This document shows, piece by piece, positions 1 to 64,000 of a stretch of DNA of 64,000 nt. The position numbers and the translations under genes were made by a program. Every line of letters begins with the position of its first letter. Within the stretch, counting starts at the first letter, position 1. The notes beneath the pieces were generated by a model that worked only from the letters and a program-made list of their open reading frames with translations, did not search any database and was not told the DNA's origin. Location of the stretch: contig CAJWUI010000008.1 of NCBI GenBank assembly GCA_913047695.1, positions 1-64,000 on the forward strand. Direction: 5' to 3'. Source of the stretch: an uncultured Bacteroidota bacterium (GTDB taxonomy: Bacteria; Bacteroidota; Bacteroidia; Flavobacteriales; Flavobacteriaceae).

Positions 1-84
1 AATATAGTAGTTGGAACTGCAATTATTGTTGGTATTTTAATTGGTATTCTTGGTGTACTTTACAAAGAGGGATTACTATTGTAA
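1..84 (+). CDS. C-terminal end of a small membrane protein (partial)
   Basis: An open frame enters from the left edge and stops with TAA at 82-84. The 27 visible residues are almost entirely hydrophobic (AIIVGILIGILGVLY) and end in KEGLLL, so this reads as a C-terminal transmembrane helix with a short tail. The arrangement resembles the C-terminus of the two-helix protein at 16346-16579, which ends in a similar GILIG-containing helix. The fragment is too short to identify, and coding status rests only on the open frame, the composition and the non-coding repeat that follows. Confidence 0.45.
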   Translation, partial: NIVVGTAIIVGILIGILGVLYKEGLLL

Positions 85-96
85 AATTTTCGACTT

Positions 97-126
97 AAAT
101 CATCGGCATATCCTCTTCATTAAGTT
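97..126 (+). repeat. Box A repeat, copy 1
   Basis: First copy of a ~30-bp repeat with core ATCATCGGCATATCCTCTTC. It sits about 10 bp upstream of a TTTGTATATT box (137-146) and 49 bp before the DUF4242 start codon. The 3' part forms an inverted repeat CCTC (112-115) / GAGG (127-130) with an 11-nt spacer. It may be an operator or a hairpin; function unknown. Confidence 0.8.
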
Positions 127-136
127 GAGGGAGTAA

Positions 137-174
137 TTTGTATATTAGAATCATTAAACTAAAAATAAATTAAG
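137..174 (+). promoter_or_regulatory. TTTGTATATT promoter-like box and A-rich leader
   Basis: TTTGTATATTA resembles the Bacteroidota -7 element (TAnnTTTG) and is followed by an A-rich leader ending in AAATAAATTAAG directly before the ATG at 175. No Shine-Dalgarno sequence is present. The same arrangement recurs before most genes of the array. Confidence 0.55.
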
Positions 175-459
175 ATGAATAAGTATTTAATCAAAAGAGA
201 AATTCAAGGGGCATCTCAAATACCTGGCGAAAAACTGGATGAAATTGGACAAGGCTCTGAATCAGTATTAATAGCTATGAGAAATGAAGGAAAACAAATT
301 GAACAAGAGCATAGTTATATTGCCGGGAATAATGTTTTTTGTGTTTATAATGCAGAATCAGAAGATTTTATAAAAGAACACTCTGAACGTGCTGGAGTTC
401 CTGCTAATGAAATTACATTAATATCAAGTATATTAGAACACAATACTAATAGTGACTAA
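175..459 (+). CDS. DUF4242 (SCO4226-type) domain protein
   Basis: This 94-residue protein matches the DUF4242 family over its whole length. It has the N-terminal YLIKREIQGA strand, the central HSYIAGNNVFCVY motif (about 46-58) and the C-terminal KEHSERAGVPANEI segment. The Streptomyces member SCO4226 binds nickel and adopts a dimeric ferredoxin-like (alpha/beta barrel) fold; whether this one binds metal cannot be seen. No signal peptide is present, unlike nearly every neighbour, so it is probably cytoplasmic. Its stop codon runs directly into box A copy 2. The fold matters because the two-repeat proteins further along the array look like the same fold class. Confidence 0.85.
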   Translation: MNKYLIKREIQGASQIPGEKLDEIGQGSESVLIAMRNEGKQIEQEHSYIAGNNVFCVYNAESEDFIKEHSERAGVPANEITLISSILEHNTNSD

Positions 460-487
460 ATCATCGGCATATCCTTTCCATTAAGTT
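458..487 (+). repeat. Box A repeat, copy 2
   Basis: This copy begins inside the stop codon (457-459) of the preceding gene. It differs from copy 1 in both arms of the inverted repeat, CCTT (473-476) and AAGG (488-491), with the same 11-nt spacer, so pairing is kept. A TTGTATATTA box follows at 499-508. Confidence 0.8.
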
Positions 488-537
488 AAGGTGCTAAATT
501 GTATATTATATGATATCAATGCATAAATCAATTTAAA

Positions 538-1038
538 ATGAGAAATATTCTATTTTCAATAATTTTAATTTCATTCATAATTTCTTGTCAAAATCAACCT
601 CAAAAAAGTGAAAAGGAATTAAAATCAGAAGCAAATCTAAAAATGGCTCAATCATTTTTTGATAATCTTTTTACAAATCCTGAAGTTTCAAAAAGTTTAC
701 TTCATAATGATTTTACTTTTTCTTGGATGGGTATAATTGAACAAGGAGGGGTATTATGGAATAGAGATAATTTATTTGATGAATATTTTAAAAACATAAT
801 TCCTGAAATCCTACCTAATGGTATCATCTTGAATACAGTTGATACTATTTACGATGAAAATGGTGTAGCAATAATTCAAGAGGGGGATGCAGAAGGCAAA
901 AATGGAGAATATGACAATAAATATGTGTGGATTTTCAAAATGAAAGATGGTTTAATTTATTCATTGAGAGAATATAATAGTGATATATTGGTTGCAACAC
1001 AATTGTATGATTACAAGCTAAGCCCCATTGATAATTAA
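538..1038 (+). CDS. NTF2/SnoaL-like lipoprotein
   Basis: A 166-residue lipoprotein: hydrophobic signal then lipobox FIISC with the lipidated Cys at 17. The mature part has the layout of the NTF2/SnoaL (cone-shaped alpha+beta barrel) superfamily: an N-terminal helix (MAQSFFDNLF), the loaded LLHNDFTF strand, and a C-terminal hairpin YVWIFKMKDGLIYSLREY that is typical of ketosteroid-isomerase-like proteins. Catalytic residues cannot be assigned. It follows the DUF4242 gene with box A copy 2 between them, and box A copy 3 begins at its stop codon. It is probably envelope-anchored. The fold is inferred from pattern, not from a search. Confidence 0.7.
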   Translation: MRNILFSIILISFIISCQNQPQKSEKELKSEANLKMAQSFFDNLFTNPEVSKSLLHNDFTFSWMGIIEQGGVLWNRDNLFDEYFKNIIPEILPNGIILNTVDTIYDENGVAIIQEGDAEGKNGEYDNKYVWIFKMKDGLIYSLREYNSDILVATQLYDYKLSPIDN

Positions 1039-1066
1039 ACCATCGGCACATCCTCTTCATTAAGTT
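1037..1066 (+). repeat. Box A repeat, copy 3
   Basis: Overlaps the stop codon of the preceding gene (1036-1038). Core reads CCATCGGCACATCCTCTTC. The right arm of the inverted repeat is degenerate (TTTGGG). A TTTTGTATATTA box follows (1076-1086), then a leader with the ATAAATCAATTAAAATG start context. Confidence 0.8.
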
Positions 1067-1113
1067 TGGGAGTATTTTGTATATTACTACTTATTAACCA
1101 TAAATCAATTAAA

Positions 1114-1617
1114 ATGAAAAAAATACTTCTCCTAATTTGTCTATCTCTAATTGGCTGTAATAATATGAGTCAGGAGAGTGATCACAAAATTAAATCAAAT
1201 GGATTCATAATAAATACAGATCAAAAAATTATGCTTGCTTCTGACGATGTAATTAACATTTTTAAAGCAATTGACAAAGCTTGGTTTGATAGAGATTATG
1301 ATAAAATAAAAACTCTTGTCGCAAAAGATGCAACTCTTCGTTTTGCAAATGGTGATAAAGGTGAAGGCCCAGACGATTTAATTAATTTAATTGAAAAAGA
1401 GTATCAAGAAAATTTGGAAAATGGAGTTGAATGGGGCTGGACTACGGACTATGCATTTTCAGTTAAAAATACTCCAACAGATAATCCAAAACCTGGAGAT
1501 ATTGGGGAGTGGGTTCTAGCAGAATTTACATCCGAAAAATTCAATACTATAGAATGGTATCAATTTAATGAGGGAAAGCTTATTAATTGGTATCAATTTA
1601 ATTCGCCTTTAAAATGA
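1114..1617 (+). CDS. NTF2-like lipoprotein
   Basis: A 167-residue lipoprotein, signal MKKILLLICLSLIGC with the lipobox Cys at 15. The start at 1114 is chosen because the shared leader TAAATCAATTAAAATG ends there and the signal peptide begins there; an in-frame start 48 bp upstream would lie inside the promoter module. The mature part has an NTF2-like plan: a helix with AIDKAWFDRDYDKIKTL, a VAKDATLRFANG strand, an EWGWTTDYAF strand and a C-terminal EWYQFNEGKLINWYQF hairpin. Function is unknown; the fold is inferred. A decayed terminator-like AGAGGG-T8 tract and box A copy 4 follow. Confidence 0.7.
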   Translation: MKKILLLICLSLIGCNNMSQESDHKIKSNGFIINTDQKIMLASDDVINIFKAIDKAWFDRDYDKIKTLVAKDATLRFANGDKGEGPDDLINLIEKEYQENLENGVEWGWTTDYAFSVKNTPTDNPKPGDIGEWVLAEFTSEKFNTIEWYQFNEGKLINWYQFNSPLK

Positions 1618-1647
1618 TAATATTTCCAACTAAGTAGAGGGTTTTTT

Positions 1648-1677
1648 TTATCATCGGCATATCCTCTTCATTTAGTT
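1648..1677 (+). repeat. Box A repeat, copy 4
   Basis: Complete core (TCATCGGCATATCCTCTTC) directly after a T8 tract, but without the TTTGTATATT box at the usual distance. The next start codon is about 120 bp downstream. The intervening DNA (1680-1798) contains only a five-codon ATG frame and may be the remains of a lost cassette. Confidence 0.75.
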
Positions 1678-1798
1678 CAGGTAATTATAACAACAATAGC
1701 TATCTATACTTAAATAGAATATATTAACTTGATTATTAACTGACATAATATGAGGCTTAAGAGCTGAATTGTAATCAATAAATTTTATTTTAGAGGCT

Positions 1799-2821
1799 AT
1801 GAAAAATGGCTTACCACTTGTCTTATTTATTTTTCTTGCAGGTTGTACTAAAGAATTCATTTTAGATGTAAGAGTAAACCCTCCAAATAGTGGAACTGTT
1901 TTTCCTTCTGAAGGAACTTTCAAAGACGGCAGTACAATAACTCTTAACGCTGCACCTAATGTTGAATATGTTTTTTCTAATTGGTCTGGTGATGCTAGTG
2001 GAAGTAATACCTCTGTTAATGTCACTATAGATGACAACAAAAATGTAGTTGCAAATTTCAGATTACGTCAGTATGAGCTTACAACTAATGTGCTAGGAGA
2101 AGGAAGTATTTCACAGACAATAATCAATACAGGTAAGTCCACAGATTATGACTCTGGAACAAGAGTATCACTTGAAGCAATCCCAGCTCAAGGATATTAT
2201 TTTAGTGGTTGGTCAGGAGCTTTAACCGGAGATACTAATCCTTCCGAATTAATTATTGACAGTCCAAAAAGTGTAACTGCAACTTTTATAAAAATATCAA
2301 CTTTTTTAGAAAGATTTGATGGTATTGGTTTTGAAAATATAAATGCAAATAATGAAGGAATTATCGATTATTTTTTTAGAGATTTGAATGCTTTTCATAA
2401 AAGGGTTCGGACTGATGAATCTATGAGCTACTTAAGAGATGAATTTATTTGTCTAAAATGTAAAACTTTTAGTGATGGTTATAATATTAATAGATGTACA
2501 GGTAACCCAGGAGAAGAAATTGGTTTTACCGTTACAATCATTGAAAATACTCTTGACAGATTTGTTTTTTCAGAAGATAATTTTAAAACTATAAGTCGGG
2601 GTCAATATGCTCTTGGAGGCGCGGAAGTTGACGATCTTGGCCCACCCTATAGATATCTTCATATTTACGAAGTGATTGATGATGCTACAATAAATTATAT
2701 AAATACGTCATATGCAGAATACTTATATAAAGATGGCGAAGAAGAAATGACATATGAAAAAATTTATCCGAAGACAGAAATTCAATTTTCATCGATTAAT
2801 TGTAATGGAATAAATGATTGA
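1799..2821 (+). CDS. Lipoprotein with two divergent InlB-type B-repeats
   Basis: A 340-residue lipoprotein with lipobox FLAGC (Cys 16). Residues about 20-87 and 88-165 are two copies of the bacterial repeat seen in Flg_new_2/InlB B-repeat families: each has a GxV/I-x-P start, a DGSTITLNAAPNVEY or SGTRVSLEAIPAQGY strand, a (F)SxWSGxxxG core and a closing D..K.V.A.F strand. The remaining ~175 residues contain a CLKCKTF motif and several further Cys and have no recognisable family. These repeats occur in surface adhesins, so a surface-exposed role is likely but inferred. It is larger than its neighbours and not of their folds. Confidence 0.75.
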   Translation: MKNGLPLVLFIFLAGCTKEFILDVRVNPPNSGTVFPSEGTFKDGSTITLNAAPNVEYVFSNWSGDASGSNTSVNVTIDDNKNVVANFRLRQYELTTNVLGEGSISQTIINTGKSTDYDSGTRVSLEAIPAQGYYFSGWSGALTGDTNPSELIIDSPKSVTATFIKISTFLERFDGIGFENINANNEGIIDYFFRDLNAFHKRVRTDESMSYLRDEFICLKCKTFSDGYNINRCTGNPGEEIGFTVTIIENTLDRFVFSEDNFKTISRGQYALGGAEVDDLGPPYRYLHIYEVIDDATINYINTSYAEYLYKDGEEEMTYEKIYPKTEIQFSSINCNGIND

Positions 2822-2838
2822 AACCCCACTTTAAAATT

Positions 2839-2862
2839 GTCATATCCTCTTCATTAACATCA
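2839..2862 (+). repeat. Box A repeat, copy 5 (5'-truncated)
   Basis: Only the right two-thirds are kept (CATATCCTCTTCATTAAC). The CGG segment is missing, but CCT/AGG arms remain. It lies 10 bp upstream of a perfect TTTGTATATTG box. Confidence 0.65.
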
Positions 2863-2870
2863 GGGGGTAA

Positions 2871-2908
2871 TTTGTATATTGTTACTCATTAACTATAAAT
2901 CAATTAAA
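2871..2908 (+). promoter_or_regulatory. TTTGTATATTG box plus ACTATAAATCAATTAAA leader
   Basis: The 41 nt from 2872 through the start codon to 2912 are identical to 4150-4190, ahead of the paralogous gene at 4187. The box resembles TAnnTTTG, and translation starts in an A-rich context without Shine-Dalgarno. Confidence 0.6.
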
Positions 2909-3394
2909 ATGAAAAAAATAAGTTTTTTTTTAATCCTTTTAACTACTTACTCACTTTTTGCTCAAGAGACTACAGGTAAGGTAAGGACACAGGATAAATA
3001 TTCTAAAGCCATTCTTGAAATCAATAGAGGTTACCTTATTAATGATTTCAAAGCATTTGATAAATATTTTGCAGAAAATGGGAACTACAGTGTTAATGGC
3101 AAAAAATTCAAAAAAAATCAAGTTAGAGAGGGATTTTCATCGGATCACAATTTTTTTAAAAACATAAAGATGCCTCAATCTTTTGTAGAAACAACTTTCT
3201 ATGATGAAAACAATAACAATCAAGTGTGGAGCCATCACTGGGGTGTCGTAGAATCTACGTCAAAAAGGACAAATGAAAATGCTGCTGTCCCAGTTAATGT
3301 CTCATTCAAATGGGTTGATGGAAAAATTGTTAGTGCCAGTTGGATTTTTGATCCATCTATCAAAATTCAAGAAATAATGGCTTCTCAAAAATAA
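2909..3394 (+). CDS. Secreted NTF2-like protein (paralogue of 4187-4666)
   Basis: A 161-residue protein with a type I signal peptide ending SLFAQ (about residue 20). It is a clear paralogue of the protein at 4187: both carry KYSKAI near the N-terminus, FVETTxYDENNNNxVWSHxWG in the middle and FKWVDGKIVxxxWIFDP near the C-terminus. The strand-rich second half and ending hairpin fit the NTF2/SnoaL superfamily. The conserved W and H of VWSHHWG are candidates for the pocket. The start was set at the ATG after the shared leader. Probably periplasmic or exported; ligand unknown. Confidence 0.75.
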   Translation: MKKISFFLILLTTYSLFAQETTGKVRTQDKYSKAILEINRGYLINDFKAFDKYFAENGNYSVNGKKFKKNQVREGFSSDHNFFKNIKMPQSFVETTFYDENNNNQVWSHHWGVVESTSKRTNENAAVPVNVSFKWVDGKIVSASWIFDPSIKIQEIMASQK

Positions 3395-3471
3395 TTGTAA
3401 TGGCTAAATAGACCGCTGTTCTTTAATTTTAGAGATATCCTAAAACTCTTTAATTATTATAAATTTGGATT

Positions 3472-4110
3472 GTGCAAGTTATTAGTTTTAGAGATTTCAA
3501 AAACGAAGAATTTTGGAATGTTTTAACACATTTTTCAGGTCTTATTTTATCTCTCATTGGTATACCTTTTTTATTCTATTTTGACAATGAAATAACACCC
3601 TTAAGTTCGATCTCGATAATATTATTCTCTATTGGTTTATTGCTTGTATACTCTTCATCATCTATTTATCATTTTACTCTAACCCCTGAGCTTAAAAGGA
3701 AATTTCAAGTATTTGACCATATAAGCATATATTATCTCATTATGGGTTCATATGCGCCTGTATGCTTAATAACTCTTTATAACTACTCGGGGAAGAGTAT
3801 TTTTATGGCTATATCAACTTTAACATTAGTAGGAACCTTAAAAAAACTTTTATTCACAGGGAAATATCAATTTATATCTCTCATATTATATTTAGCTATG
3901 GGATGGCTAATAATTTTTGATATAAATTCTCTTTTTAAATTAATTGATTTTAATGCTAAATTATTACTGATTCTCGGTGGTATTTCTTACACCTGTGGTG
4001 TAATATTTTATGTTCTGGATAAGATTAAATATTTCCATTCAATATGGCATCTATTTGTGTTAACAGGTTCAGGATTTCACTACTTTATGATATTGTTTCA
4101 CATAATCTAA
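3472..4110 (+). CDS. trhA: Hemolysin III / TrhA (PAQR) family membrane protein
   Basis: A 212-residue, seven-helix membrane protein with the PAQR/hemolysin III signatures: SSSIYHF after helix 2 (about 62-68), DHISIYYLIMGSYAP (about 82-96) and a C-terminal FHSIWHLFVLTGSGFHYFMI containing the His cluster. These Ser, Asp and His residues form the metal site in PAQR structures. Bacterial TrhA affects membrane-lipid homeostasis; hemolysin is a historic name. The start is GTG, as a stop lies only four codons upstream and no ATG intervenes. It sits between the duplicated NTF2-like cassettes and lacks their promoter module, so it looks like an insertion between them. Confidence 0.88.
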   Translation: MQVISFRDFKNEEFWNVLTHFSGLILSLIGIPFLFYFDNEITPLSSISIILFSIGLLLVYSSSSIYHFTLTPELKRKFQVFDHISIYYLIMGSYAPVCLITLYNYSGKSIFMAISTLTLVGTLKKLLFTGKYQFISLILYLAMGWLIIFDINSLFKLIDFNAKLLLILGGISYTCGVIFYVLDKIKYFHSIWHLFVLTGSGFHYFMILFHII

Positions 4111-4149
4111 ATCAGGGACAAATACTCTTTGTTAACTAAAGGGTATAAG

Positions 4150-4186
4150 TTGTATATTGTTACTCATTAACTATAAATCAATTAAA
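4150..4186 (+). promoter_or_regulatory. TTGTATATTG box and conserved leader
   Basis: Exact copy (to 4190) of the module at 2872-2912. Upstream, 4111-4146 contains only a weakly recognisable box A relic. Confidence 0.6.
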
Positions 4187-4666
4187 ATGAGACATCTATT
4201 TACATTACTTTTTTTATTTACCCTAACTTTTTCGTTCTCTCAAGGAATTACCGGTAAAACAACAACTGATGACAAATATTCAAAAGCTATAAAAGCTTAT
4301 ATGAATGAATATTTACAAAACAAATTTGATACATTTAAAGAAATCCATACTGAAGATGCTGTTTTCGATTTGAATGGAATTAAAGCAGATAAATCAACTG
4401 TTCAAAAAGGATGGAGTTCTCACCATAAAACCTATAGTAATATCAAATTAGAGTGGATGTTTGTTGAAACTACGGTTTATGATGAAAACAACAATAATAT
4501 GGTATGGTCTCACATATGGGGTGGTTGGTCTGCTAAAGGCAATAAGACTAAAAAAAATTGGAGTAATCCATTTAACGCTTCATTTAAGTGGGTGGATGGA
4601 AAAATTGTAATGGAGAATTGGATTTTTGATCCTACATCAGATATTACAGAAGCTGCTGCTAAATAA
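4187..4666 (+). CDS. Secreted NTF2-like protein (paralogue of 2909-3394)
   Basis: A 159-residue protein with signal peptide ending FSFSQ (about residue 19). It shares with the 2909 protein the KYSKAI, FVETTVYDENNNN and FKWVDGKIV..NWIFDP blocks, so the pair arose by duplication of gene plus leader. The middle differs (YSNIKLEWM, GGWSAKGNKTKKNW), which could reflect a different ligand. The NTF2-like fold is inferred from the alternation of helix and strand and the closing hairpin. It is followed by a strong terminator (4690-4712) and box A copy 6. Confidence 0.75.
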   Translation: MRHLFTLLFLFTLTFSFSQGITGKTTTDDKYSKAIKAYMNEYLQNKFDTFKEIHTEDAVFDLNGIKADKSTVQKGWSSHHKTYSNIKLEWMFVETTVYDENNNNMVWSHIWGGWSAKGNKTKKNWSNPFNASFKWVDGKIVMENWIFDPTSDITEAAAK

Positions 4667-4689
4667 AAACTAACTTTCAAGATACAATA

Positions 4690-4712
4690 CCCTCCCAAGT
4701 GGAGGGTTTTTT
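4690..4712 (+). terminator. Rho-independent terminator
   Basis: Stem CCCTCC/GGAGGG with loop CAAGT and a T6 tract. Same stem and loop as at 6029-6051. Confidence 0.85.
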
Positions 4713-4742
4713 AAATCATCGGCAGATCCTCTTCATTAAGTC
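4713..4742 (+). repeat. Box A repeat, copy 6
   Basis: Begins at the end of the terminator T tract. Core ATCATCGGCAGATCCTCTTC with one substitution; the right arm of the inverted repeat is lost. TTTGTATATTG follows at 4753-4763. Confidence 0.8.
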
Positions 4743-4789
4743 TAGTGACTAATTTGTATATTGTAACTGACAAAATATAAATAAATAGT

Positions 4790-5233
4790 ATGAAATTTAT
4801 CTACATTTTTTTCCTGTTTCCTCTATTGATATCTTGCGAAGATTCAAAAAAGATTTCAGATAAAGAGGTAATGAAAACATTAAACGAATTCTTTTATTTT
4901 TTAGATAATGATGTAGATAAAATTAGAGACTACTTATCTGAAGATTTTATGATTTTTGAAGTAAGTAGAAAATGGGACACAGAGGAATTTATAGAATTTG
5001 TAAAGGGATTTGGTGAATTTGAATCCAAAAGAGACTTTAAAAATGTAATAATTGATACGGATTTGAATTCTGCCCATATAACCCTTGAACATACAGGTGA
5101 ATTTGAACTTAAAAAACCTACTCCTGAAGGGATAACACATTTATCATATGAATGGCTTGAAAGCGCATATTTGATAAAAGAAAATGGGAAATTAAAATTC
5201 AAGTTTTATTTTTCAGAACAAATTAATGATTGA
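4790..5233 (+). CDS. Small NTF2-like lipoprotein
   Basis: A 147-residue lipoprotein with lipobox LLISC (Cys 16). After a short acidic linker come a helix (MKTLNEFFYFLDNDVDKI), the strand LSEDFMIFEV, helix TEEFIEFVKGF, and strand pairs ending in WLESAYLIKENGKLKFKFYFSE. This order fits a minimal NTF2/SnoaL-like fold, but sequence similarity to its neighbours is low and no catalytic residues stand out. It uses the same upstream module (box A copy 6 plus TTTGTATATTG), with a slightly different leader ending in AAATAAATAGT. Function unknown. Confidence 0.65.
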   Translation: MKFIYIFFLFPLLISCEDSKKISDKEVMKTLNEFFYFLDNDVDKIRDYLSEDFMIFEVSRKWDTEEFIEFVKGFGEFESKRDFKNVIIDTDLNSAHITLEHTGEFELKKPTPEGITHLSYEWLESAYLIKENGKLKFKFYFSEQIND

Positions 5234-5244
5234 AATATTATTTT

Positions 5245-5274
5245 AAATCATCGGCATATCCTCTTCACTAAGTT
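5245..5274 (+). repeat. Box A repeat, copy 7
   Basis: Full core. The inverted repeat is one base pair longer than in copy 1: CCTCT (5260-5264) / AGAGG (5276-5280), again with an 11-nt spacer. TTTGTATATTG follows at 5284-5294. This is the last box A copy in the window. Confidence 0.8.
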
Positions 5275-5321
5275 TAGAGGTAATTTGTATATTGGATGAT
5301 ATTAACTATAAATCAATTAAA

Positions 5322-6008
5322 ATGAAAAAATTTATTTTATTATCATCATTTCTTGTTACATATTTATCACTTGGGCAAACAAGATATTGGACATCATATA
5401 ATTTTACTGTTGAACCACAAAATGAGGCAGCTATCTATAAACTTGTAGATGATTATTTTAAATCTAATCCTACATCCGAAAGTGTAAATGCATACTTATA
5501 TGAAAATCATTTCAAAGATAATGGCAATAATTACAGTCATTCATTTATTTGGGCGGGAACACTTGATGGTATGGGTGACCAGTATACACCAAAACAGGAC
5601 AAAGATTGGGAACTACTTTTAACAAAATTAACCCAACTCATCGATGAAACTCACAGCGCTGCTATGGGAAATACTGTCGTTAACCAGGGAGAAAATAAAC
5701 CTATCCAAAGATATTTTTATTTAGATGTTGAAGACCCAGCAAAATATTTAATGGCGTTTAAAAAGTACTTAAAATATAGACCTAAAGATCGTCAAGTATT
5801 ACTAGGGGGTTTTTCTGCGGGTAGATCTCCAGATGGAGAAAGTCATTGGATAATTGTTGGCTTTGACGATATGAGATCTGCAATGGATCCCGGAGCATAC
5901 AGAAGAACAAATTCACAAGCTCAAAAGGCCTGGGATGAATATAGAAAAAATAGAGGTGAAACACGTTTGGTAAGATCAGGGTTAAGAATTATGCTAGGAA
6001 GTTGGTAA
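5322..6008 (+). CDS. Secreted two-repeat alpha/beta protein
   Basis: A 228-residue protein with a signal peptide ending LSLGQ (about 19). Two halves of roughly 100 residues each start with a strand (YWTSYNFTVEP; QRYFYLDVEDP), continue with a helix (NEAAIYKLVDDYF; AKYLMAFKKYLK) and a strand with an SHxFIWAG or SHWIIVGF motif. The layout resembles duplicated dimeric alpha/beta-barrel (ABM/NIPSNAP-like) domains. It is the most divergent of the six such proteins here. The start at 5322 follows the shared leader. The ligand or activity is unknown; the fold is inferred. Confidence 0.65.
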   Translation: MKKFILLSSFLVTYLSLGQTRYWTSYNFTVEPQNEAAIYKLVDDYFKSNPTSESVNAYLYENHFKDNGNNYSHSFIWAGTLDGMGDQYTPKQDKDWELLLTKLTQLIDETHSAAMGNTVVNQGENKPIQRYFYLDVEDPAKYLMAFKKYLKYRPKDRQVLLGGFSAGRSPDGESHWIIVGFDDMRSAMDPGAYRRTNSQAQKAWDEYRKNRGETRLVRSGLRIMLGSW

Positions 6009-6028
6009 AAAATTATTTAATAATTATC

Positions 6029-6051
6029 CCCTCCCAAGTGGAGGGTTTTTT
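6029..6051 (+). terminator. Rho-independent terminator
   Basis: CCCTCC/GGAGGG stem, CAAGT loop, T6 tract; identical stem-loop to 4690-4712. Confidence 0.85.
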
Positions 6052-6090
6052 ATTTAATTGCGTTTTCTTTTAATCGAGATTAGTTACTAA

Positions 6091-6126
6091 TTTGTATATT
6101 GTCTTATAAACTATAAATCAATTAAA
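6091..6126 (+). promoter_or_regulatory. TTTGTATATTG box and conserved leader
   Basis: TTTGTATATTG at 6091-6101 followed by AACTATAAATCAATTAAA up to the ATG at 6127. No box A is present upstream; from here rightwards the array keeps only this part of the module. Confidence 0.6.
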
Positions 6127-6909
6127 ATGAAAAAAATTTTACTACTGTTTTTAATGGTGCCTTTGTCACTACTATCTCAATCATTCGAATTCTTGCAAAT
6201 AAAAGTTAATGAAACTTCAATGAAAAAAGATTACGAAAAATTTGAAGCTATGTGGGCTAACGTCCATGAAGAAATACATAAAAAAGGAAATAAAGTAGGT
6301 TGGTATTTTTTTAAAGTTGTTCCAAATTCCAATAACGCAAGTAACCAAAAAGCTGATTTTGATTACGTAATTTTTAACTTTTGGAAGGATGATACTGCTC
6401 GAAAAGCAGGTTGGGGTGTAGAAGTCAACGATGCTTTTATTAAAAAATCTAATTACGGAAAGATGAAAAGTTCAGAAATAAAAAGGCTTTTGTCGGTTAG
6501 AAAAAAAATGAAGACAGAGTGGAAAAGTTATAGTATGACTGGGTTAGATGCTACTATTGACGTAGGTGGAGATCCAAAATTGGGTAATATAGTAAACTAC
6601 ATTGGAGTTAAAGCACTCAATGATGATTACGAAAACTATGAAATGAAATGGTTTAAAAATGGACACAATGAAGATATTTTAAGTGGAAGAAGAATAGCGT
6701 GGTATTTTAATAAAGTACTTTCAAGTTCTGAAAGCGCTGACAAATCTTTAACACACGCAATATTTGAAAGGTTTAATCCAAACGCTCCTCAAAGAGAACA
6801 AACAGAACCCTCTTTTGAACAACAAATGATGTGGAAACATGGAGGAGCTTCAAGAGAATTCGTTGAATATTGTACTTTGGAATTAATAAATTTTAGATCT
6901 TCTAATTAG
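6127..6909 (+). CDS. Secreted two-repeat alpha/beta protein
   Basis: A 260-residue protein with a signal peptide ending LLSQ (about 17). Each half shows the family pattern: a strand, then a helix with KKDYEKFEAMW or NDDYENYEMKW, then a basic stretch leading to GWYFFKVVP or AWYFNKVLSS, and a hydrophobic strand (FDYVIFNFW; LTHAIFERF). The repeated Y-E..E/K-W and W-Y-F-x-K-V signatures support an internal duplication of a ferredoxin-like (dimeric alpha/beta-barrel) unit. It resembles the proteins at 10564 and 13084. Its own promoter module and terminator suggest a single-gene transcript. Biochemical role unknown. Confidence 0.7.
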   Translation: MKKILLLFLMVPLSLLSQSFEFLQIKVNETSMKKDYEKFEAMWANVHEEIHKKGNKVGWYFFKVVPNSNNASNQKADFDYVIFNFWKDDTARKAGWGVEVNDAFIKKSNYGKMKSSEIKRLLSVRKKMKTEWKSYSMTGLDATIDVGGDPKLGNIVNYIGVKALNDDYENYEMKWFKNGHNEDILSGRRIAWYFNKVLSSSESADKSLTHAIFERFNPNAPQREQTEPSFEQQMMWKHGGASREFVEYCTLELINFRSSN

Positions 6910-6921
6910 TAAATTCATAAG

Positions 6922-6944
6922 CCCTCCTAAACGGAGGGTTTTTT
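6922..6944 (+). terminator. Rho-independent terminator
   Basis: CCCTCC/GGAGGG stem with a TAAAC loop and a T6 tract, downstream of the gene ending at 6909. Confidence 0.85.
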
Positions 6945-7017
6945 AAATGTAGGAGTATGTTGATTATTAAGTTGGATAATTTCTTCTTATATTGATACTA
7001 TCCTAATCAAATAGAAA

Positions 7018-7551
7018 ATGAAAAAAATAATAACACTCTTATCCTTATTGTGGACGATTAGCTGCCAAAATCATACAAATAATAAAAAACAAGCCAGCAC
7101 GTCTTTACAATTAGAAAAAGACCTTGAAATGTACCAGAATGTATGGAATTCTTTTTTAGCAGGCGACACAAGTGTTGTAAATAACAAAAACTTCACAGAG
7201 GATGTAGTAATTGTAACATCCAATGGAGATCTAGTTGGGATAGATGCCTGTAAAGAATTTTATTTAAATTACCTGAATGGGTTTTCCGATATAGAGTGGA
7301 CTATTGTTGACGCATTTGGACAAGGTAATAAACTTATAAAACACTGGAATTTTAAAGGTAAACATACCGGAGATTTCTTCGGAATACCAGCTACAGGTAA
7401 TTCACTAAATCTGTCCGGTACCACAATAGTAACAATGCGTGAGGGAAGAATCGCTAAAGAGCATGATTTTTTTGATATGAAGTCTATGTTAGATCAATTA
7501 CTAAACTCAAAAGGAGATCTTACGGTAGACGAATATCAACCTATCAATTAA
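7018..7551 (+). CDS. SnoaL-like (polyketide cyclase-type) lipoprotein
   Basis: A 177-residue lipoprotein with lipobox WTISC (Cys 16). It is the clearest SnoaL-family member of the array: the core has MYQNVWNSFLAGD, GIDACKEFYLNYLNGFSDIEWTI, KLIKHWNFKGKHTGDFFGIP and a final GTTIVTMREGRIAKEHDFFD, which matches the ester-cyclase/SnoaL pattern in which the late H-D segment belongs to the active site. Related enzymes catalyse ring closure, but many family members are uncharacterised. Its upstream box is degenerate (TTATATTG). The 3' end overlaps the convergent gene at 7544 by eight bases. Confidence 0.82.
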   Translation: MKKIITLLSLLWTISCQNHTNNKKQASTSLQLEKDLEMYQNVWNSFLAGDTSVVNNKNFTEDVVIVTSNGDLVGIDACKEFYLNYLNGFSDIEWTIVDAFGQGNKLIKHWNFKGKHTGDFFGIPATGNSLNLSGTTIVTMREGRIAKEHDFFDMKSMLDQLLNSKGDLTVDEYQPIN

Positions 7552-8254
7552 CCTTAAAGATATCACTTAACTCATATTGAAGCTCTTCTAGAGTTAATAT
7601 ATAAAACTTTAAGGAAGAAATTCTAGTCTTAAAATACTTAAGCTGGACAATAAGATTTGATTTTAGCTTTTCATTTTCTTGAATAAACTTGTGTAAGGAC
7701 TTCAAATAATTTTCAAAACTTATTTTTGAATTGTTGCCTTTTAGAAAAAGTTTTGGGTTTTCCTGAGTTATCAAATCAATTATAAGTTCTATTATTTTTT
7801 TTTCATAATCTACTGTGGAAACAACTTTGCTAAAATTTAAATTATGTAAACGGGTAAGCGCTTCTTTAATATTTTCTGATTGTACATATTTTAAATCACC
7901 TGTATTGACCAAGGATCTATATCTATTCATTGGAGGATCAAAATCTCTATAATAAATTAGATTGTACTCAACCCTATTTTTACTAATAGCTATATTTTTT
8001 AATATTTCAATATTCAGTTTTTCGTTTAATAAAAGGTTATATATTTCTATGTCTTGGTTCCAAATTTTTATTCTTTCGTCACAATAATTTTTTATATCAT
8101 TAGATTCAACCAAAATACTTTTTAAGACTCTTTCTCTCTGGATTGATTTATCTCTTTCAACGGATATTTCACTTATCCAAAAGGAGGCTGAAATACCAAT
8201 AATAATTGCTATAATCTCAAGACCAAGTTTTAAAAAAAATTTTCTTTTGAACAT
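7544..8254 (-). CDS. DUF6090-like single-pass membrane protein
   Basis: A 236-residue protein: a basic N-terminus (MFKRKFFLK), one transmembrane helix LEIIAIIIGISASFWISE (about 12-30), then a long mostly helical domain rich in Lys, Glu and Asn. The membrane segment followed by ERDKSIQRERVLKSI resembles the Flavobacteria-specific DUF6090 family, whose role is unknown. The ATG at 8254 is preferred over a start 63 bp upstream because it gives a normal basic-TM N-terminus. It is on the opposite strand from its neighbours, lacks the shared module, and its stop overlaps the convergent SnoaL-like gene, so it looks like an unrelated insertion in the array. Confidence 0.7.
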   Translation of the reverse strand: MFKRKFFLKLGLEIIAIIIGISASFWISEISVERDKSIQRERVLKSILVESNDIKNYCDERIKIWNQDIEIYNLLLNEKLNIEILKNIAISKNRVEYNLIYYRDFDPPMNRYRSLVNTGDLKYVQSENIKEALTRLHNLNFSKVVSTVDYEKKIIELIIDLITQENPKLFLKGNNSKISFENYLKSLHKFIQENEKLKSNLIVQLKYFKTRISSLKFYILTLEELQYELSDIFKVN

Positions 8255-8334
8255 TTTTACCCTTTTTAAGGCAATATAACTATTTAATATTAGGTTGTTT
8301 AAACATAATAAACTCATATTAAATTCAGCGCATC

Positions 8335-8373
8335 TTTGTATATTGTTACTTATTAACTATAAATCAATTAAAA
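8335..8373 (+). promoter_or_regulatory. TTTGTATATTG box and conserved leader
   Basis: TTTGTATATTG at 8335-8345, then TTACTTATTAACTATAAATC and AATTAAAA before the ATG; only a few differences from the modules at 2872 and 4150. Confidence 0.6.
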
Positions 8374-9117
8374 ATGAAAAAATTATTATTTGTTAGTTTT
8401 ATATTGACTGGATTTTTTGTTTTTGCTCAGCAAACATTTGTTTTGAACCCTGCTATGGTCGATCCTGAGGATTCTGAAAATTTTGAGATGCTGATAAAAA
8501 AGTATGGACAAGAAATGGCCAAAGATGCAGTAAAAGAGGGCCTAATTCAAGGATGGGCACTTTTAAAAAGGGTGCCTGGTATGGGAAAAGTTGAAGACGA
8601 AAAGATAAACTTCCTATGGGTTGTAGCTTATGAAAGTCCAAAAAAATATGTAAAAAGACAAAGCTGGTTTAATACAGAAAAAAAATATGGCATTCCTGGA
8701 GAAATTTTATTCGGTGGGATTGATGTAGAGCGTTATGGCAGTTATGTTTACAAGACTGAAAAAAGATATGATAATAATCTTCAACCAAAGTTTATAATAT
8801 TTAATTGGACCTTCCCAAAAAATTTGAACAGTGCTATGGATTTAGCTGACAAAATATCTTCCAGTTTTCAAAAAGACATGAAAAAAGAAGGTATGGCTTC
8901 TTGGGGCATGGCAACAAGAATTATTCCACAAGATTCTGATTTGGCCCCTCTATTCTTTTGGGATGCATATGAAAATATGGAACAAGTAATTGATCATCTT
9001 ATGTATAAGGCTGCAATCAAAAATGTTGATCAGAATTTATTATCTCAACTTCAAGATGAATTACCTAAGGGATGGCACTCAAGAGTTGTTTGGGAATTTG
9101 TTGCAACATCTAATTAA
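8374..9117 (+). CDS. Secreted two-repeat alpha/beta protein
   Basis: A 247-residue protein with a signal peptide ending VFAQ (about 19). Repeat 1 has ENFEMLIKKYGQEMAKDAVKEG then GWALLKRVPG and FLWVVAYES; repeat 2 has SAMDLADKISSSFQKDMKKEG then SWGMATRIIP and LFFWDAYENMEQ. This helix-G-W-x-x-x-K/R-V/I-P-strand unit repeated twice is the same plan as the 13936 protein, which it resembles most. Long Lys/Glu-rich helices pack against predicted four-stranded sheets. No enzyme motif is visible. It is preceded by the shared leader and lacks a strong terminator. Confidence 0.7.
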   Translation: MKKLLFVSFILTGFFVFAQQTFVLNPAMVDPEDSENFEMLIKKYGQEMAKDAVKEGLIQGWALLKRVPGMGKVEDEKINFLWVVAYESPKKYVKRQSWFNTEKKYGIPGEILFGGIDVERYGSYVYKTEKRYDNNLQPKFIIFNWTFPKNLNSAMDLADKISSSFQKDMKKEGMASWGMATRIIPQDSDLAPLFFWDAYENMEQVIDHLMYKAAIKNVDQNLLSQLQDELPKGWHSRVVWEFVATSN

Positions 9118-9236
9118 ATCCTATTAAAATTTTAAACCCTCTTTCTAAAGAGTATATTATTTAATTATTTAAAATTTTTTAGAGAGAGAGTTTATATTTT
9201 ATATATTACATACTTGTCAAACATAAATAAATCAAA

Positions 9237-9752
9237 ATGAAAAGAATATTATTTTTTTGCTTAACCGTAGTTTATATATCATGTCAAAATAATCAAACAA
9301 TTGATAATTCTGATTGGGCTGGGTTTTCAACTCAAAATGACGAAAGGACAAAAATTGTTGAAAAATTAGCTAAGGGATACGAGAGAGGAGAATTTGAAAT
9401 TGCTCGAGAATATTTTTCTCCTGATAGCAAACACATGGTCAACATGCAAGTTTTTAATGTAGACCAAATTATTGAAGGTTATAACTTCCATTCGGTGTTG
9501 TATGATAAAATTCAACATATTGATCCTGTTGTTCATACAACCAAATATAATAATGATAGCATATTCACAAACCAATGGGCAAATTGGAGTGGAATTTCAA
9601 AAATTACTGGTGAGGAGTTAAAGTTAACATTTCATTGCTGGTGGAAATGGGAAGGAGACAAAATTGTACAAACGCAATGCTATTTTGAAACTGCAGATTT
9701 ACTAAAGGAAGCAGCCTTATATGCTGAAACCCAAAATGCTAAAACACAATAA
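9237..9752 (+). CDS. NTF2-like lipoprotein
   Basis: A 171-residue lipoprotein with lipobox VYISC (Cys 16). The mature part has helix TKIVEKLAKGYERGEFEIAREY, strand FSPDSKHMVN, the segment NVDQIIEGYNFHSVLYDKI, and strands containing FTNQWANWSG and LTFHCWWKWEGDKIVQ. The aromatic WxxWSG and HxWWKWEG strands parallel the VWSHxWG and FKWVDGKIV blocks of the 2909/4187 pair, so it is probably a distant paralogue. The upstream box is degenerate (TTTTATATATTACA). A perfect terminator follows at 9777. Function unknown. Confidence 0.68.
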   Translation: MKRILFFCLTVVYISCQNNQTIDNSDWAGFSTQNDERTKIVEKLAKGYERGEFEIAREYFSPDSKHMVNMQVFNVDQIIEGYNFHSVLYDKIQHIDPVVHTTKYNNDSIFTNQWANWSGISKITGEELKLTFHCWWKWEGDKIVQTQCYFETADLLKEAALYAETQNAKTQ

Positions 9753-9776
9753 CAAACTTAATTTTTAAAAAGACAA

Positions 9777-9804
9777 AAGACCCCTCTTTAAAAAGAGGGG
9801 TCTT
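9777..9804 (+). terminator. Terminator, bidirectional in form
   Basis: A 13-bp perfect stem (AAGACCCCTCTTT / AAAGAGGGGTCTT) with a two-base AA centre, between the gene ending at 9752 and the convergent gene ending at 9887. The T tract is short in both directions. Confidence 0.75.
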
Positions 9805-9886
9805 GATTTATAAACTTGAATCTCTGAGGAAATATATAATCTAGAAAATTAAAGCTAGAGGTATTTATTTCTATTTAATTAGTTTT

Positions 9887-10381
9887 TTATATTTCCCCAC
9901 TACATAGTGCAAGTTCTTCCTCCATCAATTTTGTATTATACATGTGGTACTCTTCAACAATTTTGTTTCCCTCGCCCCATTTAAATCCTATGTGTACAGG
10001 TATTGAAATGGTGTTACCTGATACAGAGCTAGTCGCTTTCCAAATAAACCAAGAACTTGTCCATGTATTGCCGTTTGGATAAGTTTTTGTTTCAATTATA
10101 GCATCTTCTAGAAAAGATGGTATTTCTGAAAAACATTTATGTTGGGCGATGATAAGATTAGAAATATCTTCGACACCTGATTGCTTTGTCTCAGTTAAAT
10201 ATATTTTGAGATTTGGAGACCATAAACTTTTTAATCCTTCGATATTATTATCCAAATAGTTTTGATAGTGAGATCTAATTGATTTGGTTTTTTCGTCATC
10301 AAATGTGACTATAGTTACATCAGATTTATTATTTGCGCAACCAAATAACAGTGTGATTAGTATTAAATAATGAAATTTCAT
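9887..10381 (-). CDS. NTF2-like lipoprotein
   Basis: A 164-residue lipoprotein with lipobox LLFGC (Cys 15). The start is the ATG at 10381, because the minus strand just upstream carries the array leader (TATAAATCAATCAAAA) and a perfect TTTGTATATTG box. The mature part has DDEKTKSIRSHYQNYLDNNIEGL, a LWSPNLKIYL strand, SSWFIWKATS and VHIGFKWGEGNKIVEEYHMY, parallel to the 9237 protein (NQWANWSG, CWWKWEGDKIVQ). It is therefore an inverted paralogue within the NTF2-like group. Ligand unknown. Confidence 0.7.
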   Translation of the reverse strand: MKFHYLILITLLFGCANNKSDVTIVTFDDEKTKSIRSHYQNYLDNNIEGLKSLWSPNLKIYLTETKQSGVEDISNLIIAQHKCFSEIPSFLEDAIIETKTYPNGNTWTSSWFIWKATSSVSGNTISIPVHIGFKWGEGNKIVEEYHMYNTKLMEEELALCSGEI

Positions 10382-10408
10382 TTTTGATTGATTTATAATT
10401 ATAGCACT

Positions 10409-10419
10409 CAATATACAAA
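10409..10419 (-). promoter_or_regulatory. TTTGTATATTG box (minus strand)
   Basis: CAATATACAAA on the plus strand reads TTTGTATATTG towards the gene starting at 10381, with the usual A-rich leader between. Confidence 0.6.
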
Positions 10420-10528
10420 GAACTTTAATAACTCAATTTTTTATTATTTCACAAATAAATTCAACTTATATACGTACAAATTGTAATGAATCAAAATTGA
10501 AATCTCCCAACTAAATTTAAAGAACTTA

Positions 10529-10563
10529 TTTGTATATTGGTGTTTAACTATAAATCAATCAAA
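10529..10563 (+). promoter_or_regulatory. TTTGTATATTG box and conserved leader
   Basis: TTTGTATATTG at 10529-10539 followed by GTTTAACTATAAATCAATCA and the ATG at 10564. It is divergent from the 10409 box, so 10382-10563 is a two-way promoter region. Confidence 0.6.
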
Positions 10564-11358
10564 ATGAAAAGACTAATATTTTTAATACTATTACTTCCAT
10601 TATCAACTAGTGCTCAATATGCTGTAGCTGACTTTTTTGTTATTAATGAAGGTATGGAAAAAGACTACGAAAAGTTAGAAATGGCCTGGTCTATTTTCAG
10701 ACAAAATCAAATTGATAAAGGCCAAAAAATGGATTGGGCTGTTTGGAAAATAACTCCTAGAAAAGATGATAGAGCTAATGCAGCAGATTATGTTGTTTTT
10801 AATCAATTTAAAACAAAAGAAGAGATGGACAAATATCTTAAAGGAGATTCCAATTTTTCTTATTCTTCAGCTGCATCAATAATGAGAAGGGGTATGAAGG
10901 GGATGTCAAAAAATTCAATTTTGCGTCTTATAACACCTAGTAAAAATAAAATCAAAAAAGAGGTTAGAACTTACCAAATTCAAATTTTAGACGCAACTCC
11001 TTTTACAGGAGGGGACCTAAAAATTGGTGAAAAAATAAATATGGGTGCAATGGTTCAAAAATCTGACGATTATGAACAAATGGAATCAAATATTTATAAG
11101 CCTTATGTTCTAGAACAAGTGAAAAATGGACTTCACAGAGGTTGGGCTTTTGTCAAGGTTATTGGTAAAAGTGAAAATGCATTTAATGAAGTAACACACT
11201 TCACATTTAATATTCCTGTTGAAGGTGCTAAATGGCCACCCTTTTTTTTAGAAAATGAATTTATCACAAAAAAACTTACTGATATGATGGTTAATTCAAG
11301 AAGTACACCCTATGGTGGCGCTGAACTTACTTTGATGATGCAAAAACAAAGTAATTAA
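10564..11358 (+). CDS. Secreted two-repeat alpha/beta protein (close paralogue of 13084-13866)
   Basis: A 264-residue protein with signal peptide ending STSAQ (about 17). Repeat 1 runs YAVADFFVINEGMEKDYEKL..W, DWAVWKITP, ADYVVFNQF, then EMDKYL. Repeat 2 runs KINMGAMVQKSDDYEQMESN, GWAFVKVIG, THFTFNIPVE. Between them the linker TYQIQILDATPFTGGDLKIG is almost identical in the 13084 protein, so this pair is the most recent duplication in the family. The arrangement fits a tandem dimeric alpha/beta barrel, with the linker as a possible pocket lid. No catalytic motif is recognisable. It has its own promoter module and terminator. Confidence 0.75.
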   Translation: MKRLIFLILLLPLSTSAQYAVADFFVINEGMEKDYEKLEMAWSIFRQNQIDKGQKMDWAVWKITPRKDDRANAADYVVFNQFKTKEEMDKYLKGDSNFSYSSAASIMRRGMKGMSKNSILRLITPSKNKIKKEVRTYQIQILDATPFTGGDLKIGEKINMGAMVQKSDDYEQMESNIYKPYVLEQVKNGLHRGWAFVKVIGKSENAFNEVTHFTFNIPVEGAKWPPFFLENEFITKKLTDMMVNSRSTPYGGAELTLMMQKQSN

Positions 11359-11384
11359 TTTCTGATTAATCTAATTTTATTATA

Positions 11385-11407
11385 CCCTCCAACTTGGAGG
11401 GTTTTTT
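11385..11407 (+). terminator. Rho-independent terminator
   Basis: CCCTCC/GGAGGG stem, AACTT loop, T6 tract. Its T tract touches the stop codon of the convergent gene ending at 11406. Confidence 0.85.
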
Positions 11408-11780
11408 ATTTAAATTCTACACTAGCAGAGGATATTATTTTTACATCTCCTTTTTCTAAACCAATTTTAACTTTATAGTCTTTGTGATATTGAGTTTTAG
11501 GTATTGTATCCAGAATAAATCTTAAGTGTTTAATATCTTCAGCTGTAATCAAAGTATAATAGTTTGCATTCATAACTTCTCCATCATGAATTTTCGCAAT
11601 TGTCATTTTACCGCCATCTAAAATTGGTTCTATTTGTTTTCTTAATTTAACAAAAGCCTTTTCATAGAGTTCTGGATATTTAACATCAAGAAAGAATTGC
11701 ACGCCAATTTTATTTTGTGGTTTTTTAGAATCGCATCTAAAAAAAAGAAATAAAATTAGTCCCAGAAATATTTTTTTCAT
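11406..11780 (-). CDS. Small lipoprotein of unknown family
   Basis: A 124-residue lipoprotein with a signal and the Cys at 16 (LFFRC, a poor but usable lipobox). The mature part is a strand (IGVQFFLDVKY), a long helix (LYEKAFVKLRKQIEPI), and strands separated by YYTLITAEDIKHLRFIL. This beta-alpha-beta order could be a single ferredoxin-like unit, but I see no family signature. It lies 12 bp downstream of the gene ending at 11793 with no terminator between, so the two are probably co-transcribed. Confidence 0.6.
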   Translation of the reverse strand: MKKIFLGLILFLFFRCDSKKPQNKIGVQFFLDVKYPELYEKAFVKLRKQIEPILDGGKMTIAKIHDGEVMNANYYTLITAEDIKHLRFILDTIPKTQYHKDYKVKIGLEKGDVKIISSASVEFK

Positions 11781-11792
11781 TTCAATTGAATT

Positions 11793-12422
11793 TTAATTAT
11801 ATAATTGATCGTTACAAGAGTATTCTCTTACTTCATCAATAGTTGTTGTTCCATTTTCTAAAAAATAGTACGTCTCTGAATTATTTTCATCGATATTATC
11901 ATTCTCATCTGTTGTATATGATTTTATTATTTCTCTGGATTCAAAAATAAAAAGTCCATCTATTTTTTCATCTGCTTCATTTTCTTGAGTGTACGTACAA
12001 ATACTAAAACTGTCTTCATTTACTCTGCAAAGTTTTCTATATCCATAGTCTTCTTCGTTATCAATTTTATCGAAATCAAAACTTAAATTATAAACTTGTT
12101 TTTGTACACATTCTCGTGAATTTACATCTGCACAAACTCTATACTGGTAACTAATTTGCTCTACAATACCTCCTGTACCTATATAAAGAAGCACTTGGTA
12201 ACGATAATTACAAGATTGATCTTCATATTGGTCATTATAATCGAGATCTAAAATGTATGTAATATCTTCATATAATTCTAAAGATGTGTTTTCAACAACA
12301 CCCTCTATACCTTGATTTGTTTCTGGAATAACAACTTTTACGCCAATACCTTGCTCAGTTGAATTGCAGCCAAAATGGACAAATAAGGCTAAAAAAACAA
12401 GTAAATATAAAACCCTTTTCAC
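11793..12422 (-). CDS. Acidic lipoprotein of unknown family
   Basis: A 209-residue lipoprotein with lipobox VHFGC (Cys 19). The mature part is very acidic (runs such as NEEDYG, ENEADEKIDG, TDENDNIDENN) and strand-rich, with Cys residues in NYRYQV-, YRVCADV-, RECVQ-, KLCRV-, SICTY- and EYSCN- contexts, which suggests two or three disulfides after export. I recognise no family. It appears to be the first gene of a pair with 11406-11780. It lacks the TTTGTATATT module. Confidence 0.6.
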   Translation of the reverse strand: MKRVLYLLVFLALFVHFGCNSTEQGIGVKVVIPETNQGIEGVVENTSLELYEDITYILDLDYNDQYEDQSCNYRYQVLLYIGTGGIVEQISYQYRVCADVNSRECVQKQVYNLSFDFDKIDNEEDYGYRKLCRVNEDSFSICTYTQENEADEKIDGLFIFESREIIKSYTTDENDNIDENNSETYYFLENGTTTIDEVREYSCNDQLYN

Positions 12423-12503
12423 TAGAAAAGTTTTGAAAATAATTTAAAACAAGATCTATATTTTTTTTAATAAATGATTTTGAGCTTTTCAGGTATTTTT
12501 TCA

Positions 12504-13013
12504 TCATTTTGGCAGAGTATTAGGATTAAAATAATAGGTTTCTCCAATCATTTTATTATTATCATCGAAAAAATGACCTATCATTAAATGAATTGGTCCT
12601 TGGTTTCCAGATAATTTATTTCGCCATGTAAATTGCCACCATGAAATGACTAAATCGTTCGCTTCTTTGTAATCGAAATGGTCAGGATAACCAAGCTCTT
12701 TAATACTTATTATTTCGTGAGTATTAAAAATTTCACCCATATTTTCCATTTCCTGATCAAGATCCATACTCTTACCAAAGGGACTTTTTTCATCCATATT
12801 ATTTAGCGCATCTCTAAATTCAAGCTTATCAACAGATATTTTCTCGTAAGCTTTTTTAATTTTCTTAATATTATTAGTCTTATATACATTCATAAGATTT
12901 CTCACGGCCTCAACATATGGGCCGTTTTTATATATAGTACCATTATTTTCTTTTTCTTGAGAAAAAGATTTAAACGAAAAAATTAAAAATAAAATAGTAA
13001 CTGATAGTCTCAT
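12504..13013 (-). CDS. Secreted NTF2-like protein
   Basis: A 169-residue protein with a signal peptide ending KSFSQ (about 19). The mature region contains YVEAVRNLMNVYKTNNIKKIKKAY, a strand-rich middle, VISWWQFTWRNKLSG and a closing LMIGHFFDDNNKMIGETYYF hairpin. The W-W-x-x-T-W-R strand and the D-D/G-N-K-I/M hairpin mirror the other NTF2-like proteins here, so it is placed in that group with moderate certainty. The upstream minus strand has TTTATATT and a TTAACTATAAATTAACCAG leader, a degenerate copy of the shared module. Confidence 0.62.
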   Translation of the reverse strand: MRLSVTILFLIFSFKSFSQEKENNGTIYKNGPYVEAVRNLMNVYKTNNIKKIKKAYEKISVDKLEFRDALNNMDEKSPFGKSMDLDQEMENMGEIFNTHEIISIKELGYPDHFDYKEANDLVISWWQFTWRNKLSGNQGPIHLMIGHFFDDNNKMIGETYYFNPNTLPK

Positions 13014-13049
13014 CTGGTTAATTTATAGTTAATGAATATAAACTTACGA

Positions 13050-13074
13050 AAAACCCTCCAAAATGGAGGGTTTT
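13050..13074 (-). terminator. Bidirectional terminator
   Basis: AAAACCCTCC-AAAAT-GGAGGGTTTT, symmetrical, so it can act on both strands. On the minus strand it lies just past the stop of the gene ending at 13084. Confidence 0.8.
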
Positions 13075-13083
13075 AAATAATGT

Positions 13084-13866
13084 CTAGTTACTTTGATAAA
13101 CTAAGGTGAGCTCCTGAGCATTTCGCATTTCTCTAGAGCTGCTTATTTTATCGTTTAAGACTTTTTGAACAAATTCATTTTCAATAAGCCGATCATCAAA
13201 TTCAGCACCAGGGATAAAAATATTCCAAGCTATATGGGAAATTTCCTTATATGCCTGATCATTTCTGTTTATAACCTTTGTAAACGCCCACCAGCGGTGT
13301 TTTCCATTCATAACTTGCTGAAGAAAGTATGGTTTAGCTATGTAAGATTCAACTTGTTCATAATCGTCGGATTTTTGAATCATAGGTGCAAAAGTCATTT
13401 TATCCCCAATTTTTAAATCTCCCCCTGTAAAAGGAGTTGCATCTAGAAGTTGCAGGTGATAAGTACGTACTTGCTTTTTTATTTTTTGCTCTGATTGAAC
13501 AATTTTTCGAATAGATCCTGTAGACATACCTTTAAGGTTTGACTTCATAACAGAAATCGCATTATTCATAGAAAAATTTCCTCCTCCATTGATATAATTA
13601 TCCATTTGCTCTTTAGAACTAAACTGATTGAAAACTACATAATGAGCAGCATTTTCATTATCACTATCTGTTGCGGTTCTTTTCCATACAGCCCAGCTGT
13701 TCTTTTCTCCTTTTTTTATAGAATTTTTGTGCCAAGCTCCCCAAACTTTTTCAAGTTTATGATATTGTGAGTCCATGCCTTTATTCAAAACAATGAAATC
13801 TGCTACAGCGTACTGAGCTGAAAGAGTTAAAGGCAAGATTAATAATAATAAGAATAGTTTTTTCAT
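13084..13866 (-). CDS. Secreted two-repeat alpha/beta protein (close paralogue of 10564-11358)
   Basis: A 260-residue protein with signal peptide ending TLSAQ (about 17). It matches the 10564 protein throughout: YAVADFIVLNKGM, SWAVWKRT, AHYVVFNQFSSKEQMDNYI, the linker LQLLDATPFTGGDLKIG, and QKSDDYEQVESYIAKPY. The two halves repeat a strand-helix-W-strand unit, consistent with duplicated ferredoxin-like domains. It is encoded on the opposite strand from its paralogue, about 1.7 kb away, so the duplication was accompanied or followed by inversion. The leader on the minus strand (ATAAATCATTCAAAAATG) is a variant of the shared one. Function unknown. Confidence 0.75.
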   Translation of the reverse strand: MKKLFLLLLILPLTLSAQYAVADFIVLNKGMDSQYHKLEKVWGAWHKNSIKKGEKNSWAVWKRTATDSDNENAAHYVVFNQFSSKEQMDNYINGGGNFSMNNAISVMKSNLKGMSTGSIRKIVQSEQKIKKQVRTYHLQLLDATPFTGGDLKIGDKMTFAPMIQKSDDYEQVESYIAKPYFLQQVMNGKHRWWAFTKVINRNDQAYKEISHIAWNIFIPGAEFDDRLIENEFVQKVLNDKISSSREMRNAQELTLVYQSN

Positions 13867-13904
13867 TTTTGAATGATTTATGATTAATAATTCCCTAAAT
13901 ATAA

Positions 13905-13930
13905 AAAAACCTCCATTAAGGAGGTTTTAA
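13905..13930 (-). terminator. Terminator-like hairpin
   Basis: AACCTCC (13908-13914) / GGAGGTT (13920-13926) with A and T tracts on the two sides; lies between the stop of the minus-strand gene at 13936 and the start region of the next minus-strand gene. Confidence 0.75.
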
Positions 13931-13935
13931 AATTT

Positions 13936-14700
13936 TTATTCAAGCATTGTTACCTTTCGTATAATTACACTTTCTCTTAAATCTCGAATATTAAGCATAG
14001 TTTGGTAGCTTTTGTTAGCATCCCAACTGGCTGTATTTGCTCTTGTTTTTATTACATCACTAAATTTTGAAAACCAGTCAACAGTAAAGTAATTCCAGTA
14101 AACATCGACACCAACTTTATCGATTCTCTTGGCTAAAGACCAACCTGTTCTTAATCCTTTTTTGTTGAGACCATTTATATAGAGGTCTTTTTCCATTTTT
14201 TCATAGGTTTTAAACTTGCCTTCTTTAACTTTCATCCAGTTTACTACCCCTATATCGTCAGGTAAGTTCACGTTTTCATCTCTTTTAATATCCTTTACTG
14301 GCATAAAAAAAGCCTCCGCAACAATTTCCCTTTTTTCTCTCACACTGTCCATAAATGCTGTCCAATCGGAATCAGTCATTCCAGGAACTGCATCATTTCG
14401 CATTTTAATCCATCCTTCAGTACTTCTTTCTTTCTCCATTTGACTTAGTAACATTGGTTCTACAATCATATGAGTGAAAGGAGCTTGAGGATTCGCTACC
14501 ACTTCCCAAAGATGCCACCCTTGCTGGTATCCGGCATCAATTCTTTTTTGAGCCATTTTGCCAAATTTAGTTTTAAGGTCTTCAGCATAGTTATTACCAG
14601 GCTTAACTTTAATGAATGTCTGTCTTAAAACAACTTTATCTTGTCCGCTTAAAGAAATCGAAAAGAATAATATCAATATTAGTAAAAAGTATTTTTTCAT
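13936..14700 (-). CDS. Secreted two-repeat alpha/beta protein
   Basis: A 254-residue protein with a signal peptide ending SLSGQ (about 19). Repeat 1: LRQTFIKVKPGNNYAEDL, then KRIDAGYQQGWHLWEVV and FTHMIVEPM. Repeat 2: IGVVNWMKVKEGKFKTYEKM, then KGLRTGWSLAKRID and YWNYFTVDWFSKF. It shares the G-W-x-L-x-x-x/K pattern with the 8374 protein and is the same two-unit design as the other members. The minus-strand upstream region has TTTGTATATTT (14727-14737). No enzyme motif recognised; probably periplasmic or exported. Confidence 0.68.
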   Translation of the reverse strand: MKKYFLLILILFFSISLSGQDKVVLRQTFIKVKPGNNYAEDLKTKFGKMAQKRIDAGYQQGWHLWEVVANPQAPFTHMIVEPMLLSQMEKERSTEGWIKMRNDAVPGMTDSDWTAFMDSVREKREIVAEAFFMPVKDIKRDENVNLPDDIGVVNWMKVKEGKFKTYEKMEKDLYINGLNKKGLRTGWSLAKRIDKVGVDVYWNYFTVDWFSKFSDVIKTRANTASWDANKSYQTMLNIRDLRESVIIRKVTMLE

Positions 14701-14726
14701 AATTATTTGGTTTATTGTTTAAACTT

Positions 14727-14737
14727 AAATATACAAA
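14727..14737 (-). promoter_or_regulatory. TTTGTATATTT box (minus strand)
   Basis: AAATATACAAA on the plus strand; reads towards the gene starting at 14700 at the usual distance. Confidence 0.5.
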
Positions 14738-14762
14738 TAACGCTTTTAAGTTAATATTTAAA

Positions 14763-16169
14763 TCAATTGCAATCTAGTGAGATTGTCACAGAGGAATCAT
14801 ACATCCAAGAATCAGGATAATTTGCAGCGTCCTCATTAAATGGAAAATCGACCACATTCCATGGATTATAACAGGAAAGATTGGGATTGTCATCAAAGTT
14901 TAAGGGGATATTAGCTTCAGCGCAACCTGGAGGTATGTTATTTATACGATCCGAATCAACACTTATACAATCCAGCAGATTTGATTCTGCCCTAAATATT
15001 CTTAAATTCGGATTTTTGCTTAAATCCAATTTCGTTAATTCATTTCGATTTAACAAAAGGGCGTACAGGGAGTTTGATTCTGGAAGAATAATTTGTTCTA
15101 ATTCGCAATCTTGACATGATACTACTTTTAGATTTTGATTTTCACTCAAATCCAAAAAATCAATCTTATTTCTATCAAGCCAAATCATTTCTAAGCTATC
15201 TGAATTTGGTAGAATTAATGATGGATTATTATGATCAAAAATATTATATGCGTACAAATATTTTAATGCACTCTGATTCGATAAATCAAGCTCAGTTAAT
15301 TTACTGTCCCAAATTCTTATATGTTCAATAATGGGGCTATTAGATAAATCCAGTTTTTTTAGTTTTGTATCATGCACTACAAGTTGTTTAAGATTTGGGG
15401 AATTTGGTATTTCTAAAACTTCAAGGGTATAGGTTCCATATATAGAGATTCCTTCAAGTGAATTGTTATTTTTGAAATATACTTCTTCCAGTGGATTGAA
15501 TGTTAAATCAACATAAGCTAATTTTTTATTAAAGGAAAGATCCAAAACACCTGAAATATTATTATTCCCGGCAACTAATGAATTTAAATTTTCAAAATCT
15601 TCGATTCCAACCAAAGATTTAATCCTTCTTTCTCTGGCATCAATTCGTTCAAATGAATTTATATTTGATGTTAATATAAACCCATCTATTTCATTATCTA
15701 AACCTAACTCAATCAAATATTTTTCAAACTCAACATCTGCTATATATGTTTTGTCCTCCTGATAACTTTCGTCTTTTTCTCCTTCCAAAATATCTTTACA
15801 CACATCCGTTAAATCAATTTCAAAAGTAATGGACAAATTGGTAATTTGAATATTATTTAAACTGCCAATAACCGACCCTTCTGAGTCGTACATTTCTAAA
15901 CTGTCATCAGAAATTATCTTATAGGTCCCAATTAAAACGTTATTATCGCCAGTATAAATTTTAAATGTCAAGTTAGAATTTAAAATTAGGTCTGTAACAT
16001 TACAAAATTCTTTTTTCGATCCCGCTGAACCTCCCTTCTTTCTAATTTTCCATTTCCCTACACCATAAAATGATTCTTGGTCAATGTTAATAGACTCTTC
16101 TTTAGTCGAACAGCTTAATATTATTTGAAAAAAAATGGTTACAAAAAAAATTATGCTCTTAAAATTCAT
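14763..16169 (-). CDS. Leucine-rich-repeat lipoprotein
   Basis: A 468-residue lipoprotein with lipobox IILSC (Cys 20). Residues about 20-125 form a domain resembling lipocalin-like DUFs (GKWKIRKKGG, TYKIISDDSLEMYD). Then ADVEFEKYLIELGLDNEIDGFIL, a typical lead-in of Bacteroidota LRR proteins, is followed by about ten short repeats containing LxxLDLSxNxxL-type units (LDLSFNKKL, LDLSNSPII, LDLSNQSAL, LDLSENQNL, LDLSKNPNL). The end is a Cys-containing cap (NNIPPGC, NLSCYNPW). LRR lipoproteins are usually surface-exposed binding proteins. It closes the array on its right side. Confidence 0.85.
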   Translation of the reverse strand: MNFKSIIFFVTIFFQIILSCSTKEESINIDQESFYGVGKWKIRKKGGSAGSKKEFCNVTDLILNSNLTFKIYTGDNNVLIGTYKIISDDSLEMYDSEGSVIGSLNNIQITNLSITFEIDLTDVCKDILEGEKDESYQEDKTYIADVEFEKYLIELGLDNEIDGFILTSNINSFERIDARERRIKSLVGIEDFENLNSLVAGNNNISGVLDLSFNKKLAYVDLTFNPLEEVYFKNNNSLEGISIYGTYTLEVLEIPNSPNLKQLVVHDTKLKKLDLSNSPIIEHIRIWDSKLTELDLSNQSALKYLYAYNIFDHNNPSLILPNSDSLEMIWLDRNKIDFLDLSENQNLKVVSCQDCELEQIILPESNSLYALLLNRNELTKLDLSKNPNLRIFRAESNLLDCISVDSDRINNIPPGCAEANIPLNFDDNPNLSCYNPWNVVDFPFNEDAANYPDSWMYDSSVTISLDCN

Positions 16170-16308
16170 TTGATTCTAGTCATACGATTTTAAATGTAAA
16201 AAAATTTTCGCCATTTAATTGAGTCATTTAGATGTATTGCCTAAAACTAATCATATTAATCATTAAACTTTGAAACCATTATTTCAAATCTTTTATTTAT
16301 ATCACTAA

Positions 16309-16345
16309 TTTGTATATTTAAATTTCAAACAAAAATTTTATTTAA
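16309..16345 (+). promoter_or_regulatory. TTTGTATATTT box upstream of small membrane gene
   Basis: Same box as in the array, 27 bp before the ATG at 16346. The leader is A/T-rich but not the TATAAATCAATTAAA version. Confidence 0.45.
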
Positions 16346-16579
16346 ATGACCAATTATCTTTTCTTTATTGTTACGGGTATATCTCTTTTATTTTTATTTT
16401 TCTTATGGAGTTCAAAAAAATCAGTTAAAACAGGATTTGCCAAGGATGAGAATAACAACCAAATCCCAGATGCTTGGGAAAAGAGATTTAAATTCCTTTT
16501 CACTTTCGAAAATATAATAATTCTAATTTTAGGAATTTTAATCGGGTATTTATTTGCTAAGTCCTCCTTACTTTCTTAA
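16346..16579 (+). CDS. Small two-helix membrane protein with Asp/Asn loop
   Basis: A 77-residue protein: transmembrane helix 1 (about 4-22, YLFFIVTGISLLFLFFLW), a ~30-residue loop with DENNNQIPDAWEKRF, and transmembrane helix 2 (about 52-70, IIILILGILIGYLFA). The D-x-N-x-N-x-I-P-D-x-W-E loop is the calcium-binding-like pattern seen in thrombospondin type 3/dockerin-like motifs, usually found outside the cell. No family name recognised. The C-terminal helix resembles the truncated protein at 1-84. Confidence 0.65.
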   Translation: MTNYLFFIVTGISLLFLFFLWSSKKSVKTGFAKDENNNQIPDAWEKRFKFLFTFENIIILILGILIGYLFAKSSLLS

Positions 16580-16725
16580 AAGTTTACATCACAATTATTA
16601 AATTAGATTTTTATTACTAGTTTCATTCTGGTAAATTTTCATAAGCCATTTTGTTTTTTTTATACTCCTGAATTAATTCTAGCAGGTTTTTTTATTTACT
16701 TTTAAGAACTCTGTTACATTATATT

Positions 16726-17397
16726 ATGCATGTTGTAGTTCGCTACCTTTCATTAAAAAAATCAATTATTTTTTATATCCTTACTTCATTCTTTACATTT
16801 GCACAGGGTGAAAATTTATTAATTCAACAATACAATAAGGGCCCTGCTTTAGATGATGTTTACTCAAGGTGGTCTATTTTTGTAAGTGGTAGACTAAATT
16901 GTTTAAATACGGATCTTGAAAGAACTAGTCCTATACTCTCATTGGGCGGCTTAACAGAAATGCAATTTAATATTTCAAAGACTTTTGGGTTTTTGATTGG
17001 CTTTGGAAATACAACCGTTTCATATAAGTATGATTATCAAAATTCATTTGTGAAAGACCGTCTTAATTACTTTGTTTTACCAATTGGAGTTAGATTAAAT
17101 CCAACAAAAAAAGTAAGTGTTTCATTTGGTGCTATTCATAACCTTTTTAACAAAGGTGAAAATCAGGTTACTGAAAATGATGTAGCAGTGAAAAAAGAAT
17201 ATGAAAAATTAGATTTTGAAAATAGTTTCGGCGGGTTTACTCAAATTGGTTTTTACTTTTTAAAAAATTTCTATAGTTATATTAATTACAGGTGGGCAAC
17301 AAAATATAATTCGCCTCTAGATCAAAAAAGTAACAATAATAATGGGTTTCAATTAGGTCTAGCTTATAAAATTTGGTCGTCCAGAATAAAAAGGTAA
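16726..17397 (+). CDS. Outer-membrane beta-barrel protein (PorT-like fold)
   Basis: A 223-residue exported protein, signal peptide to about FTFAQ (28). The rest alternates short amphipathic strands with turns (GRLNCLNTDLER, SKTFGFLIGFGN, KKVSVSFGAIHNL, YSYINYRWATKY, GFQLGLAYKIW), consistent with an eight-stranded OMP beta-barrel. Such 200-250-residue proteins are common in Flavobacteriia. It is not identifiable as a particular porin. The gene stands alone between two other transcription units. Confidence 0.65.
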   Translation: MHVVVRYLSLKKSIIFYILTSFFTFAQGENLLIQQYNKGPALDDVYSRWSIFVSGRLNCLNTDLERTSPILSLGGLTEMQFNISKTFGFLIGFGNTTVSYKYDYQNSFVKDRLNYFVLPIGVRLNPTKKVSVSFGAIHNLFNKGENQVTENDVAVKKEYEKLDFENSFGGFTQIGFYFLKNFYSYINYRWATKYNSPLDQKSNNNNGFQLGLAYKIWSSRIKR

Positions 17398-17445
17398 TAG
17401 AATTATCCAAGATTATTCATACTGTCTTACTGTAGAGATTTACTT

Positions 17446-18354
17446 TTAAATAATAAAGTGTAATGAAATTTTTAAGTAAAAATGAGAATCATAATTTTGA
17501 TTTTCAATATAATTAGAACTTCTGTTTAACATAATATTTGCTTTTAAAGGCAACCTTTGGTAAATAAATCCAGCTTGGTATTTATTGCGAAATCTATTTG
17601 GAATTAAACTGAAAGGGTTATTGTCTTTTAACCAACTACCCGTTAATGAATAATCGTGTAAGCTTAGCTCGAGTTCTGTTCCTAAGAAAAAAGAAAATCC
17701 ATTTTGTAACACCTCTAGTCTATTTCCAAAAAAAGGCAGCCCTAGTATTGATCCTAATTGAATACCAAAACGAGATTTTAATGTATTTCGAAAAGATCCA
17801 AATTGAATTCTGTTATGATTTACCCATTTTAATTTTCTAGTTAAGAATCTTCCCCAGAAAAATGATCCATTTATATTAATATGAAAAGCCTGTGGCATTG
17901 AAACAGCCCATGTCAATGGCTCCAAATTTAATATGTTGACATGATATGTGTTTTGAAAAAATTTAGCTAGCGATTCGTCAGCTCCTGTTATACCAATTTG
18001 AACTCCCAGACCATATCCAAAATTTGGATCCTGAAAATATTCATGTCGATACTCTAAATATAACCACCCATTATATGGGTAATCCATCTTAGAAATATCG
18101 GATGTTAAACCCTTCGAAGGCGTATTTATTTCTTGCCCAACTGTCCAATGCTTGGAAATATAATTCCTTTTAGAAAGTGTGTCAGTTGGTCTAATTATCA
18201 ATTTACCATATTCTAAGAAAATTCCACTGCTGTAATACCGATCACTTTTAAAATAAAGATCATTATCTACATTTAAGCCAATGTATTTTTGACCATGACC
18301 TAAAGTTATAAATCCCAAAACAGAAAATAGCACCAAAAAATTACGCAGAAACAA
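17446..18354 (-). CDS. LpxR-like (DUF2219) outer-membrane protein
   Basis: A 302-residue outer-membrane protein with signal peptide to about GHGQ (22). Family features of lipid A 3'-O-deacylase LpxR/DUF2219 are present: an early N-D pair in LNVDNDLYFKSDRYYSSG (Asn31-Asp32), a GWLYLEYRHEYF strand, the GIGAD-x-SLAKFFQNTYH segment with a His, and a late strand-rich barrel. LpxR removes an acyloxyacyl chain from lipid A. Homology is moderate, so activity is inferred. The start is a TTG (18354); no ATG gives a complete signal peptide. Confidence 0.68.
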   Translation of the reverse strand: MFLRNFLVLFSVLGFITLGHGQKYIGLNVDNDLYFKSDRYYSSGIFLEYGKLIIRPTDTLSKRNYISKHWTVGQEINTPSKGLTSDISKMDYPYNGWLYLEYRHEYFQDPNFGYGLGVQIGITGADESLAKFFQNTYHVNILNLEPLTWAVSMPQAFHININGSFFWGRFLTRKLKWVNHNRIQFGSFRNTLKSRFGIQLGSILGLPFFGNRLEVLQNGFSFFLGTELELSLHDYSLTGSWLKDNNPFSLIPNRFRNKYQAGFIYQRLPLKANIMLNRSSNYIENQNYDSHFYLKISLHFII

Positions 18355-18490
18355 AATCTTATTTCAATATTTTTCACCTGTGAATTAAGTTATCGATAAT
18401 TATGTAATATTTTGTCAATTTCAAGTATTTAAACAGTTTTTACTTTATAAATTGAACAAATCAAAAATTTTTAAACCCTTGGATATTCAT

Positions 18491-18498
18491 TACTTTTG
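18491..18498 (+). promoter_or_regulatory. Bacteroidota -7 box for a leaderless start
   Basis: TACTTTTG matches TAnnTTTG exactly and ends 7 bp before the ATG at 18506, where transcription would be expected to begin. This supports ATG 18506 over the upstream TTG. Confidence 0.6.
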
Positions 18499-18505
18499 TT
18501 TCCAT

Positions 18506-19252
18506 ATGGAACCATTTGTAAAACATCATATAGAAGGTAATTGCGGAATAATAGAATTTGGAAATCCATCTGGAAACTCATTAACATCTAAAATGTTAAA
18601 TGGACTTAGCCAAAATCTAACCTCATTAGATTCTAATAAACATGTGAAGGTAATTCTTTTAAAAAGTGCAGGTTTGAAAGCCTTCAGTGGTGGTGCATCT
18701 TTTGCTGAATTAAAAACTTTCAAAAGCTTCAATGAAGCAAGAGAATTCTTTATGGGATTCGCAAGCCTTATAAATACGATTAGAATTTTAAAAAAATTTG
18801 TAATCTTACAAATCCAAGGTAAAGTCGTAGGAGGAGGTATAGGAATAGTTGCAGCCTGTGATTATACCATAGCTCACAAGAAAGCAGAGATTAAACTTTC
18901 AGAGTTATCAATTGGTTTAGGTCCTTTTGTGATTGAGCCTGCTATAACTAGAAAAATTGGCTCGGCTGCCTTTGCACAACTTTCCTTAGAAGCAGAAAAT
19001 TGGAAAACATCAAAATGGGCAAGAAAAAAAGGCTTGTATAATTCTGTCGTAAGTTCTCATGAAGATTTAGAAAAATCAGCTATGGAACTTGCTAAAAAAT
19101 TTGGAAATTATTCTGTTGATGCTATGGAAAAACTAAGAAAATTACATTGGAAAAACACAGAAGATTGGAATGACATTCTTAAATCAAATGCAGAAATTAC
19201 AGCCAAGTTACTTTTTACAAATACTGCTCAAATTATTCTTGAAAAATTTTAA
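18506..19252 (+). CDS. Enoyl-CoA hydratase/isomerase family protein
   Basis: A 248-residue crotonase-fold protein. The first oxyanion-hole region is SAGLKAFSGGASFAEL, the second is KVVGGGIGIVAACDY, and SELSIGLGPFVIEP holds the usual substrate-loop region. The Glu pair typical of hydratases is not clearly kept: the second-region Glu is replaced (IGLGPFV), so it may act on a different acyl-CoA reaction. A polypeptide start at TTG 18452 would overlap the promoter box; ATG 18506 is preferred. Its stop lies 3 bp before the queD start, so the two are co-transcribed. Confidence 0.85.
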   Translation: MEPFVKHHIEGNCGIIEFGNPSGNSLTSKMLNGLSQNLTSLDSNKHVKVILLKSAGLKAFSGGASFAELKTFKSFNEAREFFMGFASLINTIRILKKFVILQIQGKVVGGGIGIVAACDYTIAHKKAEIKLSELSIGLGPFVIEPAITRKIGSAAFAQLSLEAENWKTSKWARKKGLYNSVVSSHEDLEKSAMELAKKFGNYSVDAMEKLRKLHWKNTEDWNDILKSNAEITAKLLFTNTAQIILEKF

Positions 19253-19255
19253 TCT

Positions 19256-19711
19256 ATGGATAATATTATAAGAATTACCAAAGAATTTAAATTTGAAACA
19301 AGCCACGCTCTTTCAGGCCACGATGGTCTGTGTAAAAATGTCCACGGCCATAGTTATAAACTATCTGTTACCATTATTGGAAAGCCTATACTAGACCCTA
19401 ATAACCCTAAATATGGAATGGTTATGGACTTTAGTGATCTTAAAAAAATTATTAATAATATTATCGTTGAACCCTTTGATCACGCTACAGTCCTAAATAT
19501 AAAATCCAATAAAAAACTTGTCGATTTTATGGAACATGAAGGGCATAAAATAGTTAAAGTAAATTATCAACCAACAAGTGAGATGATAATTTTAGATTTT
19601 GCAGAAAGGATTAAATCTAATCTACCGAATGAGGTTAAGTTACATAATTTGATTTTGAGAGAAACGGGAACATGCTATGCTGAGTGGAATTCATCTGATT
19701 TCAAGACTTAA
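19256..19711 (+). CDS. queD: 6-carboxytetrahydropterin synthase QueD
   Basis: A 151-residue protein of the PTPS/QueD family. Zinc ligands are His17 (FETSHAL), His30 and His32 (NVHGHSY); Cys26 (GLCKN) is the catalytic thiol. The MDFSDLKKI segment and the C-terminal RETGTCYAEW, with the conserved Glu, are typical. It converts dihydroneopterin triphosphate to 6-carboxytetrahydropterin in the queuosine/deazaguanine pathway. No other que gene is next to it; its partner here is the enoyl-CoA hydratase gene. Confidence 0.93.
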   Translation: MDNIIRITKEFKFETSHALSGHDGLCKNVHGHSYKLSVTIIGKPILDPNNPKYGMVMDFSDLKKIINNIIVEPFDHATVLNIKSNKKLVDFMEHEGHKIVKVNYQPTSEMIILDFAERIKSNLPNEVKLHNLILRETGTCYAEWNSSDFKT

Positions 19712-22041
19712 AAACCCAAAGCATCCAAATCCTCTTTTGGACTTATATTATAATTTAAATTGTTTCCCGATATTTTTTCACATTCAACAGGGATGGAGAC
19801 TTGTTCTGGTACTAGAAATTCATCTTTAGAAATTCCAAAATCTGGGTTTTTGTAAAGAGATCGCATATAGTTTGCCCAAATTGGAAGAGCCATTGTTGCA
19901 CCCTGCCCAAAAGCAATTTGTTTAAAATGAACTGATCTGTCTTCTCCTCCTACCCAAACACCAGTAGCCAAATTTGGCACCATCCCCATAAACCATCCAT
20001 CACTTTGGTTTTGAGTAGTCCCAGTTTTACCCGCTATAGGGTTTTCGAAAATATATGGGTAACCCGTTACAATTTTTTCATAGACATAATTAGTTTTTTC
20101 AAGACCTGCGTGTCTTAATCTTGCACCAGATCCAGCGGTTGTAACACCTTGCATCAAATTAAGAGTTACATAGGCAGCCTCTTCACTTAAAACATCCTTA
20201 GTCTCAGGAACAACCTCATACAAAGCACGCCCATTTTTATCCTCAATTCTAGTAATCATAATTGGTTTTACATAAATACCTTGATTTACAAATGTGCTGT
20301 AGGCTCCAACCATTTCAAATAAGCTTATATCTGGTGTGCCCAGGGCAATTGATGGAACTGGTGGTAAATAAGATGAAATTCCCATTTTTCTTGCTAAGTT
20401 TATAACTGGTCGAGGACCAACCAAATCCATAATTCTAGCACTTATTGTGTTAACTGAATTAGCCAAAGCATTTTTCAAGGTGCGGGTTTGACCATATCTA
20501 TCCCCCGAATTTTTAGGACACCACGCTGAAGTGTTTCCGTGTTTTCTTGGTTCAATACAGAACAATGCATCAGGTAACGAATCACATGGAGATAATTTTA
20601 GCTGATCTATAGCTGTTGCATATAAAAAAGGCTTAAAAGTTGATCCTATCTGTCTTCTCCCCTGCTTAACTTGGTCATATTGAAAATGCTTATAATTAAA
20701 TCCTCCAACCCAGGCCTTTACGTGGCCAGTTTGAGGCTCCATGGACATTAAAGATGCACGTAAAAAATGCTTATAATATCTTATAGAATCCATAGGAGTC
20801 ATGATGGTATCGATTTCTCCTTTCCAACTAAATACTTTCATCGGAACCTCTTTATCAAATGTAGAAACAATATCTTCTTCTGAAATTCCTGCATTTTTCA
20901 TTTTTCTCCACCTCTCGGTTCTATAAATAGATCTCTCCAATAAAGTATCTATTTCGCCCTCCCTTAAATCTAAAAAAGGAGCTGTTGGATTTTCTTCTTC
21001 TGAATTTTGTAAAAAGAATTCATGCTGCAGGTTTTTCATATGCTCTTTGACCGAATCCTCTCCAATTTGTTGCATCTTTGAATCAATTGTAGTATAAATC
21101 CTAAGACCATCTCTATATAAGTTGTGTTTAGTGCCATCGGGTTTTGGATTAGATTCAATCCAACTGTCCATAAATTCTTTTAAATATGCTCTGAAATATG
21201 TGGCTAGTCCCTCCCTATGAGACTCAGGAGTAAAATTTATTGTTAACGGTAATTCAGACAGAGAGTCTTGTTCTTGAGATGTTATAAATTTGTTCCTATG
21301 CATTTGGCGAAAAACAATATCTCGTCTTGCTCTAACTCTATTTGGTCGCCTTATAGGATTATAAAGTGATGAGTTTTTTAACATCCCTACAAGAGTGGCA
21401 GATTCTTGTATCGTCAATTGCTGTGGAGTTTTGTTAAAAAAAATTTTGGCAGCTGATCGGATTCCATCAGCCTGATATCCAAAATCATACTTATTTAGAT
21501 ACATGGCCAGAATCTCTTTCTTTGTGTATCGCCTTTCTAGTTGAACAGCTATGACCCATTCCTGAGCTTTCTGAAGAATAGTTTTAAAAATATTTCTTGA
21601 TCGTGTGCCAACAAAAATTTGTCTTGCCAATTGTTGAGTGATCGTACTAGCTCCACCGCGTTTACCCAAATATACAAATGCTCTGAGTGTTCCACGCCAA
21701 TCTATTCCTGAATGTTCATAAAAACGCTCATCTTCAGTAGAAATTAAAGCATCAACCATGTGGGTCGGAATTTCATCAAAATCAATAGGAGTTCTGTTAT
21801 CATCAAAATAATATTTTCCTAGAATAGCTCCATCAGCTGAAATTATTTGGGTAGCCAGATTAGTTTTTGGGTTCTCAAGTTCTTGTAGGTCTGGCATTGG
21901 CCCATAAAGACCAGATGCTGCACCATAAAATAATATGAATCCTCCAACAAAAACAAAAATAAACAGTCCCCAAAAAAGACGAATGAATTTTCGATTATGG
22001 TTTTTTTGTTTATTTATATTTTTTTTGGGCATTTTACTCAT
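19708..22041 (-). CDS. Penicillin-binding protein 1A (bifunctional)
   Basis: A 777-residue class A PBP. A membrane anchor lies at about 20-45. The glycosyltransferase (GT51) domain carries STEDERFYEHSGID (102-115, catalytic Glu) and GGASTITQQLARQ. The transpeptidase domain has STFK (467-470), SVN (529-531) and KTGT (672-675). It polymerises and cross-links peptidoglycan. ATG 22041 overlaps the gldH stop by 8 bp (ATGAGTAA), suggesting translational coupling; alternative starts are TTG 22047 and ATG 22032. The gldH-PBP1A order is conserved in gliding Flavobacteria. The 3' end overlaps convergent queD by four bases. Confidence 0.95.
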   Translation of the reverse strand: MSKMPKKNINKQKNHNRKFIRLFWGLFIFVFVGGFILFYGAASGLYGPMPDLQELENPKTNLATQIISADGAILGKYYFDDNRTPIDFDEIPTHMVDALISTEDERFYEHSGIDWRGTLRAFVYLGKRGGASTITQQLARQIFVGTRSRNIFKTILQKAQEWVIAVQLERRYTKKEILAMYLNKYDFGYQADGIRSAAKIFFNKTPQQLTIQESATLVGMLKNSSLYNPIRRPNRVRARRDIVFRQMHRNKFITSQEQDSLSELPLTINFTPESHREGLATYFRAYLKEFMDSWIESNPKPDGTKHNLYRDGLRIYTTIDSKMQQIGEDSVKEHMKNLQHEFFLQNSEEENPTAPFLDLREGEIDTLLERSIYRTERWRKMKNAGISEEDIVSTFDKEVPMKVFSWKGEIDTIMTPMDSIRYYKHFLRASLMSMEPQTGHVKAWVGGFNYKHFQYDQVKQGRRQIGSTFKPFLYATAIDQLKLSPCDSLPDALFCIEPRKHGNTSAWCPKNSGDRYGQTRTLKNALANSVNTISARIMDLVGPRPVINLARKMGISSYLPPVPSIALGTPDISLFEMVGAYSTFVNQGIYVKPIMITRIEDKNGRALYEVVPETKDVLSEEAAYVTLNLMQGVTTAGSGARLRHAGLEKTNYVYEKIVTGYPYIFENPIAGKTGTTQNQSDGWFMGMVPNLATGVWVGGEDRSVHFKQIAFGQGATMALPIWANYMRSLYKNPDFGISKDEFLVPEQVSIPVECEKISGNNLNYNISPKEDLDALGF

Positions 22042-22522
22042 CCTCAATACTAATACCTACTGAAATTATTCCCTTTAGTTTACTCACACCTTTCTCTTCA
22101 CCATTATTACGTACAGCATGAGAAACTTCTATAATAAGGGGCTCTTGATTGGATAGAATTACCCCACCTAACCACCATAACTTGCTCTCTTTTATTTCAT
22201 TAAAACCAATACCCAACCACTTTCCATCTGGGGAGGCCATTGCATATTCAAGAGTATCATCATAAATTTTATCCTCCCCTGATCTTAAAGATGCTAAAAG
22301 GAAAATGTTTGAGTAAGGATAGTCGTTATTATTTCTCAAACGAAGAAATATGTTTTTTTTTGATGAATTAATTATTTTTTTTGGAACTTTAAAAATAATA
22401 GGATTCACCCCCAAACCATCATTTGAAACTGACTTATAAAATGTATAGCCTTTCTGTGGTCTACAACCAAAGTTTATAGAAATTAAGTAAGCGAGGAAAA
22501 TATTTATTATTGATCTGTTCAA
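22034..22522 (-). CDS. gldH: Gliding motility lipoprotein GldH
   Basis: A 162-residue lipoprotein with lipobox INFGC (Cys 20). Family signature blocks are present: FLRLRNNNDYPYSNIFLLAS, DTLEYAMASPDGKWLGIGF, NEIKESKLWWLGG and a late AVRNNG..GVSKLKGIISVGI. GldH is needed for gliding in Flavobacterium johnsoniae and belongs to the T9SS/gliding set, together with SprE encoded at 42901. The only plausible start is TTG at 22522, 17 bp after trhO. It is followed by PBP1A with a short overlap. Confidence 0.92.
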   Translation of the reverse strand: MNRSIINIFLAYLISINFGCRPQKGYTFYKSVSNDGLGVNPIIFKVPKKIINSSKKNIFLRLRNNNDYPYSNIFLLASLRSGEDKIYDDTLEYAMASPDGKWLGIGFNEIKESKLWWLGGVILSNQEPLIIEVSHAVRNNGEEKGVSKLKGIISVGISIEDE

Positions 22523-22539
22523 ATTTAGTTAGTTGATTA

Positions 22540-23571
22540 TTATGATTTAAATCTTAAAACATCAGATCGCCCTTTTTTGAAAATTTTATTACTATTATGC
22601 TTTCCTTTTCTAGCGAGTTTTCTTTGTTCATATGGCAAATTGATAATTTCTTTGCATTTTTTCGAACAACAATTATCCATTTTTGATCTACAAGAATCAC
22701 ATTGAATAAAAAGTAAATGACAAGCCTCATTAGCACAATTAACATGATTATCACACAGTGCTCCACATTGGTGACAAGAAGCAATTATATCATTTGAAAT
22801 ACGTTCTGCTTTTCTTTCATCAAAAACAAAATTTTTACCAATAAATTTATTTTCTAAATTTTTTTCTTTGACCTGTCGAGCATATTCAATGATTCCTCCC
22901 TCCAATTGATAAACTTTTTTGAAGCCTTTATATTTGAAATAAGCTGATGCTTTTTCACAGCGTATACCGCCTGTACAATACATCAATAGCTTTTTGTTTT
23001 CCTTATATTTTGACATCCTTTTTTCTATAAAAGGTAACGAATCTCTAAATGTATCAACATCCGGAGTTATGGCTCCAATAAAATGTCCTATTTCACTCTC
23101 ATAGTGGTTACGCATGTCAATACAAATACTGTCACCATCATCCAGTAAATCATTGAACTTTTGCGCATCTAAATGGATCCCTTTTTTTGTTACATCAAAG
23201 CTTTTATCATCTAGTCCATCAGCTACAATTTTGTTACGGACCTTAATAGTTAGTTTTAAAAATGACTTCTTGTCATGTTCTACAGCTACATTAATTCTAA
23301 CACCTTTTAAAAAAGAAATACTCTCCAGATGATCTTTAAATGAGTAAAGATTATCTAAGGGTAAACTAAGCTGAGCATTTATCCCTTCATGGGCTACATA
23401 AATTCTTCCCAAAACTCCTAACCCATTCCACGACAAAAATAAATGATCTCTGAAAAGCTTTGGATTTATAATGTGCGCATATTTATAGAAGGAAAGTGTA
23501 AGCCTATCATTTCCTGACTGATCTAGTATATCAGCCGTTTCTTGCGCACTTAATTTGTTGTACAGTTGCAT
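22540..23571 (-). CDS. trhO: tRNA uridine(34) hydroxylase TrhO (rhodanese domain)
   Basis: A 343-residue protein of the YceA/TrhO family. An N-terminal acylphosphatase-like domain (GRIYVAHEGINAQLS) is followed by a rhodanese domain with active-site loop YCTGGIRCEKA (Cys199), and a C-terminal Cys-rich region (CHQCGALCDNH, CANEACHLLF, CDSCRSKM) likely to bind metal. It hydroxylates uridine 34 of tRNAs using prephenate-derived or oxygen-dependent chemistry. It heads the trhO-gldH-PBP1A unit. Confidence 0.93.
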   Translation of the reverse strand: MQLYNKLSAQETADILDQSGNDRLTLSFYKYAHIINPKLFRDHLFLSWNGLGVLGRIYVAHEGINAQLSLPLDNLYSFKDHLESISFLKGVRINVAVEHDKKSFLKLTIKVRNKIVADGLDDKSFDVTKKGIHLDAQKFNDLLDDGDSICIDMRNHYESEIGHFIGAITPDVDTFRDSLPFIEKRMSKYKENKKLLMYCTGGIRCEKASAYFKYKGFKKVYQLEGGIIEYARQVKEKNLENKFIGKNFVFDERKAERISNDIIASCHQCGALCDNHVNCANEACHLLFIQCDSCRSKMDNCCSKKCKEIINLPYEQRKLARKGKHNSNKIFKKGRSDVLRFKS

Positions 23572-23595
23572 GCTATAAACTTTTTAAGTGTAATA

Positions 23596-23603
23596 CAAAG
23601 TTA
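23596..23603 (-). promoter_or_regulatory. -7 box upstream of trhO
   Basis: CAAAGTTA on the plus strand reads TAACTTTG (exact TAnnTTTG) towards trhO, 24 bp before its ATG. Confidence 0.5.
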
Positions 23604-23716
23604 GACAAAAGGTTTATTCTCCAACCAAAAATTTTATAACTAAGTAAAATCTTAAACTTTAGTTGATATAAATATTTTTATGTTAGAATGTTCCAATTTA
23701 AAATAGAACGTCTTTG

Positions 23717-24094
23717 TTAGCGATATAATTTGAATATGAGCTCTCTTTCACTATTGTATAATTTAGCTTCGTTTTCCTCAATTTTAAAACTTAAAGTTGA
23801 ATTTTCCAAGAGTAAAACAAATTGCTCTTCTAATTGCGTAAGCTCTTCTGTGCATCCAATTTTGGTAGATGCAATTGAGTAAAAATTAATTTTTTCATCA
23901 ATAATTCTAATTTCACCAAATAAGTTATTACAGCCTAAATAGGCAGAAAAAGAGTTCTTTTCAAAAATAAAATTACCTCCTCTTTCAATATTCCAATTTC
24001 CCAAGATTTTTTCTGAAAGTTTATTTTGAAAACTGTCTTTTTGACAACAAAAAACCAAGACAAAAACACAGCTTGAAAAAAATCTATTCATCAT
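23717..24094 (-). CDS. META/HslJ-like lipoprotein
   Basis: A 125-residue lipoprotein with a signal ending VFCC. The mature part matches the META/HslJ domain: GNWNIERGG, the strand FSAYLGCNNLFGEI with the conserved GCN, and IASTKIGC near residue 75. META-domain proteins are small heat- or stress-associated envelope proteins of unclear role. It lies 29 bp downstream of the M24 peptidase gene on the same strand and may share its transcript. Starts at 24094 and 24091 are both possible. Confidence 0.75.
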   Translation of the reverse strand: MMNRFFSSCVFVLVFCCQKDSFQNKLSEKILGNWNIERGGNFIFEKNSFSAYLGCNNLFGEIRIIDEKINFYSIASTKIGCTEELTQLEEQFVLLLENSTLSFKIEENEAKLYNSERELIFKLYR

Positions 24095-24123
24095 GGTTAA
24101 ACAAAAAAATAGTTAGAACTTAC

Positions 24124-25443
24124 CTAATTTAGGTGTTTGTTTTTATTCCCAATTAACAAAAACTTTGTTTGGCGTCCATCTACATATCTAAATCCGTTTG
24201 GTCCAAAATATCCAGCTTCCTCCAACATTACTCGGATGTCTTTATCCCACTCTTTAATAAATACCTTCGCATTTAATTCTATGGCATAAACTGTGTTTTC
24301 ATACAAGGGATGATCACCTGAACCAGGAACTCCATTTTGGGCATCCCACATACCAAAAGTTGTTCCTGCTGAATGACCGAACAAACCAAGCGGATGGGTG
24401 TATATTTGTGGTCTAAGACCCTTTGATTTACTTGTTTGTATCGCCATTTTCAATGTAGTATTTCCTGTCCTTCCTTTTTTGAAATTTGAGGTCAAAGCGT
24501 CTTGAACTTCATTTCCCTTTTTAAGTGCTTTTTTTAGAAATTCTGGCGCTTCTGTTTCCTCAGGTTTTAACACGTATGCTAATTCTTGACAATCCGTATT
24601 TAACATTAAATATGTGATTCCAAAATCACAGTGAACTAAATCCCCGGGATTTATAATATCAAACTTGGTTTCTCCATCAAAACCGTATAAGTCGCTTTCA
24701 CCTGTACGCTGCACATCAACTGTTGGATGAAACCAAGTTTTAAGTCCTAATTTTGATACTTTTTCTCTCATCCACCAAACTACATCATCAGTTGTTGTCA
24801 CTCCAGGTGTTATAACTTTTGAAGAGAATGCTTCCTTGATTATATTATGAGTAATTTCTACCAATGTTTTATAGATGGTCATTTCTGCTGGAGTCCTTGT
24901 TTCAATCCATCTTACTGACAAGCTTTCAGCTGAAACAATCCGTTTTTGGAATTTAATTGGAAGAGCATTATTAATTCCATCAAAATCTGTTTTGGTTAGA
25001 CCATCAGCGATACCATAATTTTCTGATATGTTAATCGCTATTTTTTTTGGATTTTGACTAACTATATAATCAGACAACGCTTTCCATTGGTTTGGTTCTT
25101 TTTCTTTGTCCCAAATGGAACGAATATTTTTCCCAAAATTATATCTTGCAATGGCAACAGCGTCTATTTTATTTTTTATTTTGGTGAAAACTAGAATTGT
25201 TCTCCTTCTTGCATTAAGCCAAGTTGGGGGTAACAAAGTTTTTATTACAGGATCTTCGTTATATTCACGAGTTACTAAAACCCAAAGATCTATGTCTTGC
25301 TCCTTCATAAGTTTGGGAAGTAGATTTTGAATACGTTCTTTTTGGATTTTTTCTACTATTTCAGCTCTTTCTCTGTGAGATAAAATATTTTGTGAAAATA
25401 AAGGAGATGCAACTATTACAAATAAAAAAAATAACTGTTTCAT
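24124..25443 (-). CDS. Exported M24 (Xaa-Pro aminopeptidase-like) metallopeptidase
   Basis: A 439-residue protein with signal peptide ending PLFSQ (about 18). It is a pita-bread-fold (M24) peptidase: metal ligands appear as Asp273 (VHCDFG), Asp284 (LNTDCQ), His350 (YTHPLG), Glu389 (AIELNA) and Glu408 or Glu409 (VMLEEAG). All five are kept, so it should be an active dinuclear metalloenzyme cleaving Xaa-Pro or similar dipeptide bonds, but in the periplasm rather than the cytoplasm. The exact specificity cannot be read. Confidence 0.88.
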   Translation of the reverse strand: MKQLFFLFVIVASPLFSQNILSHRERAEIVEKIQKERIQNLLPKLMKEQDIDLWVLVTREYNEDPVIKTLLPPTWLNARRRTILVFTKIKNKIDAVAIARYNFGKNIRSIWDKEKEPNQWKALSDYIVSQNPKKIAINISENYGIADGLTKTDFDGINNALPIKFQKRIVSAESLSVRWIETRTPAEMTIYKTLVEITHNIIKEAFSSKVITPGVTTTDDVVWWMREKVSKLGLKTWFHPTVDVQRTGESDLYGFDGETKFDIINPGDLVHCDFGITYLMLNTDCQELAYVLKPEETEAPEFLKKALKKGNEVQDALTSNFKKGRTGNTTLKMAIQTSKSKGLRPQIYTHPLGLFGHSAGTTFGMWDAQNGVPGSGDHPLYENTVYAIELNAKVFIKEWDKDIRVMLEEAGYFGPNGFRYVDGRQTKFLLIGNKNKHLN

Positions 25444-25501
25444 AAAAATATTTTAATAAACCTACAAAAAAAAAATTGTTAATAATGCGTTCTAAAGGTT
25501 C

Positions 25502-25532
25502 TTGGAAGCAGAAATAAGAAAATGTAATTTTA
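25502..25532 (+). promoter_or_regulatory. recA promoter (TTG-N20-TAATTTTA)
   Basis: TTG at 25502-25504, a 20-bp spacer and TAATTTTA at 25525-25532 (7 of 8 matches to TAnnTTTG), 13 bp before the recA ATG. No clear SOS box is visible. Confidence 0.6.
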
Positions 25533-25545
25533 CTAAAAATGCATA

Positions 25546-26553
25546 ATGTCAGATCAAGAAAGTTCGAAACTAAAAGCGCTAAAGCTTACACTAGATAAAT
25601 TAGATAAGACTTATGGCAAGGGCGCCGTTATGAAACTAGGGGACGAAGCTATAGAAGAAGTAGAATCAATACCCTCAGGTTCGCTAGGCCTAGACATTGC
25701 CTTGGGAGTAGGAGGATACCCGCGCGGTAGAGTAATTGAAATTTATGGTCCTGAGTCTTCAGGAAAGACAACATTAACTCTACATGCAATAGCTGAATGT
25801 CAAAAGCAAGGAGGGATTGCAGCATTTATTGATGCAGAACATGCCTTTGATCGTTTTTATGCAGAAAAACTTGGAGTCGATGTTGGTGAATTAATAATTT
25901 CTCAGCCTGATCATGGTGAACAGGCTCTTGAAATTGCGGATAACTTAATTCGATCTGGTGCTATTGATATAGTAGTAGTTGATTCAGTAGCAGCCTTGAC
26001 TCCAAAAAGTGAAATAGAAGGCGAAATGGGAGATTCAAAAATGGGCTTACATGCAAGGTTAATGTCACAAGCCTTAAGAAAGCTGACCGCTTCAATAAGC
26101 AAAACTAATTGTACTGTTTTTTTTATCAATCAACTTCGTGAAAAAATTGGGGTAATGTTCGGTAATCCTGAGACTACAACTGGTGGAAATGCTCTTAAGT
26201 TTTATGCTTCTGTTCGTTTAGATATCAGAAGGTCTACTCAAATTAAAAGTGCAGAATCCGAAGTAATGGGAAATAAAACAAGAGTGAAAGTAGTAAAAAA
26301 TAAAGTTGCTCCGCCTTTTCGTACAACTGAGTTTGATATTATATATGGAGAGGGAATATCTAGAATCGGTGAAATAATTGATCTTGGTGTAAATTATGAA
26401 ATTATAAAAAAAAGTGGCTCATGGTTTAGTTACGGTGATACCAAGATCGGTCAGGGAAGAGATTCTGTGAAAACACTTCTTGAGGATAATCCTGATTTAT
26501 TAGAAGAAATTGAAAAAGAAATTATTGACGCACTAAAAAAATTAAATGAATAA
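25546..26553 (+). CDS. recA: Recombinase RecA
   Basis: A 335-residue RecA with Walker A GPESSGKT (68-75), Walker B-type [12 protein letters not shown] (about 140-150), the [16 protein letters not shown] loop and [22 protein letters not shown] (L2 region). It forms nucleoprotein filaments for strand exchange and triggers the SOS response. The C-terminal tail is short but acidic ([16 protein letters not shown]). The gene is monocistronic and convergent with the acyltransferase gene that ends at 26561. Confidence 0.99.
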
Positions 26554-26560
26554 CACATAA

Positions 26561-27334
26561 TTAAAATACTTTCTTTTTCCATATTTCAATAGCTTTTAAT
26601 GCCTGCTTCCTGGGATCCTCCAATAAACTTCTTTCAATTTCTTGATGAACTTTCATTGATAACACCTTAATAGAATTATAACCTAATTTAGAGGTCTCAA
26701 TTACTTTCAAAGCCCTTACACGTAGTGAACCACAATGTCCATGAGTAGTATACCAAGGGAACTTTCTTTTACAATCATAAAAAACGATAGGTAAAATTGG
26801 TAATTTGTGTTCCACTGCCATTTTAAAAGCCCCTACTTTAAATTGATTTAAAAGTATTGTTTCATCTAAGTAATCCCTTTCAGGGAAAACACAAATACTA
26901 TAACCGTTCCTTATAACCTCTTTTGCTCGCTCATAAACCTTGGAACGACTTTTAAAACTACTCCTGTCAACAGTGATTGCTGACCTTTTGTATAAATATC
27001 CAAAAATTGGAATTTTTTCAATTTCTTTTTTCCCCACAAAAACAAATGGGCTTTTCCTCATACGGAACATTAACATAATATCTATATAACTGCTATGATT
27101 GGCAACTAGGATAATACTTTTATCATCAGGAGGAAAAGTGTTAAGCCTTTTAATTTTAAATCCCATGCAAAATAAAACAAAGGGAGACCATATATTTCTT
27201 GCTACCCAATACAGATATTTGTATCCATTGGGAAGTAATAAAAAAATCGCTAACGGAATAAATAGTAATATAACAGGAAAAGCAGATAGAGCATAAAACC
27301 AAATTCTCCAGAGAATCAATAGGACCTTTCTCAT
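26561..27334 (-). CDS. 1-acyl-sn-glycerol-3-phosphate acyltransferase (PlsC family)
   Basis: A 257-residue membrane-associated acyltransferase. Two N-terminal hydrophobic helices (about 8-35) precede the catalytic motif NHSSYID (His80-x4-Asp85), and the acceptor-binding motif FPER is at 150-153. PlsC transfers an acyl chain to lysophosphatidic acid, giving phosphatidic acid. The long hydrophobic N-terminus and basic C-terminus are usual for Bacteroidota homologues. It is convergent with recA with only 7 bp between stops. Confidence 0.92.
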   Translation of the reverse strand: MRKVLLILWRIWFYALSAFPVILLFIPLAIFLLLPNGYKYLYWVARNIWSPFVLFCMGFKIKRLNTFPPDDKSIILVANHSSYIDIMLMFRMRKSPFVFVGKKEIEKIPIFGYLYKRSAITVDRSSFKSRSKVYERAKEVIRNGYSICVFPERDYLDETILLNQFKVGAFKMAVEHKLPILPIVFYDCKRKFPWYTTHGHCGSLRVRALKVIETSKLGYNSIKVLSMKVHQEIERSLLEDPRKQALKAIEIWKKKVF

Positions 27335-27453
27335 AATAAATCAAATATATTCATTTCAGAAATTTTTATGTTTCGTTAAGAGTAACATTATAACATGATT
27401 GAGAACAGAGATTGTAAATAAATTTTTATTTCAGAAAATTCTATATATGAGAG

Positions 27454-27484
27454 TTGCTCTCAAATTAGAGGAAATGTACCTTTG
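27454..27484 (+). promoter_or_regulatory. trpS promoter (TTG-N20-TACCTTTG)
   Basis: TTG at 27454-27456, a 20-bp spacer and an exact TAnnTTTG box TACCTTTG at 27477-27484. Transcription would begin about 27492, leaving a leader of roughly 8 nt before the ATG at 27500. Confidence 0.7.
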
Positions 27485-27499
27485 TTTAAAATTTTATAA

Positions 27500-28468
27500 A
27501 TGGCACGTATCTTAACTGGTGTTCAGTCAACTGGTACTCCCCACCTAGGAAATCTCTTGGGTGCTGTACTGCCTGCTATAAAGATGGCTAAGGAAACAAC
27601 TGATGACTCTTTTTTGTTTATTGCTGATTTGCACTCTCTAACGCAAATAAAAAAAGGAAAAATACTTCGAGAAAATACTCTTTCAACTGCTGCTACATGG
27701 CTTGCCTGCGGGTTAGACATAGAAAAAACACATTTCTATAAACAAAGTGATATAAATGAAGTAACAGAATTGACCTGGTATTTAAATTGTTTTTTCCCTT
27801 ACCAGCGTCTTACTCTTGCCCATTCATTTAAAGATAAATCAGAAGATTTATCAGATGTCAATACTGGTTTGTTTACTTACCCTATGTTAATGGCTGCGGA
27901 TATTCTTCTTTATGATGCAGAAATTGTACCTGTTGGAAAAGATCAACTTCAACATATTGAAATTACTAGGGATGTAGCATCAAGATTTAATCACCAAATG
28001 GGAGAAACATTTGTAATTCCTGAAGCAAAAATAGAAGCTGACACCCAATACGTCCCTGGAACTGACGGACAAAAAATGAGTAAATCAAAAAGAAATACAA
28101 TAGATATTTTTTTACCAGAAAGGAGTTTGAGGAAACAAATTATGAGTATTCAAACAGACAGTATTCCCATTGAAGACCCAAAAGACCCTGAAAGTTGCAA
28201 CGTTTTTTCACTTTATGCGATTTTAGCTTCTAAATCTGAAACTGAAATTCTAAAAGAAAAATATCTTCAAGGAGGATTAGGATATGGACAAGCTAAGCAA
28301 GAACTTTTCGACTTAATATTAACTCGTTTTTCTGATGAGCGTAATAACTACAACTACTTTATCAAAAATCCTAAGGTTGTAAATTTAGCACTATCTAAAG
28401 GTGCAGAAAAAGCTAGAAAAGTTGCAAAAGAAGTTTTATTAAGAGTTCGAAACAAAATAGGTTATTAA
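27500..28468 (+). CDS. trpS: Tryptophan-tRNA ligase TrpS
   Basis: A 322-residue class I aminoacyl-tRNA synthetase. The HIGH-type motif is PHLGN (14-18) in TGVQSTGTPHLGNLLGA, and KMSKS is at 192-196 in TDGQKMSKSKRNT. The PVGKDQLQHIEITRD block is the tryptophan-binding region. Length is normal for bacterial TrpS. The gene is monocistronic with a well-formed promoter. Confidence 0.98.
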   Translation: MARILTGVQSTGTPHLGNLLGAVLPAIKMAKETTDDSFLFIADLHSLTQIKKGKILRENTLSTAATWLACGLDIEKTHFYKQSDINEVTELTWYLNCFFPYQRLTLAHSFKDKSEDLSDVNTGLFTYPMLMAADILLYDAEIVPVGKDQLQHIEITRDVASRFNHQMGETFVIPEAKIEADTQYVPGTDGQKMSKSKRNTIDIFLPERSLRKQIMSIQTDSIPIEDPKDPESCNVFSLYAILASKSETEILKEKYLQGGLGYGQAKQELFDLILTRFSDERNNYNYFIKNPKVVNLALSKGAEKARKVAKEVLLRVRNKIGY

Positions 28469-28547
28469 TAATTATTTAATCTTGATATAGATTAATTAGA
28501 AAACCAAAGTTTTCAGCTTTATTCTAATATTTTACTATTTTTGGTTA

Positions 28548-29513
28548 ATGCATCTTTCAAGTCTCATAAAAGAACTTTTATTTCAGTATGAATGTGTAAC
28601 CATTCCAAATTTTGGTGCATTCCTTACCCGTTCTCTAGAAGCAAAACTAGATGATGACGGAACTTTTTTCCCTCCTCTTAAAGAAGTAACTTTTAACCAA
28701 TTATTGTCTTCTAATGACGGTATTTTGGCTAATTATGTTGCTGGGATAAAAAAAGTTTCGTACGAAAATGCTATCAGGATAATAGAAAAGGAAGTTAGTG
28801 TATGGAAAAAAAGGTTACAAACCCAAACAATTCATTTTCCTGGAGTTGGTGATATAAAGCTTAACGAGGAAAATAAATTTGAGTTTTCTCCTTGGGGAAA
28901 AGTTAATTTTGAATTGAGGTCCTATGGGCTTCATTTTTTTAAACGAAATAAAATTAAAGAACCTACGTTTACAAGAAAAACAATTAATGTTATGGATGAA
29001 CAAAACAAAGAAGACTTAGTTTTTACTCCTGATCAGGATGAAAACAAAAATAAATTACCAATTCTAAAATACGTTGCAATTGCAGCAGTTACAGTATTAA
29101 TTTTAGGTGCTGGATATTTTTTTAGCGATAGATATGTTACCGAACAAAAAATTGCTGAACAGGAAAAAGCACAAAAACAGATTGAAAAAAATGTGCAGGA
29201 AGCAACATTTAAATTAGAAGATTTATCCTCAATAAATATCATTGTTTCTGCAAAACCTGAAAAGGAAGACCTTGTCTTAAAACAAGATTACTATAGTGTT
29301 ATTGCAGGCTCATTTCGGTCTATGGAAAACGCTACAAGGAGACTAGAACAATTAAAGAACGAAGGATACCCTGCAGCACTTGCTGAAATAAATCCAGAAG
29401 GAATTCACCGTGTAGCTTATGGAAGATATTTAGATAAAAAAGAAGCTATAAATATGCTTTATTTCATAAAATATACACTAAAGGAGGAAGCTTGGTATTT
29501 AGAAGAAAAATAA
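28548..29513 (+). CDS. HU-CCDC81/SPOR domain membrane protein
   Basis: A 321-residue protein with three parts: an N-terminal HU-CCDC81-like DNA-binding-fold region (LSSLIKELLFQYECVTIPNFGAFLTR... VTFNQLLSSNDGILANYV), a transmembrane helix at about 170-190 (YVAIAAVTVLILGAGYFF) and a C-terminal SPOR domain at about 245-321 (YYSVIAGSFRSMENATRRL). SPOR domains bind denuded glycans at division septa. This HU-like plus SPOR plan is characteristic of Bacteroidota and is thought to link the division septum with other structures. It faces envC, encoded convergently one base after its stop codon. Confidence 0.88.
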   Translation: MHLSSLIKELLFQYECVTIPNFGAFLTRSLEAKLDDDGTFFPPLKEVTFNQLLSSNDGILANYVAGIKKVSYENAIRIIEKEVSVWKKRLQTQTIHFPGVGDIKLNEENKFEFSPWGKVNFELRSYGLHFFKRNKIKEPTFTRKTINVMDEQNKEDLVFTPDQDENKNKLPILKYVAIAAVTVLILGAGYFFSDRYVTEQKIAEQEKAQKQIEKNVQEATFKLEDLSSINIIVSAKPEKEDLVLKQDYYSVIAGSFRSMENATRRLEQLKNEGYPAALAEINPEGIHRVAYGRYLDKKEAINMLYFIKYTLKEEAWYLEEK

Positions 29514-29514
29514 A

Positions 29515-30732
29515 TTACATTTGATAAACCCAATCTTTTGGGTTAAGAGCTTTGATATTATTGAATATTCCGAATTGAAGTTGGGTCTTGCCTGTTTGTT
29601 TGTTTGTAAAAACCTCGCCTATCACTTGTTTTGATGAAACCTTTTCTCCTTTTTTTACATAGAGTTTAGACAGGTTTGTGTAAAGAGTAATATAACTCCC
29701 GTGACGTATCAACACAGATGGATTACTCCCTTTAATTATAATAATAGACATTACCTCTCCATCAAAAACAGCACGAACTTTTGCAAAAGGTTCTGTAGAT
29801 ATTATTACGCCATTGCTCTGAATAATAGTTGTCTTTACAACTGAATGTCTTTGCCTACCAAATCCCTGAGTTACAACTCCTTTTTCTAACGGCCAGGGTA
29901 GACGTCCTTTGTTTTCTCGAAAATTTTCAGCTATCAATTTTGATTCAGGAGTGAGTTGAAAAACATCCTTTGCTGTTTTTCCTGAAATTCTATTAGACTC
30001 TGCGATCGCCTCACGAATTAATCTATTTATTTCTTTATTTATTTTTTCGCGTTGCTTTTGTTTTTTTGCGATTTGTAATTTCAAAGATTTTTGTTTAATT
30101 CTCAAAGTATTTATTAAATCTCGTTGCTTTTTTTCTTCTTCTACAAGCTTTTGCTGAACTATTCTATTTTCATTGATCAGTTTTGTTTTTATTTCGTTTT
30201 CTTCGATTAAAATTTTGTTTAGATTTTGTAACAATTTAGTCTTTTCAGCAATCTCTAAACCTTGATTTCTTCGATATCTAGCATATTGTTTTAAATACTG
30301 AATTCGTCTGTATGCCTGTAAAAAATTTTTCGATGAAAATAAAAACATTAACCTGTTTTGATAGGATTTACTTGCATATGATTTTTGAATCATCTTAGCA
30401 TATTCTTTTTTTAATTCATCCAATTCTTTCCTTTGAGTATCAATATTTCTCTGATTTATATTTATTTTTCTTGTTAAAAGGTTAGCCTGCATATTTGTTA
30501 CTTTAATTAATTCTGATCTAACATTTAATCTTACCTGAATATCATCTACTTCATCAATTGCGTTTTTTCTGGTTTTAGTATTTGAAAAAAGTAGATTATT
30601 AATTTGTTTGATTTCATTCATTAGTTTAGTTCTCTGAGCTTCAAGTTTTTTTTGCTGATCATTACTAATCTGTGAAAACAGCTGATTGAACGAAATTAAA
30701 CTAAATAGGCACAAGAAAAACAGCCTTCTCAT
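29515..30732 (-). CDS. EnvC-like murein hydrolase activator (degenerate LytM)
   Basis: A 405-residue exported protein with a signal to about LFSQ (21), then ~230 residues of coiled coil rich in Lys, Gln and Glu, and a C-terminal LytM/M23 domain starting GVVTQGFGRQRHSVVK. The zinc ligands of active M23 peptidases are missing: the expected H-x3-D is SNGVII and the H-x-H motif reads LQFGIF. This is the EnvC/NlpD situation, in which a catalytically dead LytM domain activates amidases. It follows the DUF4292 gene directly. Confidence 0.88.
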   Translation of the reverse strand: MRRLFFLCLFSLISFNQLFSQISNDQQKKLEAQRTKLMNEIKQINNLLFSNTKTRKNAIDEVDDIQVRLNVRSELIKVTNMQANLLTRKININQRNIDTQRKELDELKKEYAKMIQKSYASKSYQNRLMFLFSSKNFLQAYRRIQYLKQYARYRRNQGLEIAEKTKLLQNLNKILIEENEIKTKLINENRIVQQKLVEEEKKQRDLINTLRIKQKSLKLQIAKKQKQREKINKEINRLIREAIAESNRISGKTAKDVFQLTPESKLIAENFRENKGRLPWPLEKGVVTQGFGRQRHSVVKTTIIQSNGVIISTEPFAKVRAVFDGEVMSIIIIKGSNPSVLIRHGSYITLYTNLSKLYVKKGEKVSSKQVIGEVFTNKQTGKTQLQFGIFNNIKALNPKDWVYQM

Positions 30733-31512
30733 TTAAAACTTTATTTTGGAATAGCCTGCTGGGATTTCAAATGGAAAAGTCAATGCTTCCGTAAAATTAG
30801 TTTTACTAAACTCTAAAGCTAATTTTCGTGAACTGTTCCCATCGAATAAGACCATCTCTATTTGAGTGGGCAGAGATTTTCCTTCGATTCTAATATGCCT
30901 CAAATATTTTATTGTTAAACTATACGTAGTTCCTGGGATAAGAAAACGTTGCTCCTTAAGCAAAAAGCTTGCAGGATCGAAAAAAAGAGTCGGTGCGAAA
31001 ATTGATCGTTTCCCTTTTGGTGAAAGTATATAGTAATTTGGATTCATAATCTGTTTCCATTGTCCTTGAGCAGGATCAGAAAATGGCTTCCCAAGAAATA
31101 AATTTTCAAAATCATTAAAGCCAAATTTTGTTCCAAAAGAACTATTAATTAAATCAAAGTTGCCTTTGAAATAGGTTTTTTGAAATTTTTCATAAAAGGA
31201 AATTTCATTAGGTGTAACTTTCATTTTTGCAATAGGTATTAACATTGTAGCACTTAGCCAAATTATTTTTTTGGTTTGCATTCTTAACTGAACTATAATC
31301 TGCTGTTCCCTTTTTCCATCATTGTAGACTGCTTTAATTCTTGAGCGAAGTTTGTCTATTTTGGGATAATTATTTTTTATTTTTAAAACTAAAGCATCTA
31401 AGTCTACATTTTTTATAGGAGTTTTTGTAGGTAATACATTTATTGTTTTGCAAGAAATTATGAATAAGAAATTCAGTATGACTATTGAAATGTGTTTTAA
31501 ATTTTTCCCCAT
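30733..31512 (-). CDS. DUF4292 lipoprotein
   Basis: A 259-residue lipoprotein with lipobox FIISC (Cys 21), matching Bacteroidota DUF4292 with the blocks LRSRIKAVYNDGKREQQIIVQLRMQ, IIWLSATMLIPIAKMKVTP and FDDFENLFLGKPF-like NDFENLFLG. The half-barrel strands and buried hydrophobic face resemble the LolA/LolB fold, so a lipid- or lipoprotein-handling role is possible but unproven. It abuts envC (stop and start adjacent) and follows dut by 3 bp, so dut-DUF4292-envC is one unit. Confidence 0.85.
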   Translation of the reverse strand: MGKNLKHISIVILNFLFIISCKTINVLPTKTPIKNVDLDALVLKIKNNYPKIDKLRSRIKAVYNDGKREQQIIVQLRMQTKKIIWLSATMLIPIAKMKVTPNEISFYEKFQKTYFKGNFDLINSSFGTKFGFNDFENLFLGKPFSDPAQGQWKQIMNPNYYILSPKGKRSIFAPTLFFDPASFLLKEQRFLIPGTTYSLTIKYLRHIRIEGKSLPTQIEMVLFDGNSSRKLALEFSKTNFTEALTFPFEIPAGYSKIKF

Positions 31513-31515
31513 CGT

Positions 31516-31953
31516 CTATTTTTCACCTGTACTACCAAACCCCCCAAATCCTCGATTGGTTTTTGGAAGCTCTTTAATTATTTTCCAATTAATTTTTTCA
31601 TATTTTGTTAAAACTAATTGTGCTATACGGTCACCTCCATTAATTGTAAATGCCTGATTTGATAAATTCACCAATATAACACCAATTTCTCCCCTATAAT
31701 CTGAGTCTATCGTCCCGGGCGAATTTAGAATTGATATTCCATGTTTAGCTGCTAAGCCACTCCTTGGTCTTACTTGAGCCTCAAACCCTTCTGGTAAGGC
31801 CAACTTTATTCCAGTCCGTATAATTTTTCTTTCCAAAGGTTTTAATTCTAAGGGCTTTTCTAAAAATGCTTTTAAATCTACTCCAGCAGAATCAATAGTA
31901 GCATAGGATGGAAGTTCAAATGGGCTTTCATTTATTATATAAACTTCTGTCAT
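31516..31953 (-). CDS. dut: dUTP diphosphatase
   Basis: A 145-residue trimeric dUTPase with all five motifs: DSAGVD (21-26), PRSGLA (63-68), GTIDSDYRGE (80-89), RIAQLV (109-114) and the mobile C-terminal RGFGGFGSTG (134-143). It hydrolyses dUTP to dUMP, preventing uracil misincorporation. It is the first gene of the dut-DUF4292-envC unit. Confidence 0.98.
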   Translation of the reverse strand: MTEVYIINESPFELPSYATIDSAGVDLKAFLEKPLELKPLERKIIRTGIKLALPEGFEAQVRPRSGLAAKHGISILNSPGTIDSDYRGEIGVILVNLSNQAFTINGGDRIAQLVLTKYEKINWKIIKELPKTNRGFGGFGSTGEK

Positions 31954-32068
31954 TTTACTGAATTCTATAACTTAAATTTACAAAAACCCGTCCCTTAAAA
32001 GTTTTATTTAAAAATTACTTTCTTCTTTTTTTGTTAACGATTTCATTCAAGAAGGTTTGTTACCAGCA

Positions 32069-32674
32069 TTAGTTTCCGGTGCAATTAAAATAGCGAACGC
32101 CTTCCCAATCTCTCTTGAAAAAGTCGTTTTTGTCTTTTATAAATTCTTCCAAAGTACTGTTTTCAGGGACCATTGATAGCCACATAATGGGATAGTTATC
32201 AGGAGCAGATGTTACTTCTGAACGTTCATAAGGATGGCGATATCTATATCTAGCATGTCCAGCTTCGTGATAAAATGTATAAAGCCTTTGAACAATAGAA
32301 AAATCTTCCCAAAATGACTTGATAATTTCGAAGCTCACTGTTTCGTCATTACAAACATCATATGCTCTTCCAGCATGATCAGCCGTTACTCCAGATGCAA
32401 AATCAGGTTCGTTTCCAAAAAAAAGGTTCATTGTTCTTCCAGACCCAGGGTCAACTTTCCCTGAACGAATTGCATCAGCAACAAAAAGGTCCCAGTATTC
32501 TTCTAAAGTGCTATTTTCGTCAATTACTGAATAAAAAGGATCTACTTCCTCCTCTTCTAATTCTTCTTGAACAACTTCAGGTTCAGAAAGTTCTTCCTCT
32601 TCGCTCGCACACGAAAATAATATAGATGAATATAATGGTAAGTGTAATATCCAAATGTATAGTATCTTTTTCAT
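32069..32674 (-). CDS. Lipoprotein with an HExxH zincin motif
   Basis: A 201-residue lipoprotein with lipobox LFSC (Cys 22), then an acidic linker (EEEELSEPEVVQEELEEEEV) and a compact domain containing HEAGH (136-140) in FYHEAGHARYRYRHPY. HExxH with the trailing basic and His residues is the pattern of zinc metallopeptidases, although no clear third ligand (Glu or His at +18 or later) can be fixed; His147 and Glu150/Glu153 are candidates. It is not a recognised named family to me. The acidic linker suggests a surface lipoprotein export signal. It is monocistronic. Confidence 0.7.
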   Translation of the reverse strand: MKKILYIWILHLPLYSSILFSCASEEEELSEPEVVQEELEEEEVDPFYSVIDENSTLEEYWDLFVADAIRSGKVDPGSGRTMNLFFGNEPDFASGVTADHAGRAYDVCNDETVSFEIIKSFWEDFSIVQRLYTFYHEAGHARYRYRHPYERSEVTSAPDNYPIMWLSMVPENSTLEEFIKDKNDFFKRDWEGVRYFNCTGN

Positions 32675-32832
32675 AATTTTTTTATAGCTTCTGCAATATA
32701 ATTCTTTTTGTATTATCTAATTTTTTGATTCAGAAAATTTTAATCAATGTTTAACTTATATACAATTAAAACAAATATTAATTATTACAAATCGGATGTT
32801 TTGTAAACGGCTCCTAACTTACTAATTCAATA

Positions 32833-34149
32833 ATGGCAGACAAATTTTTAATTGACAAAGCTAAAACAGTTTTGAACCAAAACTTTCAAAAAAAGGGATT
32901 CACTATTCCAAGTAAAAATCTTTATCCATTTCAATGGAAATGGGACTCTGGATTTATAGCTATTGGTTTTGCACATTTTGACATGGAAAAGGCAAAAAAA
33001 GAAATTAATAGCCTTCTTAATGCTCAATGGAAAAATGGTTTTATACCGCATATAGTTTTTCATACTAAAAATGACTCGTACTTTCCAGGGGCTGATTTTC
33101 ACAAATCGTCTCTTCATCCTCAATCTCCAGCTCATATTGATACCTCTGGTATTACTCAACCGCCAGTCTTAGGCTTTGTCTTAGAAAAGCTGTACAATAT
33201 AGCTGATGATAAAGAAGATGTTTTAAACTTTTTAAAAAATCAAATTGATAAGGTCTATAAAAATCACAAGTATTTTTATTCAAAAAGAGATATAAATAAT
33301 GAAGGGTTAGTTTACATATATCACAATTGGGAATCAGGAACAGATAATTCTCCTGTCTGGGATGACATATGGAAAACTATGAATCCTCCTAGATATAAAT
33401 TCGAAAGAAAAGATACTACTCATGTTGATTATTCACAACGCCCTACAGATAGAGAATATGATCATTACATTGATATAATTGAGCTTGCCAAAAAGTTTAA
33501 CTATGATGATCATAAAATTGCTAAACACTCACCATTCTTAGTTCAGGACCCTCTATTTAATTCAATTTTGATAAGATCTAATGAATCACTAATAAAGCTC
33601 TATAAGATTTTAGGTGGAAATGAAGAAAAAATAAAATACTTGAAATCCAAAAATGAAAAAAGCCTTACCAGTATAAATGAAAAGCTCTATAATTCGTCAA
33701 TCGGTGCTTACTCACACTTTGATCTCAGGAACAAAAAAAATATTCCACTTATTTGCTCGTCATCTTTTAGTCCTCTTTTTTGTGGAGCACCAAATTTTAA
33801 AAAAGCACAGAGACTAAAAAATACGTTGGTTGAAAAGTTTGGTAAAGAAGACTATTATCTTTGTTCTTCATTTGATCCCGAGGGAATACAACATGATCAG
33901 AAAAAGTATTGGAGAGGACCTGTTTGGATTAACTTAAATTGGATACTTTACCAGGGGTTTAAAAGGTATAAATTTAAAGAAACGGCAAAAAGAATCAAAA
34001 ATGATTCACTCGAATTAGTTGATAAATTTGGTTTTTATGAGTATTTCAATCCATCCAAAGAAAATTCTAAAAAAAATAATAAAGGATATGGCGGAGAAAA
34101 CTTTTCTTGGAGTGCTGCTCTAACAATTGATTTTTTACATGAAAAATGA
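32833..34149 (+). CDS. GH63-type glucosylglycerate/mannosylglycerate hydrolase
   Basis: A 438-residue (alpha/alpha)6-barrel protein of the GH63 group. LYPFQWKWDSGF with Asp38, ESGTDNSPVWDD with Asp171 and GYGGENFSW with Glu422 correspond to the residues known as important in the mycobacterial glucosylglycerate hydrolase (Asp43, Asp182, Glu419). It would hydrolyse the glycosidic bond and release glycerate. No signal peptide is present, so the substrate must be imported. It is followed after 68 bp by a sodium:solute symporter and then a glycerate kinase, which accounts for uptake and use of the product. The choice between glucosyl and mannosyl is open. Confidence 0.85.
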   Translation: MADKFLIDKAKTVLNQNFQKKGFTIPSKNLYPFQWKWDSGFIAIGFAHFDMEKAKKEINSLLNAQWKNGFIPHIVFHTKNDSYFPGADFHKSSLHPQSPAHIDTSGITQPPVLGFVLEKLYNIADDKEDVLNFLKNQIDKVYKNHKYFYSKRDINNEGLVYIYHNWESGTDNSPVWDDIWKTMNPPRYKFERKDTTHVDYSQRPTDREYDHYIDIIELAKKFNYDDHKIAKHSPFLVQDPLFNSILIRSNESLIKLYKILGGNEEKIKYLKSKNEKSLTSINEKLYNSSIGAYSHFDLRNKKNIPLICSSSFSPLFCGAPNFKKAQRLKNTLVEKFGKEDYYLCSSFDPEGIQHDQKKYWRGPVWINLNWILYQGFKRYKFKETAKRIKNDSLELVDKFGFYEYFNPSKENSKKNNKGYGGENFSWSAALTIDFLHEK

Positions 34150-34217
34150 CTTTTGAATCACGTTTTCTCTTAGATTAGATTAATTCGCCATTATAATTAA
34201 AATTTTTAAAAATATAG

Positions 34218-35819
34218 ATGAATACATTAGATTACATAATTATCCTAATCTATTTAATAGTTTTTCTAGGAATAGGATATTTTTTTAAAGAAAATAAGAG
34301 TCCTCAAGATTATTTTCTTGGTGGTAGGAATATGGGTTGGTTACCACTAAGTTTATCAACTATGGCTACACAATTATCTGCGATTAGTTTTATCTCTGCT
34401 CCAGCTTTTGTTGGGTTGAAAAATGGTGGAGGTCTTCAGTGGCTTACATATGAATTTGGTGTCCCATTAGCAATGGCTTTTTTAATGGTTGCCCTTATCC
34501 CTACTTTATATAAGTCTGGAGTTGTTAGTGTATATGAATATCTAGAAAAACGTTTCGACTCTTCTTCTCGTCTTCTGATTAGCTTTGTTTTCCAAATAAG
34601 TCGATCAGTTGCCACAGGGGTTATGATATATACTATGGCTTTAATTCTGCAAGCTACTATACAAATAGAATTTTGGATCTCCATTTTAATTATTGGTGCA
34701 ATCACACTTTTATACTCTTTTCAAGGTGGAATGAAAGCTGTAATATGGGGAGATGTTATTCAAATGATTGTTCTTTTTCTTGGAATTTTAATTTGCTTAG
34801 GTTTTGGTTTAAATGAGTTAGGAGGTATAGAAAGTTTTATGTCAAAAGTTGATAAAAGTAGAATTAATGCAATAGATTTTTCAAAATTGGGGTTATCAAA
34901 TTCTAATGGTGATGATGCCTTTGGATTTTGGCCGATGGTTATTGGTGGAATATTTTTGTACGCTTCTTATTATGGAACTGACCAAACTCAGTCTCAACGT
35001 TTACTTTCTTCTAAAAATTTAAAGACAATTAAAAAATTACTTTTTGCCAATGCCTTTTTTAGATTCCCAATCACATTAACTTATTGTATTATGGGGCTTA
35101 TCTTAGGAACATTATTTAGTCAAGATTTTTCATTTCAGGAGAACCTAAATTTGGTTTATCAGAATAACATTGAGTATTTAGAAGGGAAAAACGCTGATCT
35201 TATGGTTCCTGTTTTTATAATCCATTATTTACCAAATGGAGTAATAGGAATTTTAATAGTATCTATTTTGTCTGCTGCAATGTCATCTTTAAGTTCAACT
35301 ATCAACTCTCTTTCTGCAGTATCCATGGAAGATTTTGTTAAAAGGTTTTACCCGAAAATTTCAGATAAAAAATATGTTCAAAGTTCACGTATTCTTTCGC
35401 TTTTTTGGGGTATAACGTGTCTATTTTTAGCCTTTTTTGCTGGTAAAATTGAAGGGACTGTAATTGAAGTTATTAATAAAATAGGTTCTGTATTTTTTGG
35501 CCCTATTCTAGGTGTTTTTATTTTGGCCATACTTACAAAAAGAACTCATGCCATTGGGGCTAATATTGGTCTTTTTTGTGGTGTCGGTCTAAACATTATA
35601 TTATGGTTATATGTTCCCGAAATTTTTTGGTTTTGGTGGAATGCTATAGGGTGTCTAATCACTTTTGGTATTGGAGTCCTTATAAGTGTTTTAATTAAAC
35701 CCATTACAACTAGTAAAGAAATCATAACCTACTCAGCAGGAAAACGTGAAGTGACAATACTTTTTGGATACTTCCTTCTAATTGTAGTTATAAGTAGTTT
35801 AATAAGTAAGCTATTTTAA
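34218..35819 (+). CDS. Sodium:solute symporter (SSS/SLC5 family)
   Basis: A 533-residue protein with about 13 transmembrane helices. Family features include DYFLGGRNMGWLPLSLSTMATQLSAISFISAPAF near the N-terminus, which holds the Na2-site Ser/Thr, and RFDSSSRLLISFVFQISR. The family covers sugars, acids and other solutes. The position between a glycerate-releasing hydrolase and a glycerate kinase suggests it imports the glycosylglycerate. It is 4 bp from the kinase start, so co-translation is likely. Confidence 0.9.
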   Translation: MNTLDYIIILIYLIVFLGIGYFFKENKSPQDYFLGGRNMGWLPLSLSTMATQLSAISFISAPAFVGLKNGGGLQWLTYEFGVPLAMAFLMVALIPTLYKSGVVSVYEYLEKRFDSSSRLLISFVFQISRSVATGVMIYTMALILQATIQIEFWISILIIGAITLLYSFQGGMKAVIWGDVIQMIVLFLGILICLGFGLNELGGIESFMSKVDKSRINAIDFSKLGLSNSNGDDAFGFWPMVIGGIFLYASYYGTDQTQSQRLLSSKNLKTIKKLLFANAFFRFPITLTYCIMGLILGTLFSQDFSFQENLNLVYQNNIEYLEGKNADLMVPVFIIHYLPNGVIGILIVSILSAAMSSLSSTINSLSAVSMEDFVKRFYPKISDKKYVQSSRILSLFWGITCLFLAFFAGKIEGTVIEVINKIGSVFFGPILGVFILAILTKRTHAIGANIGLFCGVGLNIILWLYVPEIFWFWWNAIGCLITFGIGVLISVLIKPITTSKEIITYSAGKREVTILFGYFLLIVVISSLISKLF

Positions 35820-35823
35820 AATC

Positions 35824-36948
35824 ATGAAAATTCTTATTATACCAGACTCATTTAAAGGATGCTTATCAGCAAAACAAGTTGCTAACGCAATTGAAAAAGG
35901 TATTCTGGACATATATCCTAATCTAAAGGTTGATAAATTTCCGTTTTCAGACGGTGGTGAAGGTGCCATAGATATTTTAGCTGCAAAGAATTTAGGCTCT
36001 TTAATTACAATTAAAACTGAAAATGCTTTAGGGGAAAAAATGAAAGCTAAATATTTACTGTTCCATAATAAAAAAAGTGCTTGGATTGAGCTTTCCCAGG
36101 CTTCAGGAATAATTCATATTAATGAAAATGAGCGCGATATTCTCAGAGCCTCGACATACGGAACAGGTGTTTTGATAAAACATGCTCTTGATTCAGGCTG
36201 TCAAGAAATTATTTTAGGAGTTGGAGGTAGTGCCACCAACGATGCTGCGGCTGGTATATTTCAGGCTTTGGGAGGAAGCTTACTAGACAACAAGAGAAAA
36301 CAGATTGAAAAGGGAGGGGCAGACCTATGCAGGCTAGTTAGTATAATAGATCCCAAATTTAATAAATCTGTAAGATGGAAAGTTGCTTGTGATGTTGTAA
36401 ATCCTTTAATTGGTAAAAATGGTGCTTCAACTATATATGGCCCTCAAAAGGGAGCTTCTCAGGATGAAATTAAAATTCTAGAAAACAGTTTATTAAATTT
36501 TTCAAAAATAATTAAGGAGCACAATGGAAAATCCATTTCAAACATAGAGGGCGGAGGGGCTGCAGGTGGTGTTGCTGCAGGAATGTTTGGATTTTTTAAT
36601 GCAAAACTATTTTCTGGATTTTCAATTTTGTCAGAAATTTTTGATCTTGAATCTCAAATCCAAAGTGCCGATTTAATATTTACAGGTGAGGGAAAAATTG
36701 ATTCTCAATCTTTAAACGGCAAACTTATAGGGAGGTTAGGAGTGCTAGCTAAAGAAAATAAAATTCCATTAATATGTCTAGTCGGTTCAAAAGAAAAAGG
36801 ATTAGAGGAAATTTTTTATGAAAATGGGTTGACAAAAGTTTTTTCAATCAAAAAAGAACATATGACAGTTGAACAATCAAAATCTGACGCATCTAAATTA
36901 TTATCTGAAACAGCCGGTAAGGTTTTGGAATATTATATTAAAAAGTAA
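35824..36948 (+). CDS. glxK: Glycerate kinase (GarK/GlxK family)
   Basis: A 374-residue type I glycerate kinase. Signature blocks are IPDSFKGCLSAKQVANAI at the N-terminus, FPFSDGGEGAID (about 41-52), GVGGSATNDAAAGIFQALGG (about 139-158) and the C-terminal GEGKIDSQSLNGKLIG. It phosphorylates D-glycerate to 2-phosphoglycerate, which enters glycolysis. It closes the hydrolase-symporter-kinase operon and lies 1 bp from convergent atpG. Confidence 0.94.
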   Translation: MKILIIPDSFKGCLSAKQVANAIEKGILDIYPNLKVDKFPFSDGGEGAIDILAAKNLGSLITIKTENALGEKMKAKYLLFHNKKSAWIELSQASGIIHINENERDILRASTYGTGVLIKHALDSGCQEIILGVGGSATNDAAAGIFQALGGSLLDNKRKQIEKGGADLCRLVSIIDPKFNKSVRWKVACDVVNPLIGKNGASTIYGPQKGASQDEIKILENSLLNFSKIIKEHNGKSISNIEGGGAAGGVAAGMFGFFNAKLFSGFSILSEIFDLESQIQSADLIFTGEGKIDSQSLNGKLIGRLGVLAKENKIPLICLVGSKEKGLEEIFYENGLTKVFSIKKEHMTVEQSKSDASKLLSETAGKVLEYYIKK

Positions 36949-36949
36949 A

Positions 36950-37810
36950 TTAACCTTCTAGAGCTTCTGCTCCACCAACTATTTCGAGAATTTCATTTGT
37001 TATGGCAGCCTGTCTAGCCTTATTATAAGTCAATTTAAGTTGATCTCTAAGTTGAGTAGCATTGTCAGTTGCCTTATGCATCGCGGTCATTCGTGCTCCA
37101 TGCTCACTTGCAAAGGAGTCGCGTAAAGCTTTAAAAAATTTTATACTAAGGGCTTTTGGCAGGAGTTCGTTTACAATTTTAAATTGGTTAGGTTCAAATA
37201 TATAATCTGGGCTCTTCAAACTTTTTTCATCTAAATTCTCTTGTATGGGTAAAAATGTTTCTGTCTCTACAATTTGAGTCGCTGCGTTCTTAAATCTGTT
37301 ATAAACTAAAATAACTTCGTCATACAATTCTTTTTTAAAACTGTCCATTATCTCTTTAGAAATTTCATCTGCCTTTTTATAATTTAAATCATCAAAAATA
37401 TAATCGTGAGTAGAAATTATTTTATCCTTCTTTCCTAATATTTCTGATCCCTTTTTTCCAATAGTAATTAATGAAACTTTTTTATTGGAAAATTCTTCAA
37501 CAAGCTGCCTGGTTTTTTTTATAACGTTAGAATTAAATGCACCACATAATCCTCGGTTGGAAGTAATAGCTACTAATAAAATTGATTTTTTTTTACGAAC
37601 AGAAATAAAAGGACTATTCATGTTAGGCTCTAATGAGGAGCTTAAATTTTGAATTAAATTATTTAATTTAGATGCATAAGGTCGCATCGAGGTTATTGCA
37701 TCTTGTGCTTTTTTTAGTTTTGCCGCTGATACCATTTTCATAGCGCTAGTTATTTGCATCGTTGAAGAAACTGATACAATTCTATTTCTTATTTCCTTGA
37801 GATTTGCCAT
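36950..37810 (-). CDS. atpG: ATP synthase gamma subunit
   Basis: A 286-residue gamma subunit with N-terminal LKEIRNRIVSVSSTMQITSAMKMVSAAKL and C-terminal RMTAMHKATDNATQLRDQLKLTYNKARQAAITNEI, the two coiled-coil halves that form the rotor stalk. The GLCGAFN segment is kept. Last gene of the atp cluster, 3 bp after atpA. No atpD or atpC follows, as expected for Flavobacteriia where beta and epsilon lie elsewhere. Confidence 0.98.
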   Translation of the reverse strand: MANLKEIRNRIVSVSSTMQITSAMKMVSAAKLKKAQDAITSMRPYASKLNNLIQNLSSSLEPNMNSPFISVRKKKSILLVAITSNRGLCGAFNSNVIKKTRQLVEEFSNKKVSLITIGKKGSEILGKKDKIISTHDYIFDDLNYKKADEISKEIMDSFKKELYDEVILVYNRFKNAATQIVETETFLPIQENLDEKSLKSPDYIFEPNQFKIVNELLPKALSIKFFKALRDSFASEHGARMTAMHKATDNATQLRDQLKLTYNKARQAAITNEILEIVGGAEALEG

Positions 37811-37813
37811 AAT

Positions 37814-39391
37814 TTATTCAAATTCAGCAGCTGTTTCTTTAGCAACAGCATTAAGCGTATCAAGTGCCAGGTCTGAAAGTTTACCTGCTTTAAGGTCATC
37901 TAAACATTTTTTATGTTTTCCCTTTAATTTATTCAAGAATGATATTTCAAAATCTTTAACTTTTTCAACTGGAACAGATCGTAAAAGATTTTTTGAACCA
38001 GCATAAATTATTGCTATTTGTTCTTCAACAGTAAATGGATCGTTTTGAGCTTGCTTTAGAATCTCCACATTTCTTTTCCCCTTTTCAATAACATTCAAAG
38101 TAGCTGTGTCAAGATCTGATCCAAATTTTGCAAATGCTTCTAATTCACGAAATTGTGCTTGATCAAGTTTTAGAGTCCCAGCAACTTTTTTCATTGATTT
38201 TATCTGAGCTGACCCACCTACCCTTGATACTGAGATTCCGACGTTTATAGCAGGTCGTACTCCTGAGTTAAATAAATCAGATTCCAAGAAAATTTGTCCG
38301 TCTGTAATTGATATTACGTTTGTAGGAATGTAAGCTGAGACGTCTCCTGCCTGGGTCTCAATAATTGGTAAAGCTGTAAGGGATCCTCCTCCTTTTGCTT
38401 TATTCTTTAAAGCTAAGGGTAAATCGTTCATACCTTTAGCTATTCCATCATCTGAAATAATTTTTGCAGCTCTTTCCAATAATCGAGAATGTAAGTAAAA
38501 CACATCTCCAGGGTAAGCTTCGCGGCCAGGAGGTCTTCTTAAAAGTAATGATACTTCTCTATATGCTACTGCTTGTTTTGATAGATCATCATAGATTATT
38601 AATGCTGGTCTACCTGTGTCCCTAAAATATTCTCCGATTGCAGCACCCGCGAAAGGAGCATATACTTGCATAGGAGAGGGATCTGAAGCATTTGCAGCTA
38701 CAATAGTTGTATAAGCCATTGCTCCCTTGTCCTCCAAAATTTTTGATATTGCTGCAACAGTAGATGCTTTTTGACCAATAGCAACATAAATACAATATAC
38801 AGGATCACCTGTATCAAAAAACTCTTTTTGGTTTAAAATAGTATCAATACAAACTGTCGTTTTTCCTGTTTGTCGGTCACCTATTACCAATTCTCTTTGG
38901 CCTCTTCCTATTGGTATCATGGCGTCAATTGACTTTATTCCCGTTTGTAAAGGTTCATTTACTGGTTGTCTAAATACCACACCGGGCGCTTTTCTCTCAA
39001 GTGGCATTTCAAATAATTCTCCCTGTATAGGTCCTTTACCATCTATCGGTTTACCTAGAGTATTAAGTACCCTTCCTACGACATTTTCTCCGACACTTAT
39101 AGAAGCAATACGTTGTGTTCTTTTAACTGTATCGCCTTCTTTTACCTCTTTAGATGAGCCAAGTAAAACTACACCTACATTGTCTTCCTCTAGATTTAAG
39201 ACCATCCCCTCGAGTCCTGTTTGAAAAGAAACTAATTCACCATATTGGGCATTAGATAACCCATATACTCGAGCAATTCCGTCGCCAATGTTAAGAACTA
39301 CGCCAACTTCATCCATTTTGGAATCTATACTTAGGCCTTCTAACTGTTTTTTTAAAATTGCTGAAACTTCAGCTGGTTTAATATCTGCCAT
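37814..39391 (-). CDS. atpA: ATP synthase alpha subunit
   Basis: A 525-residue alpha subunit with Walker A GDRQTGKT (171-178) and the arginine-finger region in [21 protein letters not shown] 39391 is chosen over a TTG two codons upstream. It forms the non-catalytic nucleotide sites of the F1 hexamer. The cluster order is atpB-E-F-H-A-G on the minus strand, with short gaps (15 bp to atpH). Confidence 0.98.
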
Positions 39392-39406
39392 AATCAATTA
39401 TCTTTG

Positions 39407-39949
39407 TTACATGCTATTTGAGGTCAATTTTGCCTTAAATGTTTTGAGCTTATATGCTAAGCTTGAATTAAACTCCAAATCACCAATTTTTAAAATAAAA
39501 CCACCTAATAAACTTTTATCAATTTTATTTAAAATATGTATTTTTTTACCTGAGAAATCCTCTAGCTTATCGTGAATTTTATTTTCAAGGTTTTGAGTTA
39601 GAGGAATTGCCGAAATTACTGTGGCATTCAATTCTCCTTGTTGTTCTGCAAATAAATGTATATAACACTTTGCCACTTCTTTTAATAAAAAAAGGCGGTT
39701 ATTAGAAGCTAAAAGATTTAATAGCTTTTTAGTAACATCAGAAGAATTTGGAACTATTGATCTAAGAATTGATTGTTTTTTTGTATTCGGTAAAAATGGG
39801 TTACTAAGAACCCTGTCAAGCTGTATAGTGCTTTCATACAATTCTATTAGTCCCTGCATTTCCTTAGCTACTTCATCTGAAAGTTTATTTTCATTTGCAT
39901 AAGCTAAAATTGCCTTCGCATAACGAGATGCCGTTCTTGCTTCTTTCAT
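39407..39949 (-). CDS. atpH: ATP synthase delta subunit
   Basis: A 180-residue delta (OSCP) subunit: SRYAKAILAYANEN at the N-terminus and a C-terminal domain ending LLGGFILKIGDLEFNSSLAYKLK, which holds the family's G-G-F-x-x-x-I/V-G pattern. It joins the b-subunit stator to F1. It is 5 bp from atpF. Confidence 0.96.
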   Translation of the reverse strand: MKEARTASRYAKAILAYANENKLSDEVAKEMQGLIELYESTIQLDRVLSNPFLPNTKKQSILRSIVPNSSDVTKKLLNLLASNNRLFLLKEVAKCYIHLFAEQQGELNATVISAIPLTQNLENKIHDKLEDFSGKKIHILNKIDKSLLGGFILKIGDLEFNSSLAYKLKTFKAKLTSNSM

Positions 39950-39954
39950 TTCGT

Positions 39955-40455
39955 CTATTTAAAATCAGTTTCTTTCAACAAATCGTTTATTAAATTTATC
40001 TGCTTATCCTTATTTTCCAATTCTTTATTAATAACTTTTTCAGCTATATCAATAGCTATTGAACCAACCTGATTTTTAAGTTCTTTTAGAGCTGCTCTTT
40101 TTTCACTTTGGATTGTCTCTTGGGCTTGCGATAGAATTTTTTCAGTCTCATTTTGAGCTTCTTTTTTTGCGTCACCTATGATCTGATTTTTTGTTTTTAA
40201 AGCTTCTTTTATAAGAATTTCTTTTTCTTTACGTGCTTCTTTCAATAAACGCTGATTTTCACTTTGGAGATTTTCCAGCTGAGTACGAGCTTCCTGAGCC
40301 GAATCTAAGGCATTTTTTATTGAGGCCTCACGCTCGTTTACAGCATTCAAAATTGGTTTCCATGCAAACTTTCTAAGTAATAATAGTAATCCTATAAAGA
40401 TTGCCAATTGCCAAAAAAATAGCCCTAATGAAAATTCACTAATTAATTTTTCCAT
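39955..40455 (-). CDS. atpF: ATP synthase b subunit
   Basis: A 166-residue b subunit: one N-terminal transmembrane helix (LGLFFWQLAIFIGLLLLLRKFAW truncated here to its core), then a long charged helix rich in Ala, Glu and Lys that makes the peripheral stalk. The KPILNAVNEREASI stretch after the membrane is typical. It lies between atpE and atpH. Confidence 0.96.
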   Translation of the reverse strand: MEKLISEFSLGLFFWQLAIFIGLLLLLRKFAWKPILNAVNEREASIKNALDSAQEARTQLENLQSENQRLLKEARKEKEILIKEALKTKNQIIGDAKKEAQNETEKILSQAQETIQSEKRAALKELKNQVGSIAIDIAEKVINKELENKDKQINLINDLLKETDFK

Positions 40456-40487
40456 TTTACAATATAGCTTTAACCAAAAAATCTTTT

Positions 40488-40679
40488 TTAAACAGCAAAT
40501 AAAGCTGCAAATCCAATCCCTTCTACAAGGGCAGCAGCAATTAACATTGCTGTTTGAATTTTACCATAGGCATCTGGCTGACGTCCAATAGCTTCCATTG
40601 CGGAACCACCAATTCTGCCAATACCCATTCCTACACCGATTACAACTAAACCGGCACCTACCATTACTGGAATTTCCAT
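40488..40679 (-). CDS. atpE: ATP synthase c subunit
   Basis: A 63-residue hairpin of two transmembrane helices. The loop is GRQPDAYGKIQ, and the ion-binding Glu53 lies in ALVEGIGFAALFAV. Helix 1 is Gly-rich (GVGMGIGRIGGSAM). The extra Gln/Glu ligands of sodium-type rings are not seen, so proton coupling is likely. Forms the rotor ring. Confidence 0.97.
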   Translation of the reverse strand: MEIPVMVGAGLVVIGVGMGIGRIGGSAMEAIGRQPDAYGKIQTAMLIAAALVEGIGFAALFAV

Positions 40680-40730
40680 ACTATGAGTTTTAAATTAAAC
40701 ATTCCTTTTTTCACATTTAAGTGTTTTGTT

Positions 40731-41831
40731 TCAATGATGCTCATGATCCTCGGCAGCAAAGCCAAAATAAAGAGCAGATAGCATCGTAAATATGTAGGCC
40801 TGTAATAAGGCAACTAATAATTCAATAATCGAAATTGCAAAAGCTAGTCCAAAGGATAAAGAGCTCCCTAACCAACTTTTAAATATAAACATTAAACCTA
40901 TTAGGCTCATCAATACAATGTGCCCAGCTTGCATATTCGCATACAATCTAATCAATAATGAAAACGGTTTTATGAAAATGCCTAATAACTCGATTGGTAT
41001 TAATATTATATAAAGAGGTATTTTTGAATACCATTTCATAGAGCTTCCTAAAGGGTCTAAAATATGAAACCAATAGGTTTTTGTTCCTGTCAGATTTGTA
41101 ACTAAAAAAGTTAAGAGTGCGAGACCAAATGTCACTGCAATGTTTCCGGTCACGTTTACCCCTAAAGGAGTAAGTCCTAAAAGATTTAAAAACCAGATAA
41201 AAAAGAAAACCGTTAAAAGGAAATTCATATAATAAGAATATTTTTTTTCTCCAATATTAGGTCTGGCAATCTCATCACGTATATAAAGCACTATAGGCTC
41301 AAAAAAACGTCCTATTCCCTTTGGTATGCCGTGATTCTCTTTGTAGGATTTTGCTAAACTAGCAAAAAGAAAAAACATAAGAAATGCTATTATTAGCATA
41401 CTAACTACTCCTTTAGTAATTGATAAATCTACAGGTAATTTATTAGTTGGATGATTATTCTTGTCATAATTAATCATACCCTTAGAATCGGTTTTATATA
41501 TCTTACCATGCTCTAGCTTGTAGAAACTGGATCCCTTTTTCACAATACTCTCACCGTGTTTAAGTTTATACGAAGAAAATACTTTTAGCCCGTCATCCCA
41601 AAGAATTACAGGCAAAGGTATTCCAACATATACATGCTTGCCTAAATTATTTTTAAAAGAAAAAAGACTAAAATCATGCGCATCTTCCAAATGGTGCGAG
41701 ATGTAATTTTTAATTTCTGTTTTTAAATCTTTTCCTGGTTGAATTTCCTTTGCTAGTGATGGTATAGAAGTTAAAAAAAATGCAAACATGTAAAGTGCGA
41801 TAGCATTGACTTTTTTTAGCATATATAGCAT
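40731..41831 (-). CDS. atpB: ATP synthase a subunit (extended form)
   Basis: A 366-residue a subunit. The first ~130 residues are an extension with a signal-like N-terminus (ALYMFAFFLTSIPSLAKE) and a periplasmic segment, a known feature of Bacteroidota AtpB. The channel part has FLNLLGLTPLGVNVTGN and the essential Arg in SLLIRLYANMQAGHI. ATG 41831 or 41822 can start it; the second gives a cleaner signal peptide. First gene of the cluster, preceded by the broken DUF6168 gene. Confidence 0.96.
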   Translation of the reverse strand: MLYMLKKVNAIALYMFAFFLTSIPSLAKEIQPGKDLKTEIKNYISHHLEDAHDFSLFSFKNNLGKHVYVGIPLPVILWDDGLKVFSSYKLKHGESIVKKGSSFYKLEHGKIYKTDSKGMINYDKNNHPTNKLPVDLSITKGVVSMLIIAFLMFFLFASLAKSYKENHGIPKGIGRFFEPIVLYIRDEIARPNIGEKKYSYYMNFLLTVFFFIWFLNLLGLTPLGVNVTGNIAVTFGLALLTFLVTNLTGTKTYWFHILDPLGSSMKWYSKIPLYIILIPIELLGIFIKPFSLLIRLYANMQAGHIVLMSLIGLMFIFKSWLGSSLSFGLAFAISIIELLVALLQAYIFTMLSALYFGFAAEDHEHH

Positions 41832-41955
41832 AAGATAATTATAAAAATTCCTCGCGATGCAAATGTATAGCTTTAGTATAAATAAAGAAACAAATAACCA
41901 GGTTTTTAGATTTGTTTTTTAAAGAAAATTAAAATATGATTTGGCCAAATTATAA

Positions 41956-42314
41956 CTATGTTTTAAATCTTTTTACTAAAATCAAAATTTCTAAGACCAA
42001 GCCTGATAAATACGGAACAAAAAATACTAAAAATTCTTCTCTTGATGTAGAACCATCTATCTTGAATTGTGGCTGAAAAATTAAAAAATAGATAATTAAT
42101 TTTATAGCTACAGTAAGGAGATAGATAGTTGTTAAATTACTTTTTTTTTTATGCCATAATTTAATGAGTATATCGATATCATTGATAACATCGCATTTAT
42201 TACATAGCTTTTTGATAAGAAAATTTTGTCCCCTTCGAAGAATTTAAAATGTAGAATAAAAAATAAGCACATTGCTGGAATTAAAATAATAACATAAAAT
42301 CGAAAACTTCTCAT
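41956..42314 (-). pseudogene. DUF6168 membrane protein, frameshifted at an A10 run
   Basis: The N-terminal frame (MRSFRFYVIILIPAMC... to NYGIKKK) ends at TAA 42134-42132 after only three codons past an A10 run (plus-strand T10 at 42141-42150). With one extra A the same strand continues, SNLTTIYLLTVAIKLIIYFL then FKIDGSTSREEFLVFFVPY and LSGLVLEILILVKRFKT, to TAG at 41958-41956. The restored 119-residue, four-helix protein matches the DUF6168 family, found in this position between AtpZ and AtpB genes in Flavobacteriia. Causes may be a sequencing error, a true mutation, or slippage. Start ATG 42314 is 5 bp after the atpZ stop. Confidence 0.8.
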
Positions 42315-42319
42315 CCCTA

Positions 42320-42532
42320 CTACCAAAAGTTTTTACTTTGCCTGTAAATAATCCCGATCGTAATTATTATGCCAATACTTGTAAGAGTTAGGACAAATCT
42401 TTGTTCAGAATAGGAATATAGATTATCCAAGTATTTCCCAAGTTTCACGCTACCCCAAATGATTATTGCAATTTGAAAAGCAAGACTAGAGAACATTAGC
42501 CATTGGTTCTTCGGCTTCCTTCTCTTGTTCAT
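42320..42532 (-). CDS. AtpZ/AtpI family protein
   Basis: A 70-residue protein with two transmembrane helices; FQIAIIIWGSVKLGKYLDN is the AtpZ pattern (G-x2-L/V-G-K-x-L-D). AtpI/AtpZ proteins help c-ring assembly and ion supply to ATP synthase, which fits the position upstream of atpB. Its first 47 bp overlap the bactofilin gene in a different frame; a shorter start at ATG 42496 would reduce the overlap to 11 bp but remove the typical basic N-terminus. Confidence 0.85.
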   Translation of the reverse strand: MNKRRKPKNQWLMFSSLAFQIAIIIWGSVKLGKYLDNLYSYSEQRFVLTLTSIGIIITIGIIYRQSKNFW

Positions 42533-42899
42533 TTAAACTATTTAACTTTTTAACACCATCTTCAGCAGAATGCATCGAACAATTAGCGTTGAACATTGAA
42601 CCTGATTCAACAATCAGTTTTTGAATTTTCACTTTACCCTTAACATTTGAGCCTGACTTTAAATTTAAAGTGCCTGACACTATCAATTCTCCATCAAATT
42701 TTCCTTCAATATCTGCGTTAGCACATAATATTTTTCCAACAACATCAGATTCTTTTCCTAAAATGACTTTACCTTTAGTCACTACTTCACCCTCAACATT
42801 TCCATCTATACGAATGTCATTTTTTGATTTGATATTGCCCTTGAGTGCAGTACTGTTTTCAATTTTACTATACTGTCCGTTATTATCCATTCCTTTCAT
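42486..42899 (-). CDS. Bactofilin (polymer-forming cytoskeletal protein)
   Basis: A 137-residue bactofilin. The central beta-helix of repeated short strands shows the family signature STALKGNIKSKNDIRIDGNVEGEV, then VILGKESDVVGKI and LIVSGTLNLKSGSNVKGKV. The tails are short and charged. Bactofilins polymerise without nucleotide and scaffold envelope and shape functions. It lies 1 bp after sprE and overlaps atpZ by 47 bp. Start 42899 or ATG 42890. Confidence 0.92.
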   Translation of the reverse strand: MKGMDNNGQYSKIENSTALKGNIKSKNDIRIDGNVEGEVVTKGKVILGKESDVVGKILCANADIEGKFDGELIVSGTLNLKSGSNVKGKVKIQKLIVESGSMFNANCSMHSAEDGVKKLNSLNEQEKEAEEPMANVL

Positions 42900-42900
42900 T

Positions 42901-45363
42901 TTAGTTAGTTTTCCAGGTTTTGTTTTTAATGTATTCTCTGTATTGGGATGTCAAAGTTACAAAATTATCGAAGTTTACAAGTTTTTCTTGATCAAACTCA
43001 ATTCTATTTTTCAAAACTTCAATTTCGTTAAGATCTCTTATTCCATGAATTACTATAAATACGTAATCTGCATTGTAATTGTCTTTACTTACACTTAAAG
43101 AGTTATTGTAAATTGAAGTTTTTCTTTTAATTTCAGAATAAAAGGAATCAATTGCTTTACTATTGGAACTTTCAAAAGGAAAAATCCATTTATAATTTTT
43201 ATAAATAATACTATTATCATTAAGGTTTTGATAAGATTCAAATTTATCAATAAGATTCTTTGCTTCAATTCCTTCTTGAAAAGCACTATACTTAGAAGCG
43301 ACTGAGTTTAGTGCTTTTTTCCAAGATGAAATGCCCTCTAAACGACCAATGGTATGGGCCTTAAGTAAGTTTATTTTAGGTTCAATTCTACTGCCACCGC
43401 TTATAACTGTTAACAATTCTATTTCTTTTAAAGTTTCTGAAAACTTTTGTTCTTTAAATAATTTTAAAACTTTTTCGTAAAGTAATTCAGGTGTTTTAAT
43501 TTCAGAAAGATCATAATTTTTTGGATCATTTAATAAAAAAGCAAAAGGCGTATCAGCATAATTTTTTATCAAATTAGTTCTGTAAGATTCTGCAATTTGA
43601 ATAGAATCTTTTTCAGCTATTCTATACAGATGATACAATGCCTGAGAGGCAATTCCATCGGGAGGATTTAAATCAAGCGCCTTTTTTAATCTATTTCGAG
43701 CTAGATCATAATCATTAAACTTCTCTTTATAAATCATTCCTAATTGAAGATAAGACTGTTGATTTAGAAGAATAAGACTATCTATTTCCTCTTCTTTTTT
43801 GGGTATAAGAGAAACATAACTTTCAGGTGTCTCTTGTATTACAAAAAACTTATCAGATTCTTTTTCATCTTGGGCTGAAAATTCTTTTGGTGCTAAAATT
43901 GCATCTGAATTCCTCCAATTATCCAAATTCGGCCTATCTCCCCAAATACTAAGAAAAGCCTGTTTTCCTTTCAATAATTGATTTGGATTATAAAAATAAA
44001 AGGCTGTTTTTAATCGGTTAATGCTTTGAGGATTTGCACTTTCCTCAGCTTCTTTAAGTTTTTGAATTTCTTTTTGTCTTTTTAGATTAATGTAATTTTC
44101 AAAATAAATTAATTGCTCATCTTTATCTAATAACGCTAATCTTATAATGCTATCTGTATTTTGAGCCGTTTTTTCGAAAAAAATAACTTCGTTTAGGTTT
44201 TCTCTTTTTCTATCGGTTCTTTTGTATTGAGTAGAGTTTTTTTCATACAGAGACAGCAGTTTGTCAAGAAACCCTCCGCTTACTAAATATTCCCCTTTTT
44301 TTAAGTGGTAGTCTGATAAAAATTTGAGATTTTCAATTTTAGTGTATGGATCTAAAGAGGCTGATTCAAGTGACCTGTTTAAATAATTTAAACCAATACT
44401 ATCTTTTCCTCGTTTGAAAAAAAGTTCTGCCAAGGCACGATATATAGAATGTTCGTAAGGGTCATTTTCATAATTTTTTAACATCTTTTCTAATGATGCA
44501 ACGTTATACTTAGAGCTTAAGTTTGTATCCAATAAATTTTGTTCTATCATAGCTTGGACAAAAAATTTTCTTGGTGCTTTTCGTTTTAAATCAATTATTT
44601 GTTTGTAGGCCCATTGGGCTGAGTCTTTTTCTTCGAGACTTTCAAACAGTTGACCCGTTAAGAAAAAATATCTTGCTCTAAAAGCTCTCTTGGGTTCTGT
44701 TAGTGCAGCTCTTTTTATATAATATAAAGCGGAGTCTCGTTTTTTTAGATTCATAAATGCATCCGCAAGTGTTGCATTCGCAATTGTAAAATATTTGTTT
44801 TTTGAAATTAGTTTGCGAGCTAACGGGCGAAGATTTTCAATTGCTAATTCGTAGTTTTTTAGACGAATATTTGTTTTTTCTCGCCAAATCTTAGCATCAA
44901 GAAAATTTGACCAACTTGCGCCTGTTTTTAATAAAAAATTAAATGCTTCTAAAGCTGGGAAAAACCGACGATCAAAATATCGTGCTTTACCAAGTAATAA
45001 ATATGCTTTTTCAATTTCCTTATTGTACTGAATATTTTTGATATTTATTGAATGTTTTTGAATTGCCTTCACAGCTTTTTCTTCAGCTCGATCAAAACCT
45101 GGAACAATTGTTGTCTGATCAATATCTTCTCCTCTTAAACTAATTGGTTCAACTGGGATGAATTCGAAAAAATTCTCCTCAAAAGCTTCCAAAAGGATTT
45201 TTTCGCCAACAGAAAAGGCTTCCTTACCATTAAATATTACATTGTATTTGGATGTTAGAGCATGATACTCTCTATTTAAAACACCTTTTTTAGTAGTACT
45301 ACAGGAAAGTATTATGACGATTGAAAACAAGGATAACCAAAAAAAAATTTTTCTGTAAAACAT
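42901..45363 (-). CDS. sprE: Gliding/T9SS TPR lipoprotein SprE (PorW)
   Basis: An 820-residue lipoprotein with lipobox IILSC (Cys 21), and the highly conserved N-terminal block NREYHALTSKYNVIFNGKEA and FFEFIPVEPI of SprE/PorW. Next come TPR helices (for example KAYLLLGKARYFDRRFFPAL and ALYYIKRAALTEP), then a second TPR block before a strand-rich C-terminus. SprE is required for type IX secretion and gliding and couples PorKN rings to the attachment complex. Together with gldH at 22034 it shows the host has T9SS/gliding machinery. It heads the sprE-bactofilin-atpZ-DUF6168-atp run. Confidence 0.92.
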   Translation of the reverse strand: MFYRKIFFWLSLFSIVIILSCSTTKKGVLNREYHALTSKYNVIFNGKEAFSVGEKILLEAFEENFFEFIPVEPISLRGEDIDQTTIVPGFDRAEEKAVKAIQKHSINIKNIQYNKEIEKAYLLLGKARYFDRRFFPALEAFNFLLKTGASWSNFLDAKIWREKTNIRLKNYELAIENLRPLARKLISKNKYFTIANATLADAFMNLKKRDSALYYIKRAALTEPKRAFRARYFFLTGQLFESLEEKDSAQWAYKQIIDLKRKAPRKFFVQAMIEQNLLDTNLSSKYNVASLEKMLKNYENDPYEHSIYRALAELFFKRGKDSIGLNYLNRSLESASLDPYTKIENLKFLSDYHLKKGEYLVSGGFLDKLLSLYEKNSTQYKRTDRKRENLNEVIFFEKTAQNTDSIIRLALLDKDEQLIYFENYINLKRQKEIQKLKEAEESANPQSINRLKTAFYFYNPNQLLKGKQAFLSIWGDRPNLDNWRNSDAILAPKEFSAQDEKESDKFFVIQETPESYVSLIPKKEEEIDSLILLNQQSYLQLGMIYKEKFNDYDLARNRLKKALDLNPPDGIASQALYHLYRIAEKDSIQIAESYRTNLIKNYADTPFAFLLNDPKNYDLSEIKTPELLYEKVLKLFKEQKFSETLKEIELLTVISGGSRIEPKINLLKAHTIGRLEGISSWKKALNSVASKYSAFQEGIEAKNLIDKFESYQNLNDNSIIYKNYKWIFPFESSNSKAIDSFYSEIKRKTSIYNNSLSVSKDNYNADYVFIVIHGIRDLNEIEVLKNRIEFDQEKLVNFDNFVTLTSQYREYIKNKTWKTN

Positions 45364-45480
45364 AAAAAACCATTTGCTTAGTTATAACAATAAATTCTCG
45401 CAATTATTATCCATTTAAATTATAAATTTTACCAAAGGCAAACTATTTTTTCTTGTTGATTCATACTATTTCAATTTTTG

Positions 45481-45488
45481 TAAATTTG
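45481..45488 (+). promoter_or_regulatory. -7 box TAAATTTG for the reductase gene
   Basis: An exact TAnnTTTG box 11 bp before ATG 45500. A TTG at 45456-45458 gives a 22-bp spacer. Confidence 0.5.
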
Positions 45489-45499
45489 TAAAAAAAGCT

Positions 45500-46540
45500 A
45501 TGTCCCGTCTTAACACACTAATTGTTGGTGCTGTTGAAAGATTAACATCCCAATCTGTAGTCATTTCGTTTGATGTTAATAATGATTTAAGCCCATCCTA
45601 CGCTTACCTTCCTGGTCAATATATTTCTTTAGAATTAGAAATTAATGGTAATAAAGTCCGCAGATCTTATTCAATCTGTTCATCTCCAATTAGTGGTTTA
45701 CTACAAGTTGGTATTAAAGAGGTTCCAAATGGCATTTTCTCTACTTATGTAAATCGAAAAATTAAAAAGGGTGATGAAATTAAGGCGGGAATCCCTGAAG
45801 GACGTTTTACATTTGATTCTAAAAACAATTCAATTCCAATTATGGCTGTTGCAGCTGGAAGCGGAATTACTCCAATAATGTCTATTTTAAGATCTTTTCT
45901 TGACCTCACACCAAATATCCCTTTTACTCTTATATATGGAAACAAAACGCTTGAAAAAACCATGTTTTATGATGAATTGAAAAGTCTCGAGGATAGATTT
46001 GAAGCATTAAAAATTTATTGGTGTTTTAGTGAAGAAAAAATTGGTGGTGCTGGATTTGGAAGAATTGATTCTGCTTTTTTAAATTATGTTCTAAAAAATA
46101 GTTCTAACTCTTATCCTAAGTTACTCTACTTATGCGGCCCTGAAAAATTGATCGATTATAGCAAACAATTCTTTTTAGAAAAGGGTTTTAATGAGAATGA
46201 TATTCTTTTCGAGTTATTTACTTCATCTATTCAAATATCTAAACAAAAAGATAACATAGAAGAAGGTTTGCTGAATATTAAGTGCGATGATGTAACACAT
46301 AAATTAACTCTAGATCAAAATAAGACATTACTTGAAATTGCACTAGACGAAAAAATTGATGTCCCATATTCATGCCAAGGGGGTGTTTGCAGCAGTTGCA
46401 TTGCAAGAGTTACCGAAGGTAAGGTTGACATGAAAAATAACCAGATTTTAACAGAAGAGGAAATCCAAGAAGGTTTAATTCTAAGCTGCATAGCGACCCC
46501 AAAATCTAACAAAATTACAATCGATTTTGATGACGTATAG
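45500..46540 (+). CDS. PaaE-like FAD/NAD(P)-2Fe-2S oxidoreductase
   Basis: A 346-residue reductase with three domains: FAD-binding (RSYSIC, 55-60), NAD(P)-binding (GSGITP, 120-125, and LYLCGPEKL at about 211-219) and a C-terminal plant-type 2Fe-2S ferredoxin domain with Cys292, Cys297, Cys300 and Cys330 (CQGGVCSSC). This order is that of PaaE, the reductase of phenylacetyl-CoA epoxidase, but the oxygenase subunits are not nearby, so the partner is unknown. Many Flavobacteriia have stand-alone copies. Confidence 0.9.
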   Translation: MSRLNTLIVGAVERLTSQSVVISFDVNNDLSPSYAYLPGQYISLELEINGNKVRRSYSICSSPISGLLQVGIKEVPNGIFSTYVNRKIKKGDEIKAGIPEGRFTFDSKNNSIPIMAVAAGSGITPIMSILRSFLDLTPNIPFTLIYGNKTLEKTMFYDELKSLEDRFEALKIYWCFSEEKIGGAGFGRIDSAFLNYVLKNSSNSYPKLLYLCGPEKLIDYSKQFFLEKGFNENDILFELFTSSIQISKQKDNIEEGLLNIKCDDVTHKLTLDQNKTLLEIALDEKIDVPYSCQGGVCSSCIARVTEGKVDMKNNQILTEEEIQEGLILSCIATPKSNKITIDFDDV

Positions 46541-46635
46541 TTTTGCTAATTCAAATTTTTGAAAATAAATGTGTAATTACAAATTGTTTAAATATCTTTA
46601 TTCACGAAATTTTAATCTCTATTTAAGTTTTTATA

Positions 46636-46863
46636 ATGAAAAATTTCTTTGAAGGTATAGCCTGGTTATTTGAAGAATTTTTCTTTCTACCTTATACAAT
46701 ATTAAGAGAGCTAGAGAATACTAGTTGGACTTTTTCGAATTCAATTAATTGGATGTTTCTTATAATTGGTTTTCTAGCAATGGTTTATTGGGTGCTGAAA
46801 CTTAATCTTTTCCATAAGAATGGAGAGGAGAACAAAGACCCTTCAGCTCATTCATTTTTATAA
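46636..46863 (+). CDS. DUF6341 small membrane protein
   Basis: A 75-residue protein matching the Flavobacteriia DUF6341 family: N-terminal MKNFFEGIAWLFEEFFFLP, middle LRELENTSWTFSNSINWMFL, and the conserved C-terminus GEENKDPSAHSFL. One or two membrane helices (about 8-25 and 38-56). Function unknown. Its stop overlaps the convergent purD stop region by six bases. Confidence 0.88.
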   Translation: MKNFFEGIAWLFEEFFFLPYTILRELENTSWTFSNSINWMFLIIGFLAMVYWVLKLNLFHKNGEENKDPSAHSFL

Positions 46864-48123
46864 ATCAAATCCAATATCCTTGCGGTAATACTTTCCATCG
46901 TATTCGATTTTCTCTACAATTTTATATGACTCTTTCAATGCTGTTTTAAAATTGTCTCCAAACGAGGTAACAGCCATAACTCTTCCTCCTGAGGTTTTGA
47001 GAGAACTTTTTTCAATGCTCGTACCAGCATGAAATATCATTTTATTTTTTGGTAACCCAAAAATATTTTTATCTTTTTGATAAACTTCGGGGTATCCTTC
47101 AGATACAAGCATAACTGTAGCTGCGCTTTTAGGTGTAATTTGCAATTTTATTTTATCAAGGCTCCCCTCATTTGCTGCTTTAAAAACCTCAACTAAATCA
47201 TTTTCAATCCTCGGGATAACTACTTCAGTTTCAGGATCTCCCAATCTTACATTGTATTCAATTACAAAAGGGGTATCCCCTACTTTAATAAGTCCAATAA
47301 AAATAAATCCTTTATAATTTATACCATCTTTTTTAAGGCCCTCTATTGTGGGCTTAATAATTTGGTGATCTATTTTTTCATCAAAAAGACTATCTACAAA
47401 TGGCACTGGAGATATTGCGCCCATTCCGCCGGTATTTAAACCTCTATCACCCTCGCCAATTCGTTTATAATCTTTTGCCATTGGGAGTTTTATGTAATTA
47501 TCCCCATCAAATAATACAAAACAAGAAAGTTCAATACCTGGTAAGAATTCCTCAATTACTACTTTTTTTGAAGCTTCACCATATTTACTTTTTAAAAGCA
47601 TTTGGCCTAGCTCAAATTTAGCCTCTTTTAAATCTTCAATTATCAAAACTCCTTTACCAGCGGCAAGACCATCAGCTTTTAATACATAAGGGGGCTTACT
47701 TTGTTCCAAAAACTTTTCCCCTTCACTAATGGTTTCCGAAGTGAACTCAGAGTAAGCTGCAGTAGGTATTTTGTGACGTTTCATAAACTCCTTTGCAAAA
47801 GACTTACTGCCCTCCAGCTGCGCAGCCTTTTTTTGTGGTCCAATAACGCCAACATTTTTTAAATAGGGATCCATAGTAAAAAAATCATGAATGCCTAAAA
47901 CAAGTGGATCCTCTGGTCCAACAATAACTAAGTCTATTGAATATTTTAAAACGGCTTTTTTAATCCCATCGAAATCAGAAACTTTTAATTTTAAATTTAT
48001 AGCGCAGTTTGCAGTTCCGCCATTACCAGGTGCTGCATAAAGCATTTTACAATGTTTACTCTGATTTAATTTCCAACACAAAGCGTGTTCTCTTCCACCA
48101 CCTCCAATAACAAGTACATTCAT
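46858..48123 (-). CDS. purD: Phosphoribosylamine-glycine ligase PurD
   Basis: A 421-residue ATP-grasp ligase. MNVLVIGGGGREHALCWKL at the N-terminus, YVLKADGLAAGKGVLI in the ATP-grasp region and GEGDRGLNTGGMGAISP are characteristic. It makes glycinamide ribonucleotide in purine synthesis. ATG 48123 is chosen over a TTG three codons upstream, because homologues begin at MNVLVIGGG. It stands alone, without neighbouring pur genes. Confidence 0.97.
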   Translation of the reverse strand: MNVLVIGGGGREHALCWKLNQSKHCKMLYAAPGNGGTANCAINLKLKVSDFDGIKKAVLKYSIDLVIVGPEDPLVLGIHDFFTMDPYLKNVGVIGPQKKAAQLEGSKSFAKEFMKRHKIPTAAYSEFTSETISEGEKFLEQSKPPYVLKADGLAAGKGVLIIEDLKEAKFELGQMLLKSKYGEASKKVVIEEFLPGIELSCFVLFDGDNYIKLPMAKDYKRIGEGDRGLNTGGMGAISPVPFVDSLFDEKIDHQIIKPTIEGLKKDGINYKGFIFIGLIKVGDTPFVIEYNVRLGDPETEVVIPRIENDLVEVFKAANEGSLDKIKLQITPKSAATVMLVSEGYPEVYQKDKNIFGLPKNKMIFHAGTSIEKSSLKTSGGRVMAVTSFGDNFKTALKESYKIVEKIEYDGKYYRKDIGFDL

Positions 48124-48181
48124 GAAATTCAATTTCTATAAAGATAATATCTAAAAAATTCTACGCTTATTAAACAATCAT

Positions 48182-49129
48182 TTAATCTTTAATAAAATGA
48201 GATATTTGTTTTTCCAATTTTTTAACCAACGGTAAATGAGATTTTGCGGGGTTTGGCCATTTGAAAATCCATTTATTTAGATCTTTTGAATTTAAAATTG
48301 GGAAAAAAAGCTCCATACCTTGCAATCGACTTTTTTGGTTAATGTGTTCTAACCCATCTGATATAAATAAAACTGGTGTTCCAAAAGCTACTGCAGGCAA
48401 TGCTGAGTGAATGCGCGAAGTTATTAGCAATTTAGCTTTAGCAATGTCTCTTAATTGTTTTATTGCTTCATTTGATCTTTCTTTTTCTGAGAACTCTAAA
48501 GGATCTATAAGTTGAGATTTAAAATACGCTGGTTCTTTCTGTCTTGACAGAAAAAAATTTATTCTTTTCATACCTTTTAAATACTGTCTCTTTTTTTTAA
48601 AAGTTTTGATCTTATTTAAGACTTTTTCTAAAGAAAAACTTGAGGCAGAAAAATTTTTTGATATCAAGCGCTCCATTGGACTAATTACTAAAATTCCTTG
48701 TCGTCTAGTGTTTTTTTTAACAAAGTTATTTCGCCTTAATGTAAGAGTAAGACAAGAAGAAAAATAGGTTTCAACTCCACAATCGGATAAAATTTTTTGA
48801 GTGTAGATATCCCTGCAGCCAATTGGTTGATACTTTTTAAAAAAATCAACTCCTTTTTGGGAGAGCATCTTTTTTTTTGATGTAGGATTCAAATGAAAAG
48901 ATAAAAAAAATGGATTAATTTTCTTGGAAGGAGGCCAATTATTTGGATTTTCCATAAACCACCCATTCATAAACATTTGCACCTTAGGCCCATCGTAAGA
49001 ATGTAACTGTTCGCGATCAATTTGTTTAACAATTTTATTTTTCAAATATTGTTTTACAGCTTCGCTTTGGATAAAATCCCCAAGATTATTTGAGTTTGGA
49101 TAGGATAGTACTGCAAAGGTTTTATTCAT
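48182..49129 (-). CDS. Polysaccharide pyruvyl transferase family protein
   Basis: A 315-residue protein of the PF04230 type: NLGDFIQSEAVKQYL near the N-terminus, QPIGCRDIYTQKIL, SSCLTLTL, and the C-terminal SRIHSALPAVAFGTPVLFI with the conserved H of the nucleotide-PEP site. Such enzymes add ketal pyruvate to surface glycans, but many members are uncharacterised. It is the last gene of the M23-GH3-glycosyltransferase unit and is Lys-rich. Confidence 0.88.
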   Translation of the reverse strand: MNKTFAVLSYPNSNNLGDFIQSEAVKQYLKNKIVKQIDREQLHSYDGPKVQMFMNGWFMENPNNWPPSKKINPFFLSFHLNPTSKKKMLSQKGVDFFKKYQPIGCRDIYTQKILSDCGVETYFSSCLTLTLRRNNFVKKNTRRQGILVISPMERLISKNFSASSFSLEKVLNKIKTFKKKRQYLKGMKRINFFLSRQKEPAYFKSQLIDPLEFSEKERSNEAIKQLRDIAKAKLLITSRIHSALPAVAFGTPVLFISDGLEHINQKSRLQGMELFFPILNSKDLNKWIFKWPNPAKSHLPLVKKLEKQISHFIKD

Positions 49130-49140
49130 TAAAGTTTATT

Positions 49141-50190
49141 TTACCCAAGGTTTTTTTTAAATTCTTTTTTTCTTCTTTTAATAGGATAATAAGTTTTTAT
49201 TCTATTTCTAGCTTTCAGAGAAAGCTCCTTTTTTTCCAATTTTAAAAAAGAACAAATTTTATCAATATCTTTTTTCCCTTCAAAAATAAGGCCTGTATCT
49301 CCAATTACCTCGGGAATACCAAATACTTTATTCCCGATAGGTATACACTCACATAACATTGCTTCGCAAAGAACATTTGGTAAACCTTCGATTATTGACC
49401 CCTGGAAATAATAAGTGTGTGCTCCATAAAGTTCCTTTAATTTTTCAGTGTTTTGTTCTCCAAGAATTCTTACATTTTTGGGAATAGTGTCCAGAAAAAC
49501 CTTCCCCTTTAAGCCTGCCAAAGTAAACTTAAAATCTGGCAGCCTATCTGCCAAAGTGAAAAACATTCCAATCCCTTTTCTTTCAAATGTTCTTCTATCA
49601 GAAATATTTGCAACTGTTAAAACTGTTTTAGGTGATTTTTTTTTCATTTTTTTCCAAAAATTACTATCATATGCTGTCGGAATTTCAATTATTGGAGTTG
49701 ATAATTCAGGAATAAAATATTTGAGTCCTGAATAAGTATTTGTCTCCTTTCTTGCAAAACTACATCCTTTAGCTAATGTCTTATGAACTACCCAAATTGA
49801 ATTTGATTTTTTTAAGTTCCATACTGCTAACTTTTGTCTACTGTTATTTTTTAGAAAAAGCCCATAATTCAACTTTGAATTTGCCACTGCATCGTATCCA
49901 CCAATAATAATTGTTATTGGTTTTTTAAAAAATTTCGCCATTAAAACAGGTATAGTGGTATGATAATCATTGAACCAACTAAACACACCTTTTGAAATCG
50001 GTAAATAAAAAAAAGAAAGAATTAACTCCTTAATCCGGTTGTAAAAAAAACGAAAAGGATCTTTATATGGAGGAGAATGAATTAATAAAACTTCAAATCC
50101 CATTTTTTTCAAAAGGTTAATATCTTTGTATACAAAAGTGTTTTTTACATTACAAACTAACACTACTTTTTTCGATAAGCCTTTTTTCAT
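49141..50190 (-). CDS. Glycosyltransferase (GT4-like)
   Basis: A 349-residue GT-B-type transferase. A Rossmann-like N-terminal half (KKVVLVCNVKNTF, IIIGGYDAVANSKLNYG) is followed by TVANISDRRTFERKGIGMFFTLADRL and the GT4-like donor motif LPNVLCEAMLCECIPIG with a nearby Glu. It probably transfers a sugar to a lipid or glycan acceptor. Overlaps the GH3 gene stop by 4 bp and lies 11 bp from the pyruvyl transferase gene. Confidence 0.87.
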   Translation of the reverse strand: MKKGLSKKVVLVCNVKNTFVYKDINLLKKMGFEVLLIHSPPYKDPFRFFYNRIKELILSFFYLPISKGVFSWFNDYHTTIPVLMAKFFKKPITIIIGGYDAVANSKLNYGLFLKNNSRQKLAVWNLKKSNSIWVVHKTLAKGCSFARKETNTYSGLKYFIPELSTPIIEIPTAYDSNFWKKMKKKSPKTVLTVANISDRRTFERKGIGMFFTLADRLPDFKFTLAGLKGKVFLDTIPKNVRILGEQNTEKLKELYGAHTYYFQGSIIEGLPNVLCEAMLCECIPIGNKVFGIPEVIGDTGLIFEGKKDIDKICSFLKLEKKELSLKARNRIKTYYPIKRRKKEFKKNLG

Positions 50191-51689
50191 ACATTAATTA
50201 TATATTTTTCTAAACTATCTCCAATTAATCTATCATCAGAAACTCTTGGAACTTTATTTTGTCCTCCCAACTTACCTATACTTTTCATATACTTTTGGAA
50301 ACCATTTTTCTGTACCTCTGTAATTACCAATGGTCTTAATATTTTACCTTCAATCAAATCATTATAGTAAATATTTTTATTTCTCATTGCATAATCGATA
50401 TTGGCTGCAAAAATATCTTTTCCTCTTGGCGGTGTTTCAAATTCAATAAACCACTCATGATAAGGCAGTCCAGCTTTAGGAGTAATTTGTGGAGCTACAG
50501 TAAATTCTTTTACTCTTATAATTTCATCTGTCTTTTCAATAGCCTCTTTTAATGATTGTTCTACTTCGCTAACTATTACATGTTCACCAAAAGCAGAAAT
50601 AAAATGTTTTAATCTTCCACTTACAATTATTCTGAATGGGTATTTGTTTATAAACTTAATTGTATCTCCGGTATTATATCTCCAAAGACCTGCAGAAGTG
50701 GAAATAATCATAACATAGTTAACTCCTAAAATCACTTCATTTAGATAATGTATAACTGGTTTTTGATCAAAAAAGGTACTTGCTACAACAAATTCATAGT
50801 AAATCCCGTGATCTAGCAATAATAACAATCCATTGTGATTTTGATTATCCTGGTATGCGAAGAAACCTTCTGAGGCAGGATAAAATTCAATACTATCAGG
50901 TTCACGCCCAATCAATTTTCGAAACAGTCCTTTGTAGGGATCAAAGTTAACTCCCCCGTATACGAATAACGAAAAATTGGGGAAAAGATCTCCAACATTT
51001 TTACTTGTCTTTGAGACTAACTTTTCAAAATACATCTGAACCCAAGAAGGTATACCTCCAATAATTGTCATATCCTTATCATAGGTTTCGTCTACAATAG
51101 CATTAACTTTAGCTTCCCAGTCTTCAATGCAATTTGTGTCCCAAGTAGGTAGTCTGTTTTTTTGTAGATAACTCGGTATATGGTGGGCAACAATTCCTGA
51201 AAGTCGCCCTAATGAAACTCCATTTTTGTCATCCAATAAAGGGCTTCCTTGAATAAATATGTGTTTCCCATTTACTATGCCTACATTAGATGTATGATAA
51301 ATATAATTTAAAAGAGCCTCCCTAGCAGCACGAATGTGCTGATGAATAGCATCTTTAGTAATAGGAATATATTTTATTCCAGAAGTAGTGCCGCTTGACT
51401 TTGCAAAATAAAGTGGCTTTCCAGGCCATAAAATGTTTTGCCTACCTGAAAAAATCTTATTAATGTAGCTACGAATGCCTTCATAATCTCTTATCGGGAT
51501 GTTGCTTTGAAAAGATTTAATGTTGATGATTTTTTCGAACTTATGATCTTTACCAAAAAGTGTACGCCTCCCATTTTTTATAAGATGCCTGAATACTTTT
51601 TCTTGTGTTTTTAGGGGATTTTTGATCCATTTTTCATTTTTTCTTTGAGACCAGGCAGCAAATATTTTAGCCCCTTGTTTTTTAATCAT
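50187..51689 (-). CDS. GH3 auxin-responsive promoter family acyl-adenylating protein
   Basis: A 500-residue protein of the GH3 family. The ANL-type adenylation motifs include YFAKSSGTTSGIKYIPIT (P-loop-like), and the YPASEGFFAY and LWRYNTGDTIKF blocks. Plant members conjugate amino acids to acyl substrates; bacterial members are common in Bacteroidota and unassigned. The 4-bp overlaps on both sides (51686-51689, 50187-50190) place it in one tightly coupled operon with the M23 peptidase and the glycosyltransferase. Confidence 0.9.
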   Translation of the reverse strand: MIKKQGAKIFAAWSQRKNEKWIKNPLKTQEKVFRHLIKNGRRTLFGKDHKFEKIINIKSFQSNIPIRDYEGIRSYINKIFSGRQNILWPGKPLYFAKSSGTTSGIKYIPITKDAIHQHIRAAREALLNYIYHTSNVGIVNGKHIFIQGSPLLDDKNGVSLGRLSGIVAHHIPSYLQKNRLPTWDTNCIEDWEAKVNAIVDETYDKDMTIIGGIPSWVQMYFEKLVSKTSKNVGDLFPNFSLFVYGGVNFDPYKGLFRKLIGREPDSIEFYPASEGFFAYQDNQNHNGLLLLLDHGIYYEFVVASTFFDQKPVIHYLNEVILGVNYVMIISTSAGLWRYNTGDTIKFINKYPFRIIVSGRLKHFISAFGEHVIVSEVEQSLKEAIEKTDEIIRVKEFTVAPQITPKAGLPYHEWFIEFETPPRGKDIFAANIDYAMRNKNIYYNDLIEGKILRPLVITEVQKNGFQKYMKSIGKLGGQNKVPRVSDDRLIGDSLEKYIINV

Positions 51690-52561
51690 TGGGCAGAAAA
51701 ATTAAAAAAGTTTTCAGGGTCCATAGGATAACCGTCCATCCATAACTCAAAATGAAGGTGGTAACCTGTAGTATACTCACCCGTATTCCCAGCAGTTGCG
51801 ATAACTTCCCCAGATACTACTGATTCTCCTTGTCTTTTATTTAATGAAGAATTATGCTTATAAACTGATAAAAGACCGAAATTGTGCTCCAAAATAATCA
51901 CATAACCTGTCTCTGAAGTCCATTCTGAAAATATTACTGTTCCATCAGCAATCGCTTTAACTGGCATATTTTTTTCGACAGCAATATCAATTGCGTAGTG
52001 AGATTTATCTCTATCAAAAGGCTGCGATATTTGTCCATTTACAGGAGGAAATAAAAATGTATTTAATTTAATCTCATTTCTTGATACTGGACTATATTTA
52101 TCTTGCTGAGACACAAAAACTCTGAGTAAAGAATCTTCTAATATTAGCTTTGCGTTAAATCCATCTTTAATAACAGGAGTTTCTTGAATTACCAGCAATG
52201 AATCTTGCTCATTAAAGGAAATATCTTCATTTAAAACTCTTTTCACTGAATTCAAATATTTTAAATTTTGGTTATATAATTGAATAAGGGAATCTGTGAG
52301 AAATAGATTCTGAATTGCTTTAGCTCGTATTTCAGATGAATCATATCCTGGAATATATTCTTTTAATGAAGTGTAGGAGATTATTGTAAAAATTAAAACT
52401 GAGGAAGTACATATCAATAACAATGAAACCAAAATACTTTTGAATCTTGAAGTTCTGATTTGACCCTTTTCTTCAAAGGTTTCCTCGTCAATTATCATTA
52501 TAAGGTAGGGGTTTCTTAACCCTTGAAAAAATTTTCTTTTTTTGTTTACTTTATCTTTCAT
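51686..52561 (-). CDS. M23 family membrane-anchored endopeptidase
   Basis: A 291-residue protein. Membrane helix at about 42-62 (ILVSLLLICTSSVLIFTII), a coiled-coil linker, then an M23/LytM domain with intact zinc ligands His188 and Asp192 (SHYAIDIA), and His268 and His270 (GYHLHFELW). So it should be an active peptidoglycan endopeptidase, unlike the degenerate EnvC-like protein at 29515. The gene heads the operon running left to 48182 and is divergent from tatA. Confidence 0.93.
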   Translation of the reverse strand: MKDKVNKKRKFFQGLRNPYLIMIIDEETFEEKGQIRTSRFKSILVSLLLICTSSVLIFTIISYTSLKEYIPGYDSSEIRAKAIQNLFLTDSLIQLYNQNLKYLNSVKRVLNEDISFNEQDSLLVIQETPVIKDGFNAKLILEDSLLRVFVSQQDKYSPVSRNEIKLNTFLFPPVNGQISQPFDRDKSHYAIDIAVEKNMPVKAIADGTVIFSEWTSETGYVIILEHNFGLLSVYKHNSSLNKRQGESVVSGEVIATAGNTGEYTTGYHLHFELWMDGYPMDPENFFNFSAQ

Positions 52562-52641
52562 TGTAATAGCAAAGATAAGGATAACTTAGGGTGATCAAAT
52601 TGAAGGATAGATTTTCCTGTCTTTGAAATTAAATATTTCTG

Positions 52642-52649
52642 TACATTTG
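52642..52649 (+). promoter_or_regulatory. -7 box TACATTTG for tatA
   Basis: An exact TAnnTTTG box, 17 bp before the tatA ATG. Confidence 0.5.
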
Positions 52650-52666
52650 TTAAATAATATTAAATC

Positions 52667-52861
52667 ATGTTGATTTTAACATTTTTAGGTATGATAGGAG
52701 CACCACAAATAATTTTGATAATAGCAGTTGTATTACTACTCTTCGGTGGACGTAAAATTCCAGAATTAATGAAAGGTTTGGGTAGTGGAATCAAAGAGTT
52801 TAAGAATGCTACAAAAGAAGAAGAAGATTCAGCTAAAATAGATAAAGATAGAAAGGCTTAA
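52667..52861 (+). CDS. tatA: Twin-arginine translocase subunit TatA
   Basis: A 64-residue TatA: one N-terminal helix ([25 protein letters not shown]) with the conserved F-G-G/x-K-x-P-E-L hinge, followed by an amphipathic helix ([15 protein letters not shown]) and acidic tail. It builds the Tat pore with TatC, not in this window. The stop overlaps the convergent DUF4837 gene by four bases. Confidence 0.95.
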
Positions 52862-53835
52862 TCAACCTTTTTAATAGTGGTTATTATTGTATTTAATTCA
52901 AACATGTAATCTCTTTTATTCATCGAAGGGGCGAAAGTGAAACCTTCAATAGCCATCCAATTTTTAGTTAAACTATCCCTAATCATATAATTTACAAATG
53001 GTCCTGCCATAAAGTCATTAGCTACTTCCCAAGTTCCTTTTGTTAGATAACCTTTTTTACCATCCAAAGCAACTTTATAAAAATAAGGTTGATATGCTCG
53101 CTCAGTGATCATATAGCTACCGTTTATGCGGCCTGGAATATAAAGTTTACCTATTGAATCCCTTATATTCAAAATTTTAGTATTAAAATTATTTTCTGAT
53201 ATGCTATCAAATATTTCGTATGCAATAATATTAAGATGTCCTTTTTGAATTTGCTTTTGTATCCAAATAAAATTAGTAGTGTCTTTTACTACTTTATAAA
53301 CTGAAGGGTAAACTAAATTATATCCAAAGCGTCTTTTAATGTTTTTATCTTTAGTTGGAGATTTGTTTATTCTCCTTAGCTTTTCTTTTCGCTCGTTCTC
53401 TTTTATAGTCTGGGTAAATAACGCGAGGTTTTCTTCAAAAAAAAATTGTTGGACTTCTGAATCTTCACCAGTTACTAAACCAACTATTTGAGGCCGTGAA
53501 AATTGGTCCTTTGCTAATTGAAATCTAGGAATAGAATCTTTCTGAAACCAAATTATATTTCTACTCTGTCTTGCAAATCCTGAAAATACTTTGGGATTCA
53601 AATAATCAAGTGAAAATTGAGGTTCGTCAAATGGTAGACCTTCATACACCTTGCTTAAATTATCTCTTACCGATTTACCTAATTCCCCTTTCCAATCTGA
53701 AATTGGCATTATGACTGATATGTGATTTAAATTTCCACTAGAATCGGGAATAAATACATTAAACTTATCAGCCTTATTATTGCAGGAGATCATTGAAAAT
53801 AATGCGAATAATAAAAAAACTATAATGCTTTTCAT
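52858..53835 (-). CDS. DUF4837 lipoprotein
   Basis: A 325-residue lipoprotein with lipobox SMISC (Cys 18). It matches the Bacteroidota DUF4837 family: [38 protein letters not shown], and a C-terminal [20 protein letters not shown]. Function unknown. It is 2 bp downstream of pgk and so co-transcribed with it. Confidence 0.85.
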
Positions 53836-53837
53836 TG

Positions 53838-55025
53838 TTATTGATTCAAAGCTGCAATTCCTGGAAGAGTTTTACCCTCTAAACTTTCTAACATTGCTCC
53901 CCCGCCGGTGCTTATATAGCTCATATCATGATCCATTTTAAACTTTTTTACAGCGGCAACTGAGTCTCCTCCCCCTACTAGTGAAAAGGACCCATTGATA
54001 GTTGCTTCAGCAATTGATCTACCAGCAGCCATTGTTCCTGCTGAAAAGTTGGGAAATTCGAACACTCCTAGCGGACCATTCCACAGAATGGTTTTACAAT
54101 TTATTATAACATCATGAAACTTTTTTATGCTTGCTGGGCCCGCATCCAAAGCTTCCCAGCCAGTTTTAATTTCCATAACATTAAAAATTTTTTTCTTTGC
54201 CTCATTACTAAATGTATTCCCTGCGACAACATCAACTGGAAAATGCAATTTCACGTTCTTCTGTTTTGCTTTATCGATTAAATCTAATGCATAATCACAA
54301 TAATCTAATTCGCATATGGAATTTCCTACTTTTCCCCCAAGTGCCTTTGTAAATGTATATACCATACCCCCACCTATAATAAGGTGGTCGACTTTATCCA
54401 ACAGGCTTTCTATTATTGTGATTTTTGTTGACACTTTAGCGCCTCCAAGTATTGCTAAAATTGGTGGTATGCCATTTTTTATGACTTTATCTATAGCCAA
54501 AACCTCTTTTTCCAAAAGACTGCCAAAACATTTATTTTTTTGAAAAAAATTAGCAATAATTGTAGTAGATGCATGAGCTCTGTGTGCTGTTCCAAAAGCA
54601 TCGTTGACAAAGATTGTCCCAAGTTTTGAGAGTCTTTCAGAAAAAACTACATCTCCTTCAGTTTCTTCTGCGTTGAATCGAAGGTTTTCCATTAACAATA
54701 CTTCTCCGGGCATCAATGAATCTGCTTTGGATTGTGCTTCAGGGCCGACACAAGTCTTACAGAATTGAACCTTAGTCTCCAAAATTTCAGATACTTTGTC
54801 TATTATGTTTTGAAATGAAAGGCTTTGTTCAAAACCATTTGGCCTTCCAAGATGTGAAAGCAACACACAACTACCTCCCTTTGACAAAATATAGTGTATT
54901 GTTGGTTTTGCTGCTTTTATCCGTGTCGTGTCAGTTATTTGTAAATCTTTGTCTAAGGGGACATTAAAGTCAACACGAACAATTGCTCGCTGATCTTTAA
55001 AGTTTACTTCCTTTAATGTTCGCAT
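53838..55025 (-). CDS. pgk: Phosphoglycerate kinase
   Basis: A 395-residue PGK: N-terminal VRVDFNVPLDKD, SHLGRPNG and FVNDAFGTAHRAHASTT, C-terminal WNGPLGVFE and GGGDSVAAVKKF. It catalyses the ATP-producing step from 1,3-bisphosphoglycerate. The start MRTLKEVNFKDQRAIVRVDF is standard. It is followed by the DUF4837 gene. Confidence 0.98.
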   Translation of the reverse strand: MRTLKEVNFKDQRAIVRVDFNVPLDKDLQITDTTRIKAAKPTIHYILSKGGSCVLLSHLGRPNGFEQSLSFQNIIDKVSEILETKVQFCKTCVGPEAQSKADSLMPGEVLLMENLRFNAEETEGDVVFSERLSKLGTIFVNDAFGTAHRAHASTTIIANFFQKNKCFGSLLEKEVLAIDKVIKNGIPPILAILGGAKVSTKITIIESLLDKVDHLIIGGGMVYTFTKALGGKVGNSICELDYCDYALDLIDKAKQKNVKLHFPVDVVAGNTFSNEAKKKIFNVMEIKTGWEALDAGPASIKKFHDVIINCKTILWNGPLGVFEFPNFSAGTMAAGRSIAEATINGSFSLVGGGDSVAAVKKFKMDHDMSYISTGGGAMLESLEGKTLPGIAALNQ

Positions 55026-55122
55026 TCTTTGATTTTCTCAAAAATACAATAAAGGCATATTTTATCAATTTATTTTTAAAAAGATGTAATGTTTTTGATA
55101 TTTAGTTGCTTTATATTTACTC

Positions 55123-56238
55123 ATGCTTTGGACAAAGGTTATAGGACAAGAGGTTCTTAAAAATAAATTAAAATATCTCATCGAAACAAACCAAGTGCCT
55201 CATTCTCAACTATTTATAGGTGATTCAGGATACGGTTCACTCCCCTTAGTTATAGAGTTTTCATTATCTTTATTGGAAAATAAGAATGTAAGTAAAGTCA
55301 CAAGAAAACTAAGTGAAAGATGTCAAAATCCTGATTTACATTTTATCCTGCCAGTTGTAAAAAAAAAGAATGAAAAAGTAGTACACAGTCATCATTATAT
55401 TCAAGATTGGTTAATATTTATTGATAGTAAACCGTATGGTAGCTATAGTGAATGGTTTGAATCTATTAATGTTGGAAATCGGCAGGGATTAATTAGTATT
55501 GCAGATATTGAAAACGTTCGTAGAAAAATTACCTTAAAAGCTTTTAATGGGGGCGCTAGAGTTTGTATTGTGTGGGGTGCAGAAAAGATGAGTAATCAGG
55601 CTTCGAATGCGTTCCTTAAAATTTTAGAAGAGCCCCCTGAAAATACGTTTTTTTTACTAATTGCAGAGAATCAAGAAGAAGTTTTACCCACAATAGTATC
55701 CAGGTGTCAAATTACAAATTTAGGACCTATTGATAACTCCTCTCTTATAGATGTGATAGAAAAAAAAACTGATGATCCTGAAGGTTTAGTTGCAAAGGCC
55801 CAAGGTAATTATAATGATTTACTTAATTTGATTAGCAATGATCAAGATAAAGAATACGAAAGTCTCTTAATTGAGGGCCTAAGAACGGCTTTTAAAGTAA
55901 ATAAAAACAAAAAACTGATTATTGATTTAATGAGTTGGTCTTCTTCTATTTGTAAATTTGGAAAAGAAGAGCAAAAGACCTTTTTAAAATTTGGTATTCA
56001 ATTTTTCAGAGATGCGTATTTATTGAACTATTCTCTTGACGATATTGTATCTTTTCAATCAAAAACAAATTTTGACTTGTCAAGAATTGCGCCCTACATT
56101 AATGACAAAAATATTAATGAATTAGTATCACTTTTTGAACAAACTCATTATAACGTATTAAGAAATGGGAATGTGAAAATGCTATTTATCAATCTTGCTT
56201 TGAAATTATCTGATTTGATTTATCTAGGCGTTAAATAG
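55123..56238 (+). CDS. holB: DNA polymerase III delta' subunit
   Basis: A 371-residue AAA+ clamp-loader protein. The N-terminal WTKVIGQEVLKNKLKYLIE box is typical, and the Walker A position reads GDSGYGSLPL without the GKT lysine, as in many delta' proteins that do not hydrolyse ATP. Sensor 1 (NAFLKILEEPPENTFFLL) and SRCQITNL are kept. It loads the sliding clamp together with delta and tau. It is divergent from pgk and convergent with the methyltransferase gene, overlapping its end by 8 bp. Confidence 0.92.
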   Translation: MLWTKVIGQEVLKNKLKYLIETNQVPHSQLFIGDSGYGSLPLVIEFSLSLLENKNVSKVTRKLSERCQNPDLHFILPVVKKKNEKVVHSHHYIQDWLIFIDSKPYGSYSEWFESINVGNRQGLISIADIENVRRKITLKAFNGGARVCIVWGAEKMSNQASNAFLKILEEPPENTFFLLIAENQEEVLPTIVSRCQITNLGPIDNSSLIDVIEKKTDDPEGLVAKAQGNYNDLLNLISNDQDKEYESLLIEGLRTAFKVNKNKKLIIDLMSWSSSICKFGKEEQKTFLKFGIQFFRDAYLLNYSLDDIVSFQSKTNFDLSRIAPYINDKNINELVSLFEQTHYNVLRNGNVKMLFINLALKLSDLIYLGVK

Positions 56239-57091
56239 ACTTTTTAAAAACAAAAACAATGGAAGAGAACTCTTTATTAAATAAAGCACTAAAATTTGAT
56301 CTTAAAGCAATGAAAAACCCTCGAAAAAATGCAAAGCTGGAATTTTTGTGCTTTTCGGATATGTAAGAAATGTAAAACGCATCCAAAAATAAAGGGTGTT
56401 TTTCTTCAAGTTTAAACCCCCTAGATTCCACTAAAGAGATTATTCCTTTGCTTGTAAAATGCCATATGTGTCTTGGTACATCTAGTGCTGCCCACGAAGA
56501 GTTATAATACCTTGCATCAAAACTATTGATATTTGGCACTGCTATCATTAAAGTCCCTTTTTTATTTAAAAGATTGTGAATTTTAGATAGCGCCTGTTCT
56601 GGATTTGTAAGATGCTCCAAAACGTGCCATAAAGTTATTCCGTCATACTTATCAGATTGAGGGATATCAGCAATATTTTTGAAAACATTTATATTTAAAA
56701 GTGATTGATTTTTAATTTCTTTATTGTAAGGCTCCAAAACAGAAGTTTTAAAGTTTTTTTTTGAAAGATATGCTGCAAATTTACAAGAACCTGCTCCGTA
56801 ATCTAATATTTTACTCCCTTTTAAATAAATTCTAATTAAAAATAGTTTATATCTAAACATTATCTTTTGGACAAGAAAATAGATTATGTCTAAACCACTT
56901 TTTGGTGTATTTTTAAATGAATCGTAGTTTGATGACTCGTAATATAAGGACATGTCTTTTATATTTTTAATGTTCGTTTTAGCTATTGTCCTCGATTTGT
57001 TCCATGTAATATCGAAATACTCTCCTGAAACTAAGTGATCTTTTGCTTTTAATTTTGATTTATGAGTATCGTGCTGTTCCACGTGAAACAA
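56231..57091 (-). CDS. Class I SAM-dependent methyltransferase
   Basis: A 286-residue methyltransferase: KILDYGAGSCKFAAYL is the SAM-binding motif I (about 93-108), and YDGITLWHVLEHLTNPEQAL and LNKKGTLMIAVPNINSFDA are the later motifs of the UbiG/MT-11 type. Substrate unknown. The reading frame has no ATG before residue 47, though conserved DHLVSGEYFDITWN is near residue 18, so the start is TTG 57091 or GTG 57082. Both lie at or inside a parS-like palindrome. It lies 10 bp after mnmG. Confidence 0.85.
   Translation of the reverse strand: MFHVEQHDTHKSKLKAKDHLVSGEYFDITWNKSRTIAKTNIKNIKDMSLYYESSNYDSFKNTPKSGLDIIYFLVQKIMFRYKLFLIRIYLKGSKILDYGAGSCKFAAYLSKKNFKTSVLEPYNKEIKNQSLLNINVFKNIADIPQSDKYDGITLWHVLEHLTNPEQALSKIHNLLNKKGTLMIAVPNINSFDARYYNSSWAALDVPRHIWHFTSKGIISLVESRGFKLEEKHPLFLDAFYISYISEKHKNSSFAFFRGFFIALRSNFSALFNKEFSSIVFVFKKSI
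57075..57090. promoter_or_regulatory. parS-like ParB-binding site
   Basis: TGTTCCACGTGAAACA, the consensus form of the Bacillus subtilis parS site, spans the mnmG/methyltransferase junction and the 5' end of the methyltransferase frame. ParB binding here would load the ParABS partition complex. No parA or parB gene is in this window. Confidence 0.85.
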
Positions 57092-57101
57092 ATTTTACTT
57101 T

Positions 57102-58973
57102 TTATCGGCCCATGGATACTAAAAGTACACTTATATCACTTGGGTTAACTCCACTAATTCTAGACGCCTGAGCTAGTGTTTCAGGCCGTAGCTTATTTAA
57201 TTTTTCTTTTGCCTCAAATGATAAAGACGCTAGCTCATCAAAGTTAAAACTTGAGGGTATCTTTATGTTTTCTAAGCGCCTTAGCTTTTCTGCATTTTTT
57301 TTCTCTTTTTCTATATATCCAGAATATTTTATTTCTATCTCAGCTTGCTCAAATATAGAATCATCTATATTTGATTTGTTAATGAAAGAATTTAGTTCTT
57401 TAAAACCATTTAAATCAGACCTAGAAATATTTGGGCGCGACAAAAGCTTAGAGTACTTATCTGTTTGCTTTATTAAATTTTCCTTTTTGCTAACTAATAA
57501 ATCATTTGTTTCTTTTAGTGTAAAACTTTTATTTTTTAAAAATTTAACAAGTTCACTTCGTTTTTTAAGTTTTTCCTCAACTTTGTTGAGCCTTTCTTTA
57601 GAAGCCAAACCTATCTTAAAAGAAATAGGCGTTAACCGTTCATCGGCATTGTCTTGTCTCAAAAGGGTTCTGTATTCGGCTCGAGAAGTAAACATACGAT
57701 ATGGTTCCTCAGTGCCTTTAAGAATCAGGTCATCAATTAGCACGCCTATATAAGCCTCTTCCCTTCCAAGAATAAGTGGATTTTTGTTATTGTTTTTCTG
57801 ATGCGCATTTATGCCTGCGATAATCCCTTGGGCCGCTGCTTCTTCATATCCTGTTGTTCCGTTAATTTGGCCAGCAAAGAATAGATTTTGAATCAATTTA
57901 GTTTCGAGTGAATGAAACAATTGTGTCGGTGGGAAATAATCATACTCTATAGCGTACCCTGGTCTTAAAAATTTCACAGACTCAAATCCCCTAACAGATC
58001 TTAAAGCTTTAAACTGTATGTCGTGTGGTAAGGAGGTAGAAAAACCGTTCACATAAACCTCATGAGTATTCCATCCCTCAGGCTCTACAAAAACTTGATG
58101 CTGTAATTTATCACTAAACCTATTGATTTTATCTTCTATCGAAGGACAATATCTAGGGCCAATACTATTAATAGACCCATTAAACATTGGGGATCTGTCA
58201 AACCCTTGCTTTAGAATTTCGTGTGCTTCAGGGTTTGTATGGGTTATATAACAACTTTTTTGATTTTTTAATGGTTGTGTTTCCTCAGAAAAAGAAAATT
58301 TCGAAGGGTTGGTATCGCCTTTTTGTTCCAACATAAAAGAATAGTTTAGCGAGCGTCCATCAACACGGGGGGGTGTTCCGGTTTTCATTCTTCCAGATGT
58401 AAAACCTATGTTTTCTAGACATTTTGTAAGCCCATGAGATGCTTTTTCCCCAACGCGCCCTCCACTGAAGTTCTTTTCTCCTATGTGTATCAAGCCATTT
58501 AAAAACGTTCCATTAGTTAAAACTACTGTCTTTGAAAATATTTTAACCCCCAAAGATGTAATCACTCCTTCAACTTGATCATTTTCAATAACCAGATCAA
58601 CTACCATTTCCTGATAAAAGTCAAGAAGAGGGGTGTTTTCAAGTTTTTGTCTCCACTCGAGTGTAAACAAACTTCTATCGGATTGAACTCTAGGGCTCCA
58701 CATTGCGGGTCCTTTTGACTGGTTCAACATTTTATACTGAATTGCCGACCTATCTGAAACTATACCGCTATAACCCCCTAGAGCGTCAATTTCTCTTACT
58801 ATTTGTCCTTTAGCAATCCCACCCATAGCAGGGTTACACGACATCTGTGCTAAATTTTGAAGATTCATTGAAACCAAAAGGGTTTTAGAGCCAAGATTGG
58901 CTGAAGCTGCAGCAGCCTCACACCCAGCATGTCCGCCTCCTACGACTATAACGTCATACTTAGAATCAAACAT
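57102..58973 (-). CDS. mnmG: tRNA uridine 5-carboxymethylaminomethyl modification enzyme MnmG
   Basis: A 623-residue MnmG (GidA) with FAD-binding GGGHAGCEAA (12-21), LVSMNLQNLAQMSCNPAMGGIAKG and the C-terminal LSFEAKEKLNKLRPETLAQASRISGV. With MnmE it makes the cmnm5 modification of wobble uridine. It overlaps ybeY by 8 bp. It is flanked by two parS-like sites, and in many bacteria mnmG lies near oriC. Confidence 0.98.
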   Translation of the reverse strand: MFDSKYDVIVVGGGHAGCEAAAASANLGSKTLLVSMNLQNLAQMSCNPAMGGIAKGQIVREIDALGGYSGIVSDRSAIQYKMLNQSKGPAMWSPRVQSDRSLFTLEWRQKLENTPLLDFYQEMVVDLVIENDQVEGVITSLGVKIFSKTVVLTNGTFLNGLIHIGEKNFSGGRVGEKASHGLTKCLENIGFTSGRMKTGTPPRVDGRSLNYSFMLEQKGDTNPSKFSFSEETQPLKNQKSCYITHTNPEAHEILKQGFDRSPMFNGSINSIGPRYCPSIEDKINRFSDKLQHQVFVEPEGWNTHEVYVNGFSTSLPHDIQFKALRSVRGFESVKFLRPGYAIEYDYFPPTQLFHSLETKLIQNLFFAGQINGTTGYEEAAAQGIIAGINAHQKNNNKNPLILGREEAYIGVLIDDLILKGTEEPYRMFTSRAEYRTLLRQDNADERLTPISFKIGLASKERLNKVEEKLKKRSELVKFLKNKSFTLKETNDLLVSKKENLIKQTDKYSKLLSRPNISRSDLNGFKELNSFINKSNIDDSIFEQAEIEIKYSGYIEKEKKNAEKLRRLENIKIPSSFNFDELASLSFEAKEKLNKLRPETLAQASRISGVNPSDISVLLVSMGR

Positions 58974-59403
58974 AACGGTTGTGTTTCACGTGAAACATTG
59001 ATATAAACCTATCTTCCATTTTTCGCATGTTGTCAACTTCCTCCTTGTCACCGTCATTATAGCCCATACAATGCAGCAGTCCATGAACAATTATCCTAAG
59101 TATCTCATTTTCAACAGTTTGCCTGTACTCTTTTGCAGATATTTTTATTGCCCATAATGAAACAAAAAATTCTGCTTCCAATTTGTTATCAGAAGTATAA
59201 TTGAAAGTAATTATATCAGTATTTGTTTTGTGATTAAGATATTTTTTGTTCATTTTTAAAAGTGCTTCTTTTGAAACAAAATTGTATTGTAGCTTTTTGA
59301 CATCGTAGCCCTTTATTTGTGCGTATTTGGACAACGTGCCTGAAAGCTTCTTAATGTCAAAGTTATCTGGTATGTTTAGGAACCGTATAATTTTTTTTTG
59401 CAA
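58966..59403 (-). CDS. ybeY: Endoribonuclease YbeY
   Basis: A YbeY/UPF0054 protein with LNHKTNTDIITFNY in the core and zinc motif HGLLHCMGYND near the C-terminus. The third His of the usual H-x3-H-x5-H motif is Asn/Asp here, as often in Flavobacteriia. It matures rRNA. The start is uncertain: TTG 59403 is chosen, since there is no ATG or GTG between the upstream divergent gltX start and the conserved region. The C-terminus SMFHVKHNRYV encodes the second parS-like site. It overlaps mnmG by 8 bp. Confidence 0.85.
   Translation of the reverse strand: MQKKIIRFLNIPDNFDIKKLSGTLSKYAQIKGYDVKKLQYNFVSKEALLKMNKKYLNHKTNTDIITFNYTSDNKLEAEFFVSLWAIKISAKEYRQTVENEILRIIVHGLLHCMGYNDGDKEEVDNMRKMEDRFISMFHVKHNRYV
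58982..58997. promoter_or_regulatory. parS-like ParB-binding site, perfect palindrome
   Basis: TGTTTCACGTGAAACA, a perfect 16-bp palindrome inside the 3' end of ybeY, nine bases before the mnmG start on the minus strand. One base differs from the site at 57075-57090. Confidence 0.9.
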
Positions 59404-59451
59404 ATATAATGTAATTGTTTTGCTAAGATAGGGGAATAGGTTTATAGCTGC

Positions 59452-59459
59452 TATATTTG
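59452..59459 (+). promoter_or_regulatory. -7 box for leaderless gltX
   Basis: TATATTTG (exact TAnnTTTG) ends 7 bp before ATG 59467, the same spacing as at 18491-18498. Expected transcription start coincides with the start codon. Confidence 0.6.
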
Positions 59460-59466
59460 TGTTACA

Positions 59467-60945
59467 ATGAAAATAAGAGTTCGTTTTGCGCCAAGTCCAA
59501 CTGGTCCACTTCATATAGGGGGTTTAAGGACGGCTCTTTTTAATTATCTGTATGCAAAAAGTAAAAACGGAAGCTTTATTCTTAGAATAGAGGATACGGA
59601 TCAAAACCGATACGTGGAAGGAAGCGAAAATTATTTAATTAAAGCCCTAAATTGGTGTGGCATAAAACCTGATGAAGGCCCAAATACAGCGGGGCGCTTT
59701 GGCCCTTATCGCCAAAGTGAAAGAAAGAAGATTTATAAAGAGCATATTGATAAACTTATCGGTTTAGGAGCAGCGTATTATGCCTTCGATAGTGAAGATG
59801 AGTTGATAAAATATCGTCAAGAATGCGAAAAGGGTGGAAAAACATTTTTGTATAACAGTCAAAATAGAAAGAAATTCAGAAACAGTCTGTCCCTAAATTT
59901 GGCTGAAACTAAAAAGGCTCTAGAAGGGGATTATGTTGTTCGATTGAAAGTAATGGGCGGAGCTACAATTAATGTAAATGATGAAATTCGTGGTAACATA
60001 TCAGTCTCTTCGGATTTACTTGACGATAAGATCTTATTGAAAACCGACGGGTTACCTACTTATCATTTTGCTAATGTTGTCGATGACAAGTTAATGGAAA
60101 TAACAGATGTTATACGTGGAGAAGAGTGGCTTCCTTCGTTGCCTATACACAAACTAATTTACGATGCTTTCAATTGGAATTTACCTCGGTTCATACATTT
60201 ACCTTTAATTCTGAAACCAAATGGAAAGGGAAAACTATCAAAAAGAGACGGTTTAAAAGATGGCTACCCCGTTTTTCCCATTAAGTTTAAAGAATTAAAT
60301 CTAGGTTTTAAAGAAAGAGGTTTCTTGCCCAGTGGAATGGTAAATTATCTTGCCTTATTGGGATGGAATAGTGGAACAGATAACGAAATTTTTAGTCTAA
60401 CAGATCTTATAAAAAACTTCAGCATAAAAAGAGTTCAAAAGGGTGGTGCTAGGTTTGATTATGAAAAGGCTTGTTGGATAAATCAACAACATATATCAAA
60501 ATCTGATGTGATATCGTTATTGGAACAAAAAAGTGTAAAGGAAATATTTGAAAATGTAGATGAAAAAAAGCATATTAATGTGTTAAACTTGGTGAAAAAC
60601 CGTCTCAAGACTCTAAATGATCTCAAGAATGAAATTAGATTTTTGGATGATCCGCAAGAATATGATAAAAAAAGTGTAAAAAAATTAATGGATAAGAGCC
60701 CAGTAAAAATTATGGATCAGATTATCAAACTATTGTATTCTGATGTTGAAATAGTAGACATGAAACAATCTTTATTTGATTGGGGAAATAATGAAAAAAT
60801 TCCATTTAGTTTAATAATGCAAACTCTTAGACTCGCTATTATTGGTCAATTATCTGGCCCTGATTTATTTCAAATTTGTGCTCTTATAGGAAAAGATGTA
60901 TCTTTAAAAAGAGTGCAAAAATTTAAATCTTTTTGTCTAAAATAA
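59467..60945 (+). CDS. gltX: Glutamate-tRNA ligase
   Basis: A 492-residue class I synthetase: RFAPSPTGPLHIGGLRTALF with HIGG (16-19) and KLSKRDG (256-262) mark GltX. The IEDTDQNRYVEGSE block and the C-terminal anticodon domain are present. It charges tRNA-Glu. The following SPFH gene is 10 bp away. The genome also has glnS at 61899, so misacylation of tRNA-Gln is not needed. Confidence 0.98.
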   Translation: MKIRVRFAPSPTGPLHIGGLRTALFNYLYAKSKNGSFILRIEDTDQNRYVEGSENYLIKALNWCGIKPDEGPNTAGRFGPYRQSERKKIYKEHIDKLIGLGAAYYAFDSEDELIKYRQECEKGGKTFLYNSQNRKKFRNSLSLNLAETKKALEGDYVVRLKVMGGATINVNDEIRGNISVSSDLLDDKILLKTDGLPTYHFANVVDDKLMEITDVIRGEEWLPSLPIHKLIYDAFNWNLPRFIHLPLILKPNGKGKLSKRDGLKDGYPVFPIKFKELNLGFKERGFLPSGMVNYLALLGWNSGTDNEIFSLTDLIKNFSIKRVQKGGARFDYEKACWINQQHISKSDVISLLEQKSVKEIFENVDEKKHINVLNLVKNRLKTLNDLKNEIRFLDDPQEYDKKSVKKLMDKSPVKIMDQIIKLLYSDVEIVDMKQSLFDWGNNEKIPFSLIMQTLRLAIIGQLSGPDLFQICALIGKDVSLKRVQKFKSFCLK

Positions 60946-60955
60946 ATTTTAAACG

Positions 60956-61894
60956 ATGAGTTTAATTACCTATTTATTCGTTCTTTTTTTGTTACTGCTT
61001 ATTTTATCTGGTGTATTTGTTGTAAAACAACAAACAGCTGGAATAATTGAACGCTTTGGTAAATTTACATCAATTAGACAATCAGGGCTACACTACAGAA
61101 TTCCATTAATTGATAAAATTGCTGGGCGGCTTAGTTTAAGGATTTTACAATTGGATGTTATTGTAGAAACGAAGACAAAAGATGATGTTTTCGTCAAACT
61201 TAAGGTCTCTGTTCAGTATAAGGTTGTTAAAGAAAAAGTCTATGATGCTTTTTACAAACTTGACTATCCACAAGATCAAATAACCTCATACGTTTTTGAC
61301 GTAGTTAGGGCCGTTGTTCCAAAGATGAAGCTCGATGATGTTTTCGAAAAAAAGGATGAAATTGCTAATGCCGTTAAAGGGGAATTGAATGACGCTATGA
61401 TTAATTATGGATACGATATTATCAAAGCTCTTGTTACAGATATTGATCCAGATACTGAGGTAAAAGCTGCTATGAATAGAATAAACGCCGCTGAACGCAA
61501 AAAAGTTGCTGCACAATATGAAGGAGACGCAGAGCGTATTCTTATTGTTGAAAAAGCAAAGGCAGAAGCTGAAAGTAAACGTCTACAGGGTCAGGGAATA
61601 GCGGATCAAAGAAGGGAAATTGCGCGGGGCCTTGAGGAGTCGGTTGACGTTCTCAATAAAGTTGGTATAAATTCTCAGGAAGCCTCAGCCCTGATCGTAG
61701 TTACCCAACATTATGATACACTTCAATCAATTGGAGGAGAAACAAACACAAATTTGATATTGCTCCCTAACTCTCCTCAAGCCGGAAGTGAAATGTTAAA
61801 TGACATGGTGGCTTCTTTTACTGCAAGTAATCAAATAGGTGAGGCAATGAAAAAGCAAGGTTTGAAAACTAAAAAATCAGAGGAAAAAGATTAA
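60956..61894 (+). CDS. SPFH/band 7 (stomatin-like) membrane protein
   Basis: A 312-residue protein with one N-terminal transmembrane helix (LITYLFVLFLLLLILSGVFVV, about 3-22), the SPFH core (VVKQQTAGIIERFGKFTSI, GLHYRIPLIDKI, VFDVVRAVVPKMKLDDVFEKKDEI) and a long charged coiled coil (AERILIVEKAKAEAESKRLQGQG). Such stomatin/HflK-like proteins form oligomeric membrane microdomains. In the gltX-SPFH-glnS neighbourhood of Flavobacteriia it is conserved. Convergent with glnS. Confidence 0.93.
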   Translation: MSLITYLFVLFLLLLILSGVFVVKQQTAGIIERFGKFTSIRQSGLHYRIPLIDKIAGRLSLRILQLDVIVETKTKDDVFVKLKVSVQYKVVKEKVYDAFYKLDYPQDQITSYVFDVVRAVVPKMKLDDVFEKKDEIANAVKGELNDAMINYGYDIIKALVTDIDPDTEVKAAMNRINAAERKKVAAQYEGDAERILIVEKAKAEAESKRLQGQGIADQRREIARGLEESVDVLNKVGINSQEASALIVVTQHYDTLQSIGGETNTNLILLPNSPQAGSEMLNDMVASFTASNQIGEAMKKQGLKTKKSEEKD

Positions 61895-61898
61895 TATA

Positions 61899-63563
61899 TT
61901 ATTTAGTCTTGGACCATGTGTCTCTTAATCCAACTGTTTTGTTAAAAATGAGATTATTTGCACGGCTTTCGTTATCGGCTACAAAATATCCTAAACGTTG
62001 AAATTGAAACCTGTCACCTGGTTTTGATGAGATTAAACTGGGCTCCACCCTTGCGTCTATAACTTTTAATGAGCTTTCATTTAAAAATAATTTAAAATTT
62101 TCCTTTTCTTTATCAGGAGCAGATATATTGAATAAACGGTCGTAAACTCTTACCTCTGCATTTATTGAGTCTCTCTGGGTTACCCAATGCAGGGTCCCTT
62201 TTACTTTCCTTTTACTTGCATCACTCCCTGAGCCACTTTTACTTTCAGGGTCATATGTGCACAGAACCTCTTTTATATTTCCCTCGGTGTCTTTGACAAT
62301 TGATTCGGCTTTAATAATGTATGCATTTTTTAAACGAACCTCTTTGCCTAAGGAAAGACGAAAAAACTTTCTGGTTGCCTCCTCTTTAAAATCCTCTTTT
62401 TCGATGTAAAGATGTTTTGAAAACGGGAACTGTCTTTTTCCAGAATTTGGGTTCTGAGGGTTTATCTCTCCCTCTAATGTCTCAGTTTTATCTTCCGGAT
62501 AATTAACTATAGTTAATTTAAGTGGTTCTAAAACGGCCATTACCCTTGGAGATGTTTCATTTAGATCTTCTCTTATCGAATGCTCTAATAACGACAGATC
62601 AATTACATTCTCTCGTTTTGCTACTCCTGCTGTTTCTACAAAGTTTTTTAATGAAGCGGGGGTATAGCCCCGCCTTTTTAATCCAGATATAGTCGGCATT
62701 CTTGGGTCGTCCCAGCCTTTTACGTGTCCTTCCTCTATTAGTTCAAACAACTTTCTTTTGCTTGTAACAGTAAAAGATAAATTCATCCTGGCAAATTCTC
62801 TTTGTTTAGGACGTAATGGTTTTTTTTTACCCAATGCATCTAGAAACCAGTCATAAAGGTCTCTATGGGGTTTAAATTCTAACGAACATAGTGAATGAGA
62901 AATTTGTTCAATGTAGTCTGACTGACCGTGTGTCCAGTCATACATTGGATAGATACACCAATTCTTACCTGTTCTATGGTGCTTCTTAAATAAAATCCTA
63001 TACATAATTGGATCTCTCATAAGCATATTGGAAGAGGACATGTCGATTTTTGCCCTTAAAACGTGCTCTCCTTCCTTAAATTCTCCCAATTTCATTTTTG
63101 AAAATAACTCTTGATTTTCTTTTATAGTTCTATTTCTAAAAGGACTGTTTACACCAGGTTGTGTTGGTGTTCCTTTTTGTTCAGCTATAGTTTCCGAGGA
63201 CTGCGAGTCAACGTATGCTTTTCCTTTCGAAATAAGGTCGTTGGCCCAAAAAAAAAGCTGTTCAAAATAATCTGACGCATAACACTCCTTATCCCACTTA
63301 TACCCCAGCCATAATATGTTTTCTTTAATCGCGTCTACATACTTCTGTTCTTCTTTAGCTGGATTCGTGTCATCAAACCTTAGGTTAACAGGGGCTTTAT
63401 ATTTTTTCCCTAAGTTAAAATTTAAACATATTGCCTTAACATGTCCTATGTGTAAAAACCCGTTTGGCTCTGGAGGAAACCTAAACTTTATTTGATTCTT
63501 TGAGTAGTCTGACCTGAGGTCATCTTCAATAATATGCTCTATGAAGTGTAAAGCTTTAGCCAT
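61899..63563 (-). CDS. glnS: Glutamine-tRNA ligase
   Basis: A 554-residue class I synthetase: PPEPNGFLHIGH (30-41) and the KMSK-equivalent TSKRKLF near residue 265 are typical of GlnRS, and DWTHGQSDYIEQISHSLCSLEF is the GlnRS/GluRS block. Two beta-barrel anticodon domains are at the C-terminus. It charges tRNA-Gln directly. A TATCTTTA box is present on the minus strand 11 bp before the start. Confidence 0.98.
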   Translation of the reverse strand: MAKALHFIEHIIEDDLRSDYSKNQIKFRFPPEPNGFLHIGHVKAICLNFNLGKKYKAPVNLRFDDTNPAKEEQKYVDAIKENILWLGYKWDKECYASDYFEQLFFWANDLISKGKAYVDSQSSETIAEQKGTPTQPGVNSPFRNRTIKENQELFSKMKLGEFKEGEHVLRAKIDMSSSNMLMRDPIMYRILFKKHHRTGKNWCIYPMYDWTHGQSDYIEQISHSLCSLEFKPHRDLYDWFLDALGKKKPLRPKQREFARMNLSFTVTSKRKLFELIEEGHVKGWDDPRMPTISGLKRRGYTPASLKNFVETAGVAKRENVIDLSLLEHSIREDLNETSPRVMAVLEPLKLTIVNYPEDKTETLEGEINPQNPNSGKRQFPFSKHLYIEKEDFKEEATRKFFRLSLGKEVRLKNAYIIKAESIVKDTEGNIKEVLCTYDPESKSGSGSDASKRKVKGTLHWVTQRDSINAEVRVYDRLFNISAPDKEKENFKLFLNESSLKVIDARVEPSLISSKPGDRFQFQRLGYFVADNESRANNLIFNKTVGLRDTWSKTK

Positions 63564-63621
63564 AGATTTTTTTGTAAAGATAATGAATGCATTTGTTGAA
63601 AGAAAACAAGAAAACAGTCTT

Positions 63622-63629
63622 TATATTTG
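63622..63629 (+). promoter_or_regulatory. -7 box TATATTTG for folB
   Basis: Exact TAnnTTTG, ending 9 bp before ATG 63639, so the mRNA leader would be at most a few bases. Confidence 0.5.
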
Positions 63630-63638
63630 CACTGCGTT

Positions 63639-64000
63639 ATGGACAAAATATATTTAAAGAACATAAAAGTTTATGCATACCATGGTTGCATGGAAGAAGA
63701 AAAAAAAATAGGTAGTGATTATATAGTTAATCTTGTTGTTCACACAGATTTGAGTTTGTCTTGTAAATCCGACGAATTAAAAGACACCGTTGACTATGTT
63801 GTTCTGCTCGACATTGTAAAAAACCAAATGAAAGCGAGGGCCAACCTTTTAGAAAATGTTGCAGACAGAATTGTAAACAAAATAGTTTCCCAATTACCTT
63901 CTGTTAAAAAGGCTGTTGTTAGGATAGCAAAAATTAATCCTCCCATCAATGGAGATATAGATGAAGTTATGATAAGACGAGAAAAAAAGAGAGAAAAGAC
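63639..64000 (+). CDS. folB: Dihydroneopterin aldolase FolB (partial)
   Basis: The first 120 codons of a FolB-type aldolase: MDKIYLKNIKVYAYHGCMEEE with the characteristic YHGC/V, DLSLSCKSDELKDTVDYVVL, ENVADRIVNKI and AVVRIAKINPPI. It forms 6-hydroxymethyldihydropterin in folate synthesis. The frame is open to the right edge; the visible part covers essentially the whole domain, so only the tail is missing. Confidence 0.95.
   Translation, partial: MDKIYLKNIKVYAYHGCMEEEKKIGSDYIVNLVVHTDLSLSCKSDELKDTVDYVVLLDIVKNQMKARANLLENVADRIVNKIVSQLPSVKKAVVRIAKINPPINGDIDEVMIRREKKREK

Follow-up and report, generated by a model that had tools for sequence, protein, structure and literature searches.

Gene content of the array

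The window analysed here is a stretch of 64,000 nucleotides (positions 1 to 64,000 of contig CAJWUI010000008.1, assembly GCA_913047695.1) from an uncultured Bacteroidota bacterium of the family Flavobacteriaceae. Its first 14.7 kb contain a gene array in which the original prediction had recognized nine NTF2/SnoaL-like proteins (N1 to N9), six two-repeat alpha/beta proteins (D1 to D6) and one DUF4242 protein. The open reading frames (ORFs) of the array were found where they had been placed, together with five further genes of the interval that had been omitted (1799-2821, 3472-4110, 7544-8260(-), 11406-11780(-) and 11793-12422(-)). No RNA family was found in the window at the gathering threshold. 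The genes of the array are as follows.

175-459 (+), SCO4226-like protein, PF14026 (DUF4242)
538-1038 (+), N1, SnoaL_2 match below threshold; L089 has a relative at 80% nt identity
1114-1617 (+), N2, sub-threshold SnoaL_2
1799-2821 (+), InlB B-repeat protein (InlB-repeat lipoprotein)
2909-3394 (+), N3, NTF2-like, N4 family; 88% nt relative in L097
3472-4110 (+), putative HlyIII-like membrane protein, named by eye; relatives in L066 and L100
4187-4666 (+), N4, modelled as NTF2-like; L085 has the cassette at 90% nt identity
4790-5233 (+), N5, sub-threshold DUF4440
5322-6008 (+), D1, no D-family link by profile comparison
6127-6909 (+), D2, D family by profile comparison
7018-7551 (+), N6, SnoaL (PF07366)
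7544-8260 (-), X238, no family; 97% aa relative adjoins N6 in L066
8374-9117 (+), D3, no D-family link by profile comparison
9237-9752 (+), N7, N4 family
9887-10381 (-), N8, N4 family
10564-11358 (+), D4, two-repeat alpha/beta by model
11406-12422 (-), two small ORFs of 124 aa (11406-11780) and 209 aa (11793-12422), present at the same place in the close relative G249
12504-13013 (-), N9, probable N4-family relative; missing from this place in G249
13084-13866 (-), D5, D family; missing from this place in G249
13936-14700 (-), D6, probable D family; missing from this place in G249

The DUF4242 assignment was confirmed (PF14026, E 7e-15). Fold models were obtained for two of the 15 N and D proteins, N4 and D4, and both fit the expected folds; the remaining assignments were made by Pfam or profile comparison. 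The model of N4 (mean pLDDT 90.6) has its best PDB matches among SnoaL, limonene-epoxide-hydrolase and polyketide-cyclase (NTF2-like) structures, and the model of D4 (pLDDT 84.6) matches two-repeat alpha/beta-barrel proteins, e.g., 5f9p, 2pgc and 3f44. The NTF2/SnoaL-like assignment holds for N3, N4, N7 and N8, which form one family (N4 family versus N7/N8, profile probability 99.9), for N6, which is above the Pfam cut-off for SnoaL, and probably for N9 (profile probability 88.8 to the N4 family). N1, N2 and N5 have sub-threshold SnoaL/DUF4440 matches only, and profile comparison connected none of them to N6 or the N4 family. Similarly, D2, D4 and D5 form one family (D4 family versus D2, 99.8) and D6 is a probable member (75.8), whereas profile comparison gave no membership for D1 and D3. 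N3/N4 and D4/D5 are clear paralogues. Both folds are thus supported for part of the 15 proteins. Export was judged by a crude rule applied to cassette ORFs and not protein by protein. The two families also co-occur elsewhere as predicted, since relatives of both are found in arrays of other marine Bacteroidota. The 14.7-kb array is real, and its main feature is its intergenic DNA.

The att repeat and the promoter-like sequence

A repeat of about 36 bp, followed by a promoter-like sequence, lies 5' of most genes in the first 5.3 kb. The copies are listed below, with mismatches counted in the 26-nt core.

95-130 (+), att repeat copy 1, the reverse complement of an integrase 3' end; core 99-124, 0 mismatches
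456-491 (+), att repeat copy 2, 2 mismatches; shares bases with the preceding gene's stop codon
1035-1070 (+), att repeat copy 3, 2 mismatches; shares bases with the preceding gene's stop codon
1646-1681 (+), att repeat copy 4, 1 mismatch; usual promoter-like sequence absent after it
2829-2864 (+), diverged att repeat before N3, 5 mismatches
4107-4142 (+), strongly diverged att repeat before N4, 8 mismatches
4711-4746 (+), att repeat before N5, 1 mismatch; terminator-like stem immediately 5'
5243-5278 (+), att repeat before D1, 1 mismatch
1076-1085 (+), promoter-like TTTGTATATT, example copy, putative function
Starts 137, 2871, 4753, 5284, 6091, 8335 and 10529 (+) and 10410-10419 (-), other copies of TTTGTATATT

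The upstream regions are conserved above chance, as had been claimed: TTTGTATATT occurs with at most 1 mismatch in the 60 nt upstream of 15 of the 23 genes examined in the window, and the 5th percentile of random windows is 2 mismatches. The exact promoter and leader pattern was found six times genome-wide, always within the array (reversed control, 0). A good repeat precedes only 6 of the 23 genes, several array genes have the promoter-like sequence without a repeat, and upstream similarity between array genes extends to about 80 bp. TTTGTATATT is a putative promoter. Shared control, as proposed earlier for the set, is better explained by a promoter-like sequence carried beside the repeat in each module.

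Correspondence of the repeat to the 3' end of an integrase gene

The repeat is identical to the last codons and stop (LNEEDMPMI*) of a tyrosine recombinase gene of the same genome (C2:20-1063), which lies on a different contig from the array. Eleven copies were found genome-wide including that in the integrase gene (reversed control, 0), and genome G136 contains 16 copies of its own version of the repeat, including its integrase end. Among 68 integrase loci of other Bacteroidota, searches with the integrase tail of each locus detected 58 extra copies in 25 loci. Other windows of the same genes gave 1.2 copies and reversed tails gave 0, while the tail of another locus gave 23.2 copies on average (maximum 41 in 5000 permutations) versus 58 with the own tail. 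No extra copy was present within the fetched flanks of the remaining 43 loci; the complete genome G123 contains the integrase-borne copy only, and locus L115 of Flavobacterium ammonificans has no copy within 7 mismatches. Nine further regions, several on contigs already in the set, included seven with a readable tail and two with extra copies; in L161, one of these two, the copy belongs to a second integrase-like end.

Similarity to the integrase gene drops sharply past about 30-36 nt in G000 and G136. The 58 extra copies comprise 39 short ones, 17 that reach 60-90 nt and 2 long integrase remnants. The sequence 3' of the repeat varies between genomes, and the copies near the integrase mostly have the same direction. 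The protein sequence of the tail is conserved in 73 integrases, and in most loci with a readable tail the integrase frame is open for about 350 aa and terminates at the site (exceptions include L121). No special constraint on synonymous sites was seen at the integrase 3' end, where the last 12 informative codons gave 0.67 versus 0.88 elsewhere and 0.62 in another stretch.

Cassette architecture and variability

The repeat copies delimit modules. Of 87 copies, 45 have a same-strand ORF that ends in the preceding 60 nt (random, 5%), and 53 have one that starts in the following 160 nt (random, 12%). At the integrase itself, 33 of 64 loci have a convergent ORF whose end lies no more than 100 nt from the stop codon (random, 7.9%), and in 18 the two abut (random, 0.8%). 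Cassettes delimited by sites lie beside the integrase, as in integrons. In 33 pairs, similar integrases become unrelated directly after the stop codon. Contig ends lie within 3 kb of the integrase downstream in 24 and upstream in 12 of 68 loci (within 300 nt, 4 and 7), an asymmetry that was left out of the argument.

In the close relative G249, this chromosomal place is occupied by a different array, and cassettes of the window are found elsewhere in other orders. Cassette identity exceeds recA identity in L085, L097, L089 and L095, whereas some of the shared cassettes are no more similar than recA (70 vs 78 in L103, 78 vs 77 in L100, and 69 vs 71 for N6 in L089). The earlier description of a diversified paralogue set is supported in its two pocket folds, but it missed what organizes the array, namely an integrase-derived repeat delimiting modules, with modules shared in other orders and another array at this locus in a close relative.

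tRNA linkage and identity of the integrase

Of 61 windows around integrases, 58 have a tRNA gene or fragment next to the integrase, versus 1 of 141 random windows, and tRNAs of the same type flank both sides of the islands in L060, L078, L123 and L128 (53 loci scanned). The main target of the integrase looks like tRNA genes. The integrase matches PHROG integrase profiles; a phage or plasmid integrase as such was set aside, as no relative was detected in 37 pattern stretches of viral contigs and no match was obtained among plasmids at 1e-30 or phages at 1e-20. Four integrases scored 18.7-28.4 bits on TIGR02249 (cut-off 265), and in six 100-nt DNA folds attC-like folding was no better than in shuffles (z -1.48 to 1.23).

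The tRNA linkage would also be expected of an additive genomic island, in which successive islands targeting tRNA-Ala lost their integrases and left the ~36-bp repeats as scars that are not working sites. This explanation is unlikely, although it agrees with the same-type tRNAs flanking islands, with the longer integrase remnants and with a precedent in Methylophilaceae, where, in passages of PMC10872708, islands are marked by tRNA-end repeats. Most scars would need the same end point, given the 39 short copies and the sharp drop at 30-36 nt. In addition, most repeat copies have no visible tRNA fragment, and an att-like block lies beside only 1 of 56 tRNA genes versus 3 of 280 random windows, so that the association is not general.

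Tandem duplication, with homologous recombination between similar leaders making and shuffling the array, is improbable: the paralogous pairs and the upstream similarity of up to about 80 bp are consistent with it, but the repeat is an integrase end across genera, and an origin by duplication only was set aside because unrelated genes share the same arrangement. A regulon, in which the repeat would serve as an operator or as an element upstream of the promoter and the integrase took its 3' end from a copy beside which it inserted, is still harder to accept despite the repeat lying directly 5' of the shared promoter-like sequence and the array genes with a promoter and no repeat, since the repeat matches each genome's own integrase in many genomes, yet the sequence after it varies by genome, and the integrase tail is conserved at the protein level.

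A proposed integron-like cassette system

The small secreted-protein row looks like an array of swappable cassettes in ocean bacteria; being marked by an integrase-tail repeat, it resembles an integron built of different parts. The 14.7-kb row probably represents the cassettes of an integron-like system anchored at a tRNA, whose att site would be formed by the 3' end of the integrase gene itself. Each cassette would consist of a promoter-like sequence, usually one gene and an att site of ~30-36 bp. A dedicated tyrosine recombinase, normally adjoining a tRNA gene or fragment and reading toward the cassettes, would excise and insert cassettes at att sites, with the site formed by its own last codons as the preferred insertion point. 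Since this site would lie inside coding sequence, capture would renew the enzyme end (ELxEEDMPMx and stop) and bring the stop codon of the incoming gene. The cargo would be skewed to small exported proteins, including those with NTF2-like and two-repeat alpha/beta folds. The sequences directly show the repeat, its agreement with the integrase 3' end here and across genomes, the cassette architecture, the differing arrays at one locus, the sharing of cassettes and the tRNA linkage; catalysis by the integrase, the crossover point, promoter activity and the cargo function are what we infer from them.

A more tentative proposal, about which doubt slightly prevails, is a gene-capture platform unrelated in origin to integrons, which would use the last codons of its enzyme as the capture site, so that each captured cassette rewrites the enzyme end. 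It would move between genomes as a tRNA island and provide secreted proteins with small-molecule pockets, along with other cargo, to marine Bacteroidota. If the cassette reading is true, ocean Bacteroidota own a cassette system with another enzyme and another kind of site than integrons, and the same DNA is both a recombination site and the end of an enzyme. Such a system would account for hypervariable islands and for some of the small secreted proteins that lack an assigned function, and the repeat would be a sequence handle for finding cassettes in metagenomes.

Comparison with known systems

Such an arrangement was not described in the searched portions of the open-licence PMC literature, a scope that excludes preprints. 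Passages of PMC9024848 describe integrons as very rare in Bacteroidetes and name one complete integron, in Salinibacter ruber. Integrons similarly contain arrays of cassettes, mostly with one gene each, that lie between short sites and adjoin a tyrosine recombinase, arrays also found away from the integrase (CALIN), and small cargo whose function is often unassigned; an alpha+beta barrel is present in the integron cassette protein Bal32a (cited in PMC3548836). In contrast to integrons, the enzyme here falls below the cut-off of the integron-integrase model (25 bits versus 265), and the site lies within the integrase gene and, unlike attC, folds no better than shuffles. The cassettes here also seem to bear promoters, whereas most integron cassettes are described in part of PMC9024848 as having none.

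In tycheposons and other tRNA-integrated islands, too, a tyrosine recombinase terminates an island that is bounded by tRNAs and varies in its cargo. In additive flexible genomic islands, repeats mark successive insertions (PMC10872708, in part), but the repeat there is a tRNA end, whereas here it is the integrase 3' end. Unlike in tycheposons and additive islands, it delimits cassettes of about one gene.

In archaeal suicidal (SSV-type) integrases, the recombination site also lies within the integrase gene, which is split by integration, and these enzymes were called exclusive to archaea in 2021 (passages of PMC8371274). In contrast, the site here would restore the gene end, and frames are open in the examined loci, with exceptions such as L121.

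Sites of pdif modules are often in inverse orientation, whereas the copies near the integrase here have mostly one direction. The pdif modules of Acinetobacter are likewise mobile modules between short tyrosine-recombinase sites (PMC9455709, in part); their sites serve XerC/XerD, whereas a dedicated integrase here has the site in its own gene.

Upstream repeats of the array

The array lies in a window formed by the first 64 kb of contig C8, an 80-kb contig of a 1.96-Mb genome that is 89% complete. The first 14.7 kb of the window contain ~21 genes, 15 of which belong to the two fold groups of the original prediction, NTF2/SnoaL-like candidates (N1-N9) and two-repeat alpha/beta candidates (D1-D6), with the DUF4242 protein in addition. 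The predicted array of small genes is real, and is an integrase-linked cassette array. A repeat search of the window identified ~76-nt direct repeats of one family upstream of genes. When aligned, these consist of a left block (att), TTAAATCATCGGCATATCCTCTTCATTAAGTTnAGG, a promoter-like sequence, AATTTGTATATTG, and a leader preceding the ATG. A good left block (at most 5 mismatches in 26) is present ahead of 6 of the 23 genes examined; it is diverged ahead of N4, and farther right in the array the promoter-like part is often kept without it. In several cases the preceding gene and the repeat overlap at the gene's stop codon. Near-identical terminator-like stems (CCCTCC...GGAGGG, then T) occur between genes at 4686-4710, 6025-6049, 6918-6942, 11381-11405 and 13050-13074. 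A tRNA search of the window found none.

The repeat and the integrase 3' end

Read on the opposite strand, the repeat is CTT AAT GAA GAG GAT ATG CCG ATG ATT TAA, encoding LNEEDMPMI*. This matches exactly the 3' end of a gene for a tyrosine recombinase, C2:20-1063(-), located right where contig C2 begins. A search of its own genome with this integrase protein returned itself alone at E <= 0.001, with no second relative. The genome contains 11 repeat copies with at most 3 mismatches (6 within the window, 1 within the integrase gene and 4 elsewhere), and the reversed pattern gave 0. Three of the 4 outlying copies are followed by the same promoter-like sequence and then a gene, one of which is a D4/D5 relative; a further, more diverged copy lies ahead of an N2 relative.

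The integrase was detected in 6 of 249 family genomes (E <= 1e-40) and 12 of 395 class genomes (profile, 1e-60), its own genome counted in both, and at 79 loci of public genome contigs (from the best 80 of 183 relatives). Conservation of the integrase tail, LTYLRGLExxELxEEDMPMx, is strong through DMP and weaker beyond. In 33 non-independent pairs among loci L059-L137 that are at least 90% alike over the last 159 nt, identity falls from ~0.96 to 0.3 immediately beyond the stop codon. Over their first 600 nt, the same pairs have a median identity of only 0.64, and the gene therefore looks mosaic by sequence comparison. The L121 integrase, a short 213-aa frame with Asn replacing the catalytic Tyr (SLTNLRG), looks decayed.

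Of the 79 loci, 11 were dropped and 68 have a readable tail. Among these 68, DNA of the local tail is present near the integrase in 58 copies at 25 loci, compared with 1.2 in control windows and 0 for reversed tails. These comprise 39 short copies, 17 reaching 60-90 nt and 2 long integrase remnants. The 36-nt version of the tail gave 51 copies at 27 of the 68 loci (control 0.7, reversed 0). Swapping the tail for that of another locus yielded a mean of 23.2 copies and a maximum of 41 in 5000 permutations. Genome-wide copies of the own tail version number 16 in genome G136 (integrase end counted; reversed control 0), 2 in G188, 1 each in G123 and G020, 3 in G137 and 0 in G170.

Cassette organization and cargo

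For 87 repeat copies, a set that takes in the G136 integrase end, a same-strand open reading frame ends within 60 nt before the repeat in 45 (random positions 5%, opposite strand 11) and one starts within 160 nt after it in 53 (random positions 12%, opposite strand 15). Convergent reading frames ending within 100 nt of the integrase stop are present at 33 of 64 loci (random 7.9%). In 18 the two frames touch or overlap, with a four-base overlap in 15. The order gene>[att]gene>[att]<integrase can be read straight from the sequence in G136, L070, L076 and L085. A G136 cassette is present twice: the two copies share 278 nt at 95% identity, and these begin right after a short form of the site in one case and a long form in the other. 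The opposite boundary is less clear. We infer that the integrase moves cassettes at its own 3' end.

By a crude sequence rule, 33 of 61 distinct cassette reading frames are predicted to be exported, compared with 8 of 40 other window reading frames. Matches at E <= 0.01 include 7 to SnoaL_2, 6 to DUF4440 and 4 to SnoaL_3, in overlapping sets, and PADLOC models matched no more than single members. In structural models, N4 is predicted to be NTF2-like and D4 a two-repeat alpha/beta barrel.

Turnover and transfer

Genome G249 (recA 88%) carries a different array at the same locus, between flanks 84-86% alike, with 12 repeats (at most 6 mismatches) in a single direction throughout. The first 146 nt of the window match G249 at 94.5%, after which another cassette follows in G249, and window 12480-16130 is absent from that locus. 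Elsewhere in G249, within several kb of its integrase, are blocks that hold the SCO4226-like (DUF4242) gene, the HlyIII-like gene plus N4, and N6 plus X238 (a gene of no family, window 7544-8260(-)), at 83-91%. Cassette identity exceeds recA identity at L085 (90 v 79), L097 (88 v 78), L089 (80 v 71) and L095 (81 v 75), but not at L100 (78 v 77, about equal), L103 (70 v 78) or for N6 at L089 (69 v 71). The 19 kb examined at the locus in G137, a member of the same genus, contain no repeat at up to 6 mismatches. Of the array, which this locus lacks, there is only the start of a D6-like gene, in reverse orientation (L155, G137:C34, 4179-4466), which looks like a remnant.

Linkage to tRNA genes

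The G249 array follows a tRNA-Ala (176,347-176,421 of its contig C2); four bases beyond this tRNA is a block resembling att, with 2 mismatches in 20. The DNA left of the tRNA is ~86% alike, over 11 kb, to the stretch of C2 that lies behind the integrase in the window genome, so that C2 and C8 are probably the two sides of a single locus, split by a gap in the assembly. In 58 of 61 windows taken upstream of integrases, a tRNA match (Met, Asn, Ala, His, Arg or Val, the tRNA set being drawn from the same loci) lies next to the integrase gene (random 1 of 141), for example:

L012:1110-1196, tRNA gene or fragment directly upstream of the integrase

Same-type tRNAs are found on either side of the integrase at L060, L078, L123 and L128, and L060:9868-18939 is a tRNA-Ala-bounded island carrying a complete type I restriction-modification system. 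Because of this linkage, tRNA genes are probably where the integrase inserts entire islands, and any use of att would come as a second function. Similar-looking proteins of 72-114 aa near integrases or tRNAs (L067:11426, L128:11905, L061:12265, L045:13790 and L172:18741), none of which has an above-threshold Pfam match, might be an integrase partner.

Comparison with integrons

The arrangement of the cassette array is integron-like, but judged by its enzyme and by its site it is not an integron.
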